Assembly: GCF_030867145.1 (NCBI RefSeq)
Contig: NC_134415.1
Location: forward strand, 13,432,417 to 13,496,416
Length of the DNA stretch: 64,000 bases
Origin: Opisthocomus hoazin
Taxonomy: Eukaryota; Chordata; Aves; Opisthocomiformes; Opisthocomidae
Direction of reading: 5' to 3'
A program made the translations under genes and the position numbers. Below are positions 1 to 64,000 of this stretch, in pieces. Within the stretch, counting starts at the first letter, position 1. The number at the start of each line of letters is the position of its first letter. Under the pieces are notes generated by a model that worked only from the letters and a program-made list of their open reading frames with translations, searched no databases and had not been told where the DNA came from.

Positions 1-876
1 CTGTCACACGCGTTCGGGCACACAACACGGTGTCCTGTTGTGCTCCTCGTTCACTTGCTGCGTCAACTGGTTCTCCTGCATTGATTTGCCTGGGGCCTGC
101 TTTTTTGAGATGGTGAAACGAACTGAGCCAGGCTTCTGTTAATTCCATGTCTTCCACCTCGAAAGCTGTTGGATACAGTTTTAGAGAACTAATGGTGACA
201 AGGCTTTGCTGGTGTGGCATTGTTTAGCTTGTGTGGTGGAGAGAATACTTCAGTGGGTCGGAGAGAGTCACCAAACACCTGGGCGTGTTGCCCGTGCTGC
301 AAATGATTTTGCAGTTCATCTTGTCAGCTTGCTGTTTGTAAAAGTCTGTTTCGGAAGGAGCATCTGCACAAACTCTGCAAGAGATTCTGTGCGTAACAGA
401 ATCTTGAGCACAACAGCTTCCTGCCCCGAGAGAAACAAGCCAAAAGGGAACAAGGCATAATGATGCGTGAAATCTGCGAGAAGGCAACGGACAATAAATA
501 GGGATGTATAAAATCAAGGGAAAGGACAAATGGGAACTTTTACCTGTTACTGGGAAACTTGTGAAAACACCGTTTTTCTTAGATCCCGTCTTCCTAATCC
601 ATGTGTGTAGAGTTGCACTCAGTGCATCGGGTCTGTTCCTGTTCTTGATCTTGTCGATCCCTCTGTGCCACTTGTTGTTGGTGATCTCATAGGCGTCAGA
701 ACAGCAAACGATTCTCCTCTTGCTTAGCTGTGAGATCAAAAAGTCTCCTGAGTGCCATCTTTTAAGGAAAAGCTGTGTAGGAGATTATTGACTGCACACT
801 GATGAAACTTCTGTCAATGTCAAAAACCTTTATGGCTGCTGTGAGTCCATTTTTGTGTTTCTGTCTTTCTTTACAG
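1..876. other. 5' flank or first intron of left AHCTF1 copy
   Basis: There is no recognisable gene. The exon carrying the start codon begins at 877 behind a pyrimidine-rich acceptor, so this is probably first intron or 5' flank. A 171-codon open frame on the minus strand (224-739) is preserved in the right arm (61553-62065, 170 codons) with a 3-bp in-frame indel. It matches no family I know. Confidence 0.5.
224..739 (-). CDS. Unrecognised 171-codon ORF, antisense to AHCTF1 5' region
   Basis: A long open frame starting MISQLSKRRIVCCSDAYEIT. The first 55 residues are charged and protein-like; the rest is cysteine- and serine-rich without clear domains. The right-arm partner differs by loss of one Asn codon in an ACAACA-type repeat and a few substitutions, with no frameshift. 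At about 99% arm identity, conservation of an ORF by chance is easy. It may be a chance frame or an old gene fragment. Confidence 0.2.
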   Translation of the reverse strand: MISQLSKRRIVCCSDAYEITNNKWHRGIDKIKNRNRPDALSATLHTWIRKTGSKKNGVFTSFPVTGKSSHLSFPLILYIPIYCPLPSRRFHASLCLVPFWLVSLGAGSCCAQDSVTHRISCRVCADAPSETDFYKQQADKMNCKIICSTGNTPRCLVTLSDPLKYSLHHTS

Positions 877-882
877 TGAAAA

Positions 883-3800
883 ATGCGAGGCCTAAGAGCT
901 CAGGTAACCAGCAGTCTGCTGCAGTTTCCAGAGGTGACTGTTCAGGCCCTTGGGGAAGATGAGAACACCCTGGATTCTGTGCTGCATGGGAAGTTTTCTG
1001 GAGGTGAGTGTTTTCCTTTGAATTTGGTCTTGGTATGAAGTTGTCGTTGCCTGGAGGTTACCTGAAGCATCGGGTCATGGTATCAGCTGTGTCAGGTTGG
1101 TGTGGTCAAGGTGACTCACCAGGTTTAGAGAGAGCAGAAAAGGTGTTTTATCGATTATAAATGCCAATATTAAAACTTTAGTATAGTTAAACTTTCAAAT
1201 TACAAGCACCTGCACCAGTCTTGTGCTATTAAAAGAATTTCCATAAACATGCGGAGTCAGTGAGCCCTCCTCAATTTCTAATGAAATAAAAGGCAGTTTT
1301 CGCAAAAGTACGAGTGTTGTTTGGGGCCGTTTGCATTTGCACCGTCTCAAGCTCTGCGACCGTGATAGCATCACGGTGCTGATGAGTACGCAGTGCGAGC
1401 TGCTGAAAGTGGCTAAGCAGATGAGGTAGTTGCCTTTCTAGGCGATCTGAAAGTGGAGCTGGGTGCTTGTCGGGATGTCTTGGCTTCTCTTAAGACGAGG
1501 TAGAATCTGTCTACCTGGCTGGAAATGCAGGACTTGAGTTAATACTTCCTTTGAGCTTGAAGGAGTTGAGCGCAACGGAATGTGTAAACATCCCGTGTAG
1601 AAGTGTAAATTTCCTAACACAGTGCCCATTTTAAGGTGTGAAGCCCAAATCCCTGCCAAAGCAGGCATGCGTCAAGTGAAATTAATAAACTAGAAATGAA
1701 TTGGCTTAGAGTTGTTCTGCTTGAAGTACACTGCAAGGCTTGTATTCTCATACGCATCTAGATGACTTCTAGTAATACGAAGCTGCAGGTGGTAGAAAGA
1801 GTATAGATCAATGTATTGTCATCTTTATCCCAGACAGTCAAGTGGAAAATAATAAGGGTGTTGATTTTAAGATGTATTGCTTGAGAATTTCAATGGGTGA
1901 TTTGAAAGAACTGACCGGGATTCGGTAAGGCGGTACTTTTATTGAAGGAAAGTGGCAGTGACTGTGATTTTTTCAGTTGTCTCCAGTCTTCCATTGGAAA
2001 TGTGCTTTAGTCAGCTTCCATTTCTCTTACAGGGAGAAATGGGCTAGCATGGCTGGCGTGTGGTCCTCATCTTGAGGTAGTGAATTCTGTGACAGGAGAG
2101 CGGCGCTCTGCATACTGTTTCAGGGGGGCAAAGAAGCAGCCTCCCACTGTTCGTGCGGTAAAGGAGTTTTCCTGGCAGAAGAGAACTGGACTGCTGGTTG
2201 GGTTGGAAGAAGCAGAGGGAAGTGTTCTCTGTCTGTACGACCTTGGAACATCACGAGTGGTTAAAGCGGTTGTTCTTCCAGGAAAGGTACGTACTTTTTC
2301 AGCAGAGAAAGGAAGCTTTTGTGTTCTTATAAAATCCTGTTTCCGGAAAAGGTTTGGAGCCTTTCTGTGAAGGAGGACTTTTATCTCTCTTGCATTAGCA
2401 TACCATCACTGGAGAGTCTCTGGTCAAGAGAGCTTGGATGTAAAATCTTGGGCTTAACGGTACCATCCTCTTTGAAGTTCCCTGATAGTAAAAGAAGTCT
2501 TCTGGTTGAATTGTAGAGCATGTAGTTACCTAATTCTCCGCTTCCTCAAAAAGGCATTGTAAATGATCTTTTTTTTGGCCAGAGTGAAAAATAAAAAATA
2601 AACCCCACGCTTCCAAGCGACTAGAACCTACATTTCTGAAATGGTTAACTTCTGCCAGAAATGCTGTCTTTAAAATACCTCAGACTTCCATAGCTCTGCT
2701 CTAAATGACTTCGACACATTCCCATGAACCTCAGACTAACTAACTTCTAAGTTGCGAGCAGGAGTAAGGGTAAGCAAAACCAAGCCGACAAAGTTTGCAC
2801 TGGGCCACTGTCCATATGATCTGAATTTATCCTCGAACTCTTACTTCCAAATTAGACATAATACATGTTTTTAATCTGCCCAACTGTTTCTCTGATTTTC
2901 AGACGGATTGTTTTTTCAAGTCAAATGCAGATCTGCTCTGCACATCACTTTCTGCACCTTTTGTCATGGCTGTTATAAGGCTTTAATGAGCACCTTAATT
3001 TTTTAATATTTTAATCCTAATATTTTCTGTGCGGGTGTATGTTCTGCGGACTACAAAGTTGTACAGGTTAACGCTAACTTTGAGCAACCCTGGTCCAAGA
3101 CGTAAAGCCGTTAGTGTATTAATGCAGGGTGTTTATAGTGACTGTATGACTGCCTTTTGGTGCAAGAGTAGATGTGTGGTCATGCAGAGAGTAAAGGAAG
3201 GAGTTTTCAAGGAAATCTGAAACAAAGCCAAGTTGTCTGAGTTACCATAGGTCTTTCTAAAGATTCGATGCTTGTGAGCAAGAGGAAAGGTGAATTGTGT
3301 GGCAGACTGGCAGGGAGTGTAGTCATAGCAAGTGCTGGATCTGGGAGAGGAGATAGCTTTGGGGCTGAGGGCTTTGGTTATTTTTCCCTAGCTGTGCGGC
3401 TAAAAAAAGTGTCTATAAAGCAATGCGCTCCCTTGTGATGCTCACTTCTTTGTTTTCTTTTCAGGTACAACTTTGTTGGTGGTGTAAAGCTCCCTGTTTC
3501 TGTTATGTGGCATTTTGTAAGCAGGCGAAAGGCTAGCCCGTGATCTTTTGTTGTATAGCTTTAGTGCAGGAGTCTTCACGTGCTCGTCTCTCTGCGCTAG
3601 CAGTCAGTGTTGTCCTGGGACGTGTTGCAGGTGCTGACAGGTCTGTCTTCGCTTTGTCCTAAAGCCGCATGCAGAGCGCTTTGCCTGTGCAAGAGCAGTG
3701 TGCACGTCTCCCTTTAGCTGGAGCTGGCTTTTCATCTAACAAGCTGCTGTTCTCTTTGCCATTGCTTTAGGCTGGCTTTTTAAATTTTTGTTCACATTCC

Positions 3801-6800
3801 TAGATGTGCTGGTGTGCATCTAAAACTGCTTCTACTTTATCGGGTGGTTATTTTTGTTCTAAGTGAGGACTAGTGTGCGGTTGACCAAGCCGCTCTCTCG
3901 CTTCAACACTTTCCAGAAGTGTTTCCTTCACATGGAAGTGGTGCGTCTGCCATGCAACTCGGCTGTTGCCTCGTCTGACGTACAGCCATGATTTATCCTA
4001 AAAGCTGTTTGGCAAAGAAGGCATCGATGGTATCACAGAGCTGATGGGCTGTGAGCAGTGGGAGAACTCGACTTAGTTTTGTCCTTCAGTCCCTTCAACA
4101 TGATGAAGTTTCTTGCATGTGACTAATTTTTTCTGTTTTCTTGGAGTTCGTTATTTCTAAGCAGGAAATGGACATTGGTAGGCTGTAATACTAGAATGCA
4201 GCATTGAAGTTGAAGTTAATTCAGTGAAATAACCACAGGAAATCTAGTAAATGGAAGGCAGCAACAGATTTTTGTACAAGCCTCCCGTTCCGTTCCTTCC
4301 CCCCCCCCCCCCATCCCCCTCCTTTTCCTGTGATTGGGAAACAATGCTCTTTTTGAAGTCTTATGATCCTGTATTTACTTTCTTGTTTGTGCCGTGCTAA
4401 TTCTGCCTTCACCTCGGAGTGATTTCTATTTAGCTTGTCAAACAGCTTCACTATTAACTTGTAGTTTTCCTGTAGGTAACTGCTATAGAACCCATCACTA
4501 ATCACGGAGGACCCAGTGTCAGCACTCGGCACCTTCACCAGAGCCTGCGGTGGCTCTTTGGAGTGGCAGCAGTGGCTACAGATGTTGGTCATCTGCTTCT
4601 GGTTGACCTTTGTTTGGATGATTTATCTTGCAAACAGAATGAGCTAGAAGCATCAGGTAAGCCTGCAGTTTTAAAACTTGCGTTTACCAGTAAGACAACG
4701 TGTGTCTTTGCAATAAACAACAGGCATCCCGCTTTGAAGGCAGGAGCGTGCAGCCATTCACGACTGCTGGTTACAGATGGCGGGCTGTCATCGTACAGTC
4801 CTGAACCGATTAAAACGGGAGCGGCTTAACACTCCTTCTAATGCTGTAAGCGCCTCCCTGCTGCCAAGGTCCCTCCGTCAGGATGATTCTTGCCAGTGAG
4901 GTGTAGGAGTTTTACCATGTGAGTCGTGCAGCTGCCTGATAGGCGGTTGTGTCAGAGGTGGCCTATTTCTCGGGAAAGTGCTGCTGCTTCTGTTAATTGA
5001 GTTGGGGCAAATTTTAGGCTTGTTTTTTAAAATAGATCTGACTGCTCAAAAATGGCGCCTTTGGATGAATAATTTGAAATAGCCCCATCAGGAGGCCCGA
5101 ACTCCTGATTTACAGAGTCCAAGAAGAATTTGTCTATGAAGGTTAGACTTTTACCTGGTTTTGAAATAGGAGTGAGAATACCTGTCCGATCGGAGAGTTC
5201 GTCTGTTCTTTGAAGACGTCCAAAAGGGAAGTGGCAAAGAAGTGTTGCATAAGTGGGTATTTTGCCTGGGATGGTAGAATGAGATTCTACGTGTTGTCAC
5301 GTCAGTGTTGAACATGCAATGTAAATGGCATAACACATTCATTTGTTGCGTGGTTCTGTGTGCATAGGTCTAGAAGTTGTCAGTAGAATTCCTGCTGAAG
5401 TTCCACAGAGAAGAGAAGCTGCGACCAGAGAAGGGAGCCATCTCTGTTTCCAACTACAAAATCCTTCAAGATCAGCAATATCAAGCCTGTGCTACATCAG
5501 CAGAAGCAATCAGCTCGTTGTGGGTTTTTCGGATGGCTACCTGTCACTATGGAATATGAAAACTTTGAAGAGGGAGTAAGTAGGCCTTTACCCTTGGCCA
5601 TGCCTGGAGGTGCAGGGGTCTGCATATTTTGCTGAAGGAAGTAGGTTAATGTAAAGAGAATGTTTTCAGGGACTGAGATTCTGAGTATAATCTTGGAATG
5701 CTTAGAAGCCCTCTTCTGAAACTACTAGTGAGTCACACATGGAGTGAGTGGACCGCCTGCTCCCCAGTGGACTAGGACTGTTTTCCTTACTGTGCTTGTG
5801 GATTGTGGGAGTGTGGAAAGCATGCTTCTTTGGGTTACATCAAGCACTTAGGATGCGATAGAGCTGCTTTCTCTAAGACAGGTTGTTCTCTTAGTAGTAT
5901 TCAGGGAAAGCAGGAAAGTTGTGTATTTCGATGAAACAGGTTTTAGAAATGATTTTTCAGAACCAGTTACTGCGATTAGGGCATACATTGAAAGGCTGAA
6001 GTATGTTCACAGGGTGATTGTGGTGATAACACTCTTTAAAGTGCCCAGGATGAAACTAGTGAGACATGAGAAATCAACAGCTGACCTGCTCCTGAAAGTG
6101 TATTCTTTCCAACATTTCCGCCTTGACCGAAATAGGGGATTGACCCTAATGTGAATGAAAGTTTACTTGGAACACATGGAGATGAGAGTCAGGGACTTGT
6201 GAATTTATAAGCAACAGAAAAATGAAGAGATGATTTTAAATGTGCCAAAGAGCAATCTCACTTGAGACATTTGACCCAATTCCGATAGGGATTCACTTTC
6301 GCAAATCTGCAGTGACTCACCGGAAACTATTGGATGCTTAAACAGGCAGTGGAGGAATAATTAGGTGGCAAGAGTAGGTTGTGAAGGTACAGAGGATGTT
6401 CAGAAGTCTGGAAGAAAAATGCTTTACGTAGCCCAAATAAAGCATATAAGGAGCTCTTTTCTGAGGAGATGCTTCTACCCTTCTACAAACAGTTAGGGGC
6501 AGTAGGCTCACCTTTTTTTTTTTTTCTTTCTCATTCTTTTAACCGCATAGGCACCACTCTCAGCTTGAAGGAGGAAGGATTCCTGTCTATGCTGTCACGT
6601 TTCAAGAGCCTGAGAATGATCCTCGCAATCATTGCTACTTGTGGGCTGTTCAGTCTACACAAGAAAGGTGAAGAAAAGCTTAGTACAAGGCACCGTTGTG
6701 TTTTTTTTTCTTAAATATTTCTTCACATACAGTTGATACATGTGCATTTGTTTTGTTTCTTTAGTTGTGCAGGAGATTGTCTCAGGTACAGAAGGTGTTA

Positions 6801-9800
6801 AGCTTACGGTGCAATTTTTACAGGATTGACCAGATGTGAAGGGGAAGGGAAGGGAAGGGAAGGGAAGGGAAGGGAAGGGAAGGGAAGGGAAGGGAAGGGA
6901 AGGGAAGGGAAGGGAAGGGAAGGGAAGGGAAGGGAAGGGAAGGGAAGGGAAGGGAAGGGAAGGGAAGGGAAGGGAAGGGAAGGGAAGGGAAGGGAAGGGA
7001 AGGGGAAGGGAAGGGAAGGGGAAGGGAAGGGAGGGGGAAGGGAAGGGAGGGGAAGGGAGGGGAAGGGAGTGGAAGGGAGGGGAAGGGAAGGGAAGGGAGG
7101 GGAAGGGAAGGGAAGGGAAGGGAAGGGAAGGGAGAGGAAGGGAAGGGAAGGGAGAGGAAGGGAGGGGAGGAAGGGAGAAAGAAAGGGAGAAAGAAAGGGA
7201 GAAAGAAAGAAAGGGAGAAAGGGTGAAAGGGAGAAAGAAAGGGAGAAGGGGAGAAAGGGAGAAAAATCTCTCTCCTTCAGCATCAGCAAGCTATTGAATC
7301 AGCTCGGCTGTTCATAGAGTGACAATCTTTTAAAGTTTGACTTTAAAGTAGTTTTTATCAAGAACTCTGCACTATGAAGAACAAGTTCCAATAATGTTGA
7401 GTCCATGCAAGAGGTTAAGGCCTTCCAATTGCATGGTTAGCATTGGCCCCTGCAGCTGTTAGTGTCAACACTGCCTTCTTCATGTTTTAGTGGCTAAATG
7501 TGACCAATGACCAGGTTTTGGGAAGCAGTGTTTTTCTTTTGAGCAAGAGCCTGCTATGAAGAAAACTGCAGTCTAGACCTAATAAAATGAAAATGAGAAC
7601 TATAAAGCAGCTTTGTAATCAAATGTCATCGTTTATACCTTTTTCAGTGAAGGTGATGTTGTGAGTTTGCATCTGTTGCAGTTAGCATTTGGTGAGAGAA
7701 AACTCCTGGCATCAGGACAAGTCATGTATGAGGTAAGACGTGCATGTATGCGAAAAGACGAAAAGAGCCATTTTCTCTAAGTGAGTAGCCGTTGACGTGT
7801 CAGGGTAAATCTTTACCATCAAAATTCAGAGATGTCTAGCAAGAACAAATAATCTTTTGCTGAGTCTTCTTGGGCATGGCCTTTGTTCTTTCCTAAAATA
7901 CGGTCCTATATCTTTTGGTTTATATTCTTGTTTTTCTTTTGCGCTTTGTTAACTGGAGTTCAGATGAAATGTACCTGCAGTGTCTCTTCAGTGTTGATCG
8001 TGAAAGTTAGTCGCTATATAGGTAGCTCGTTCTACTTTTTGGCTGGGTTACCTGTGACATCTCCTCTTAAAGCCAGCAAGAGAAGTCAAGACGGAACAAC
8101 AGTGGTATGATTTGGTCCAAAGAGGATACATAAATTTTTAGAACTGGCTCCAAAGATGTTGTGTTTAAAATAGAGAGGAGATATCATTTGCAGATGACAC
8201 CAAGCTGAGTGGTACGGTCGAGACACCAGAAGGACAGGATGCCATCCAGAGGGACCTGGACAAGCTGGAGAGGTGGGCCTGTGTGAGCCTCATGGAGTTC
8301 AACAAGGCCGAGTGCAGGGTTCTGCACCTGGGTCGGGGTAATCCCCGGTACCAATACAGGCTGGGAGATGAAAGGATCAAGAGCGGCTCTGCTGAGAGGG
8401 ACTTGGGGGTACTGGTGGACGAGGGGCTGGACATGAGCCGGCAATGTGCACTGGCAGCCCAGGGGGCCAACTGTGTCCTGGGCTGCATCAAGAGAAGCGT
8501 GGCCAGCAGGTCAAGAGAGGTGATTCTACCCCTCTACTCTGCTCTGGTGAGACCTCACCTGGAGTACTGCGTTCAGCTCTGGAGCCCTCAGCACAGGAGG
8601 GACATGGAACCGTTGGAGCGGGTCCAAAGGAGGGCTACAGGAATGATCCGAGGGCTGGAGCACCTCTCCTGTGAGGACAGGCTGAGAGAGTTGGGCTTGT
8701 TCAGCCTGGAGAAGAGAAGGCTGCATGGAGACCTGATTGCAGCCTTTCAGTACTTAAAAGGAGCCTATAGGAAAGATGGGGACAATCTGTTTAGTAGAGA
8801 CAACAGTGACAGGACGAGGGGTAATGGTTTTAAACTAAAACAGGGTAGGTTTAGGCTAGATATAAGGAAGAAATTCTTTACAATGAGGGTGGTGAAACAC
8901 TGGAACGGATTGCCCAGAGAGGTAGTGGAGGCCCCATCCCTGGAAACATTCAAGACCAAGTTGGACGGGGCTCTGAGCAGCCTGATCTAGTTAGTGGTGT
9001 CCCTGCTCGCTGCGGGGGGGTTGGACTAGATGACCTCTAGGGGTCTCTTCCAACCCAAAACTTTCTATGATTCTATGATTTCTATGACATCTCAGCTATC
9101 AAACAATTTGAAGATGCATCTGTGTAACATCTAATTCCATTCAGTAGTATGCTTGAAACTCTTCCGTAATCAGTCAGAGCAATTCTTTCCTCCTGTTTTG
9201 ATACCTTCTCTTGCATATTCTCAGTAGGTATGGAACGAAGTAGGGGCGATTCTTGTATCATATTCCTCTGTTTTTATAGGGACTATGTGTTTTTTTTACT
9301 TTTGGGGATGAGATGAAGTTTTGACCTTGGTCCCTGCATATAGGACAGGTCTTTCCTCATTTGTAAATGTTGCTTTTGAATAGAAAAAGGTTTGGTGTTT
9401 GGAAAAGGTGGTGTTTCTTTAAAAGGCATTGTCTCTCATGGCACCAAGGTGTAAATATCTTCAAGTGATTCTGCAGGTTCTAAATATGGATGTCATCTCT
9501 TTATGGGCATTTTTTTCTGACATAAATATACAGGGCTCTGGAGGCACAGAGCACCCTGACTGGGTTTTTAGTTGTAAAAGGGCTTTCGTTGCAGTGCACT
9601 TCTGCATCTCTTGTAGTGTCCTGTAAGGCCTTTGGCAGGTTGATAGGACGAAGTGCCTTTAATATTTCTTCAGTTTCATTTTTGAACTTCTGCTTTGCTT
9701 TATGCTCTTTTAAAAGTTCTTTGTAAGTACAGTCTTTGCAGTGGCCAAGACAAGACCTTGTAGTGTGGGCTGCTTTGCAAGAAAACCTGGTTGCCTATAG

Positions 9801-12800
9801 CCCTTCCTCTCATGGGTATTTTATTCTGTCTCGACACTTTAATGTTAAAATGTGGGACCTTTTCCTAGTTGGCAATTCTTTGCCTTGGTCATCTTCCTTT
9901 CCTGAACAAGATTTGCCGAGTGTCTGTTTCAGCAGCTTTTAAATGTGTGTCTGCTAGAAATTCCCCTTGGTGCTCTTTTAGAAAGGCACCCAAAGTGATT
10001 AAATTAGGTTCTTGTGTTTGTGACCGGCGACAGCTGTGGGGTGGTTAATGTAAGACTTTCAACCCTCTGCAGACTGCGCAACCAGTAATACATTGCCAGG
10101 CTGATAGGAGGTGTGAGGCACCAGTCTCTGCATTTGAGATATTTTACTCGCCTGCTGTTTCTGCTTCCCTGTGAGGAGTGCTGAGGAAGATGGCAACAGG
10201 AACCAATCTTACAAGGTGGTGGAAGGAAGAACTAAACAGCCGGGCCCTCTGTGGAGAAAAGACAGGTTCTTCAGCCACCTTCCAAATATACTACAGCAGC
10301 GCTTTACATTCCAGGAATCAGACTTGTGGCTATGAAACAGGGCATCTTTGACTTTGTATCGTGGTAATAAGTCACAAACAGGACTTCTGGAACACATGGC
10401 ACAAATGAGCGTCAACTGTGGCCTGCAAGGCTGTTGTCAGTCTGTGCTCAAGTAATTAGCCTAACAGTGTCTTTATGATCTGCTTTCAAAGACCTTTTTG
10501 ATACCATGTCAGCAGTTGCTAAATGTAGTGCATTGAATGGTCGAGCTGCTGTTTGTCCACAATACACACATTCCTGCGTTGCATGGCAGACAGTCTGAAC
10601 GAATCCTGTATTTGGAAAGCCAGTGTTTCAGTTAATGCTTACTTAGAAAGTGGTGGTATCAGAGGCGCATCACAATCCTGCCAGGGTTTGTGTACATCTC
10701 AAAGCAGTTGGCTGGCTCTGTAGTAATTTGTGATCGTAAAGACATTGTCCATGCGCGTAGCACGTCCTCTCTGTTTTCCCCTTGTGCTGTTGGCTGTGCT
10801 TGGTGAAGGAGCTGAGCTGAGGGATATTTCACCTGTTAGTTTCTGACAAGATTAGAGGAGGAGGTGGTAAGAGCTTCCGTGGTTTGAAAAGAGATGGTTA
10901 ATCAGTCAGCAGTTCTCATGGCTGCTAGTGAGGGATGCATTTTCAGTGTAGCAGTGTGCCTATAGGTAATACCTCTCGACAGAGCTTTAGGTGCAGTAAT
11001 GGCATGACTTCTCCAACTTGGTCAGTTCTGTAATGAAGACATGGAGCGTAGAGCTCCCAAGTCTGGGACACTCAGGATCGGTTTTGTATATTTTGCATTA
11101 TTTCAATTATGATTAATACTATTAGTATTATTAGTGTTATTAATAAAACTTTTCATATTCAATTTGTACGTCTCTCTCCCTTTTCCTCCTTTACCCTTCC
11201 TCTGGTGGGAGGGTGAGGTGTTAATAGAGCGTCTGCCACTGAGTTTATTGCCGCCCTGCTTGAAGTGGTGACAGGGAGTTTCTCTTTGCCATCAGAAATA
11301 AGCTCGTGGGGAATATACAATATAGTAAGCAGGTTCTATTAGATAGATACCTTCTTTGCTGTTTCGGTATAATGTATGTTCTTACCTCAACGGGCCCTTT
11401 TCTCTCTTCTTTTATTTTTTCCTCAGGGTTTGGAATACTGTGACGAAAAGTACAGTTTAGATCTCACGGATGGAGTCTTTCCCTTGAGAGGGCAGATCAG
11501 CAATACCAAGCTACTCAGCTGTCAGACTGTGGAAAAATTTCGCAACCGTGTTCACAGAGAGGAGAGCGTTAATGAAGGTGTGTTGCGATGTCCATGTGTG
11601 GTTATTCTAAAAGAAATGGTGTTGGAATCTAAGCAATGAATTCTGTTCTGTACCCGAGTCCAAAAGTCTTAAATATCAGTAGAGACATGCTTGTTTGGGT
11701 TATTTAAAAAGAAAAATTGGGTGCTAAAGTTGTGTGGGACTTCTTTAAAGGAAAAAATAAGTTTCCTTGTATGCTGGCTGACATGCTATAGCCATGTATG
11801 GTGGGGTCATCTGTATAATGCTGGCCAGTCGTTTTCTTCCTCCAGCTGTCATCTTGGAGGCATGAGAGAATTTCCTCCTTTGCTTAGGAACGCTACCTGA
11901 TTTTTTTTCCCCTGTTGAAACAGGGCAGCTGGTTACAAGGGGTGTTCCTCAGGGCTCAGTATCAGGGCGAGTTCTGTTTAATATCTCTGTCAGTTGTCCG
12001 CACGAGGGGATCGAGTGCACCCTCAGTGAGTCTCCAGATGACAGTAAGGTGGGTGGGAATGTTGATCTGCTTGAGGGTAGGGAGGGTCTCCAGAGGGGTC
12101 TGGACAGGCTGGATCTATAGGCTGAGGCCAATTGCATGAGATTCAACACGGCCAAGTGCCGGGTCGTGTGCTTGGGTCACAACAACCGTGTGTAATGCTT
12201 CAGGCTTGGGGCAGAGTGTCTGGAAAGCTGCCTGGAGGAAAAGGACCTGGGAGTGTCAGTCAAGAGTCAGGTGAGTATGAGCTGGCCGTGTGCCCAGGTG
12301 GCCAAGAAGGCCAACGGCCTCCTGGCTTGTAGCAGAAATAGTGTGGCCAGCAGCAGCAGGGTAGTGATCAGCCCTGTGTACTGGGCCCCGGTGAGGCCTC
12401 ACCTTGAAGTGTGTCCGATAATCATCTGTATGCTTTCCAAAAGTAGCAATGTATGTGTTCCAAGCATATTTTGTTTTGCCAAACTGGTCATCTAGCTAAA
12501 GGTCGCTTGATCAGCTCTTCATGTATGGAACACTTAAGCAGCTAATAACTGTGTATTTGCTTTGGCTTGGAACCGATGCAGTCTGAACAAGAAGAAGGGG
12601 CAATATGACTGAACCTTATCACAGAGCTGTTTGCTAGTCCGTAATTTTGTTTTAATTAATCTTTTTAATTACGAAATGATTTAATGATTTAACTCATCTT
12701 AGGAATTGCTGTGTTTCACGAGTGGTAAAACAGAATGAAGCCAAGCCAGAAAGTGGTGTTTTAAAACGATCAGCTATCTCATATTTTCTACCTCTAAGAA

Positions 12801-15800
12801 CCAATGTCTTGTCTTTTACAGTAATATCTCCTGAAACCAGTGTATCAGTCTTCAGCTGGCAAGTGAATATGGATGGTCAGGGAAAACCACCTACTTATTT
12901 GGGTGTGTTTGACATTAATCGCTGGTGTCATGCTCAAATGCCAGAATCACTAAGGTAGAATTTTATGGAGTTGTTTTCCATACCCCTACCAAGAAGTCGT
13001 TTGAAAGGTGGCGTGTAGCTTATGCACTTGTTTTCTTGAAGGCCAGAAGAATTCCTTGATGACTGCCCCTATTTTGCACTGTGGTCACTGGATGCTGTAA
13101 TAAGCATGACGTCTCCAAACCTCATTTTGGATATTCTGGTACGGGAGCGGAGTCTAAGTCGGGGAGTTCCACCTTCTTATCCACCACCTGAGCAGTTTTT
13201 CCATCCAAGCACCTATAATTTTGGTAGGTATTTCACTGCTTTTAATAGTGACGAGCTTCAGTGGAGGTCAGGTGCCATTTATTGGTTCTCATGTTCATTG
13301 TTTGTCACTCAAAAGGCAAACCAAAACCCAGCAACCTCCCCCCCAGCCAACTCTGATTATGTTGTAGTGAGAAGGCATTTAATGTTGTGAAACCTGTCTG
13401 GGAGTCTGCTGAGTTTTGGGGTTTGGTGCTTTTGTAATGTAGCCTGTGAAGTGGGGATGGTGATAAAATGAAATGGCTTTGAACTGAAGCTCAAAGCGCA
13501 GCACCTCCGCAGCACTAGAGATGAAATTTCCTCAGGCAGTAATGATTTTTTTGTACAAGTTTGGAAGCGATCAGATGAAGCAAATGGGTGCTCAGTTCTC
13601 GCTTTCCAGATGCTGCGATTTCAAAAATGTAAACTGGCCATGACATAACAGTGAGAGTACGGAAGGCTGTCAAAGGTTCATTGTTTCTGCAGATGGTACG
13701 TGCCTGCTGAGCTCCGGAGTTGTTCACGTGACTTGCACTGGCTTCAAAAAGGAGGTGATCTTTTACTGTTTCTTTCTGGAGAATGTCAAGAGACGTGCCT
13801 TTTCTAGGTTTTCTGTTGCACTGCTTTCAGTGTCAGAGAGCACTGTCTGCTCGTCCTGCCCGTCCACACGCATCATTGCAGTTATATGCTGCCAGTTTGA
13901 TGCAAATGGTAAGGTTTTAGGTCCACTCTTGGAACTGTAAAACTACCTTTTCTGCCTCCTGTGGAAGCACGATGAGGGATTGAGTGACCAGAAAGGAATA
14001 CAAGGTTGCTCTAGGAGCAAGAACAAAAGTGTTGTGGCAGTCGGGGAAAGCGCTTCCTTCTGTATTACCCGTCAGTCAAACTGCCTGCATAGTCTAGAGT
14101 TTGGGTTTTGATCCCTGATCAACTTGAAAAAGGAGGACAGAATGGAGAAAATGCAAGAGCCTTTAACTGTTGAAGCAGAAATGAAAATATTTTCTCCCAA
14201 ACTTGGCAAAATTACAACATCTGAGCCACTGCGCAGATTGTAACAGTTAATTCTGAATGAATTTTCAGCTGGCCAAGTATTTCTGGCATAAATCAGCTTC
14301 TGCACAAACAAGCATGGAAAGGGTCTTCCAAAGTGTGATTTCAAGTTGTGTGTTAGTTTTAGCTTATCTAGAGTGTAGTTTGTGCTAATGGTGAGAGAAA
14401 AAGTAAGGCCTGTGTATTGACAGAGAAGCTAGGAGGTACTTAATAAAGCATTGCAAGGGCTGATGTTTGGTGTTACGGGGCTTTCTTTGATAAACTGTAA
14501 CTGTCAGACTGGCTGCCTACACTCTGTGAGACTCTAGGTAGTAATGCTTACTCAGATTGCTAACCTGAAGCATATAACTGATGCAAGCTTTCTAACAGTT
14601 TCAGTGAACATTTGTATTCTTTCTCTTAGTGGTTCTCCAGAACCTGCGTGATTAAATAAAAAGGTTGTCCTAATCTGTATTTTGACTGATGTTTCAGACC
14701 TTGAATTTTCTAAACAAATCTGGTCCTTCAATAAGCGAAGCCATTCATGAGAGCTACAACAGGTGCCTTGTAGCTGGCTTGCTCTCTCCAACAGTGGTGG
14801 ATGTCGAGCCATCCAGTTTGAGTCAGGTGAGTGCGTATCAGGGAGTCAAGGGGGAGCTACATCCGTCTAGTCTGAGAGGGCCGTAGAGGCTACAAGACAT
14901 GGTCATCTGATTTCCATTATCTTTGCCAATTGCATTGAAATGCAGGTGTTGACTTTAGTTAGCAGAAGTAGTAGTAGTCTTAGATCCGTCCTATGGAGTT
15001 TGACTGGGAACAGCCCTACCAGAGCTGTCTTTAGAGACCCGTCTGTTAGTTCTGTGCCACAGGTCCGCACAAGGAAGCGTGCAGTCAGTGCTGGTCATGC
15101 GCAACTGAAAGCATCTTTCCCTCAGAACAACCTCCCATCCCGTCAGGTTCTCAGAGTATTAGGTTTAGTGCAGTAGCTGACGATGTGGGTGTCTCGGTTG
15201 GATGCAGGCTAAGTTTTCCACTTGCAGTCCACCAACTTTTCTCTCTCTCCTCTGAGGAGTTTCGTGAGAGATGGAGCCTTTGTGATGAGCAGCCCGTCCT
15301 CAGCCAGGCAGGATCTAAGCCAAAGGATCAGCTAGGCATCATACAGTGGAGCAATGAGCAGGAAGGGGAGAGTGGTCTTCCCACTGCCCTCGTCTTCCTG
15401 TCTACTGGATTCTTCACCAGATTTATGGAAACACGTCAGGGCAAATAACATTTCCGCACAGTGTGGTAGCTCAAATAAATTTCTTGGCCAGTTGACCTAG
15501 CCCGTAGACTGTTTATTTTCCAAGCCTGATGTGGACCCTTACATTCCAGTCAGATCTTCTGATGTCAACTCCATTTTGGAACGAACTTGGGAAATTCAGT
15601 CATTTTTGAATAACCTTTGCTGAATGGTGACTGCATTGTTCCAAGACTTGTAATGCACTCAAGCGGGGATTTCTGATGAATGTTAGTAAGACAAATTTCA
15701 GAATTAGGGTCAAGAAGCTTGGTTTGGAGTTCTGTTTGCCACTGTAAGTAGTCCTTGGGTGTGTTTCCTTCTCTGAAACCAGTTTCCAGAGAAAGACGGA

Positions 15801-18800
15801 AATATCACTTGTGCATTCTAATGTGCAGAAACTGCTTTGAATGTAATGATTTTGCTTAGCAGAGAAAGGTACTTCTGAATGTGCTTATAAAAAAGCAGAA
15901 GAAAAGCCCTTAAAAAGGGAAGTCTTACGAAGGATCATTGCACCTGAAAGAAGTATCAGAACACCAGCTGAAATCAGCTGCTACTAAACAGGGCATGTCT
16001 GTGCATAGCTGTGCGTTCTCCTTCGAAAGGATTACCACTACAGTATAATACTGTCTTTGCAGAGCCTAGACTGTAAACCTATTAGCATTGAAATGTTTCA
16101 CTTCTTTTCTGTCATTTGAGAAAATGATAATTCCATGTTTTGGGTGTCAGAGCTGCTTCTTGTCTTCATAGTCCAGGAAGCCGCTTGACCTTAGCTTCGC
16201 TGTTTCCACGCAGACAGTGCGTTTGTTCTGTCCCCGTCATGCATTCCCGATGGCAAGCTTCTATGCACAAGATGCGTGATGGGTGTTAGCAGAGGATGTT
16301 ACTGACAGTAGTTGATTGGAACTCAGTAACTGAAGACTGTCATGCAGAGGCGTGTAAATAAAGATGAGAACGAGCTTTTGGGAATTTGAAATGTCAGAGG
16401 AAAAGGTGCTGTGTTGCTCAGACCAACCAGCAGTCCAGCCTGTGGCTAGAATAAAGCAAAAGCATGTGGCATTAGTTGCATGTATACTTACTGACTTTGT
16501 GATGTCTGAATGAGTATGCAGTTAGAAGCAAACATTTGCTGTTGCAGGTTCAGGTATTGAAAGCATCTAGAAGAGTCTCATCTAACTTTGTCCGCTCTGT
16601 TTAGGAGGAGCGGTTGGAAGCGGTCTTGTCAGCTGCTGTCCAGGCAGGTTCATTAGCACTTCTGACTGGATGCATTAAGCATTGGACATCGGAAGGTAAT
16701 ACTTCTTGTGGTGTTTTTATGTTATGTGTTTTTTAGTTTGAAATTGTTGATTCATTTGTTTGTTGTTGTTTTTGTTCTTAAAGAGCAGCCAAGTTCTGCT
16801 GCTAATTTACGGTTTGTGCTTGAGTGGACATGGAACAAAGTGATCTCTACAAAAGATGAATTTGACCAGACATGTGAGTAGCAGTGGAGTCATTCCGCAA
16901 ACACAAACTCATTCTTTCTGATTGAGCTTATTCAGTGATGCGCTGGCCGATGTCATTGCACGTGCTTCTTGAAGCGTACTTTGAAACTCTGAGATGGGTC
17001 TGCAGGCTAATGATTTCCTATTTCTTCTTGAAAAGGTGTTCCGCTGTTTGATGGCTCTTGCAGCTTCATTGACCCACAGATATTACAGTCTCTGCAGCAC
17101 TGCCAGTTGCTTTTGAGCAACCTTAGCACAGTCTTCAAGTGTTTTCTAACAGAAGCACAAGAGCTTAGGGAAAAAGGTTTGTGATAGTCTTACTGAATCT
17201 TTGGAATGCTTTATCAAGATTTGGAATAGTGCTTGGGTTGTAAATGTGGCAACCTGAGCTTTTCTTGTGTGCAGTGATTGGAAGGCAGTCAAATTTAGCT
17301 GGGAGAAGGGTTTTAAATGTGAGAAGTTGGGACCACACTTACTAGGCACTGAGTTCAGGGAGATAGTTTGTCGTGGAGTTCCTGCAGGTGGGTGGGGGAG
17401 GCTGCATTCAGGCAGAAGCTAAGGAGGCAACTGGGTTGAAATGACAGCAGCTGAACGAGGTCATGCTGAAAGGTATTCCTTTTATTTCATACTAGCAGTT
17501 TATAATTGCCTGCAAATATTGTCTTGCAAATGAGTAACAAATATAGAGGAAGCGTAAATGAGTAACTGGTACAGTAAGTGACTTGAGTTTCTCTAGCCTT
17601 TTCTGGTGTCAATTGTCCTTGGCCTGTTGAGGGGAAAGAAAGACAATCCCTTGGCTTCAGCAAAAAACTCTGCTATGTAAGAAAGAAATGTCTTGCTGAC
17701 AAGTGTATTTAATAGTCCAGGCTGTATTTTTTTCTATTTTAACTTTTAGCCACTCTGGTTCTTTGTTGGGGTTTCTTTTTGTTTTGGTGGTGATGGTGAT
17801 TTTTTTCCTTCAGATAAGAAAGTGATACAGAGTGAACAATGCAAAGACAAAGATTTCTACGGTGCTCTGTTTATACTTTCCATTTAGTATGATGAAGGGA
17901 GTTTTGTGAAAACAAAAGGAATTGCGTAAGAAAAGTCATCCTATGCCTTTTTTCAGGTTTTACAGACTTGACAAATAAGCAGGTGGTAACTGGCCTCGTT
18001 TCTTTCTACGCACAAGTGGTCATCTGGTTCTGTCGATCCAGTCTCCTTCCAGAAGGTTTAGGTAAGCATAACCTGTAACACCTTTGTAAGGAGGAGACTA
18101 TCCAGGAAGCGATGTTTGTGAACACATGCTTAGCCATGCTTTTGTAAATGTTCTGTCAATAACAAGCCGTGTTGCTTCAGTGACAGCGTATGCTGACGCT
18201 CTGTTGGCGAAATTGAGATTGGACTGTTTTTTCAAATACATAGAAAGAATGTGGAATAATGCAAGCCGTTCCTGTCCTGGGTGTTTTTAGGAAGAGCAAT
18301 AAGCCTCCGACTTTGAGGAGCTGCTTGTGCCCACAGCTTGAAATGCTTGGGATTTTAAACAAATTGCTGTTAAACAACAGATCTGGGAACGCTTGTTTTT
18401 AGTGTAAAAACATGACCTGCAGGTCTGGAACTTCTTTATTGCTTGAGGAAAAAACACACTTTGGAAATAGTTCTTAGTTTGGGTGGGCTAGAAATTCTAT
18501 TGCCAGCCTTAATTGTCGTACAAATGCTCACAGGACTTGTTCAAACAACCACTCCTTTTCCAGATTGTTTTTTTACGGTGAGCTTCAGCTTACACTTCAC
18601 ATTCTGAATGCTACATCAACTGTAAACTTGAAATGGCACTTGAGACAAGAAGGAGTTGAGTCTTGTGTCTTGTACCTCTGGTAGCGACGGCAGAAACAAG
18701 ACTGGCTTCTTTGGGAACTGGAGGCTTGCCTGTGCTGCTTGCTTGATGCTTAGCTTGCCTGATCTTCTGTCTTTTTAATGAAAAATTCTAGTTCAAAAAT

Positions 18801-21800
18801 GTGCTAGTACTTCTTTAACTTGCTTTTGCTTTATTGCCTGTAGATGATGATATGCATTTGTCTAGACCTTTCTACAATTATCCTCTGATTCGGAGCTACT
18901 ATACTGGGCATCGACAGAAACTGGAGCGTTTGTCAAAGTAAGGCTTTCAGGAAAACTCCCGAGCATTTCCACTGCAAATCCTACTGTAAATGCTCTTTCC
19001 TGGACGAGCTTACTAGCATATGGGTGATATGCCTTGGGGTAGATGATAATAGGCTACACTGGGAGGCTGGCATTTGTGTTTTCCTCTGTCCAAATCCTTG
19101 CTACCTTTTCTTCCAGAGGCAAATGGGATTCTGACTGCTTGATGATTGATGGAATGGTTTCCCAGTTAGGAGACCGAGTTGAGCAGTTGTGGCGGAGAGA
19201 CAGAGGAGGAACTGGGAAATATCCACCTGCTAGTTTACATGTGAGTGTTGTGTTCACGGAAAGCAGCAACACCACCACCACCACCCACCCAAAAGCCAAG
19301 GAGTACTGCAAGACAGGAGTTTTTAAAACACTTTTACACTTTTTCATTTCAGGCACTGCTGGATCTCTATTTGCTAGAAACTGTTGAAGAAAGCCACAAA
19401 CATGCAATTGTATCCTTTCTAGTTGTTACACCTGCAGGACATTCATATTTCATGACATTTTTCAATTTATGTTCCAAACACGATGCAAGAGAAAACATTT
19501 CATTTAGATGAAGTTGTAGGCAGGAACATTGTTTCATTTCTGTGTCCTGTGGTGTTTTTATGATGTTTTAGCCCCATCTGTAGCAAATGGCTACTTGCTA
19601 AAACGATGCCCTAAACCGTGCTGCTTCAGAGGAAAAGGATTTCTAACAGTGGTTTACGAGTACGGGGTTTTTGCCCAAATCATCCATTTTCCAGCACAGC
19701 TAACAGTGCTTGCAAAAGTGCAGGCACCCAGAATAATCAGCAGAGAGAAGAGAAAAGGTGTTGGGCAGAAACTGAATTTTGAAGCTGCTGAAAGACACAG
19801 AATTGCTTTTGTTGTTTGTCACCTAACCGGAGAGGGGAGCCTAGAGAGCAAGGGCGGTAAAAACTGTTGTACCCCAGAGCTGTCCTCTTGGAACGTGTCC
19901 CTAAAATCGGCTGTCAGCGGGAGAAAATGACAGTACCAAGAAGGCATCCACATACTGCTTTAAATGCAGTGTCCCTCATTCGGAGCCAAGTGGTGTTGTA
20001 GGGACACCATCATTTCCATTGTTTTACATACTCTGGAAATGAGGAAAAAAACCCAGCTGCTGACTTTGTTTGCTTGAATAACTAAGCATTGGATGTTGAA
20101 ATGTGTTGAAGGTCCAACCGGTAGCTCCACTGACTGAAGAGGGAGCCTGAGTTTCAAACTGAAGGATTTCAGTGTCGAAAGTTAACCTTTCTGAATGCCG
20201 TACAGCAATCACAGCGTATTTCTTGCTGGGTCTTGATTCAGCATGCGGTTTTGTGGTTAGGACCTGACTAACTTCAGCTTACAATAGCTTAAAATGGCGA
20301 GACTCTGCTTCCTATCACTCTTATATTCTTCTTTCGTTCTGTTATTCTAAATGTAATGTGATAAATTTTTGGTCTTACAAATGTTTTAGCCTTAATTAGG
20401 TACGTGATGTCAGACAATTTACTTGCTGCTAGATATCATGCATTCCTTTCCGAATAAAACAGAAACTTCAGTCGACTCCTTCGCAGCGGCCTTTGCTATA
20501 CCATGGGGTCTTGTAAAGCTTGTTCAAGGTTTTTGGCTTCTAGATCACAATGATTATGAAGTAAGTATGCGACAGTTTAGTTAGACATAGATTGCAGTAC
20601 AAAGCTGTAATCTAGAAAATTATTGAACGAAATCAGTGCCACTGGTGCGAAAAAATTAGAAGCTTCTTTTGGTATTACTGCTACGACACCTTCAGCCGTC
20701 GATTATGATTTGCGGTTTTGTTTTAATTCCTTTGATGGGACATTGATTAAAGCAAAGAAGAAATCAACTTTCATAGTGCTTGATAGTGGAATTTTCAAAG
20801 CCACTCGTTTAGGTTGTTTTCAGCAGACCAGTTGAGCCCTTTCTCAAAACCAGTGCTTTAGGTACTTTAAATATGAAAGCTACGATCCTAGCAGCAAGAT
20901 TGAGACAGACGACTGCAAAAGTGGCTTTTCCACCTCGTTCATGTTCTTTCTGACGGTGAAGGTTCTTTGCCTGTCACGATGTTAATAGAACCTGTTTGTC
21001 TGGGAGAATAACATGGCCTTGGGTAATGTATTTGTCCAAAGTGATGTTTGCGTGCAGAGATTTGGGTAACCTAGAAGAGCGTGGATTACTGCTTTGAAAA
21101 CACTCGCATTGTTCTACATGGCTAACTGATGTTTTTTTTTTCTTGCAAATACTTCAGAGTTTGTACTTACGTGTCCTGTACCAAGGGTTTCATTAGTTAG
21201 TCTTCTCAGTTTATGTAACGCCCATTCACCCTTACTTCAGAAACTTTGGAATATGTTTGTTGCACGAGTGTATGTGGACAGCTTAATACACCTGGTCTCT
21301 AACTTCTACAGAATTCGCTGGCCCTGCTTTTTCATCCAGCTACAATCAAAACTGAGTCATGGCAACATACGAGAATTCTGCAGTCCCTCATGTGCCAAGG
21401 AGAGCATAGGCGAGCCCTCACCTACATACAGATGATGAAGCCATCAGTGTCAAGCGGTAGTGAAGCGCGGCTTCTCCTCACTGTGCTGTTGTCCAACAGG
21501 TAAAGAACGATGTCCCACCATTTTGGCCTTCAAATATTGTGAAAGGTGGAGAACAAAGAATACCAATGACGCTCCCTTCAATTTCCTTTAAAGTCTGAGT
21601 ACAATAATTGTGGGCGTCTTTTTGGTTATGCTACTAATATTGCTTGAGCTCTCTAAAATATTCTTTCCAGGTGCGTGGTGGAGGCTTGGGGTCTGTTACA
21701 GCAACATGCCTCGAAGGTAAACATAGAAGGGCTGTTAAAACACATGTATGAAATCTGTCAGGAGATGGGACTAATGGAAGACTTGCTGAAGCTACCTTTC

Positions 21801-24800
21801 ACTCACACTGAGCAAGTAAGCGTGGACAAGAAAAAAAAACATCATCTCTTTGAAAAGAGAAGAGGCAGAATGCTAATGGAGTTTTGAAATGCGTTATTTC
21901 TCGTAGGAGTGTTTGGAGAAGTTTCTACAGACCACTGCTGGTGTTCAGAATCAGGAATTTCTCCTAGTCCATCATCTGCAGCGTGCCAACTATATCCCAG
22001 CACTGCAGCTGAATCAATCAGTGAAGGTTAATTTTGCGGTAAGCGTAAAAGTTCTCTCAAGTGTGTGGGTTTTTGTTAGGTGTTACTAACCGTTTTTGAC
22101 AGTACTCAGTGAAAATCCTGCTTTGTTTTTTTTTATCCCTTTCTGTGAAATACTAGGAATAAGTTTCTACCCCTGAAGTTGCAGCTGAACCTAGAAGTTG
22201 AACGAGATAGTTCACTCCTCCAAAGCCACTCTGTGAAGTTATAAATTGAATGCTATAGACCATTGTTGCCTCCACTTAAAAGAGTTTGTTAGCACCTGAG
22301 GACTGAATAGAGGGCTTTCCTATCAGCCAGTCTCATCATTCGGTTATTCCGATGCACATGTTCTGTGTGGTTTAGGTTATTGAAAGTTGTTTGTGCCACT
22401 CCTTTCTGTGGAACGGAGAGGCTGTTGTGTGTCATCTCTTGTATCTTGCGCACAACTTTATCTTTCTAGCTGAGAGCTTTCTGGATGCCAGTCTGCAGGT
22501 AAAATTCACATGGTGCTGGGTTTTTCGTTTGGTTTTTTTTGTGTGTGTGTGTGTTTCCTCAAGTTACAGGGCGAGCTCTGCAATTCCACAACTTTCATTT
22601 TACCACTTGTATGACAGGAACTCTTATGTAATGTCTGTTTCTCAAAATAGCCAGATTAAATTTTGTGTTATGGGAATTTCTGTTACGGATGTGTGATGCG
22701 CTGGCTGTTTTCCGGAACCCTAGTTTTCCAGTGGATCAGAGTTTTGAGGTGGTTTTGGAAGTTTTAGATCCTGCATGTGAAAACTTTCATCCACGCAGAA
22801 GGTGTGTGTAGGTAGCCTTCTCTTACCCGTTTTATATTCACATCGTTTTGTCCAACGTCATTTCCAGTTGCCCTGTATGTCCAGACATCTCGGACCTTGG
22901 TGTATCAGGAAACACAAGCCCGCTATTTCGTAAGCCTTTTGAAAATGTCAGGCAATAACAAGTATATCAGAATAAGGTTCTGCAGAGGGCCAGAATTGTT
23001 TGAACTTCAATGTGGCAGGTTGGTTTATTGTTCTAGCGTTCCTTCCACTGCACTAAAAATACCAGGTGAAACTGGTGTGTGCTGATGGGGGGAACCTGCT
23101 GCTGTTCCGTGCGGTGGACGTGTTTCACTATACATGTAGGAGACATTTCTTCACTACTTAGAAATAGCACAGTTAGTTCTGTGCAATGAAATTCCTGGAA
23201 TTAGTTAACTTTTTGCTTTGCGCTTCTCCTTCATCAGAATGATCGTGATCCTCACTTGAGAGAGAGAGCAGTTGCCAGACATTCTCTATTAGAGCAGTAC
23301 GGCAAGATCCTTCCCAGAGCTCAAAGGAAGCTGGCTGTAGAGAGAGCCAAGCCTTGTCGTTTGCCTTCATTGGCCTTAAGAGAAGGTAATTTTTAGGGGG
23401 GGACTATGATGGGCAACTAACCATCACTTCGATGACCCCAGGCTGATACGTTTTCCTCTTGCTTTACAGTTGCAAGACCAAAGCCATTATCAACCATAAT
23501 AAACCAAGCTAATGCAGGACGTGTGCATACAAGAGCAACTTTCATCAGCAGCGTGTTGTCCAAAATCAGAGAAGTACAGGTAGCAAATGAGCAGCAGATC
23601 AGTTTCTCACCATATGATAGGTAAGCAGCCTTTTAACAAAGTTCAGTCTTGAGCTTCGGGTTGGAGGGAGAGAGAGAAAGAGAAATCCATTTGAATTATG
23701 TTAGTGTTTTGGAGGGAAGGTGCACCTGAATAAAGCTTTGTTTGTCTGTTTTACACATAGAATATATAACATTTAAGAATCAATACATCATAAGTAATAT
23801 GTGTCGAGAGAGAGTTTTTCTGCTATAATAACCTTATTTGTGCAAATACATGTATTTACATTGTGGTGAATGTGTTTACCATGTTCCAGCTAGCTGCAAA
23901 TAAACCTATGCTTACCCTCAAGCTGTTGGTGTGTGAATTTTGACAGACTGGACTGTGTGATCAAATAATGATCTTACACCACTTCCTGCCCAGTTTCTGC
24001 CTCGTTTCTGCCCTTTTGCAGTTAGAAATAGGCAGAATTTTAAAGAGCAGAAAAGAGTCTCGTAGTTGTCTGATGATTTTCCTACAGGTGGTACGGTGAA
24101 AGAAACTCGACCTTAATTTCTATTTAATGTGCATGCTCAATTAGGACCTGTTTGTTTGTGGAAAAGGAAGCAGCTTTCTCACCAGATATTTAAAAGCTGC
24201 AGCTGCTTAGTGATAAAGACAGAGAGGGTTCGTAACGAAATCACCATTGATTTCAAGTGGTAACAAATACTGGGGCAGACTTTTGTTGAGTTCGTTTGCA
24301 ACCTGCAACGTAGCAATTGGTCTCTTTCTACAGAAGACCAATAACAGATTGTTCTTTAAGAGAGCTCTGTTATGTTGTTATCTAGCGTTGGATAGCTGGG
24401 AAGAATGTGAAGTACTTGATTCATTGCATAAAGGGAGCCACAACTTGGAGGTAGATATGCTGGTAAAGGACTTCCTAATTGTTCTTAGTTCCTTCTGTTT
24501 TGAAACTTGAAGACTTCACAGTGAGAAGGTAATCGGTAGAGCTCCTTGAGGTTTGTTTTGCAGCTTGATGATGAATTTTTCTCTTTCTGTTGATGAAGTG
24601 AAACAGAGCACCAGGAGTCCAAAATGTCCTCTTCATCAGAAGAAAAAGCCATAGCGGTTGCAACAAAGCCACAGCTTTCTGACTCCCGGGAGGTGGACAG
24701 TGAACGTATGTACTGTATGATGGAGACGTTAAGTGAGTTGAGGTAGCTGAACTCCTGGAGTAAAATGTGCAGTTTGCCACACTACTGCAGAAGAGCCAGA

Positions 24801-26307
24801 CTGAGATAGTAGTAGCGTGTTACTGCTACCTTTCATTAGACTGCAGAGAGAATGCCCTCCTCCAAGAAGTCCTTGTAGAAAATGCAGAGGGAATGTTCCT
24901 GTGCTTGCTAAAGATATTGAGAAAACTGTTAGAGTTTAAAATCTTAGAAGGAGAGATCAGTGTGTATTTTAACATTGCACACCACTTGTCATTTGTGTGC
25001 TGTGGGATCTGCTGCTTGAGTTACTGTTTTACAGGATGATGCATCCTCGATACTTAGGCTGTGAAGGCTAATGAGCTGTCAGTGTGCCTTTCCAGCCACC
25101 CTTTCCTCTGTGGTTGTTCTCCTCTATGGATTTGCCAGCTGATGTTCCCCTTCCTCTTTTTTATTTTTTTGATATTTGTTGTTGTTGTTGTGGGGCACCT
25201 GCTTTACCAGAGAGAGAGTTCTGGCCTCTAGTTTTTGGAGAAAGCCCAATATAGGTGGCAGGATGGAGAAGTGCATTGTTGGCTCCTGCTCCCTCTGTTA
25301 CTTGCTGTTGCTTAAACCTGTGTCATTTATAGAGCAGTTAAGTTAGAATTATGGAAATCTCTTCCAGCTGTGAGAAGTATCCTTGACAGTGAGAATATGG
25401 TCAGTACTCATTCAGAAAATGGCCTTGAGGGGAAGTGTGTGGATTCACCTGAAGAACATAACCTAGGAGCAGCTGAAGTTGAAGGAAATGTTCCTTTTCC
25501 CCAGGCAGAAACAACTGCTTCTAACAATCTTCCTACAGCAGAGGAAAGTAGGGTAAGTGAACTATTTTCCCATCTTCTACAAAAAGTTCTGAGGTGGTTT
25601 TGAAAGTATCAGATCCTGCAAGTGAAAGCTTTCATCCACCCAGAATGTGTGTGTAGGTAGCCTTCTCTTACCCGTTTTATATTCACATCGTGAATGTTGC
25701 TTTGCTGATTGCCATTTTGGGTGGCAGTGTTTTCAGTCGCTGTGTCCGGGGTGACCTTGGAAGTTGCATGTCTTTTAGAAGAGCAGTGTAGAAATTGCAG
25801 AAATTACTGGGAGGGGAGATCACACTGCAGACAACAAGGTGCCATAGTCTTGATTCACCCAGAAATTAATTTGAAAAAAGAACATTTGATGTCGGCATTT
25901 AAAATAAAAACAACCCTAAACAGCCAAATGAAAGACAAACAGCATGGGTTTTTAAGATCTGTGTACCTTTGGAAAAAGAGCTGTGCAGAGATTGATCTTT
26001 GTCCTCTCTGCTGGTGCAAAGTCAGTTTGTAGCTGAAGCTAATACTTTTGACAAGGGGAGTCTTCAGTTTTGAAGCTTGAATTGGCGTTAAATGACATAT
26101 ATTTATTTCTTTTCATAGAGAGCTCAAGTTTTGGCCGCATCTGCTTCTGGTTTTCCTGGCTTAACACCAAAGTCTGTTCTGAAATCCAGCCTTCACACCG
26201 CAGCCCCAGCAAGTCCCTGTACATCTGCAGGACAATCAGTTACTCCTCCTGTAACAGCAAAGCAACCTAAAGTATCTTTCATGGAAGAGAACACAAATGC
26301 AAAATAG
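883..26307 (+). CDS. AHCTF1: Truncated ELYS nucleoporin, left copy (27 coding exons)
   Basis: ELYS (MEL-28) binds chromatin at the end of mitosis and recruits the Nup107-160 complex to start nuclear pore assembly. It also sits at kinetochores and pores. I recognise it from long matches to vertebrate ELYS, such as [51 protein letters not shown] and [15 protein letters not shown]. Coding exons: 883-1003, 2033-2286, 4476-4656, 5368-5575, 6551-6667, 7648-7732, 11427-11577, 12822-12954, 13042-13223, 13693-13754, 14698-14826, 16605-16695, 16784-16873, 17036-17176, 17957-18061, 18844-18937, 19117-19240, 19353-19409, 20414-20560, 21312-21499, 21671-21815, 21907-22038, 23238-23385, 23470-23620, 24599-24705, 25368-25552, 26119-26307. 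All are bounded by AG and GT, and every junction keeps phase. The total is 3,717 nt, or 1,238 residues plus stop, against about 2,266 in human. Residues 1 to about 498 are the beta-propeller and about 499-1028 the alpha-helical domain. The rest is an acidic, serine-rich tail. Exons 25 and 26 fit by phase but I cannot match them to mammalian ELYS. The start lies in an exon beginning at 877, so an upstream non-coding exon is expected outside the window. Confidence 0.88.
6839..7265 (+). repeat. (AAGGG)n purine microsatellite, left arm
   Basis: About 180 bp of uninterrupted GGGAA pentamers grade into GGGGAA and GGGAGAAAG variants. The array lies in the intron between coding exons 5 and 6. The strand is almost pure purine, so it could form triplex or G-quadruplex structures. 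It creates long spurious open frames (GREGK repeats on one strand, PSLPF on the other). It is the largest length difference between the arms. Confidence 0.98.
8175..9087 (+). mobile_element. CR1 LINE, 5'-truncated, left arm
   Basis: A 235-codon frame (8283-8990) encodes the C-terminal part of CR1 ORF2, with landmarks such as [31 protein letters not shown] and [16 protein letters not shown]. It is followed by the typical CR1 3' end with ATTCTATG-type units near 9066-9087. The 5' part of ORF2 is missing, as in most CR1 copies. It sits in sense orientation in the intron between coding exons 6 and 7, and the right arm has it at the mirrored place. Confidence 0.95.
11920..12417 (+). mobile_element. 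Old CR1 LINE fragment, left arm
   Basis: The sequence shows CR1-like order (CAGATGACAGTAAGGTGGG, then GGTCTGGACAGGCTGGAT, ATGAGATTCAACACGGCCAAG and GTGAGGCCTCACCTTGAAG). The frame is broken and the 3' end is missing. It is more diverged than the CR1 at 8-9 kb and so older. It lies in the intron between coding exons 7 and 8. Confidence 0.85.
22376..22498 (+). other. Candidate in-frame cassette exon (left)
   Basis: A 123-bp open segment is flanked by an acceptor (ggtttag) and a donor (CTGCAG then gtaaaa). It encodes 41 residues including [19 protein letters not shown]. Flanking AHCTF1 exons 22 and 23 meet in phase 0 and the segment is a multiple of three, so inclusion would keep the frame. Mammalian ELYS has no such insert. 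It is open in the right arm too (39929-40051). It may be an alternative exon, a fragment of another gene or chance. Confidence 0.3.
22651..22801 (+). other. Exon-like open segment of unknown origin (left)
   Basis: It follows an AG and ends before gtgtgtg. It is open for 49 codons in the frame reading [18 protein letters not shown] and then [16 protein letters not shown]. Its phase does not fit between ELYS exons 22 and 23. A further short open segment (22868-22929, before gtaagcc) has a compatible incoming phase. I do not recognise the protein. Together they might be exons of another gene captured in this intron. Confidence 0.25.
22741..22846 (+). repeat. 106-bp direct repeat, copy A (left arm)
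   Basis: It matches 25586-25691 with 8 differences in 106 positions and no gap. It lies between AHCTF1 coding exons 22 and 23 and overlaps the end of an exon-like open segment. The pair recurs in the right arm at 39581-39686 and 36737-36842, giving four copies in the window. Confidence 0.9.
24334..24450 (+). other. Exon-like open segment between AHCTF1 exons 24 and 25 (left)
   Basis: A 117-bp segment of 39 codons lies behind a good acceptor (ctttctacag) and ends at GAG before gtagat. It encodes a leucine- and cysteine-rich peptide including [16 protein letters not shown]. Its phase (0/0) does not fit the surrounding ELYS exons (2/2), so it is not a simple ELYS cassette. Unrecognised. Confidence 0.2.
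25586..25691 (+). repeat. 106-bp direct repeat, copy B (left arm)
   Basis: The second copy starts 34 bp after the donor of coding exon 26. The last 45 bases are identical to copy A and the mismatches fall in the first 60. It is either a short dispersed element or a local duplication within the gene. Confidence 0.9.
26305..26307 (+). other. AHCTF1: Premature TAG in left AHCTF1 copy
   Basis: The exon matches vertebrate ELYS around [15 protein letters not shown] and [12 protein letters not shown]. The next codon in mammalian ELYS is TGG (Trp) and here it is TAG. The exon runs nine more bases to a good donor (gtaagc at 26317), so it was once spliced onward. The right arm has the same stop at 36121-36123, so the change predates the inverted duplication or has been shared by gene conversion. 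Confidence 0.8.
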
Positions 26308-26316
26308 ACTGTTGGG

Positions 26317-27145
26317 GTAAGCTGGGCTGTAGTCAGTGATTTTTGTATGAATTTCTAGAGTTCATGTAAAGGTTCTGTAGACTGTGGTTTGATCTATGTT
26401 TTATTTCTTTTTAAGTTTGCCAAACCTCTTCCTATAGAGAATTGGATTTGCACATCAGAATGGCAGACTTGAATTTGGTCAACGCAAGGTTATGTTAGAC
26501 CTCCTGTAGCATCACGTGCCTGCAGGAACACATTCATAAAACCCACCAGTGACCTTGGCGGTTGGTTACGTGGGTGTTGCTAGGAGCTGTGTTCCAATTG
26601 TTCCAAATTGTTCCAAATTGCTAGTTCAGCTTCCCGCTCTAGGCAGCTGTTTTCCCACTTAACGGTTTAGTTTTCTGATGGAAACAGAAGAGGGAGGGGA
26701 CAGAAAAGGGCAAGTGGGTACTGCTTTTTTCAAGGATGGCGTGCCCTTGTTCTGTCTTATTCCGCCTGATGAAACCACGCTCCTACGGTCTTTAGTTCCC
26801 CATAGAAGGCAGGAGGGGGTCGGAGAACGGGTAGGGAGAGCTTCTTGTTTCCGGACATGTTTTCTGGTTCCTTCTGGAGAACTGTTTGAGGGCATTTGCC
26901 TCTTGAAAGCTGGGAGAGGGGGCTCTAAAAGCTCATAGGAACAGTGAGTGAGAATGCTTGGGACAGTCTGGTAAGGAATGAAAAAGGAAGCTTATTTATC
27001 CACCTTTTTTGCTTTGATCATATGTACAAAGAAGCCTATAAATAATTCTTTGGCATTGATTTTGTTATTCCACGGGGGTTTTGTTGTTCTCTACTAAATA
27101 CTGTTGGTACTAAAAAATCAGTTTGATATTTCCCTTTCTTTACAG
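26317..27145 (+). other. Collapsed interval where the large ELYS exons are missing (left)
   Basis: In vertebrate ELYS roughly a thousand codons lie between the SFMEEN-type exon and the last exon. Here only 829 bp separate them and I see no ELYS-like coding sequence. The interval contains a short TTCCAAATTG tandem around 26596-26622 and chance ORFs on both strands. The same interval lies at 35283-36111 in the right arm. An internal deletion before the inverted duplication is the simplest explanation. Confidence 0.65.
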
Positions 27146-27403
27146 AACCACAAGAACACAAGGTTCTTGGTCACCTCCAGCCGTGGAAATAAAATTCGTC
27201 TCTCCTTTTGGAAGTCCTGTGGGTGGAACTAAAAGCAAACAGAAAGAAGCTGCAGACACGGCAGAGAAGACTCTACGGAAGAACAAAAAAAGACTGTCTA
27301 ATTTCCCAAAGCCAGTTGTGCGCCGGAAGATGCTGTAACTCTTTTTAAGTTTATAGTGTACACCACTGTTTGTAAAGTCATCAAAATTGTCTGGATAAAT
27401 AAA
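27146..27403 (+). pseudogene. AHCTF1: Orphan last ELYS exon, left copy
   Basis: An acceptor (tttacag) is followed by a frame encoding TQGSWSPPAVEIKFVSPFGS and ending in RRKML, the characteristic ELYS C-terminus. The stop is at 27336-27338 and a polyadenylation signal AATAAA at 27398-27403, with a second at 27588-27593. It needs an incoming phase-2 exon. The preceding exon (ending 26316) is phase 0 and already carries a stop. The large exons normally between them, which encode most of the disordered AT-hook region, are absent from the 0.8 kb gap. It probably serves as 3' UTR. Splicing from exon 24 (ending 23620, phase 2) would be in frame, but that is only a possibility. Confidence 0.75.
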
Positions 27404-28266
27404 AAGAAAAAATATGTAATTTGGAAGAGGTAATTTATATAAATTATTGTAAAATTTCATAAACAAATGAATTCCATAAGTAACTCCATATGGAGTGTGA
27501 TTTCCTTAGTCACTGCAGTTTTCTATTTTGTTTTAAGAGTTCATACATTTATATAACATGTAAATACAGCTTATTTTAGGAATGTTCAATAAAAATGTAT
27601 ACTTCACGATATGCTTAGTGTCTGACAGCTTTTTGAGGGAAGAGTGGGTTGAGTGGGCTGTATCGCTGCGAAATGTTGCTGTTGGTTTGCAAGAGTTGCT
27701 GATCCTCAGAAGTAAAGCCAAAAGCTTTTGAAGCTTTTTAAAAGTTTGCGTAGCATTCCTATAACAAGTGAAAATTTAAAACAAACTACTTCCAGTTTTA
27801 TAAATGATGTTGGACCTTCTGGCACAAAGAACTGGGCTCACGGTACAAACTGGTCATTCCTCATATGCACGGGTAAGTTGTACTAGACTGAAGTCAGACT
27901 GTAAACAGTTGTATTTGAGGCTGTGCTATATTTCTTTGTATTTGTCTCAAACTTTGGGAAAGCTGCTCCTTAGTTCATAAAACTGAATCATTCCTCAGAC
28001 GTGTCACTATTTTTTACAGTTTGTTGTCAGCGAAAATGAAGTGTAGAGGGGGTGTGATGCTTAGAAGAAGATATCAAATTTAAAGAGATGTTACGCACAT
28101 ACTTTGAAATTTCAGCATTTTGCAGCGAGCTTTGCAAAGAAGCTTTCAGGTAATTGTCTTAAGATATGGTTTCTGACACCACCCTGCGACTCCAAGGTTA
28201 TTGTTTCTTCGTCCATGGTGGTGAAAAAGTAGAGAAAACAGGTAAGTGTGAAAAAGAGCTTAGTTT
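27404..28266. other. 3' flank of left AHCTF1 up to env
   Basis: AT-rich sequence with a second AATAAA at 27588-27593. I recognise no gene. Part of it may be retroviral 3' LTR, but no LTR pair exists to prove it. A small minus-strand ORF with a good start context (CACCATGG) begins near 28174 and encodes 34 residues; it is mirrored at 34212-34316. Confidence 0.5.
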
Positions 28267-30128
28267 ATATTATGCTTACAGCTGAACTTTCAGGTTTAGG
28301 CCGATCTATTGTGTGGACACATTTAACGTCATCGGGAGGTGATGTGGCTATAAACTGCATGTTTGAAACAGTGCATTGGATCAACTGCATAAAGCATGGA
28401 ATGAAACAGGGAAGAAGCAATAACAATGCAACACCACTTAACATCTAAAAAAGAACACGTTTAGCCCATGGGGCACCTGGAAGGCAGGAGAAGCTTCCAG
28501 GTTTGGATGGGGACATGAGCCAGCTTTCATATTCCCAAAGCGATTTCTTTAACAACTTGACCATTATCGTCAATTTTAAACAACAGTTAGAATCGTTCAA
28601 CGTATCACAGATGCCTTCCTCCTCAGCTAGCAGGTAATCGAGAACCATGCGATGTTGGAGTATCTCTGCTTGCAATGGGGTGGCCTGATCTGCCAACGGA
28701 TCAAGGGCACAGGTCGTCTCGTTCATAGTGATTTCTGGGATGGCTTGCAGCTGGATAATTCGACTAAAGTTGTAAATAGGTTCTCAAGCACCACTAATCT
28801 GCTCGTTGGGGTTCCAGGTGGCAGGTCCGTAATGTTGTATGAATCGCTGAGGGGTCCACTCGTCTTTGCCCCAGGTATGTTTGCTTCCACCTACTTTTGA
28901 GGTATCAGTGGACCACCGATTTCATTTGAGATCATCGTATACTTTAACACCTAATCCGTTGCCCTCACCGTCTGTGAGCAGAAAGAACAAGGGGCAGATC
29001 ATCCCCACATAGCACACTCCAGTCCAATTCTTTGGTAATTGCCTGTATGCTTGGTGACCACAAATGCAATACTGACCTTTTAATGCGCAGGTGCCGTTTT
29101 CAGACAGGCCTGTGGGTGTCCATGGTAACTGGCAATACGCAGAGTTATTTATTCCCAGAGGATGGTACACTGATAGGGGTTGAGGGGTAGGTGTCTCGTA
29201 AATGGAAGAGGACCAAGCATCAGTGTCATTAACCCAGGAACAATGAACACTCGTGGTATAGGGTAGTGTGTAATTTTTAGTGGATTTGGGGATATAAATT
29301 CCAGACTGATTAGTGGGAAACCAAAGACTGGAAACCATTTCCTGTGTCCTGCTCGATTTACCCAGGCCCAGCCGGGCCAGCGGGGTACAAGATGCTAGGC
29401 TTTGGACCTAAAGAGGCGACAGTATGCCTGGCCGCCTGCACAGAACAGAAAAGGGGTCAGATTTGAACTTCTCGAGCAATCAACGCGTTTACAACCAGTG
29501 GTGCAATGGTTGCCACAGGTACCAGTCCAGGTGCGCTTGCTGTTTCCCAAGAAAACACCACTCTCTTGTGTTCGGTTTAGGCAATACACACCTTGGGCCG
29601 GCTGTTGTATCGCCCAGGGCTGCGCATCTTTGTGCCAGCAGGAATCACTTTTGGCTTCACTGTAATTACTCACTAATCATTCAGGGGAAATGGGGGCAGC
29701 AGTCCATGGCCAGCTCTCCAGGATGGCTGGACCACCACAAAACCAACAATTGCTGAGGTTAAACTGATGAGCTACTTCAGAACCTAGCGCTATAAACATA
29801 TTTTCCCACTCGTGTCCTGAAGTGGGAAAAGAGAGTTTCCTGTGGGACTAAGGGTGAAGAGAATGGTTGCCCAGAACAGTGCCTGCGATGATGAACTATG
29901 CATCCCACAAATATTAACAAAGCTATAACCATCAATATTACACAAAGAATCAGGATCACCGTCTGTCTTCTTCCCGGCGAAGGCTTTGATTTTGTCCCAT
30001 GGACTTCGTTTGTTAAAGGAAAAGAAGAGAGAAAACATACTCTGTTCCCAGAGAACCGTAATTAAATCAGTATTTAGAAGATGGGACAATCCATCTCGCA
30101 CTACTTTTCTGTTCATTCCTACGGGCAT
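28267..30128 (-). pseudogene. env: Retroviral env remnant, spacer plus left arm
   Basis: A hydrophobic leader lies around 29890-29959. Cysteine-rich surface-unit blocks follow (29395-29673; 28922-29338, with LPKNWTGVCYVG). A transmembrane subunit runs from 28726 down to 28445, with a heptad and immunosuppressive-like region and a Cys-X7-Cys-Cys motif. A hydrophobic anchor (GVALLLLLPCF) follows an in-frame stop. The reading frame is interrupted several times. The portion below 29205 is duplicated in the right arm. Confidence 0.8.
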
Positions 30129-30289
30129 CTTTCACCTTCCAGGTGTATTTATTTACGGGGGTTTTTAGGGCCAGTGGTACGGTTCCCTCGGTGGGTAATT
30201 CTACCAACAGCGGCTGGCCTGGGAAGTGAGAGGGATTACAGGAATGGTCAGGGTCATGAAGATTTGAGCTCATACAAGGGGCTTAAGCT

Positions 30290-30989
30290 GTGATCTTACA
30301 GCATCCATTTACCCCCCATTGATTGTTTACGTAAGTAATTGGGTCCCATATTCGCTCCAACCATTCTGATTCATGGGGCTTAAGGAAACACTTAAGAAGG
30401 CCGTTGTCCTTTCCACCATTCCATTTGCTTGTGGATAATAGGGTGTGTGGAAAACCCACACAATCCCTTCTCCTGCAGCCCAGTCCCAAACGACTTTGGC
30501 CATGAAGTGAGAGCCATTGTGCAATTGTATGGACTGAGGCTTGGGGAGAAAGCTAAACCACGTTTTTAAGGCTTTTACTGTGTTTTCCTTCGTAGCTCAT
30601 GCAAATGCTTCAGCTTGAACTAGACCGGATACTATCTCCAGCTGCACTAACAGACCGTGTTCTCCCTTCGATCTCCGAAAGGGACCAATGTAATCTATTT
30701 GCCAGGCTTCCCAGAGCCCTTTTCCTTGCCTTAAATGTAGGAGGGGTCTCTTCCGAAGGGTGTCTATCTAGGCGGCACTGCTCGCATGCAGCGATGCAGG
30801 TGCGACAGTTCTCTCAGGTGACCAGCCAGCCTCTAGCCCGAGCTTCCCGATAAAGATCCTTAGCTCCGGTGTGCCCCCTCTTGAGGTGTAGTCATTCTAA
30901 CAGTCTTTCCCACTCTTCAGACTCAGGATCACTTGGCAGGGGAGCAAGCCTGGCTAATTCATCTGCCCTGTTGTTCCACCGGTTCCACC
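30290..30989 (-). pseudogene. pol: Integrase remnant (pol)
   Basis: Landmarks are a WQIDYIGPF segment (first catalytic Asp), LHNGSHF and YYPQANGMVER (catalytic Glu kept). In the second motif the Asp before Asn-Gly is replaced by His (codon at 30519-30521), so the D,D,E triad is broken. Internal stops also occur. The C-terminal domain runs towards env with frame breaks. Confidence 0.8.
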
Positions 30990-31879
30990 ATCTGTTTGGT
31001 GGGAAGCTACCCAGCCCTCTGCAAAGTCTCCCTGTTTCCTAATAGTTCATATATCCTGCCATTTCTCCTTTTGTCATACAGGTATTCGATTAACTTCCCG
31101 CCCACTCTGTTCCCAGAATGGAAGCCATCCAATACACCCTTTAAAGACCACGAAAGAGTCAGTGTAGATACAGACGGGCGAGACAGATTGTGCTTCTTGT
31201 TTGAAAACACTCCATACTGCTACTACTTCTCCTTCAGTGATTGTTCTCTGTTTGGTTTTTATCTGTAAGGCAGTGGCTCAATATTTCCATGTTTTGCCTT
31301 CTCGTTTAGCAGAAACATCAGTAAACCAAACATTTTGCAATTGCTCTGAAAATGGGGGAGCCGCCTGCACTACCTTGGGGGGAAGTGCCCCACTTTTGGT
31401 TTGTGAAGCAGCTGCTTCCTGAATAGCCAGGATTTTTGAGGCACCCTCTGAAACCTCAAAAACATCACAGCAATGTTCTAGCTGAGTGCACCATTTCCAC
31501 ATGAAGGCTCGCTGTGCCTCCCTGTCAGCGGGTGGTGTCCCACCCAGCATGGGTTTTATTACCTCAAAGGGACCTCTAAGCACTATCGATTGTTTGCATA
31601 TGGTGCATTTGACTTCTCGCCAGGCTAAGCTCACCACTAATAAACCCTTTTCCCATACAGAGTACCATTTCATGGAGTCCTTAAAGCTTTTCGAGAATAA
31701 AATCCAATAGGTTGAGTGGGTCTCTCAGGGCCCTTTTGCCAAAAATGTGTCAATAAGCCTAACTGGGCAAAGCCCCATTTGGTTTGGGCTGGGTCAGAAG
31801 GATGAATGGGGCCAAGGGCTTGATGGTGAGCAGCCTCAAACACTGACAACTGCAGGGCTTCTTTGTGGAGTGGGGTCCA
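30990..31879 (-). pseudogene. pol: RT connection and RNase H remnant (pol)
   Basis: Open pieces include PIGFYSRKAL (connection domain) and VWFTDVSAKREGKTW, where the first RNase H catalytic Asp is kept. A later broken-frame stretch near 31120-31170 resembles the end of RNase H. Stops and frameshifts separate the pieces. Confidence 0.7.
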
Positions 31880-32790
31880 TGACACTCCTTTTTGTAACAA
31901 ATCAATGATGTCAATGATGGAAATTTGTAACAAATCAATGATGTCAATGATGGAAAAGTCAGGAATATGCTTTCTCCAAAATACAAGCAATCCTCATTCA
32001 TGTTGCAACCCTTTGTTTCAGGCCTTTTTATCTGGTCTAGCGTGGAAAGGGTGTCTTGAGGAATGCACGTCATTCCCCCTTTCCACCAGATTCCCCAAAA
32101 TTGTACCTCATTTGCTGATGCCTGAACCTTTTCGACAGGGATTTTTAGCCCTAAGCCTTCTAAGTGTGAAATGCTTTTGTCCTGCATTGCTTGAACCGTA
32201 TCTGCCTGACTCCTTCCTATTAGCACGTCATCAACATCCTGCTAAAGTTTCACCCCTTCCTCCAAAGGAATCAATTCCAATTCTCGTGCTAAGGCATGGT
32301 GAGCTGGAGCAGGGGAATGCCTGTAACCCTGGGGCAGCCGGGTGAAGGTGAACTGTTGCCCCTCTCCAGTAAATGCAAAGCGCTCTTAGTCTTCGGGTTG
32401 CAAAGGGACCATGAAAAACATGTCTTTATCATCAATAGTTGCCATAATGGGACGATCTTCTTCCTGGATAGATGCTATGAGTTTGGCACAGCGGCTGTTG
32501 ATGGGCCTGAGTTAGCATTAAGCCTCCGAGAGTATACAGTAAGTCTCCATTTCCCATATGGCTTGCGAACAGGCCATACTGGGGAATTAAAAGGGGAGTG
32601 GGTTGGCATACGACTCCCTTTGTTTTTAACTCCTCCAATACTGGAGTGATCCCCTCGCGTGCCCCTAAAGGTAGTGGACAGGGCTTAGTGTTTGTTAGTT
32701 GAGAAGGCGGTAACAAGGGTGCAGCATGTAACAGCCGTGCATCTATCGACAGGGTCGAAACGCCCATTTCCTCCCTTCATCGTCAGTCCA
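31880..32790 (-). pseudogene. pol: Reverse transcriptase remnant (pol)
   Basis: It begins with the PLPLGAREGI motif, then has RLPQG around 32330-32341, LGLKIPVEKVQ and a GIWWKGGM segment typical of the RT thumb side. The catalytic box reads Asp-Val-Asp-Asp (32227-32238) where Tyr/Phe-X-Asp-Asp is expected, and a stop lies two codons before it. Several frame changes also occur. It ends near a 33-bp in-frame tandem duplication at 31891-31956. Non-functional. Confidence 0.8.
31891..31956 (-). repeat. 33-bp tandem duplication in pol
   Basis: Two perfect adjacent copies of a 33-bp unit (31891-31923 and 31924-31956) encode an 11-residue duplicated IIDIIDLLQ-type segment. In frame, and located near the end of the RT remnant. 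Confidence 0.95.
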
Positions 32791-32920
32791 CACTTTACCT
32801 TTCAGAACATCAAGCCCTAAAAGGTTAAGTGGGAATGGCCCTACAACCATTGTTACCGGAGCGACCACATCTTCCCGGGGCAACCGCAAACCGACAGCAG
32901 CTAATATTCATGCTTGAACA

Positions 32921-33180
32921 TTACCAAAAGTGTCTGCGACAAACATACACAGCTTTGTAGACAAAGTTAATGCCGCTTTGCACTGCACCTTCTGTTTTAA
33001 TAGCGGAGATTTGAGCTCCAGTATCTACCAGAAATGTTATTGACGCTAGCTTAGGCTCCACAAAGCAAGTAATTACTAGGTCACCGCGGTGGCTTTCAGT
33101 GAGCTGTCTGAGATATACCCACCATTTGCCCCCCCGCTCACTACCACGGTGGGAAGGGATCAGTTTCCCATTACAGTGTA
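32921..33180 (-). pseudogene. pro: Retroviral aspartic protease remnant
   Basis: An open stretch contains the catalytic motif LVDTGAQ, with the Asp-Thr-Gly codons at 33017-33025, followed by ISAI. The flap and C-terminal region are not clear. Its upstream side is lost at the palindrome junction, so no gag-pro boundary remains. The local motif is intact but the gene is not. Confidence 0.75.
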
Positions 33181-34119
33181 CCATTTACGAGACACCTACC
33201 CCTCAACCCCTATCAGTGTACCATCCTCTGGGAATAAATAACTCTGCGTATTGCCAGTTACCATGGACACCCACAGGCCTGTCTGAAAACGGCACCTGCG
33301 CATTAAAAGGTCAGTATTGCATTTGTGGTCACCAAGCATACAGGCAATTACCAAAGAATTGGACTGGAGTGTGCTATGTGGGGATGATCTGCCCCTTGTT
33401 CTTTCTGCTCACAGACGGTGAGGGCAACGGATTAGGTGTTAAAGTATACGATGATCTCAAATGAAATCGGTGGTCCACTGATACCTCAAAAGTAGGTGGA
33501 AGCAAACATACCTGGGGCAAAGACGAGTGGACCCCTCAGCGATTCATACAACATTACGGACCTGCCACCTGGAACCCCAACGAGCAGATTAGTGGTGCTT
33601 GAGAACCTATTTACAACTTTAGTCGAATTATCCAGCTGCAAGCCATCCCAGAAATCACTATGAACGAGACGACCTGTGCCCTTGATCCGTTGGCAGATCA
33701 GGCCACTCCATTGCAAGCAGAGATGCTCCAACATCGCATGGTTCTCGATTACCTGCTAGCTGAGGAGGAAGGCATCTGTGATACGTTGAACGATTCTAAC
33801 TGTTGTTTAAAATTGACGATAATGGTCAAGTTGTTAAAGAAATCACTTTGGGAATATGAAAGCTGGCTCATGTCCCCATCCAAACCTGGAAGCTTCTCCT
33901 GCCTTCCAGGTGCCCCATGGGCTAAACGTGTTCTTTTTTAGATGTTAAGTGGTGTTGCATTGTTATTGCTTCTTCCCTGTTTCATTCCATGCTTTATGCA
34001 GTTGATCCAACGCACTGTTTCAAACGTGCAGTTTATAGCCACATCACCTCCCGATGACGTTAAATGTGTCCACACAATAGATCGGCCTAAACCTGAAAGT
34101 TCAGCTGTAAGCATAATAT
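33181..34119 (+). pseudogene. env: Retroviral env 3' fragment, right arm
   Basis: Inverted second copy of the env end, starting abruptly in the surface unit (at a YETPTPQPL segment) and running through the transmembrane subunit to the tail. It has the same internal stops as the left copy, with a few substitutions such as Met for Ile just before the heptad region. Its first bases are the palindrome's inner junction. Confidence 0.85.
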
Positions 34120-34122
34120 AAA

Positions 34123-34206
34123 CTAAGCTCTTTTTCACACTTACCTGTTTTCTCTACTTTTTCACTAAGCTCTTTTTCACACTTACCTGTTTTCTCTACT
34201 TTTTCA
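34123..34206. repeat. 42-bp tandem duplication, right arm only
   Basis: Two identical adjacent 42-bp units (34123-34164, 34165-34206) lie just beyond the env tail. The left arm has a single unit at the mirrored site near 28222-28263. It explains the shift in paired-coordinate sum from 62386 to 62428. The minus strand of each unit holds a strong donor-like CAGGTAAGT. Confidence 0.97.
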
Positions 34207-35024
34207 CCACCATGGACGAAGAAACAATAACCTTGGAGTCGCAGGGTGGTGTCAGAAACCATATCTTAAGACAATTACCTGAAAGCTTCTTTGCAAAGCT
34301 CGCTGCAAAATGCTGAAATTTCAAAGTATGTGCGTAACATCTCTTTAAATTTGATATCTTCTTCTAAGCATCACACCCCCTCTACACTTCATTTTCGCTG
34401 ACAACAAACTGTAAAAAATAGTGACACGTCTGAGGAATGATTCAGTTTTATGAACTAAGGAGCAGCTTTCCCAAAGTTTGAGACAAATACAAAGAAATAC
34501 AACACAGCCTCAAATACAACTGTTTACAGTCTGACTTCAGTCTAGTACAACGTACCCGTGCATGTGAGGAATGACCAGTTTGTATCGTGAGCCCAGTTCT
34601 TTGTGCCAGAAGGTCCAACATCATTTATAAAACTGGAAGTAGTTTGTTTTAAATTTTCACTTGTTATAGGAATGCTACGCAAACTTTTAAAAAGCTTCAA
34701 AAGCTTTTGGCTTTACTTCTGAGGGTCAGCAACTCTTGCAAACCAACAGCAACATTTCGCAGCGATACAGCCCACTCAACCCACTCTTCCCTCAAAAAGC
34801 TGTCAGACACTAAGCATATCGTGAAGTATACATTTTTATTGAACATTCCTAAAATAAGCTGTATTTACATGTTATATAAATGTATGAACTCTTAAAACAA
34901 AATAGAAAACTGCAGTGACTAAGGAAATCACACTCCATATGGAGTTACTTATGGAATTCATTTGTTTATGAAATTTTACAATAATTTATATAAATTACCT
35001 CTTCCAAATTACATATTTTTTCTT
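34207..35024. other. 3' flank of right AHCTF1 up to env
   Basis: Mirror of the left 3' flank, beginning just after the 42-bp duplication. It holds the 34-residue ORF at 34212-34316 (start MDEETITLESQGG) and AT-rich 3' sequence. No gene recognised. Confidence 0.5.
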
Positions 35025-35282
35025 TTTATTTATCCAGACAATTTTGATGACTTTACAAACAGTGGTGTACATTATAAACTTAAAAAGAGTTACAGCATCT
35101 TCCGGCGCACAACTGGCTTTGGGAAATTAGACAGTCTTTTTTTGTTCTTCCGTAGAGTCTTCTCTGCCGTGTCTGCAGCTTCTTTCTGTTTGCTTTTAGT
35201 TCCACCCACAGGACTTCCAAAAGGAGAGACGAATTTTATTTCCACGGCTGGAGGTGACCAAGAACCTTGTGTTCTTGTGGTT
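35025..35282 (-). pseudogene. AHCTF1: Orphan last ELYS exon, right copy
   Basis: Mirror of the left orphan exon, with the same encoded C-terminus and stop at 35090-35092. The polyadenylation signal follows at the left edge of this feature. It keeps an intact 63-codon terminal frame although the upstream reading frame stops before reaching it. Confidence 0.75.
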
Positions 35283-36120
35283 CTGTAAAGAAAGGGAAAT
35301 ATCAAACTGATTTTTTAGTACCAACAGTATTTAGTAGAGAACAACAAAACCCCCGTGGAATAACAAAATCAATGCCAAAGAATTATTTATAGGCTTCTTT
35401 GTACATATGATCAAAGCAAAAAAGGTGGATAAATAAGCTTCCTTTTTCATTCCTTACCAGACTGTCCCAAGCATTCTCACTCACTGTTCCTATGAGCTTT
35501 TAGAGCCCCCTCTCCCAGCTTTCAAGAGGCAAATGCCCTCAAACAGTTCTCCAGAAGGAACCAGAAAACATGTCCGGAAACAAGAAGCTCTCCCTACCCG
35601 TTCTCCGACCCCCTCCTGCCTTCTATGGGGAACTAAAGACCGTAGGAGCGTGGTTTCATCAGGCGGAATAAGACAGAACAAGGGCACGCCATCCTTGAAA
35701 AAAGCAGTACCCACTTGCCCTTTTCTGTCCCCTCCCTCTTCTGTTTCCATCAGAAAACTAAACCGTTAAGTGGGAAAACAGCTGCCTAGAGCGGGAAGCT
35801 GAACTAGCAATTTGGAACAATTTGGAACAATTGGAACACAGCTCCTAGCAACACCCACGTAACCAACCGCCAAGGTCACTGGTGGGTTTTATGAATGTGT
35901 TCCTGCAGGCACGTGATGCTACAGGAGGTCTAACATAACCTTGCGTTGACCAAATTCAAGTCTGCCATTCTGACGTGCAAATCCAATTCTCTATAGGAAG
36001 AGGTTTGGCAAACTTAAAAAGAAATAAAACATAGATCAAACCACAGTCTACAGAACCTTTACATGAACTCTAGAAATTCATACAAAAATCACTGACTACA
36101 GCCCAGCTTACCCCAACAGT

Positions 36121-39100
36121 CTATTTTGCATTTGTGTTCTCTTCCATGAAAGATACTTTAGGTTGCTTTGCTGTTACAGGAGGAGTAACTGATTGTCCTG
36201 CAGATGTACAGGGACTTGCTGGGGCTGCGGTGTGAAGGCTGGATTTCAGAACAGACTTTGGTGTTAAGCCAGGAAAACCAGAAGCAGATGCGGCCAAAAC
36301 TTGAGCTCTCTATGAAAAGAAATAAATATATGTCATTTAACGCCAATTCAAGCTTCAAAACTGAAGACTCCCCTTGTCAAAAGTATTAGCTTCAGCTACA
36401 AACTGACTTTGCACCAGCAGAGAGGACAAAGATCAATCTCTGCACAGCTCTTTTTCCAAAGGTACACAGATCTTAAAAACCCATGCTGTTTGTCTTTCAT
36501 TTGGCTGTTTAGGGTTGTTTTTATTTTAAATGCCGACATCAAATGTTCTTTTTTCAAATTAATTTCTGGGTGAATCAAGACTATGGCACCTTGTTGTCTG
36601 CAGTGTGATCTCCCCTCCCAGTAATTTCTGCAATTTCTACACTGCTCTTCTAAAAGACATGCAACTTCCAAGGTCACCCCGGACACAGCGACTGAAAACA
36701 CTGCCACCCAAAATGGCAATCAGCAAAGCAACATTCACGATGTGAATATAAAACGGGTAAGAGAAGGCTACCTACACACACATTCTGGGTGGATGAAAGC
36801 TTTCACTTGCAGGATCTGATACTTTCAAAACCACCTCAGAACTTTTTGTAGAAGATGGGAAAATAGTTCACTTACCCTACTTTCCTCTGCTGTAGGAAGA
36901 TTGTTAGAAGCAGTTGTTTCTGCCTGGGGAAAAGGAACATTTCCTTCAACTTCAGCTGCTCCTAGGTTATGTTCTTCAGGTGAATCCACACACTTCCCCT
37001 CAAGGCCATTTTCTGAATGAGTACTGACCATATTCTCACTGTCAAGGATACTTCTCACAGCTGGAAGAGATTTCCATAATTCTAACTTAACTGCTCTATA
37101 AATGACACAGGTTTAAGCAACAGCAAGTAACAGAGGGAGCAGGAGCCAACAATGCACTTCTCCATCCTGCCACCTATATTGGGCTTTCTCCAAAAACTAG
37201 AGGCCAGAACTCTCTCTCTGGTAAAGCAGGTGCCCCACAACAACAACAACAAATATCAAAAAAATAAAAAAGAGGAAGGGGAACATCAGCTGGCAAATCC
37301 ATAGAGGAGAACAACCACAGAGGAAAGGGTGGCTGGAAAGGCACACTGACAGCTCATTAGCCTTCACAGCCTAAGTATCGAGGATGCATCATCCTGTAAA
37401 ACAGTAACTCAAGCAGCAGATCCCACAGCACACAAATGACAAGTGGTGTGCAATGTTAAAATACACACTGATCTCTCCTTCTAAGATTTTAAACTCTAAC
37501 AGTTTTCTCAATATCTTTAGCAAGCACAGGAACATTCCCTCTGCATTTTCTACAAGGACTTCTTGGAGGAGGGCATTCTCTCTGCAGTCTAATGAAAGGT
37601 AGCAGTAACACGCTACTACTATCTCAGTCTGGCTCTTCTGCAGTAGTGTGGCAAACTGCACATTTTACTCCAGGAGTTCAGCTACCTCAACTCACTTAAC
37701 GTCTCCATCATACAGTACATACGTTCACTGTCCACCTCCCGGGAGTCAGAAAGCTGTGGCTTTGTTGCAACCGCTATGGCTTTTTCTTCTGATGAAGAGG
37801 ACATTTTGGACTCCTGGTGCTCTGTTTCACTTCATCAACAGAAAGAGAAAAATTCATCATCAAGCTGCAAAACAAACCTCAAGGAGCTCTACCGATTACC
37901 TTCTCACTGTGAAGTCTTCAAGTTTCAAAACAGAAGGAACTAAGAACAATTAGGAAGTCCTTTACCAGCATATCTACCTCCAAGTTGTGGCTCCCTTTAT
38001 GCAATGAATCAAGTACTTCACATTCTTCCCAGCTATCCAACGCTAGATAACAACATAACAGAGCTCTCTTAAAGAACAATCTGTTATTGGTCTTCTGTAG
38101 AAACAGACCAATTGCTACGTTGCAGGTTGCGAACGAACTCAACAAAAGTCTGCCCCAGTATTTGTTACCACTTGAAATCAATGGTGATTTCGTTACGAAC
38201 CCTCTCTGTCTTTATCACTAAGCAGCTGCAGCTTTTAAATATCTGGTGAGAAAGCTGCTTCCTTTTCCACAAACAAACAGGTCCTAATTGAGCATGCACA
38301 TTAAATAGAAATTAAGGTCGAGTTTCTTTCACCGTACCACCTGTAGGAAAATCATCAGACAACTACGAGACTCTTTTCTGCTCTTTAAAATTCTGCCTAT
38401 TTCTAACTGCAAAAGGGCAGAAACGAGGCAGAAACTGGGCAGGAAGTGGTGTAAGATCATTATTTGATCACACAGTCCAGTCTGTCAAAATTCACACACC
38501 AACAGCTTGAGGGTAAGCATAGGTTTATTTGCAGCTAGCTGGAACATGGTAAACACATTCACCACAATGTAAATACATGTATTTGCACAAATAAGGTTAT
38601 TATAGCAGAAAAACTCTCTCTCGACACATATTACTTATGATGTATTGATTCTTAAATGTTATATATTCTATGTGTAAAACAGACAAACAAAGCTTTATTC
38701 AGGTGCACCTTCCCTCCAAAACACTAACATAATTCAAATGGATTTCTCTTTCTCTCTCTCCCTCCAACCCGAAGCTCAAGACTGAACTTTGTTAAAAGGC
38801 TGCTTACCTATCATATGGTGAGAAACTGGTCTGCTGCTCATTTGCTACCTGTACTTCTCTGATTTTGGACAACACGCTGCTGATGAAAGTTGCTCTTGTA
38901 TGCACACGTCCTGCATTAGCTTGGTTTATTATGGTTGATAATGGCTTTGGTCTTGCAACTGTAAAGCAAGAGGAAAACGTATCAGCCTGGGGTCATCGAA
39001 GTGATGGTTAGTTGCCCATCATAGTCCCCCCCTAAAAATTACCTTCTCTTAAGGCCAATGAAGGCAAACGACAAGGCTTGGCTCTCTCTACAGCCAGCTT

Positions 39101-42100
39101 CCTTTGAACTCTGGGAAGGATCTTGCCGTACTGCTCTAATAGAGAATGTCTGGCAACTGCTCTCTCTCTCAAGTGAGGATCACGATCATTCTGATGAAGG
39201 AGAAGCGCAAAGCAAAAAGTTAACTAATTCCAGGAATTTCATTGCACAGAACTAACTGTGCTATTTCTAAGTAGTGAAGAAATGTCCCCTACATGTATAG
39301 TGAAACACGTCCACCGCACGGAACAGCAGCAGGTTCCCCCCATCAGCACACACCAGTTTCACCTGGTATTTTTAGTACAGTGGAAGGAACGCTAGAACAA
39401 TAAACCAACCTGCCACATTGAAGTTCAAACAATTCTGGCCCTCTGCAGAACCTTATTCTGATATACTTGTTATTGCCTGACATTTTCAAAAGGCTTACGA
39501 AATAGCGGGCTTGTGTTTCCTGATACACCAAGGTCCGAGATGTCTGGACATACAGGGCAACTGGAAATGACGTTGGACAAAACGATGTGAATATAAAACG
39601 GGTAAGAGAAGGCTACCTACACACACCTTCTGCGTGGATGAAAGTTTTCACATGCAGGATCTAAAACTTCCAAAACCACCTCAGAACTCTGATCCACTGG
39701 AAAACTAGGGTTCCGGAAAACAGCCAGCGCATCACACATCCGTAACAGAAATTCCCATAACACAAAATTTAATCTGGCTATTTTGAGAAACAGACATTAC
39801 ATAAGAGTTCCTGTCATACAAGTGGTAAAATGAAAGTTGTGGAATTGCAGAGCTCGCCCTGTAACTTGAGGAAACACACACACACACAAAAAAACCAAAC
39901 GAAAAACCCAGCACCACGTGAATTTTACCTGCAGACTGGCATCCAGAAAGCTCTCAGCTAGAAAGATAAAGTTGTGCGCAAGATACAAGAGATGACACAC
40001 AACAGCCTCTCCGTTCCACAGAAAGGAGTGGCACAAACAACTTTCAATAACCTAAACCACACAGAACATGTGCATCGGAATAACCGAATGATGAGACTGG
40101 CTGATAGGAAAGCCCTCTATTCAGTCCTCAGGTGCTAACAAACTCTTTTAAGTGGAGGCAACAATGGTCTATAGCATTCAATTTATAACTTCACAGAGTG
40201 GCTTTGGAGGAGTGAACTATCTCGTTCAACTTCTAGGTTCAGCTGCAACTTCAGGGGTAGAAACTTATTCCTAGTATTTCACAGAAAGGGATAAAAAAAA
40301 ACAAAGCAGGATTTTCACTGAGTACTGTCAAAAACGGTTAGCAACACCTAACAAAAACCCACACACTTGAGAGAACTTTTACGCTTACCGCAAAATTAAC
40401 CTTCACTGATTGATTCAGCTGCAGTGCTGGGATATAGTTGGCACGCTGCAGATGATGGACTAGGAGAAATTCCTGATTCTGAACACCAGCAGTGGTCTGT
40501 AGAAACTTCTCCAAACACTCCTACGAGAAATAACGCATTTCAAAAATCCATTAGCATTCTGCCTCTTCTCTTTTCAAAGAGATGATGTTTTTTTTTCTTG
40601 TCCACGCTTACTTGCTCAGTGTGAGTGAAAGGTAGCTTCAGCAAGTCTTCCATTAGTCCCATCTCCTGACAGATTTCATACATGTGTTTTAACAGCCCTT
40701 CTATGTTTACCTTCGAGGCATGTTGCTGTAACAGACCCCAAGCCTCCACCACGCACCTGGAAAGAATATTTTAGAGAGCTCAAGCAATATTAGTAGCATA
40801 ACCAAAAAGACGCCCACAATTATTGTACTCAGACTTTAAAGGAAATTGAAGGGAGCGTCATTGGTATTCTTTGTTCTCCACCTTTCACAATATTTGAAGG
40901 CCAAAATGGTGGGACATCGTTCTTTACCTGTTGGACAACAGCACAGTGAGGAAAAGCTGCGCTTCACTACCACTTGACACTGATGGCTTCATCATCTGTA
41001 TGTAGGTGAGGGCTCGCCTATGCTCTCCTTGGCACATGAGGGACTGCAGAATTCTCGTATGTTGCCATGACTCAGTTTTGATTGTAGCTGGATGAAAAAG
41101 CAGGGCCAGCGAATTCTGTAGAAGTTAGAGACCAGGTGTATTAAGCTGTCTACATACACTCGTGCAACAAACATATTCCAAAGTTTCTGAAGTAAGGGTG
41201 AATGGGCGTTACATAAACTGAGAAGACTAACTAATGAAACCCTTGGTACAGGACACGTAAGTACAAACTCTGAAGTATTTGCAAGAAAAAAAACATCAGT
41301 TAGCCATGTAGAACAATGCGAGTGTTTTCAAAGCAGTAATCCACGCTCTTCTAGGTTACCCAAATCTCTGCACGCAAACATCACTTTGGACAAATACATT
41401 ACCCAAGGCCATGTTATTCTCCCAGACAAACAGGTTCTATTAACATCGTGACAGGCAAAGAACCTTCACCGTCAGAAAGAACATGAACGAGGTGGAAAAG
41501 CCACTTTTGCAGTCGTCTGTCTCAATCTTGCTGCTAGGATCGTAGCTTTCATATTTAAAGTACCTAAAGCACTGGTTTTGAGAAAGGGCTCAACTGGTCT
41601 GCTGAAAACAACCTAAACGAGTGGCTTTGAAAATTCCACTATCAAGCACTATGAAAGTTGATTTCTTCTTTGCTTTAATCAATGTCCCATCAAAGGAATT
41701 AAAACAAAACCGCAAATCATAATCGACGGCTGAAGGTGTCGTAGCAGTAATACCAAAAGAAGCTTCTAATTTTTTCGCACCAGTGGCACTGATTTCGTTC
41801 AATAATTTTCTAGATTACAGCTTTGTACTGCAATCTATGTCTAACTAAACTGTCGCATACTTACTTCATAATCATTGTGATCTAGAAGCCAAAAACCTTG
41901 AACAAGCTTTACAAGACCCCATGGTATAGCAAAGGCCGCTGCGAAGGAGTCGACTGAAGTTTCTGTTTTATTCGGAAAGGAATGCTTGATATCTAGCAGC
42001 AAGTAAATTGTCTGACATCACGTACCTAATTAAGGCTAATACATTTGTAAGACCAAAAATTTATCACATTACATTTAGAATAACAGAACGAAAGAAGAAT

Positions 42101-45100
42101 ATAAGAGTGATAGGAAGCAGAGTCTCGCCATTTTAAGCTATTGTAAGCTGAAGTTAGTCAGGTCCTAACCACAAAACCGCATGCTGAATCAAGACCCAGC
42201 AAGAAATACGCTGTGATTGCTGTACGGCATTCAGAAAGGTTAACTTTCGACACTGAAATCCTTCAGTTTGAAACTCAGGCTCCCTCTTCAGTCAGTGGAG
42301 CTACCGGTTGGACCTTCAACACATTTCAACATCCAATGCTTAGTTATTCAAGCAAACAAAGTCAGCAGCTGGGTTTTTTTCCTCATTTCCAGAGTATGTA
42401 AAACAATGGAAATGATGGTGTCCCTACAACACCACTTGGCTCCGAATGAGGGACACTGCATTTAAAGCAGTATGTGGATGCCTTCTTGGTACTGTCATTT
42501 TCTCCCGCTGACAGCCGATTTTAGGGACACGTTCCAAGAGGACAGCTCTGGGGTACAACAGTTTTTACCGCCCTTGCTCTCTAGGCTCCCCTCTCCGGTT
42601 AGGTGACAAACAACAAAAGCAATTCTGTGTCTTTCAGCAGCTTCAAAATTCAGTTTCTGCCCAACACCTTTTCTCTTCTCTCTGCTGATTATTCTGGGTG
42701 CCTGCACTTTTGCAAGCACTGTTAGCTGTGCTGGAAAATGGATGATTTGGGCAAAAACCCCGTACTCGTAAACCACTGTTAGAAATCCTTTTCCTCTGAA
42801 GCAGCACGGTTTAGGGCATCGTTTTAGCAAGTAGCCATTTGCTACAGATGGGGCTAAAACATCATAAAAACGCCACAGGACACAGAAATGAAACAATGTT
42901 CCTGCCTACAACTTCATCTAAATGAAATGTTTTCTCTTGCATCGTGTTTGGAACATAAATTGAAAAATGTCATGAAATATGAATGTCCTGCAGGTGTAAC
43001 AACTAGAAAGGATACAATTGCATGTTTGTGGCTTTCTTCAACAGTTTCTAGCAAATAGAGATCCAGCAGTGCCTGAAATGAAAAAGTGTAAAAGTGTTTT
43101 AAAAACTCCTGTCTTGCAGTACTCCTTGGCTTTTGGGTGGGTGGTGGTGGTGGTGTTGCTGCTTTCCGTGAACACAACACTCACATGTAAACTAGCAGGT
43201 GGATATTTCCCAGTTCCTCCTCTGTCTCTCCGCCACAACTGCTCAACTCGGTCTCCTAACTGGGAAACCATTCCATCAATCATCAAGCAGTCAGAATCCC
43301 ATTTGCCTCTGGAAGAAAAGGTAGCAAGGATTTGGACAGAGGAAAACACAAATGCCAGCCTCCCAGTGTAGCCTATTATCATCTACCCCAAGGCATATCA
43401 CCCATATGCTAGTAAGCTCGTCCAGGAAAGAGCATTTACAGTAGGATTTGCAGTGGAAGTGCTCGGGAGTTTTCCTGAAAGCCTTACTTTGACAAACGCT
43501 CCAGTTTCTGTCGATGCCCAGTATAGTAGCTCCGAATCAGAGGATAATTGTAGAAAGGTCTAGACAAATGCATATCATCATCTACAGGCAATAAAGCAAA
43601 AGCAAGTTAAAGAAGTACTAGCACACTTTTGAACTAGAATTTTTCATTAAAAAGAGAGAAGATCAGGCAAGCTAAGCATCAAGCAAGCAGCACAGGCAAG
43701 CCTCCAGTTCCCAAAGAAGCCAGTCTTGTTTCTGCCGTCGCTACCAGAGGTACAAGACACAAGACTCAACTCCTTCTTGTCTCAAGTGCCATTTCAAGTT
43801 TACAGTTGATGTAGCATTCAGAATGTGAAGTGTAAGCTGAAGCTCACCGTAAAAAAACAATCTGGAAAAGGAGTGGTTGTTTGAACATGTCCTGTGAGCA
43901 TTTGTACGACAATTAAGGCTGGCAATAGAATTTCTAACCCACCCAAACTAAGAACTATTTCCAAAGTGTGTTTTTTCCTCAAGCAATAAAGAAGTTCCAG
44001 ACCTGCAGGTCATGTTTTTACACTAAAAACAAGCGTTCCCAGATCTGTTGTTTAACAGCAATTTGTTTAAAATCCCAAGCATTTCAAGCTGTGGGCACAA
44101 GCAGCTCCTCAAAGTCGGAGGCTTATTGCTCTTCCTAAAAACACCCAGGACAGGAACGGCTTGCATTATTCCACATTCTTTCTATGTATTTGAAAAAACA
44201 GTCCAATCTCAATTTCGCCAACAGAGCGTCAGCATACGCTGTCACTGAAGCAACACGGCTTGTTATTGACAGAACATTTACAAAAGCATGGCTAAGCATG
44301 TGTTCACAAACATCGCTTCCTGGATAGTCTCCTCCTTACAAAGGTGTTACAGGTTATGCTTACCTAAACCTTCTGGAAGGAGACTGGATCGACAGAACCA
44401 GATGACCACTTGTGCGTAGAAAGAAACGAGGCCAGTTACCACCTGCTTATTTGTCAAGTCTGTAAAACCTGAAAAAAGGCATAGGATGACTTTTCTTACG
44501 CAATTCCTTTTGTTTTCACAAAACTCCATCATACTAAATGGAAAGTATAAACAGAGCACCGTAGAAATCTTTGTCTTTGCATTGTTCACTCTGTATCACT
44601 TTCTTATCTGAAGGAAAAAAATCACCATCACCACCAAAACAAAAAGAAACCCCAACAAAGAACCAGAGTGGCTAAAAGTTAAAATAGAAAAAAATACAGC
44701 CTGGACTATTAAATACACTTGTCAGCAAGACATTTCTTTCTTACATAGCAGAGTTTTTTGCTGAAGCCAAGGGATTGTCTTTCTTTCCCCTCAACAGGCC
44801 AAGGACAATTGACACCAGAAAAGGCTAGAGAAACTCAAGTCACTTACTGTACCAGTTACTCATTTACGCTTCCTCTATATTTGTTACTCATTTGCAAGAC
44901 AATATTTGCAGGCAATTATAAACTGCTAGTATGAAATAAAAGGAATACCTTTCAGCATGACCTCGTTCAGCTGCTGTCATTTCAACCCAGTTGCCTCCTT
45001 AGCTTCTGCCTGAATGCAGCCTCCCCCACCCACCTGCAGGAACTCCACGACAAACTATCTCCCTGAACTCAGTGCCTAGTAAGTGTGGTCCCAACTTCTC

Positions 45101-48100
45101 ACATTTAAAACCCTTCTCCCAGCTAAATTTGACTGCCTTCCAATCACTGCACACAAGAAAAGCTCAGGTTGCCACAATTACAACCCAAGCACAATTCCAA
45201 ATCTTGATAAAGCATTCCAAAGATTCAGTAAGACTATCACAAACCTTTTTCCCTAAGCTCTTGTGCTTCTGTTAGAAAACACTTGAAGACTGTGCTAAGG
45301 TTGCTCAAAAGCAACTGGCAGTGCTGCAGAGACTGTAATATCTGTGGGTCAATGAAGCTGCAAGAGCCATCAAACAGCGGAACACCTTTTCAAGAAGAAA
45401 TAGGAAATCATTAGCCTGCAGACCCATCTCAGAGTTTCAAAGTACGCTTCAAGAAGCACGTGCAATGACATCGGCCAGCGCATCACTGAATAAGCTCAAT
45501 CAGAAAGAATGAGTTTGTGTTTGCGGAATGACTCCACTGCTACTCACATGTCTGGTCAAATTCATCTTTTGTAGAGATCACTTTGTTCCATGTCCACTCA
45601 AGCACAAACCGTAAATTAGCAGCAGAACTTGGCTGCTCTTTAAGAACAAAAACAACAACAAACAAATGAATCAACAATTTCAAACTAAAAAACACATAAC
45701 ATAAAAACACCACAAGAAGTATTACCTTCCGATGTCCAACGCTTAATGCATCCAGTCAGAAGTGCTAATGAACCTGCCTGGACAGCAGCTGACAAGACCG
45801 CTTCCAACCGCTCCTCCTAAACAGAGCGGACAAAGTTAGATGAGACTCTTCTAGATGCTTTCAATACCTGAACCTGCAACAGCAAATGTTTGCTTCTAAC
45901 TGCATACTCATTCAGACATCACAAAGTCAGTAAGTATACATGCAACTAATGCCACATGCTTTTGCTTTATTCTAGCCACAGGCTGGACTGCTGGTTGGTC
46001 TGAGCAACACAGCACCTTTTCCTCTGACATTTCAAATTCCCAAAAGCTCGTTCTCATCTTTATTTACACGCCTCTGCATGACAGTCTTCAGTTACTGAGT
46101 TCCAATCAACTACTGTCAGTAACATCCTCTGCTAACACCCATCACGCATCTTGTGCAGAGAAGCTTGCCATCGGGAATGCATGACGGGGACAGAACAAAC
46201 GCACTGTCTGCGTGGAAACAGCGAAGCTAAGGTCAAGCGGCTTCCTGGACTATGAAGACAAGAAGCAGCTCTGACACCCAAAACATGGAATTATCATTTT
46301 CTCAAATGACAGAAAAGAAGTGAAACATTTCAATGCTAATAGGTTTACAGTCTGGGCTCTGCAAAGACAGTATTATACTGTAGTGGTAATCCTTTCGAAG
46401 GAGAACGCACAGCTATGCACAGACATGCCCTGTTTAGTAGCAGCTGATTTCAGCTGGTGTTCTGATACTTCTTTCAGGTGCAATGATCCTTCGTAAGACT
46501 TCCCTTTTTAAGGGCTTTTCTTCTGCTTTTTTATAAGCACATTCAGAAGTACCTTTCTCTGCTAAGCAAAATCATTACATTCAAAGCAGTTTCTGCACAT
46601 TAGAATGCACAAGTGATATTTCCGTCTTTCTCTGGAAACTGGTTTCAGAGAAGGAAACACACCCAAGGACTACTTACAGTGGCAAACAGAACTCCAAACC
46701 AAGCTTCTTGACCCTAATTCTGAAATTTGTCTTACTAACATTCATCAGAAATCCCCGCTTGAGTGCATTACAAGTCTTGGAACAATACAGTCACCATTCA
46801 GCAAAGGTTATTCAAAAATGACTGAATTTCCCAAGTTCGTTCCAAAATGGAGTTGACATCAGAAGATCTGACTGGAATGTAAGGGTCCACATCAGGCTTG
46901 GAAAATAAACAGTCTACGGGCTAGGTCAACTGGCCAAGAAATTTATTTGAGCTACCACACTGTGCGGAAATGTTATTTGCCCTGACGTGTTTCCATAAAT
47001 CTGGTGAAGAATCCAGTAGACAGGAAGACGAGGGCAGTGGGAAGACCACTCTCCCCTTCCTGCTCATTGCTCCACTGTATGATGCCTAGCTGATCCTTTG
47101 GCTTAGATCCTGCCTGGCTGAGGACGGGCTGCTCATCACAAAGGCTCCATCTCTCACGAAACTCCTCAGAGGAGAGAGAGAAAAGTTGGTGGACTGCAAG
47201 TGGAAAACTTAGCCTGCATCCAACCGAGACACCCACATCGTCAGCTACTGCACTAAACCTAATACTCTGAGAACCTGACGGGATGGGAGGTTGTTCTGAG
47301 GGAAAGATGCTTTCAGTTGCGCATGACCAGCACTGACTGCACGCTTCCTTGTGCGGACCTGTGGCACAGAACTAACAGACGGGTCTCTAAAGACAGCTCT
47401 GGTAGGGCTGTTCCCAGTCAAACTCCATAGGACGGGATCTAAGACTACTACTACTTCTGCTAACTAAAGTCAACACCTGCATTTCAATGCAACTGGCAAA
47501 GATAATGGAAATCAGATGACCATGTCTCGTAGCCTCTACGGCCCTCTCAGACTAGACGGATGTAGCTCCCCCTTGACTCCCTGATACGCACTCACCTGAC
47601 TCAAACTGGATGGCTCGACATCCACCACTGTTGGAGAGAGCAAGCCAGCTACAAGGCACCTGTTGTAGCTCTCATGAATGGCTTCAGTTATTGAAGGACC
47701 AGATTTGTTTAGAAAATTCAAGGTCTGAAACATCAGTCAAAATACAGATTAGGACAACCTTTTTATTTAATCACGCAGGTTCTGGAGAACCACTAAGAGA
47801 AAGAATACAAATGTTCACTGAAACTGTTAGAAAGCTTGCATCAGTTATATGCTTCAGGTTAGCAATCTGAGTAAGCATTACTACCTAGAGTCTCACAGAG
47901 TGTAGGCAGCCAGTCTGACAGTTACAGTTTATCAAAGAAAGCCCCATAACACCAAACATCAGCCCTTGCAATGCTTTATTAAGTACCTCCTAGCTTCTCT
48001 GTCAATACACAGGCCTTACTTTTTCCCTCACCATTAGCACAAACTACACTCTAGATAAGCTAAAACTAACACACAACTTGAAATCACACTTTGGAAGACC

Positions 48101-51100
48101 CTTTCCATGCTTGTTTGTGCAGAAGCTGATTTATGCCAGAAATACTTGGCCAGCTGAAAATTCATTCAGAATTAACTGTTACAATCTGCGCAGTGGCTCA
48201 GATGTTGTAATTTTGCCAAGTTTGGGAGAAAATATTTTCATTTCTGCTTCAACAGTTAAAGGCTCTTGCATTTTCTCCATTCTGTCCTCCTTTTTCAAGT
48301 TGATCAGGGATCAAAACCCAAACTCTAGACTATGCAGGCAGTTTGACTGACGGGTAATACAGAAGGAAGCGCTTTCCCCAACTGCCACAACACTTTTGTT
48401 CTTGCTCCTAGAGCAACCTTGTATTCCTTTCTGGTCACTCAATCCCTCATCGTGCTTCCACAGGAGGCAGAAAAGGTAGTTTTACAGTTCCAAGAGTGGA
48501 CCTAAAGCCTTGCCATTTGCATCAAACTGGCAGCATATAACTGCAATGATGCGTGTGGGCGGGCAGGACAAGCAGACAGTGCTCTCTGACACTGAAAGCA
48601 GTGCAACAGAAAACCTAGAAAAGGCACGTCTCTTGACATTCTCCAGAAAGAAACAGTAAAAGATCACCTCCTTCTTGAAGCCGGTGCAAGTCACGTGAAC
48701 GACTCCGGAGCTCAGCAAGCACGTACCATCTGCAGAAACAATGAACCTTTGACAGCCTTCCATACTCTCACTGTTATGTCATGGCCAGTTTACATTTTTG
48801 AAATCGCAGCATCTGGAAAGCGAGAACTGAGCACCCATTTGCTTCATCTGATCGCTTCCAAACTTGTACAAAAAAATCATTACTGCCTGAGGAAATTTCA
48901 TCTCTAGTGCTGCGGAGGTGCTGCGCTTTGAGCTTCAGTTCAAAGCCATTTCATTTTATCACCATCCCCACTTCACAGGCTACATTACAAAAGCACCAAA
49001 CCCCAAAACTCAGCAGACTCCCAGACAGGTTTCACAACATTAAATGCCTTCTCACTACAACATAATCAGAGTTGGCTGGGGGGGAGGTTGCTGGGTTTTG
49101 GTTTGCCTTTTGAGTGACAAACAATGAACATGAGAACCAATAAATGGCACCTGACCTCCACTGAAGCTCGTCACTATTAAAAGCAGTGAAATACCTACCA
49201 AAATTATAGGTGCTTGGATGGAAAAACTGCTCAGGTGGTGGATAAGAAGGTGGAACTCCCCGACTTAGACTCCGCTCCCGTACCAGAATATCCAAAATGA
49301 GGTTTGGAGACGTCATGCTTATTACAGCATCCAGTGACCACAGTGCAAAATAGGGGCAGTCATCAAGGAATTCTTCTGGCCTTCAAGAAAACAAGTGCAT
49401 AAGCTACACGCCACCTTTCAAACGACTTCTTGGTAGGGGTATGGAAAACAACTCCATAAAAAATCTACCTTAATGGATCTGGCATTTGAGCATGACACCA
49501 GCGATTAATGTCAAACACACCCAAATAAGTAGGTGGTTTTCCCTGACCATCCATATTCACTTGCCAGCTGAAGACTGATACACTGGTTTCAGGAGATATT
49601 ACTGTAAAAGACAAGACATTGGTTCTTAGAGGTAGAAAATATGAGATAGCTGATCATTTTAAAACACCACTTTCTGGCTTGGCTTTGTTCTGTTTTAGCA
49701 CTCGTGAAACACAGCAATTCCTAACATTGGTTAAATCATTAAATCATTTCGTAATTAAAAAGATTAATTAAAACAAAATTACGGACTAGCAAACAGCTCT
49801 GTGATAAGGTTCAGTCATATTGCCCCTTCTTCTTGTTCAGACTGCATCGGTTCCAAGCCAAAGCAAATACACAGTTATTAGCTGCTTAAGTGTTCCATAC
49901 ATGAAGAGCTGATCAAGCGACCTTTAGCTAGATGACCAGTTTGGCAAAACAAAATATGCTTGGAACACATACATTGCTACTTTTGGAAAGCATACAGATG
50001 ATTATCGGACACACTTCAAGGTGAGGCCTCACCGGGGCCCAGTACACGGGGCTGATCACTACCCTGCTGCTGCTGGCCACACTATTTCTGCTACAAGCCA
50101 GGAGGCCGTTGGCGGCCTTGGCCACCTGGGCACACGGCCAGCTCATACTCACCTAACTCTCGACCGACACTCCCAGGTCCTTTTCCTCCAGGCAGCTTTC
50201 CAGACACTCTGCCCCAAGCCTGAAGCATTACACACGGTTGTTGTGACCCAAGCACACGACCCGGCACTTGGCCGTGTTGAATCTCATGCAATTGGCCTCA
50301 GCCTATAGATCCAGCCTGTCCAGACCCCTCTGGAGACCCTCCCTACCCTCAAGCAGATCAACATTCCCACCCACCTTACTGTCATCTGGAGACTCACTGA
50401 GGGTGCACTCGATCCCCTCGTGCGGACAACTGACAGAGATATTAAACAGAACTCGCCCTGATACTGAGCCCTGAGGAACACCCCTTGTAACCAGCTGCCC
50501 TGTTTCAACAGGGGAAAAAAAATCAGGTAGCGTTCCTAAGCAAAGGAGGAAATTCTCTCATGCCTCCAAGATGACAGCTGGAGGAAGAAAACGACTGGCC
50601 AGCATTATACAGGTGACCCCACCATACAAGGCTATAGCATGTCAGCCAGCATACAAGGAAACTTATTTTTTCCTTTAAAGAAGTCCCACACAACTTTAGC
50701 ACCCAATTTTTCTTTTTAAATAACCCAAACAAGCATGTCTCTACTGATATTTAAGACTTTTGGACTCGGGTACAGAACAGAATTCATTGCTTAGATTCCA
50801 ACACCATTTCTTTTAGAATAACCACACATGGACATCGCAACACACCTTCATTAACACTCTCCTCTCTGTCAACACGGTTGCGAAATTTTTCCACAGTCTG
50901 ACAGCTGAGTAGCTTGGTATTGCTGGTCTGCCCTCTCAAGGGAAAGACTCCATCCGTGAGATCTAAACTGTACTTTTCGTCACAGTATTCCAAACCCTGA
51001 GGAAAAAATAAAAGAAGAGAGAAAAGGGCTAGTTGAGGTAAGAACATACATTATACCGAAACAGCAAAGAACATATCTATCTAATAGAACATGCTTACTA

Positions 51101-54100
51101 TATTGTATATTCCCCACGAGCTTATTTCTGATGGCAAAGAGAAACTCCCTGTCACCACTTAAAGCAGGGCGGCAATAAACTCAGTGGCAGACGCTCTATT
51201 AACACCTCACCCTCCCACCAGAGGAAGGGTAAAGGAGGAAAAGGGAGAGAGACGTACAAATTGAATATGAAAAGTTTTATTAATAACACTAATAATACTA
51301 ATAGTATTAATCATAATTGAAATAATGCAAAATATACAAAACCGATCCTGAGTGTCCCAGACTTGGGAGCTCTACGCTCCATGTCTTCATTACAGAACTG
51401 ACCAAGTTGGAGAAGTCATGCCATTACTGCACCTAAAGCTCTGTCGAGAGGTATTACCTATAGGCACACTGCTACACTGAAAATGCATCCCTCACTAGCA
51501 GCCATGAGAACTGCTGACTGATTAACCATCTCTTTTCAAACCACGGAAGCTCTTACCACCTCCTCCTCTAATCTTGTCAGAAACTAACAGGTGAAATATC
51601 CCTCAGCTCAGCTCCTTCACCAAGCACAGCCAACAGCACAAGGGGAAAACAGAGAGGACGTGCTACGCGCATGGACAATGTCTTTACGATCACAAATTAC
51701 TACAGAGCCAGCCAACTGCTTTGAGATGTACACAAACCCTGGCAGGATTGTGATGCGCCTCTGATACCACCACTTTCTAAGTAAGCATTAACTGAAACAC
51801 TGGCTTTCCAAATACAGGATTCGTTCAGACTGTCTGCCATGCAACGCAGGAATGTGTGTATTGTGGACAAACAGCAGCTCGACCATTCAATGCACTACAT
51901 TTAGCAACTGCTGACATGGTATCAAAAAGGTCTTTGAAAGCAGATCATAAAGACACTGTTAGGCTAATTACTTGAGCACAGACTGACAACAGCCTTGCAG
52001 GCCACAGTTGACGCTCATTTGTGCCATGTGTTCCAGAAGTCCTGTTTGTGACTTATTACCACGATACAAAGTCAAAGATGCCCTGTTTCATAGCCACAAG
52101 TCTGATTCCTGGAATGTAAAGCGCTGCTGTAGTATATTTGGAAGGTGGCTGAAGAACCTGTCTTTTCTCCACAGAGGGCCCGGCTGTTTAGTTCTTCCTT
52201 CCACCACCTTGTAAGATTGGTTCCTGTTGCCATCTTCCTCAGCACTCCTCACAGGGAAGCGGAAACAGCAGGCGAGTAAAATATCTCAAATGCAGAGACT
52301 GGTGCCTCACACCTCCTATCAGCCTGGCAATGTATTACTGGTTGCGCAGTCTGCAGAGGGTTGAAAGTCTTACATTAACCACCCCACAGCTGTCGCCGGT
52401 CACAAACACAAGAACCTAATTTAATCACTTTGGGTGCCTTTCTAAAAGAGCACCAAGGGGAATTTCTAGCAGACACACATTTAAAAGCTGCTGAAACAGA
52501 CACTCGGCAAATCTTGTTCAGGAAAGGAAGATGACCAAGGCAAAGAATTGCCAACTAGGAAAAGGTCCCACATTTTAACATTAAAGTGTCGAGACAGAAT
52601 AAAATACCCACGAGAGGAAGGGCTATAGGCAACCGGGTTTTCTTGCAAAGCAGCCCACACTACAAGGTCTTGTCTTGGCCACTGCAAAGACTGTACTTAC
52701 AAAGAACTTTTAAAAGAGCATAAAGCAAAGCAGAAGTTCAAAAATGAAACTGAAGAAATATTAAAGGCACTTCGTCCTATCAACCTGCCAAAGGCCTTAC
52801 AGGACACTACAAGAGATGCAGAAGTGCACTGCAACGAAAGCCCTTTTACAACTAAAAACCCAGTCAGGGTGCTCTGTGCCTCCAGAGCCCTGTATATTTA
52901 TGTCAGAAAAAAATGCCCATAAAGAGATGACATCCATATTTAGAACCTGCAGAATCACTTGAAGATATTTACACCTTGGTGCCATGAGAGACAATGCCTT
53001 TTAAAGAAACACCACCTTTTCCAAACACCAAACCTTTTTCTATTCAAAAGCAACATTTACAAATGAGGAAAGACCTGTCCTATATGCAGGGACCAAGGTC
53101 AAAACTTCATCTCATCCCCAAAAGTAAAAAAAACACATAGTCCCTATAAAAACAGAGGAATATGATACAAGAATCGCCCCTACTTCGTTCCATACCTACT
53201 GAGAATATGCAAGAGAAGGTATCAAAACAGGAGGAAAGAATTGCTCTGACTGATTACGGAAGAGTTTCAAGCATACTACGGAATGGAATTAGATGTTACA
53301 CAGATGCATCTTCAAATTGTTTGATAGCTGAGATGTCATAGAAATCATAGAATCATAGAAAGTTTTGGGTTGGAAGAGACCCCTAGAGGTCATCTAGTCC
53401 AACCCCCCCGCAGCGAGCAGGGACACTGCTAACTAGATCAGGCTGCTCAGAGCCCCGTCCAACTTGGTCTTGAATGTTTCCAGGGATGGGGCCTCCACTA
53501 CCTCTCTGGGCAATCCGTTCCAGTGTTTCACCACCCTCATTGTAAAGAATTTCTTCCTTATATCTAGCCTAAACCTACCCTGTTTTAGTTTAAAACCATT
53601 ACCCCTCGTCCTGTCACTGTTGTCTCTACTAAACAGATTGTCCCCATCTTTCCTATAGGCTCCTTTTAAGTACTGAAAGGCTGCAATCAGGTCTCCATGC
53701 AGCCTTCTCTTCTCCAGGCTGAACAAGCCCAACTCTCTCAGCCTGTCCTCACAGGAGAGGTGCTCCAGCCCTCGGATCATTCCTGTAGCCCTCCTTTGGA
53801 CCCGCTCCAACGGTTCCATGTCCCTCCTGTGCTGAGGGCTCCAGAGCTGAACGCAGTACTCCAGGTGAGGTCTCACCAGAGCAGAGTAGAGGGGTAGAAT
53901 CACCTCTCTCAACCTGCTGGCCACGCTTCTCTTGATGCAGCCCAGGACACAGTTGGCCCCCTGGGCTGCCAGTGCACATTGCCGGCTCATGTCCAGCCCC
54001 TCGTCCACCAGTACCCCCAAGTCCCTCTCAGCAGAGCCGCTCTTGATCCTTTCATCTCCCAGCCTGTATTGGTACCGGGGATTACCCCGACCCAGGTGCA

Positions 54101-57100
54101 GAACCCTGCACTCGGCCTTGTTGAACTCCATGAGGCTCACACAGGCCCACCTCTCCAGCTTGTCCAGGTCCCTCTGGATGGCATCCTGTCCTTCTGGTGT
54201 CTCGACCGTACCACTCAGCTTGGTGTCATCTGCAAATGATATCTCCTCTCTATTTTAAACACAACATCTTTGGAGCCAGTTCTAAAAATTTATGTATCCT
54301 CTTTGGACCAAATCATACCACTGTTGTTCTGTCTTGACTTCTCTTGCTGGCTTTAAGAGGAGATGTCACAGGTAACCCAGCCAAAAAGTAGAACGAGCTA
54401 CCTATATAGCGACTAACTTTCACGATCAACACTGAAGAGACACTGCAGGTACATTTCATCTGAACTCCAGTTAACAAAGCGCAAAAGAAAAACAAGAATA
54501 TAAACCAAAAGATATAGGACCGTATTTTAGGAAAGAACAAAGGCCATGCCCAAGAAGACTCAGCAAAAGATTATTTGTTCTTGCTAGACATCTCTGAATT
54601 TTGATGGTAAAGATTTACCCTGACACGTCAACGGCTACTCACTTAGTGAAAATGGCTCTTTTCGTCTTTTCGCATACATGCACGTCTTACCTCATACATG
54701 ACTTGTCCTGATGCCAGGAGTTTTCTCTCACCAAATGCTAACTGCAACAGATGCAAACTCACAACATCACCTTCACTGAAAAAGGTATAAACGATGACAT
54801 TTGATTACAAAGCTGCTTTATAGTTCTCATTTTCATTTTATTAGGTCTAGACTGCAGTTTTCTTCATAGCAGGCTCTTGCTCAAAAGAAAAACACTGCTT
54901 CCCAAAACCTGGTCATTGGTCACATTTAGCCACTAAAACATGAAGAAGGCAGTGTTGACACTAACAGCTGCAGGGGCCAATGCTAACCATGCAATTGGAA
55001 GGCCTTAACCTCTTGCATGGACTCAACATTATTGGAACTTGTTCTTCATAGTGCAGAGTTCTTGATAAAAACTACTTTAAAGTCAAACTTTAAAAGATTG
55101 TCACTCTATGAACAGCTGAGCTGATTCAATAGCTTGCTGATGCTGAGGGAGAGAGATTTTTCTCCCTTTCTCCCTTTCTTTCTCCCTTTCCTTCTCCCTT
55201 TCCTTCTCCCTTTCCTTCTCCCTTCCCTTCCCTTCCCTTCCCTTCCCTTCCCTTCCCTTCCCTTCCCTTCCCTTCCCTTCCCCTCCCCTCCCTTCCCTTC
55301 CCTTCCCTTCCCTTCCCTTCCCTTCCCTTCCCTTCCCTTCCCTTCCCTTCCCTTCCCTTCCCTTCCCTTCCCTTCCCTTCCCTTCCCTTCCCTTCCCTTC
55401 CCTTCCCTTCCCTTCCCTTCCCTTCCCTTCCCTTCCCTTCCCTTCCCTTCCCTTCCCCTTCACATCTGGTCAATCCTGTAAAAATTGCACCGTAAGCTTA
55501 ACACCTTCTGTACCTGAGACAATCTCCTGCACAACTAAAGAAACAAAACAAATGCACATGTATCAACTGTATGTGAAGAAATATTTAAGAAAAAAAAACA
55601 CAACGGTGCCTTGTACTAAGCTTTTCTTCACCTTTCTTGTGTAGACTGAACAGCCCACAAGTAGCAATGATTGCGAGGATCATTCTCAGGCTGTTGAAAC
55701 GTGACAGCATAGACAGGAATCCTTCCTCCTTCAAGCTGAGAGTGGTGCCTATGCGGTTAAAAGAATGAGAAAGAAAAAAAAAAAAAGGTGAGCCTACTGC
55801 CCCTAACTGTTTGTAGAAGGGTAGAAGCATCTCCTCAGAAAAGAGCTCCTTATATGCTTTATTTGGGCTACGTAAAACATTTTTCTTCCAGACTTCTGAA
55901 CATCCTCTGTACCTTCACAACCTACTCTTGCCACCTAATTATTCTCCACTGCCTGTTTAAGCATCCAATAGTTTCCGGTGAGTCACTGCAGATTTGCGAA
56001 AGTGAATCCCTATCGGAATTGGGTCAAATGTCTCAAGTGAGATTGCTCTTTGGCACATTTAAAATCATCTCTTCATTTTTCTGTTGCTTATAAATTCACA
56101 AGTCCCTGACTCTCATCTCCATGTGTTCCAAGTAAACTTTCATTCACATTAGGGTCAATCCCCTATTTCGGTCAAGGCGGAAATGTTGGAAAGAATACAC
56201 TTTCAGGAGCAGGTCAGCTGTTGATTTCTCATGTCTCACTAGTTTCATCCTGGGCACTTTAAAGAGTGTTATCACCACAATCACCCTGTGAACATACTTC
56301 AGCCTTTCAATGTATGCCCTAATCGCAGTAACTGGTTCTGAAAAATCATTTCTAAAACCTGTTTCATCGAAATACACAACTTTCCTGCTTTCCCTGAATA
56401 CTACTAAGAGAACAACCTGTCTTAGAGAAAGCAGCTCTATCGCATCCTAAGTGCTTGATGTAACCCAAAGAAGCATGCTTTCCACACTCCCACAATCCAC
56501 AAGCACAGTAAGGAAAACAGTCCTAGTCCACTGGGGAGCAGGTGGTCCACTCACTCCATGTGTGACTCACTAGTAGTTTCAGAAGAGGGCTTCTAAGCAT
56601 TCCAAGATTATACTCAGAATCTCAGTCCCTGAAAACATTCTCTTTACATTAACCTACTTCCTTCAGCAAAAAATGGAGACCCCTGCACCTCCAGGCATGG
56701 CCAAGGGTAAAGGCCTACTTACTCCCTCTTCAAAGTTTTCATATTCCATAGTGACAGGTAGCCATCCGAAAAACCCACAACGAGCTGATTGCTTCTGCTG
56801 ATGTAGCACAGGCTTGATATTGCTGATCCTGAAGGATTTTGTAGTTGGAAACAGAGATGGCTCCCTTCTCTGGTCGCAGCTTCTCTTCTCTGTGGAACTT
56901 CAGCAGGAATTCTACTGACAACTTCTAGACCTATGCACACAGAACCACGCAACAAATGAACGTGTTATGCCATTTACATTGCATGTTCAACACTGACGTG
57001 ACAACACGTAGAATCTCATTCTACCATCCCAGGCAAAATACCCACTTATGCAACACTTCTTTGCCACTTCCCTTTTGGACGTCTTCAAAGAACAGAAGAA

Positions 57101-60100
57101 CTCTCCGACCGGACAGGTATTCTCACTCCTATTCCAAAACCAGGTAAAAGTCTAACCTTCATAGACAAATTCTTCTTGGACTCTGTAAATCAGGAGTTCG
57201 GGCCTCCTGAGAGGGCTATTTCAAATTATTCATCCAAAGGCGCCATTTTTGAGCAGTCAGATCTATTTTAAAAAGCAAGCCTAAAATTTGCCCCAACTCA
57301 ATTAACAGAAGCAGCAGCACTTTCCCGAGAAATAGGCCACCTCTGACACAACCGCCTATCAGGCAGCTGCACGACTCACATGGTAAAACTCCTACACCTC
57401 ACTGGCAAGAATCATCCTGACGGAGGGATCTTGGCAGCAGGGAGGCGCTTACAGCATTAGAAGGAGTGTTAAGCCACTCCCATTTTAATCGGTTCAGGAC
57501 TGTACGATGACAGCCCGCCATCTGTAACCAGCAGTCGTGAATGGCTGCACGCTCCTGCCTTCAAAGCGGGATGCCTGTTGTTTATTGCAAAGACACACGT
57601 TGTCTTACTGGTAAACGCAAGTTTTAAAACTGCAGGCTTACCTGATGCTTCTAGCTCATTCTGATTGCAAGATAAATCATCCAAACAAAGGTCAACCAGA
57701 AGCAGATGACCCACATCTGTAGCCACTGCTGCCACTCCAAAGAGCCACCGCAGGCTCTGGTGAAGGTGCCAAGTGCTGACACTGGGTCCTCCATGATTAG
57801 TGATGGGTTCTATAGCAGTTACCTACAGGAAAACTACAAGTTAATAGTGAAGCTGTTTGACAAGCTAAATAGAAATCACTCCTAGGTGAAGGCAGAATTA
57901 GCACGTCACAAACAAGAAAGTAAATACAGGATCATAAGACTTCAAAAAGAGCATTGTCTCCCAATCACAGCAAAAGGAGGGGGATGGGGAGGGGGGGGAA
58001 CGGAACGGGAGGCCTGTACAAAAATCTGTTGCTGCCTTCCATTTACTAGATTTCCTGTGGTTATTTCACTGAATTAACTTCAACTTCAATGCTGCATTCT
58101 AGTATTACAGCCTACCAATGTCCATTTCCTGCTTAGAAATAACGAACTCCAAGAAAACAGAAAAAATTAGTCACATGCAAGAAACTTCATCATGTTGAAG
58201 GGACTGAAGGACAAAACTAAGTCGAGTTCTCCCACTGCTCACAGCCCATCAGCTCTGTGATACCGTCGATGCCTTCTTTGCCAAACAGCTTTTAGGATAA
58301 ATCGTGGCTGTACGTCAGACGAGCCAGCGGCCGAGTTGCATGGCAGACGCACCACTTCCATGTGAAGGAAACACTTCTGGAAAGTGTTGAAGCGAGAGAG
58401 CGGCTTGGTCAACCGCACACTAGTCCTCACTTAGAACAAAAATAACCACCCGATAAGTGGAAGCAGTTTTAGATGCACACCAGCACATCTAGGAATGTGA
58501 ACAAAAATTTAAAAAGCCAGCCTAAAGCAATGGCAAAGAGAACAGCAGCTTGTTAGATGAAAAGCCAGCTCCAGCTAAAGGGAGACGTGCACACTGCTCT
58601 TGCACAGGCAAAGCGCTCTGCATGCGGCTTTAGGACAAAGCGAAGACAGACCTGTCAGCACCTGCAACACGTCCCAGGACAACACTGACTGCTAGCGCAG
58701 AGAGACGAGCACGTGAAGACTCCTGCACTAAAGCTATACAACAAAAGATCACGGGCTATCCTTTCGCCTGCTTACAAAATGCAACATAACAGAAACAGGG
58801 AGCTTTACACCACCAACAAAGTTGTACCTGAAAAGAAAACAAAGAAGTGAGCATCACAAGGGAGCGCATTGCTTTATAGACACTTTTTTTACCCGCACAG
58901 CTAGGGAAAAATAACCAAAGCCCTCAGCCCCAAAGCTTTCTCCTCTCCCAGATCCAGCACTTGCTATGACTACACTCCCTGCCAGTCTGCCACACAATTC
59001 ACCTTTCCTCTTGCTCACAAGCATCGAATCTTTAGAAAGACCTATGGTAACTCAGACAACTTGGCTTTGTTTCAGATTTCCTTGAAAACTCCTTCCTTTA
59101 CTCTCTGCATGACCACACATCTACTCTTGCACCAAAAGGCAGTCATACAGTCACTATAAACACCCTGCATTAATACACTAACGGCTTTACGTCTTGGACC
59201 AGGGTTGCTCAAAGTTAGCGTTAACCTGTACAACTTTGTAGTCCGCAGAACATACACCCGCACAGAAAATATTAAGATTAAAATATTAAAAAATTAAGGT
59301 GCTCATTAAAGCCTTATAACAGCCATGACAAAAGGTGCAGAAAGTGATGTGCAGAGCAGATCTGCATTTGACTTGAAAAAACAATCCGTCTGAAAATCAG
59401 AGAAACAGTTGGGCAGATTAAAAACATGTATTATGTCTAATTTGGAAGTAAGAGTTCAAGGATAAATTCAGATCATATGGACAGTGGCCCAGTGCAAACT
59501 TTGTCGGCTTGGTTTTGCTTACCCTTACTCCTACTCGCAACTTAGAAGTTAGTTAGTCTGAGGTTCATGGGAATGTGTCGAAGTCATTTAGAGCAGAGCT
59601 ATGGAAGTCTGAGGTATTTTAAAGACAGCATTTCTGGCAGAAGTTAACCATTTCAGAAATGTAGGTTCTAGTCGCTTGGAAGCGTGGGGTTTATTTTTTA
59701 TTTTTCACTCTGGCCAAAAAAAAGATCATTTACAATGCCTTTTTGAGGAAGCGGAGAATTAGGTAACTACATGCTCTACAATTCAACCAGAAGACTTCTT
59801 TTACTATCAGGGAACTTCAAAGAGGATGGTACTGTTAAGCCCAAGATTTTACATCCAAGCTCTCTTGACCAGAGACTCTCCAGTGATGGTATGCTAATGC
59901 AAGAGAGATAAAAGTCCTCCTTCACAGAAAGGCTCCAAACCTTTTCCGGAAACAGGATTTTATAAGAACACAAAAGCTTCCTTTCTCTGCTGAAAAAGTA
60001 CGTACCTTTCCTGGAAGAACAACCGCTTTAACCACTCGTGATGTTCCAAGGTCGTACAGACAGAGAACACTTCCCTCTGCTTCTTCCAGCCCAACCAGCA

Positions 60101-61409
60101 GTCCAGTTCTCTTCTGCCAGGAAAACTCCTTTACTGCACGAACAGTGGGAGGCTGCTTCTTTGCCCCCCTGAAACAGTATGCAGAGCGCCGCTCTCCTGT
60201 CACAGAATTCACTACCTCAAGATGAGGACCACACGCCAGCCATGCTAGCCCATTTCTCCCTGTAAGAGAAATGGAAGCTGACTAAAGCACATTTCCAATG
60301 GAAGACTGGAGACAACTGAAAAAATCACAGTCACTGCCCCTTTCCTTCAATAAAAGTACCGCCTTACCGAATCCCGGTCAGTTCTTTCAAATCACCCATT
60401 GAAATTCTCAAGCAATACATCTTAAAATCAACACCCTTATTATTTTCCACTTGACTGTCTGGGATAAAGATGACAATACATTGATCTATACTCTTTCTAC
60501 CACCTGCAGCTTCGTATTACTAGAAGTCATCTAGATGCGTATGAGAATACAAGCCTTGCAGTGTACTTCAAGCAGAACAACTCTAAGCCAATTCATTTCT
60601 AGTTTATTAATTTCACTTGACGCATGCCTGCTTTGGCAGGGATTTGGGCTTCATACATTAAAATGGGCACTGTGTTAGGAAATTTACACTTCTACACGGG
60701 ATGTTTACACATTCCGTTGCGCTCAACTCCTTCAAGCTCAAAGGGAGTATTAACTCAAGTCCTGCATTTCCAGCCAGGTAGACAGATTCTACCTCGTCTT
60801 AAGAGAAGCCAAGACATCCCGACAAGCACCCAGCTCCACTTTCAGATCGCCTAGAAAGGCAACTACCTCATCTGCTTAGCCACTTTCAGCAGCTCGCACT
60901 GCGTACTCATCAGCACCGTGATGCTATCACGGTCGCAGAGCTTGAGACGGTGCAAATGCAAACGGCCCCAAACAACACTCGTACTTTTGCGAAAACTGCC
61001 TTTTATTTCATTAGAAATTGAGGAGGGCTCACTGACTCCGCATGTTTATGGAAATTCTTTTAATAGCACAAGACTGGTGCAGGTGCTTGTAATTTGAAAG
61101 TTTAACTATACTAAAGTTTTAATATTGGCATTTATAATCGACAAAACACCATTTCTGCTCTCTCTAAACCTGGTGAGTCACCTTGACCGCACCAACCTGA
61201 CACAGCTGATACCATGACCCGATGCTTCAGGTAACCTCCAGGCAATGACAACTTCATACCAAGACCAAATTCAAAGGAAAACACTCACCTCCAGAAAACT
61301 TCCCGTGCAGCACAGAATCCAGGGTGTTCTCATCTTCCCCAAGGGCCTGAACAGTCACCTCTGGAAACTGCAGCAGACTGCTGGTTACCTGAGCTGTTAG
61401 GCCTCGCAT
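36121..61409 (-). CDS. AHCTF1: Truncated ELYS nucleoporin, right copy (27 coding exons)
   Basis: Mirror copy of the left gene with the same exon structure, frame and stop. Coding exons in transcript order: 61289-61409, 60006-60259, 57642-57822, 56723-56930, 55632-55748, 54691-54775, 50846-50996, 49469-49601, 49199-49380, 48668-48729, 47596-47724, 45726-45816, 45548-45637, 45245-45385, 44364-44468, 43488-43581, 43185-43308, 43016-43072, 41865-42011, 40928-41115, 40612-40756, 40389-40520, 39043-39190, 38808-38958, 37723-37829, 36876-37060, 36121-36309. I found no frameshift or stop where I compared it with the left copy. Right-copy residues that differ include Thr after MRGL (left Arg), Asn in SCNQNE (left Lys), Gly in NPSGSA (left Arg), Gln in TFQQPE (left Glu), Thr in GQTSNT (left Ile), Asp in VDREE (left His), Asp-Pro in QMPDPL (left Glu-Ser), Arg in IKRW (left His) and Lys in DIKHS (left Met). 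As in the left copy, the frame ends before the C-terminal half of ELYS. Confidence 0.88.
36737..36842 (-). repeat. 106-bp direct repeat, copy B (right arm)
   Basis: Mirror of left copy B, just downstream of exon 26 of the right AHCTF1 copy. Confidence 0.85.
39581..39686 (-). repeat. 106-bp direct repeat, copy A (right arm)
   Basis: Mirror of left copy A, between exons 22 and 23 of the right AHCTF1 copy. Confidence 0.85.
50006..50503 (-). mobile_element. Old CR1 LINE fragment, right arm
   Basis: Mirror of the decayed CR1 fragment in the left arm, with a few small differences (for example a changed stretch around 50150). It has no open frame of note. Confidence 0.85.
53336..54248 (-). mobile_element. 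CR1 LINE, 5'-truncated, right arm
   Basis: Mirror copy of the left-arm CR1, with the same truncation point and 3' end. The remnant frame (53433-54140) is still open, with one Ser-to-Leu difference from the left. Its presence in both arms shows that insertion preceded the inverted duplication. Confidence 0.95.
55160..55460 (-). repeat. (AAGGG)n purine microsatellite, right arm
   Basis: The same array in reverse complement (CCCTT pentamers), about 124 bp shorter than in the left arm and with a simpler variant tail. Its longest pure pentamer run is on the side nearer the right gene's start. The length change fits ordinary repeat slippage after the arms formed. Confidence 0.98.
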
Positions 61410-62640
61410 TTTTCACTGTAAAGAAAGAAAGAAACACAAAAATGGACTCACAGCAGCCATAAAGGTTTTTGACATTGACAGAAGTTTCATCAGTGTGCAG
61501 TCAATAATCTCCTACACAGCTTTTCCTTAAAAGATGGCACTCAGGAGACTTTTTGATCTCACAGCTAAGCAAGAGGAGAATCGTTTGCTGTTCTGACGCC
61601 TATGAGATCACCAACAAGTGGCACAGAGGGATCGACAAGATCAAGAACAGGAACAGACCCAATGCACTGAGTGCAACTCTACACACATGGATTAGGAAGA
61701 CGGGATCTAAGAAAAACGGTGTTTTCACAAGTTTCCCAGTAACAGGTAAAAGTTCCCATTTGTCCTTTCCCTTGATTTTATACATCCCTATTTATTGTCC
61801 GTTGCCTTCTCGCAGATTTCACGCATCATTATGCCTTGTTCCCTTTTGGCTTGTTTCTCTCGGGGCAGGAAGCTGTTGTGCTCAAGATTCTGTTACGCAT
61901 AGAATCTCTTGCAGAGTTTGTGCAGATGCTCCTTCCGAAACAGACTTTTACAGACAGCAAGCTGACAAGATGAACTGCAAAGTCATTTGCAGCACGGGCA
62001 ACACGCCCAGGTGTTTGGTGACTCTCTCCGACCCACTGAAGTATTCTCTCCACCACACAAGCTAAACAATGCCACACCAGCAAAGCCTTGTCACCATTAG
62101 TTCTCTAAAACTGTATCCAACAGCTTTCGAGGTGGAAGACATGGAATTAACAGAAGCCTGGCTCAGTTCGTTTCATCATCTCAAAAAAGCAGGCCCCAGG
62201 CAAATCAATGCAGGAGAACCAGTTGACGCAGCAAGTGAACGAGGAGCACAACAGGACACCGTGTTGTGTGCCCGAACGCGTGTGACAGCTGCCAGCCGAG
62301 ACCGATACGATCATCCACGCTGATGGGCCGAAGAAGGCACCTGAACGACCACGTTCAGCCAGGCACCCCAAACGGCGTTCAGCATTCCCGACAGAATTAA
62401 GCCCAAAATTGCCCACAATCTGTCCAAACGTGGCCAGGAAGCAGATATCGGACCCGAAAGGCTGGCACCATGCCTCTTGCTGCTGGCAGAAGCTCCAGAC
62501 CTGGGGTCACGGTTTATGCAGGAGGAAATCCAGCACTTTTGTTTAACAAGTCAGCAGCTTTGCTGCGTGATGCATGCTTCACGCAAAACTGAAGAGAAGC
62601 CCTCAACACGCCCTGCATTCCTGTAAAGCTGTGCTCTCCC
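61410..62640. other. 5' flank of right AHCTF1 copy
   Basis: Includes the six non-coding bases of the start-codon exon (61410-61415) and the probable first intron. It aligns to the left arm up to 62288; beyond that no partner is visible. Apart from the antisense 170-codon frame I see no gene. Confidence 0.5.
61553..62065 (+). CDS. Unrecognised 170-codon ORF, right-arm partner
   Basis: Mirror of the left 171-codon frame, one codon shorter, with several amino-acid changes. It lies upstream of the right AHCTF1 start on the opposite strand. It has no recognised domain, no obvious promoter and no family assignment. Confidence 0.2.
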   Translation: MISQLSKRRIVCCSDAYEITNKWHRGIDKIKNRNRPNALSATLHTWIRKTGSKKNGVFTSFPVTGKSSHLSFPLILYIPIYCPLPSRRFHASLCLVPFWLVSLGAGSCCAQDSVTHRISCRVCADAPSETDFYRQQADKMNCKVICSTGNTPRCLVTLSDPLKYSLHHTS

Positions 62641-62800
62641 CATTACACCCAGTCCTCGTCCCACAATCGCCGCTCCACGCAGACAGCAAATTTCCCGCCT
62701 CCCCCGTTGGGCGGTTACCCATGTGGAAGCAAAGAGATGGTTCGTGAAGAGCAACGGGGAGGGGAGCAGCGTACGGCCTTTCAGTGGAGGTGTGCCTTGA
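62641..62800 (-). promoter_or_regulatory. Candidate promoter of right AHCTF1 copy
   Basis: A short GC-richer patch has an E2F-type site (TTTCCCGC, 62691-62698), a GC-box-like run beside it and several CpGs, about 1.3 kb upstream of the start codon. E2F control would fit a cell-cycle nucleoporin gene. The left equivalent would lie outside the window. Motif evidence only. Confidence 0.3.
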
Positions 62801-64000
62801 CTGATTTATTGCTATATATCAGGTCACCATCACACCCCTGCTTTCCCAGAGCAGCTCGTCGTGCGCTCCTTGGCTCTCGCACACCACAGCCTCCTGCTCA
62901 AATGCTTCTGCCTGGCTAAATCAGTCACTTGGACATTGGTTGCTTTCAGAAACACGCCCAAAGGCACAAGCAGTGTTAATTTTTTTCAAAACAGAGAACA
63001 AAGAACACAGCTGGACCAAGTTCTAGGGTGTTTCTCTCATGACTGGTTTTAAAGGGAAAATCTTTGGTTCTCCCTGTCCAGGACTTTGAAACAACCCGGT
63101 CTGAGCTGCTTTGACACGGCTCGGTGCATTCACTGCCATCTTTTCTTTCAGTCAGAAGTTCTCACAATTACAAAAGGAAACCAAGAAACGATCATGTCGT
63201 TAGATGCAGAGACAGAACATTCTGTTAGCTGAACTGACGAGAGACTGGATATGACGCTGTGGACCCTTAACCAAGGGCTACGTTATTGCCGCTTTACCCA
63301 AGCTTAGAAGCCCCTCCCTGGAGGGTCTCGTCGGTGCATTGCTGGCAGAGAAGTGTGTGAGTAACAAATCTGAAAGATGACAAGAAGAGGAAAACATCAG
63401 ACACAGAAGACCAGAGGTTTCAGTATGTGGCCATGATGCCCTTTACCGGGAAACTCTCCCGAGCCACAGCATTGTGCTGGTGCTCCCACTCCTTCCAGGC
63501 TTCCTCCAGCCGGGACTCCCCCGTTGCCTGCGTGCTCCAGATCCGCTGCTTGTTCTCAGCCATACTTCTTCAGTCTTACAGATCACCAAAAATGCCTCCT
63601 GACAGTGTTCTGGGAAGTCAAAGTCTACTTGCTAGTTGTAGCTATATTCCTGCTGAAATATGTACGTGTTTCGTCGGCTATTGGCTGCCCTGTGCTCGCG
63701 AGCCCCGCCAGTCTGGACCACACTTGGTTATTTTCAGCCTTCGTCTCCCGTAGAAGCTTCTCACTGGGACTTGCATTTCCCACTGCTTTGTCCCTGATCT
63801 TTTGTTGTATGGAAACACACAAAAGGCAAAAAAGAAGCTGTTACCCAGACATTCCCAGTCAACAGCAAGATTTCCTGTCAAACATGACTTTTTCTTCCTC
63901 TTCTTTTCTTCTTTTCCCTGTTTGGAAATACCCCACGTATCTCTGGAACTTCACAAGCGCCTAAGTCTCATGTCCACTTTGCTCCCGGGCAGAAGCATCC
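62801..64000. other. Flank outside the visible palindrome
   Basis: Apart from the 47-codon ORF on the minus strand I see no recognisable gene or repeat. Overlapping plus-strand frames at 63427-63964 have low-complexity serine- and phenylalanine-rich translations and look like chance. Confidence 0.4.
63420..63563 (-). CDS. Unrecognised 47-codon ORF or first coding exon
   Basis: It starts MAENKQRIWSTQATGESRLE, is rich in charged and Trp residues, and runs to a TGA at 63420-63422. A good donor (CCG then gtaaag, 63446-63441) interrupts it, so it could be a 39-residue first coding exon spliced onward. It lies 2 kb upstream of the right AHCTF1 start on the same strand. The start context is modest. 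I do not recognise it. Confidence 0.25.
   Translation of the reverse strand: MAENKQRIWSTQATGESRLEEAWKEWEHQHNAVARESFPVKGIMATY

Follow-up and report, generated by a model that had tools for sequence, protein, structure and literature searches.

A palindrome with truncated AHCTF1 copies around an apparent broken provirus in the hoatzin genome

Arms and spacer of the palindrome

The window is a stretch of 64,000 nucleotides of the hoatzin (Opisthocomus hoazin) contig NC_134415.1. It contains two inverted arms, each with a truncated copy of AHCTF1, the gene of the nucleoporin ELYS, and a spacer between them:

1..29205, + strand: palindrome arm 1, outer end left of the window
33181..62288, - strand: palindrome arm 2, which is arm 1 in reverse complement; identity outside the microsatellite 99.45%
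29206..33180, no strand: spacer of 3,975 bp, single-copy middle of an apparent broken provirus (self-comparison, weak Pfam matches)
6842..7264, + strand: (GGGAA)n microsatellite of arm 1, longer than that of arm 2 (55168-55457) by 124 bp
34122..34207, - strand: 42-bp tandem duplication, in arm 2 only
8169..8987, + strand: LINE reverse-transcriptase-like piece in intron 6, 273 open codons, mirrored at 53436-54254

In a self-megablast, 1-29205 and 62288-33181 were found to be inverted copies, in three minus-strand blocks with 98.7-99.5% identity. The alignment of both arms has 29,064 paired columns with 166 substitutions and 13 indels. Setting aside the microsatellite region (6830-7270) leaves 156 substitutions, which corresponds to an identity of 99.45% and an arm-to-arm divergence of 0.55%. 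Three indels in the microsatellite (68, 40 and 16 bp), adding up to 124 bp, are the biggest together with the 42-bp tandem duplication, and the remaining nine are 1-5 bp each. The locus is therefore a palindrome in the sense of inverted arms that are each 10 kb or longer, are >99% identical and flank a short spacer, and judged by length and identity, a match of 29 kb cannot be chance. These 29 kb are a lower bound, as the window start cuts arm 1 and the outer palindrome end lies further left. The segment 62289-64000, which has no blastn match in the rest of the window, may also be part of an arm. The spacer has no match to the arms and is free of Ns, since the window consists of A, C, G and T alone. 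There were no Rfam or tRNA matches in the window. The LINE-like piece, which we take to be CR1, differs by one residue between the arms and had no match in the Pfam search.

The differences are unevenly distributed, with 41 in the inner 14.2 kb (2.9/kb) and 115 in the outer 14.6 kb (7.9/kb; p = 5e-9), and the longest substitution-free stretch is 2.1 kb. Arm-to-arm gene conversion is a possible reason for the lower divergence of the inner half; haplotypes or unequal mutation are also compatible with it.

The original prediction described bird DNA with a giant near-identical palindrome, arms of at least 29 kb, a spacer of about 4 kb and collinear genes, repeats and introns. Megablast and alignment agree with this, and 24 ELYS exons, the LINE-like piece and the microsatellite are present in both arms. 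The identity of the gene (AHCTF1) and the provirus at the centre go beyond what was named there.

Truncated AHCTF1 genes and the central provirus

Each arm carries one AHCTF1 copy, reduced to the first 24 coding exons or about 1,079 amino acids, and the two copies are convergent around a provirus remnant of about 4 kb:

883..23620, + strand: ELYS-like copy 1 (truncated AHCTF1), 24 coding exons, 1078 open codons
38808..61409, - strand: ELYS-like copy 2, 24 matching exons with equal GT/AG edges; protein the same as hoatzin P0002 over 1078 residues
23622..23624, + strand: TAA terminating the 1079-aa form, just inside intron 24, identical in arm 2
23729..23734, + strand: candidate poly(A) signal within the intron, AATAAA with a T/G-rich stretch after it, identical in arm 2
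25367..25561, + strand: out-of-order relic of coding sequence, corresponding to residues 1459-1523 of full-length AHCTF1, mirrored at 36867-37061
26119..26316, + strand: relic exon corresponding to residues 1179-1246 of the full-length protein, in both arms with an in-frame TAG, mirrored at 36112-36309
27144..27338, + strand: last coding exon with its stop, corresponding to residues 2215-2278 of the full-length protein, mirrored at 35090-35284

GT follows each of the 24 exons and AG precedes exons 2-24 in both arms, and the 3,236 coding bases are without stop or frameshift in either. A profile search detected the beta-propeller (Pfam: PF16687, 7.2e-46) and the ELYS domain (Pfam: PF13934, 3.6e-08), which ruled out HPS3 and TGFBRAP1 as candidates for the gene. 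The copies are collinear with the full-length proteins of Calonectris, Gallus and Struthio up to about residue 1081, beyond which both arms alike lack the remainder or have it in a different order. Full-length residues 1524-2214 were not found in the arms and other C-terminal pieces are scrambled. The C-terminal AT-hook/chromatin-binding half is thus deleted and scrambled in both copies; the AT-hook of human ELYS is given as residues 1980-1989 in PMC4920428. In-frame stops after exon 24 were dropped as gene damage, being intronic, while the TAG in the relic exon at 26119 is genuine.

Because the gene is damaged, we infer that the AHCTF1 in the arms is an extra copy. A full-length hoatzin AHCTF1 is absent among the 120 matches listed of 776 and the 120 listed of 737. 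The hoatzin ELYS-like protein cluster has eight member sequences at 90%, which hints at more ELYS-like copies, although isoforms may be counted.

Four of the ten provirus pieces tried had Pfam matches, all below the curated cut-offs, and the other six had no retroviral match in Pfam:

28448..33181, - strand: apparent broken provirus, from these weak matches
28448-28783, - strand: env piece (TLV_coat, 0.0067, weak)
28925-30061, - strand: env by position alone
30330-30596, - strand: integrase (rve, 0.00023, weak)
31762-32241, - strand: reverse transcriptase (RVT_1, 0.0079, weak)
32924-33181, - strand: protease (gag-asp_proteas, 0.0017, weak)

The putative protease, reverse transcriptase, integrase and env pieces stand in proviral order, as in a gammaretrovirus-like provirus, and both arms share the env end, up to position 29205. 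Neither gag nor a 5' LTR was seen. A single broken provirus, as the weak matches suggest, seems to make up the spacer together with the inner ends of the arms and to contain both breakpoints, which makes the truncation and the insertion older than the inverted duplication.

ELYS-like copies in other birds and the state of the short form

Among the matches listed there are many ELYS-like records in other bird species, short ones included. Four of these species have listed models of 1078-1079 aa, and the ends of the Aptenodytes and Pithys models align with the final Arg of the hoatzin copy. FastTree gave a weakly supported group (0.83) of the copies from Porphyrio, gulls and auk, Suliformes, hoatzin and penguins. 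One ancient short paralogue was ruled out by the C20 model and an AU test, which put the copies with their own lineages. As the AU test on 15 rows rejected a single origin of the short forms, AHCTF1 seems to duplicate recurrently in birds. We found no paper on the hoatzin palindrome or on ELYS-like duplicates.

Compared to the Calonectris full-length protein, the N-terminal part of the hoatzin copy is 88.0% identical and the relic exon (1179-1242) 64.5%, while 24 other full-length birds have 89.6-96.0% and 87.5-98.4%, respectively. Decay is not clear in the piece 1459-1523, with 67.7% identity (61.5-86.2% in birds), or in the last exon, with 87.5% (mean of the birds 89.2%). The far lower divergence of the N-terminal part than of the relic exon suggests some constraint on it. 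At sites conserved in full-length birds the truncated copy has 63 changes, compared to 8-59 among 23 full-length birds themselves, so its acceleration is mild at most. Between the arms there are 17 nonsynonymous and 12 synonymous coding differences, a non-significant constraint (p = 0.15), and differences are more frequent in coding than in noncoding sequence (29/3236 vs 127/25387, p = 0.007; outside CpG p = 0.064). An expected-stop calculation (0.107 branch; 6.6 stops expected, 0 seen) was rejected as proof of constraint, because part of this branch may predate the duplication.

It is quite possible, if somewhat doubtful, that the copies are a dead pseudogene pair, unexpressed debris of a segmental duplication in which only the palindrome formation is notable; this is compatible with the other readings. 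The loss of the C-terminal half, the TAG in the relic exon and the lack of significant constraint between the arms all fit, and zero stops tell little, with a chance of 0.32 among 29 changes. However, 1078 open codons and the exon edges are intact in both arms, the N-terminal part is much less diverged than the relic exon, and other birds have models of the same length, two with the same end.

More speculatively, and rather improbably, AHCTF1 could be a recurrent target of genetic conflict in birds, with truncated multicopy ELYS duplicates arising in independent lineages, keeping the pore half and losing the chromatin half. At the pore or kinetochore, the short proteins would then vie with the full-length form and bias chromosome transmission, like the truncated RanGAP duplicate in Drosophila, or suppress such bias, and the hoatzin palindrome would be one such short unit, doubled.

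Origin of the palindrome and comparison with known systems

The palindrome is probably genuine and arose by a fairly recent inverted segmental duplication on a large chromosome of the hoatzin, probably an autosome; a recent rearrangement was among the origins considered in the original prediction. Less likely, it is a false inverted duplication, in which a chimeric join inside the provirus placed two haplotypes of a single ELYS-like locus in inverted order. The arm divergence falls within the heterozygosity that PMC9516828 gives for three other species (0.22-0.95%), so a misjoin of two haplotypes at the provirus would give a similar picture. The earlier caution about an assembly artefact was apt. 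The uneven difference density also suits haplotypes, and no microhomology is visible at the junction. On the other side, though not decisive, the arms are longer than the false palindromes of 7-17 kb that the paper describes for VGP assemblies, and the window has no N gap, whereas false duplications are marked by gaps between copies. The eight-member hoatzin cluster and the many ELYS-like records in other birds speak against it as well, again not decisively.

The arm-2 protein is the same, over 1078 residues, as a hoatzin protein named "ELYS-like" on a contig of 132,848,825 bp. Because of this match and given general chromosome sizes, the palindrome is likely on a large autosome rather than the W, and the host chromosome is probably not the Z. 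Among the matches listed, Larus, Theristicus and Pithys each have full-length and short ELYS copies on one and the same chromosome-size contig. Germline-restricted chromosomes are, to our knowledge, confined to songbirds, and the hoatzin belongs to the Opisthocomiformes. A W- or Z-linked ampliconic palindrome or a germline-restricted chromosome, with arms homogenised by gene conversion, is very improbable: some bird W chromosomes are rich in palindromes (38 of 15.2-345.5 kb on the duck W; PMC7787181), but the 132.8-Mb contig, the shared contigs of the three birds and the hoatzin not being a songbird speak against these homes, which had been suggested earlier and are unsupported, and our literature search found AHCTF1 linked neither with a germline-restricted chromosome nor with the W chromosome and bird.

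For the favoured inverted duplication we propose the following order. AHCTF1 would have been copied as DNA, introns included. The sequence after exon 24 was lost or became scrambled, so that the half with the beta-propeller and the helices remained. A retrovirus-like provirus, as the weak matches suggest, lay downstream on the opposite strand. Two breaks in it would have been joined inverted, perhaps via sister-chromatid fusion or fold-back copying. The arms have since diverged to 0.55%, with fewer differences in the inner half, and arm-to-arm conversion is a possible contributor. The predicted 1,079-aa product would end by read-through into intron 24, with the poly(A) signal 105 bp downstream, and, judging from human ELYS 1-1101, it may localise to the nuclear envelope and not to mitotic chromosomes.

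The order is thus truncation, provirus insertion and inverted duplication, with the two breakpoints inside one apparent provirus, in a bird palindrome that probably lies outside the sex chromosomes, the usual setting of such structures. Separate lineages of birds have apparently duplicated AHCTF1, a nuclear-pore and kinetochore gene, again and again, and existing genomes allow a direct check of this.

False duplications in long-read assemblies are also palindromic or duplicated, with similar divergence, but the hoatzin palindrome is longer than the read-length false palindromes described in PMC9516828 and has no gap. With full-length AHCTF1 the hoatzin copies share exon order and sequence for residues 1 to about 1081; they differ in the deleted or scrambled AT-hook/chromatin half and in the frame ending in intron 24. 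Drosophila Segregation Distorter, a truncated RanGAP duplicate, is likewise a truncated duplicate of a nuclear-pore/transport gene, and nuclear-transport genes duplicate recurrently in Drosophila (PMC8645118). Such Drosophila duplicates are mostly RNA-mediated, whereas the ELYS-like copy is DNA-based, concerns a different protein and is known from sequence alone. The ampliconic palindromes of the human Y and duck W likewise have large inverted arms, a short spacer and high arm identity, and those of the human Y also bear genes. The hoatzin palindrome differs in being probably autosomal and in its arm identity of 99.45%, compared to >99.9% on the human Y (PMC3723533).

Palindrome arms and putative central provirus

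Comparison of the window with itself, together with an alignment of the arms, confirmed the original prediction of inverted, near-identical arms around a spacer of about 4 kb:

1-29205, arm 1 (self-megablast)
29206-33180, spacer, present once in the window
33181-62288, arm 2, reverse complement of arm 1 (self-megablast)

Arm 1 continues past the window start, which makes 29 kb the minimum arm length. Megablast joins the arms in three blocks (98.7-99.5% identical), and their end-to-end alignment has 29,064 paired columns with 166 substitutions and 13 indels. Without the (GGGAA)n tract the arms are 99.45% identical, with 156 substitutions (110 transitions, 46 transversions). The palindrome edges are abrupt and, on the readable side, without microhomology. 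A 107-bp direct repeat lies inside arm 1 (22740-22846 and 25585-25691, 92.5% identical).

Between 28448 and 33181, ten ORF pieces on the minus strand were tested against Pfam. Four matched retroviral env (TLV_coat), integrase core, reverse transcriptase and aspartyl protease, weakly and below the Pfam cut-offs, and stand in proviral order; the other six gave no match or unrelated weak matches. We lean towards a gammaretrovirus-like provirus, of which neither gag nor the 5' end was seen at the palindrome centre. The env end is common to both arms and the remainder to the protease is found only in the spacer, thus both palindrome edges would lie within one provirus. Both arms share this putative provirus and the damage to the C-terminal exons of AHCTF1, the gene for the nucleoporin ELYS; provirus and damage are therefore older than the inverted duplication.

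Arm differences are denser in the outer 14.6 kb, with 115, than in the inner 14.2 kb, with 41 (p = 5e-9); this can be read as gene conversion toward the centre or, alternatively, as haplotype differences. A false palindrome, with haplotypes misjoined at the provirus, is the less likely reading. For VGP assemblies, PMC9516828 describes false palindromes 7-17 kb long, and also gaps between false copies; the arms here are longer and the window is free of gaps (0 Ns).

A LINE piece, which we take to be CR1 and which looks young, has 273 open codons in both arms with one residue different (8169-8987, plus strand; 53436-54254, minus strand). A relative lies at 12277-12407 (68% identity over 131 bp).

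Truncated AHCTF1 in both arms

ELYS domains were matched in three of the ten ORFs tried:

2011-2367, ELYS beta-propeller (PF16687, E 7e-46)
5334-5576, ELYS beta-propeller (PF16687, E 7e-28)
21657-21884, ELYS domain (PF13934, E 3.6e-08)

Frame translations searched against solved structures placed human ELYS residues 1 to ~1092 collinearly along the arm, and also gave two pieces of the C-terminal half. The gene model built from these matches has, in both arms, 24 exons and 3,236 coding bases without stop or frameshift, GT after all 24 exons and AG before exons 2-24. It agrees with three full-length bird AHCTF1 proteins (Calonectris, Gallus, Struthio). In Calonectris numbering, both arms carry residues 3-1081 in order and retain the last exon (2215-2278); residues 1082-1178, 1247-1458 and 1524-2214 were not found in either arm, and piece 1459-1523 precedes piece 1179-1246 in both. 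The final Arg of the annotated hoatzin protein comes from read-through past exon 24 into the intron.

23622-23624, TAA ending the read-through frame, in the intron after exon 24
23729, AATAAA and T/G-rich stretch, identical in both arms
26119-26316, relic exon, in-frame TAG in both arms

The C-terminal coding relics at 25367-26322 lie on the same strand in scrambled order, a sign of a rearrangement older than the palindrome. At 62289-63000, GC reaches 0.54 and CpG observed/expected 0.65; the arm-2 gene may have its 5' end here, and the counterpart would then lie left of the window.

The coding copies of the two arms differ at 29 bases (17 nonsynonymous, 12 synonymous, no stop), a nonsynonymous share that is not significantly low (p = 0.15). 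Difference density is higher in coding (0.90%) than in noncoding sequence (0.50%; p = 0.007, outside CpG p = 0.064). Among the 16 differing residues, eight are derived in arm 1 and six in arm 2, and at two neither arm has the full-length consensus. Against full-length Calonectris AHCTF1, the N-terminal part is 88.0% identical (89.6-96.0% in 24 other, hand-chosen full-length birds) and relic exon 1179-1242 64.5% (87.5-98.4%), a contrast in sequence identity suggesting that the N-terminal part is kept by selection. Piece 1459-1523 (67.7%; 61.5-86.2%) and the last exon (87.5%; bird mean 89.2%) are without clear decay, so the decay test for constraint is mixed.

Short ELYS-like copies in other birds

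Short ELYS-like records among the matches listed (120 of 201); some of the members counted may be isoforms or come from related species
Aptenodytes, 1079 aa, 10 members
Larus, 1079 aa, 63 members
Phalacrocorax carbo, 1079 aa, 4 members; partial record, 1025 aa, 40 members
Morus bassanus, 1335 aa, 27 members
Rissa, 1276 aa, 16 members
Porphyrio, 1393 aa, 9 members
Pithys, 1078 aa, 1 member

In the alignment, the hoatzin, Aptenodytes and Pithys models share the final Arg, and those of Larus and P. carbo are equal in length with a different end. A 44-row tree (42 of the 273 proteins retrieved and the two hoatzin arms, with choice and short or full-length labels made by hand) requires nine changes of the short label, at least seven by starred branches. 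In Suliformes, gulls and suboscines, the short copies adjoin their own lineage's full-length copies, the Porphyrio copy adjoins a finfoot, and the hoatzin copy groups with penguins (SH-aLRT 98).

One clade for the 15 fast short rows of 21 (hoatzin with both arms, gulls, cormorants, gannet, Porphyrio and suboscines, penguins left out) was rejected (lnL 420 lower, p-AU 4e-59), the group being defined after tree inspection and the branches being long. This rejection, and the placing of short copies next to full-length ones from the same lineage, suggest that AHCTF1 duplicates recurrently in Neoaves; in such a tree test, conversion between a short copy and the local full-length gene would mimic multiple origins.

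Three penguin and stork ELYS-like models (P0003, P0006, P0210) include a kinesin motor domain (PF00225), perhaps because gene models were fused or a neighbouring gene was included. The razorbill and cormorant short copies P0038, P0049 and P0052 are highly divergent and carry 187-218 changes at positions conserved among full-length bird proteins.

Searches combining AHCTF1 with germline-restricted chromosome, with W chromosome and bird, or with birds and copy number, and ELYS-like with bird, found no paper in the library searched; judged by title, none of the AHCTF1 and chicken matches listed concerns bird ELYS-like copies. The recurrent truncated ELYS copies are of more interest than the palindrome.

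Comparison with known nuclear pore and transport proteins

Human ELYS 1-1101 retained nuclear envelope accumulation, with a raised cytoplasmic signal and none detected on mitotic chromosomes, according to PMC4920428. The hoatzin product is almost the same piece and, if made, should by analogy behave likewise; it could compete with full-length ELYS. In Drosophila, PMC8645118 describes recurrent, fast evolving nuclear-transport duplicates, and Segregation Distorter as a truncated tandem RanGAP duplicate. It found few such duplicates among other flies and none elsewhere among insects. The parallel between the Drosophila duplicates and the hoatzin ELYS copies is one of analogy only.
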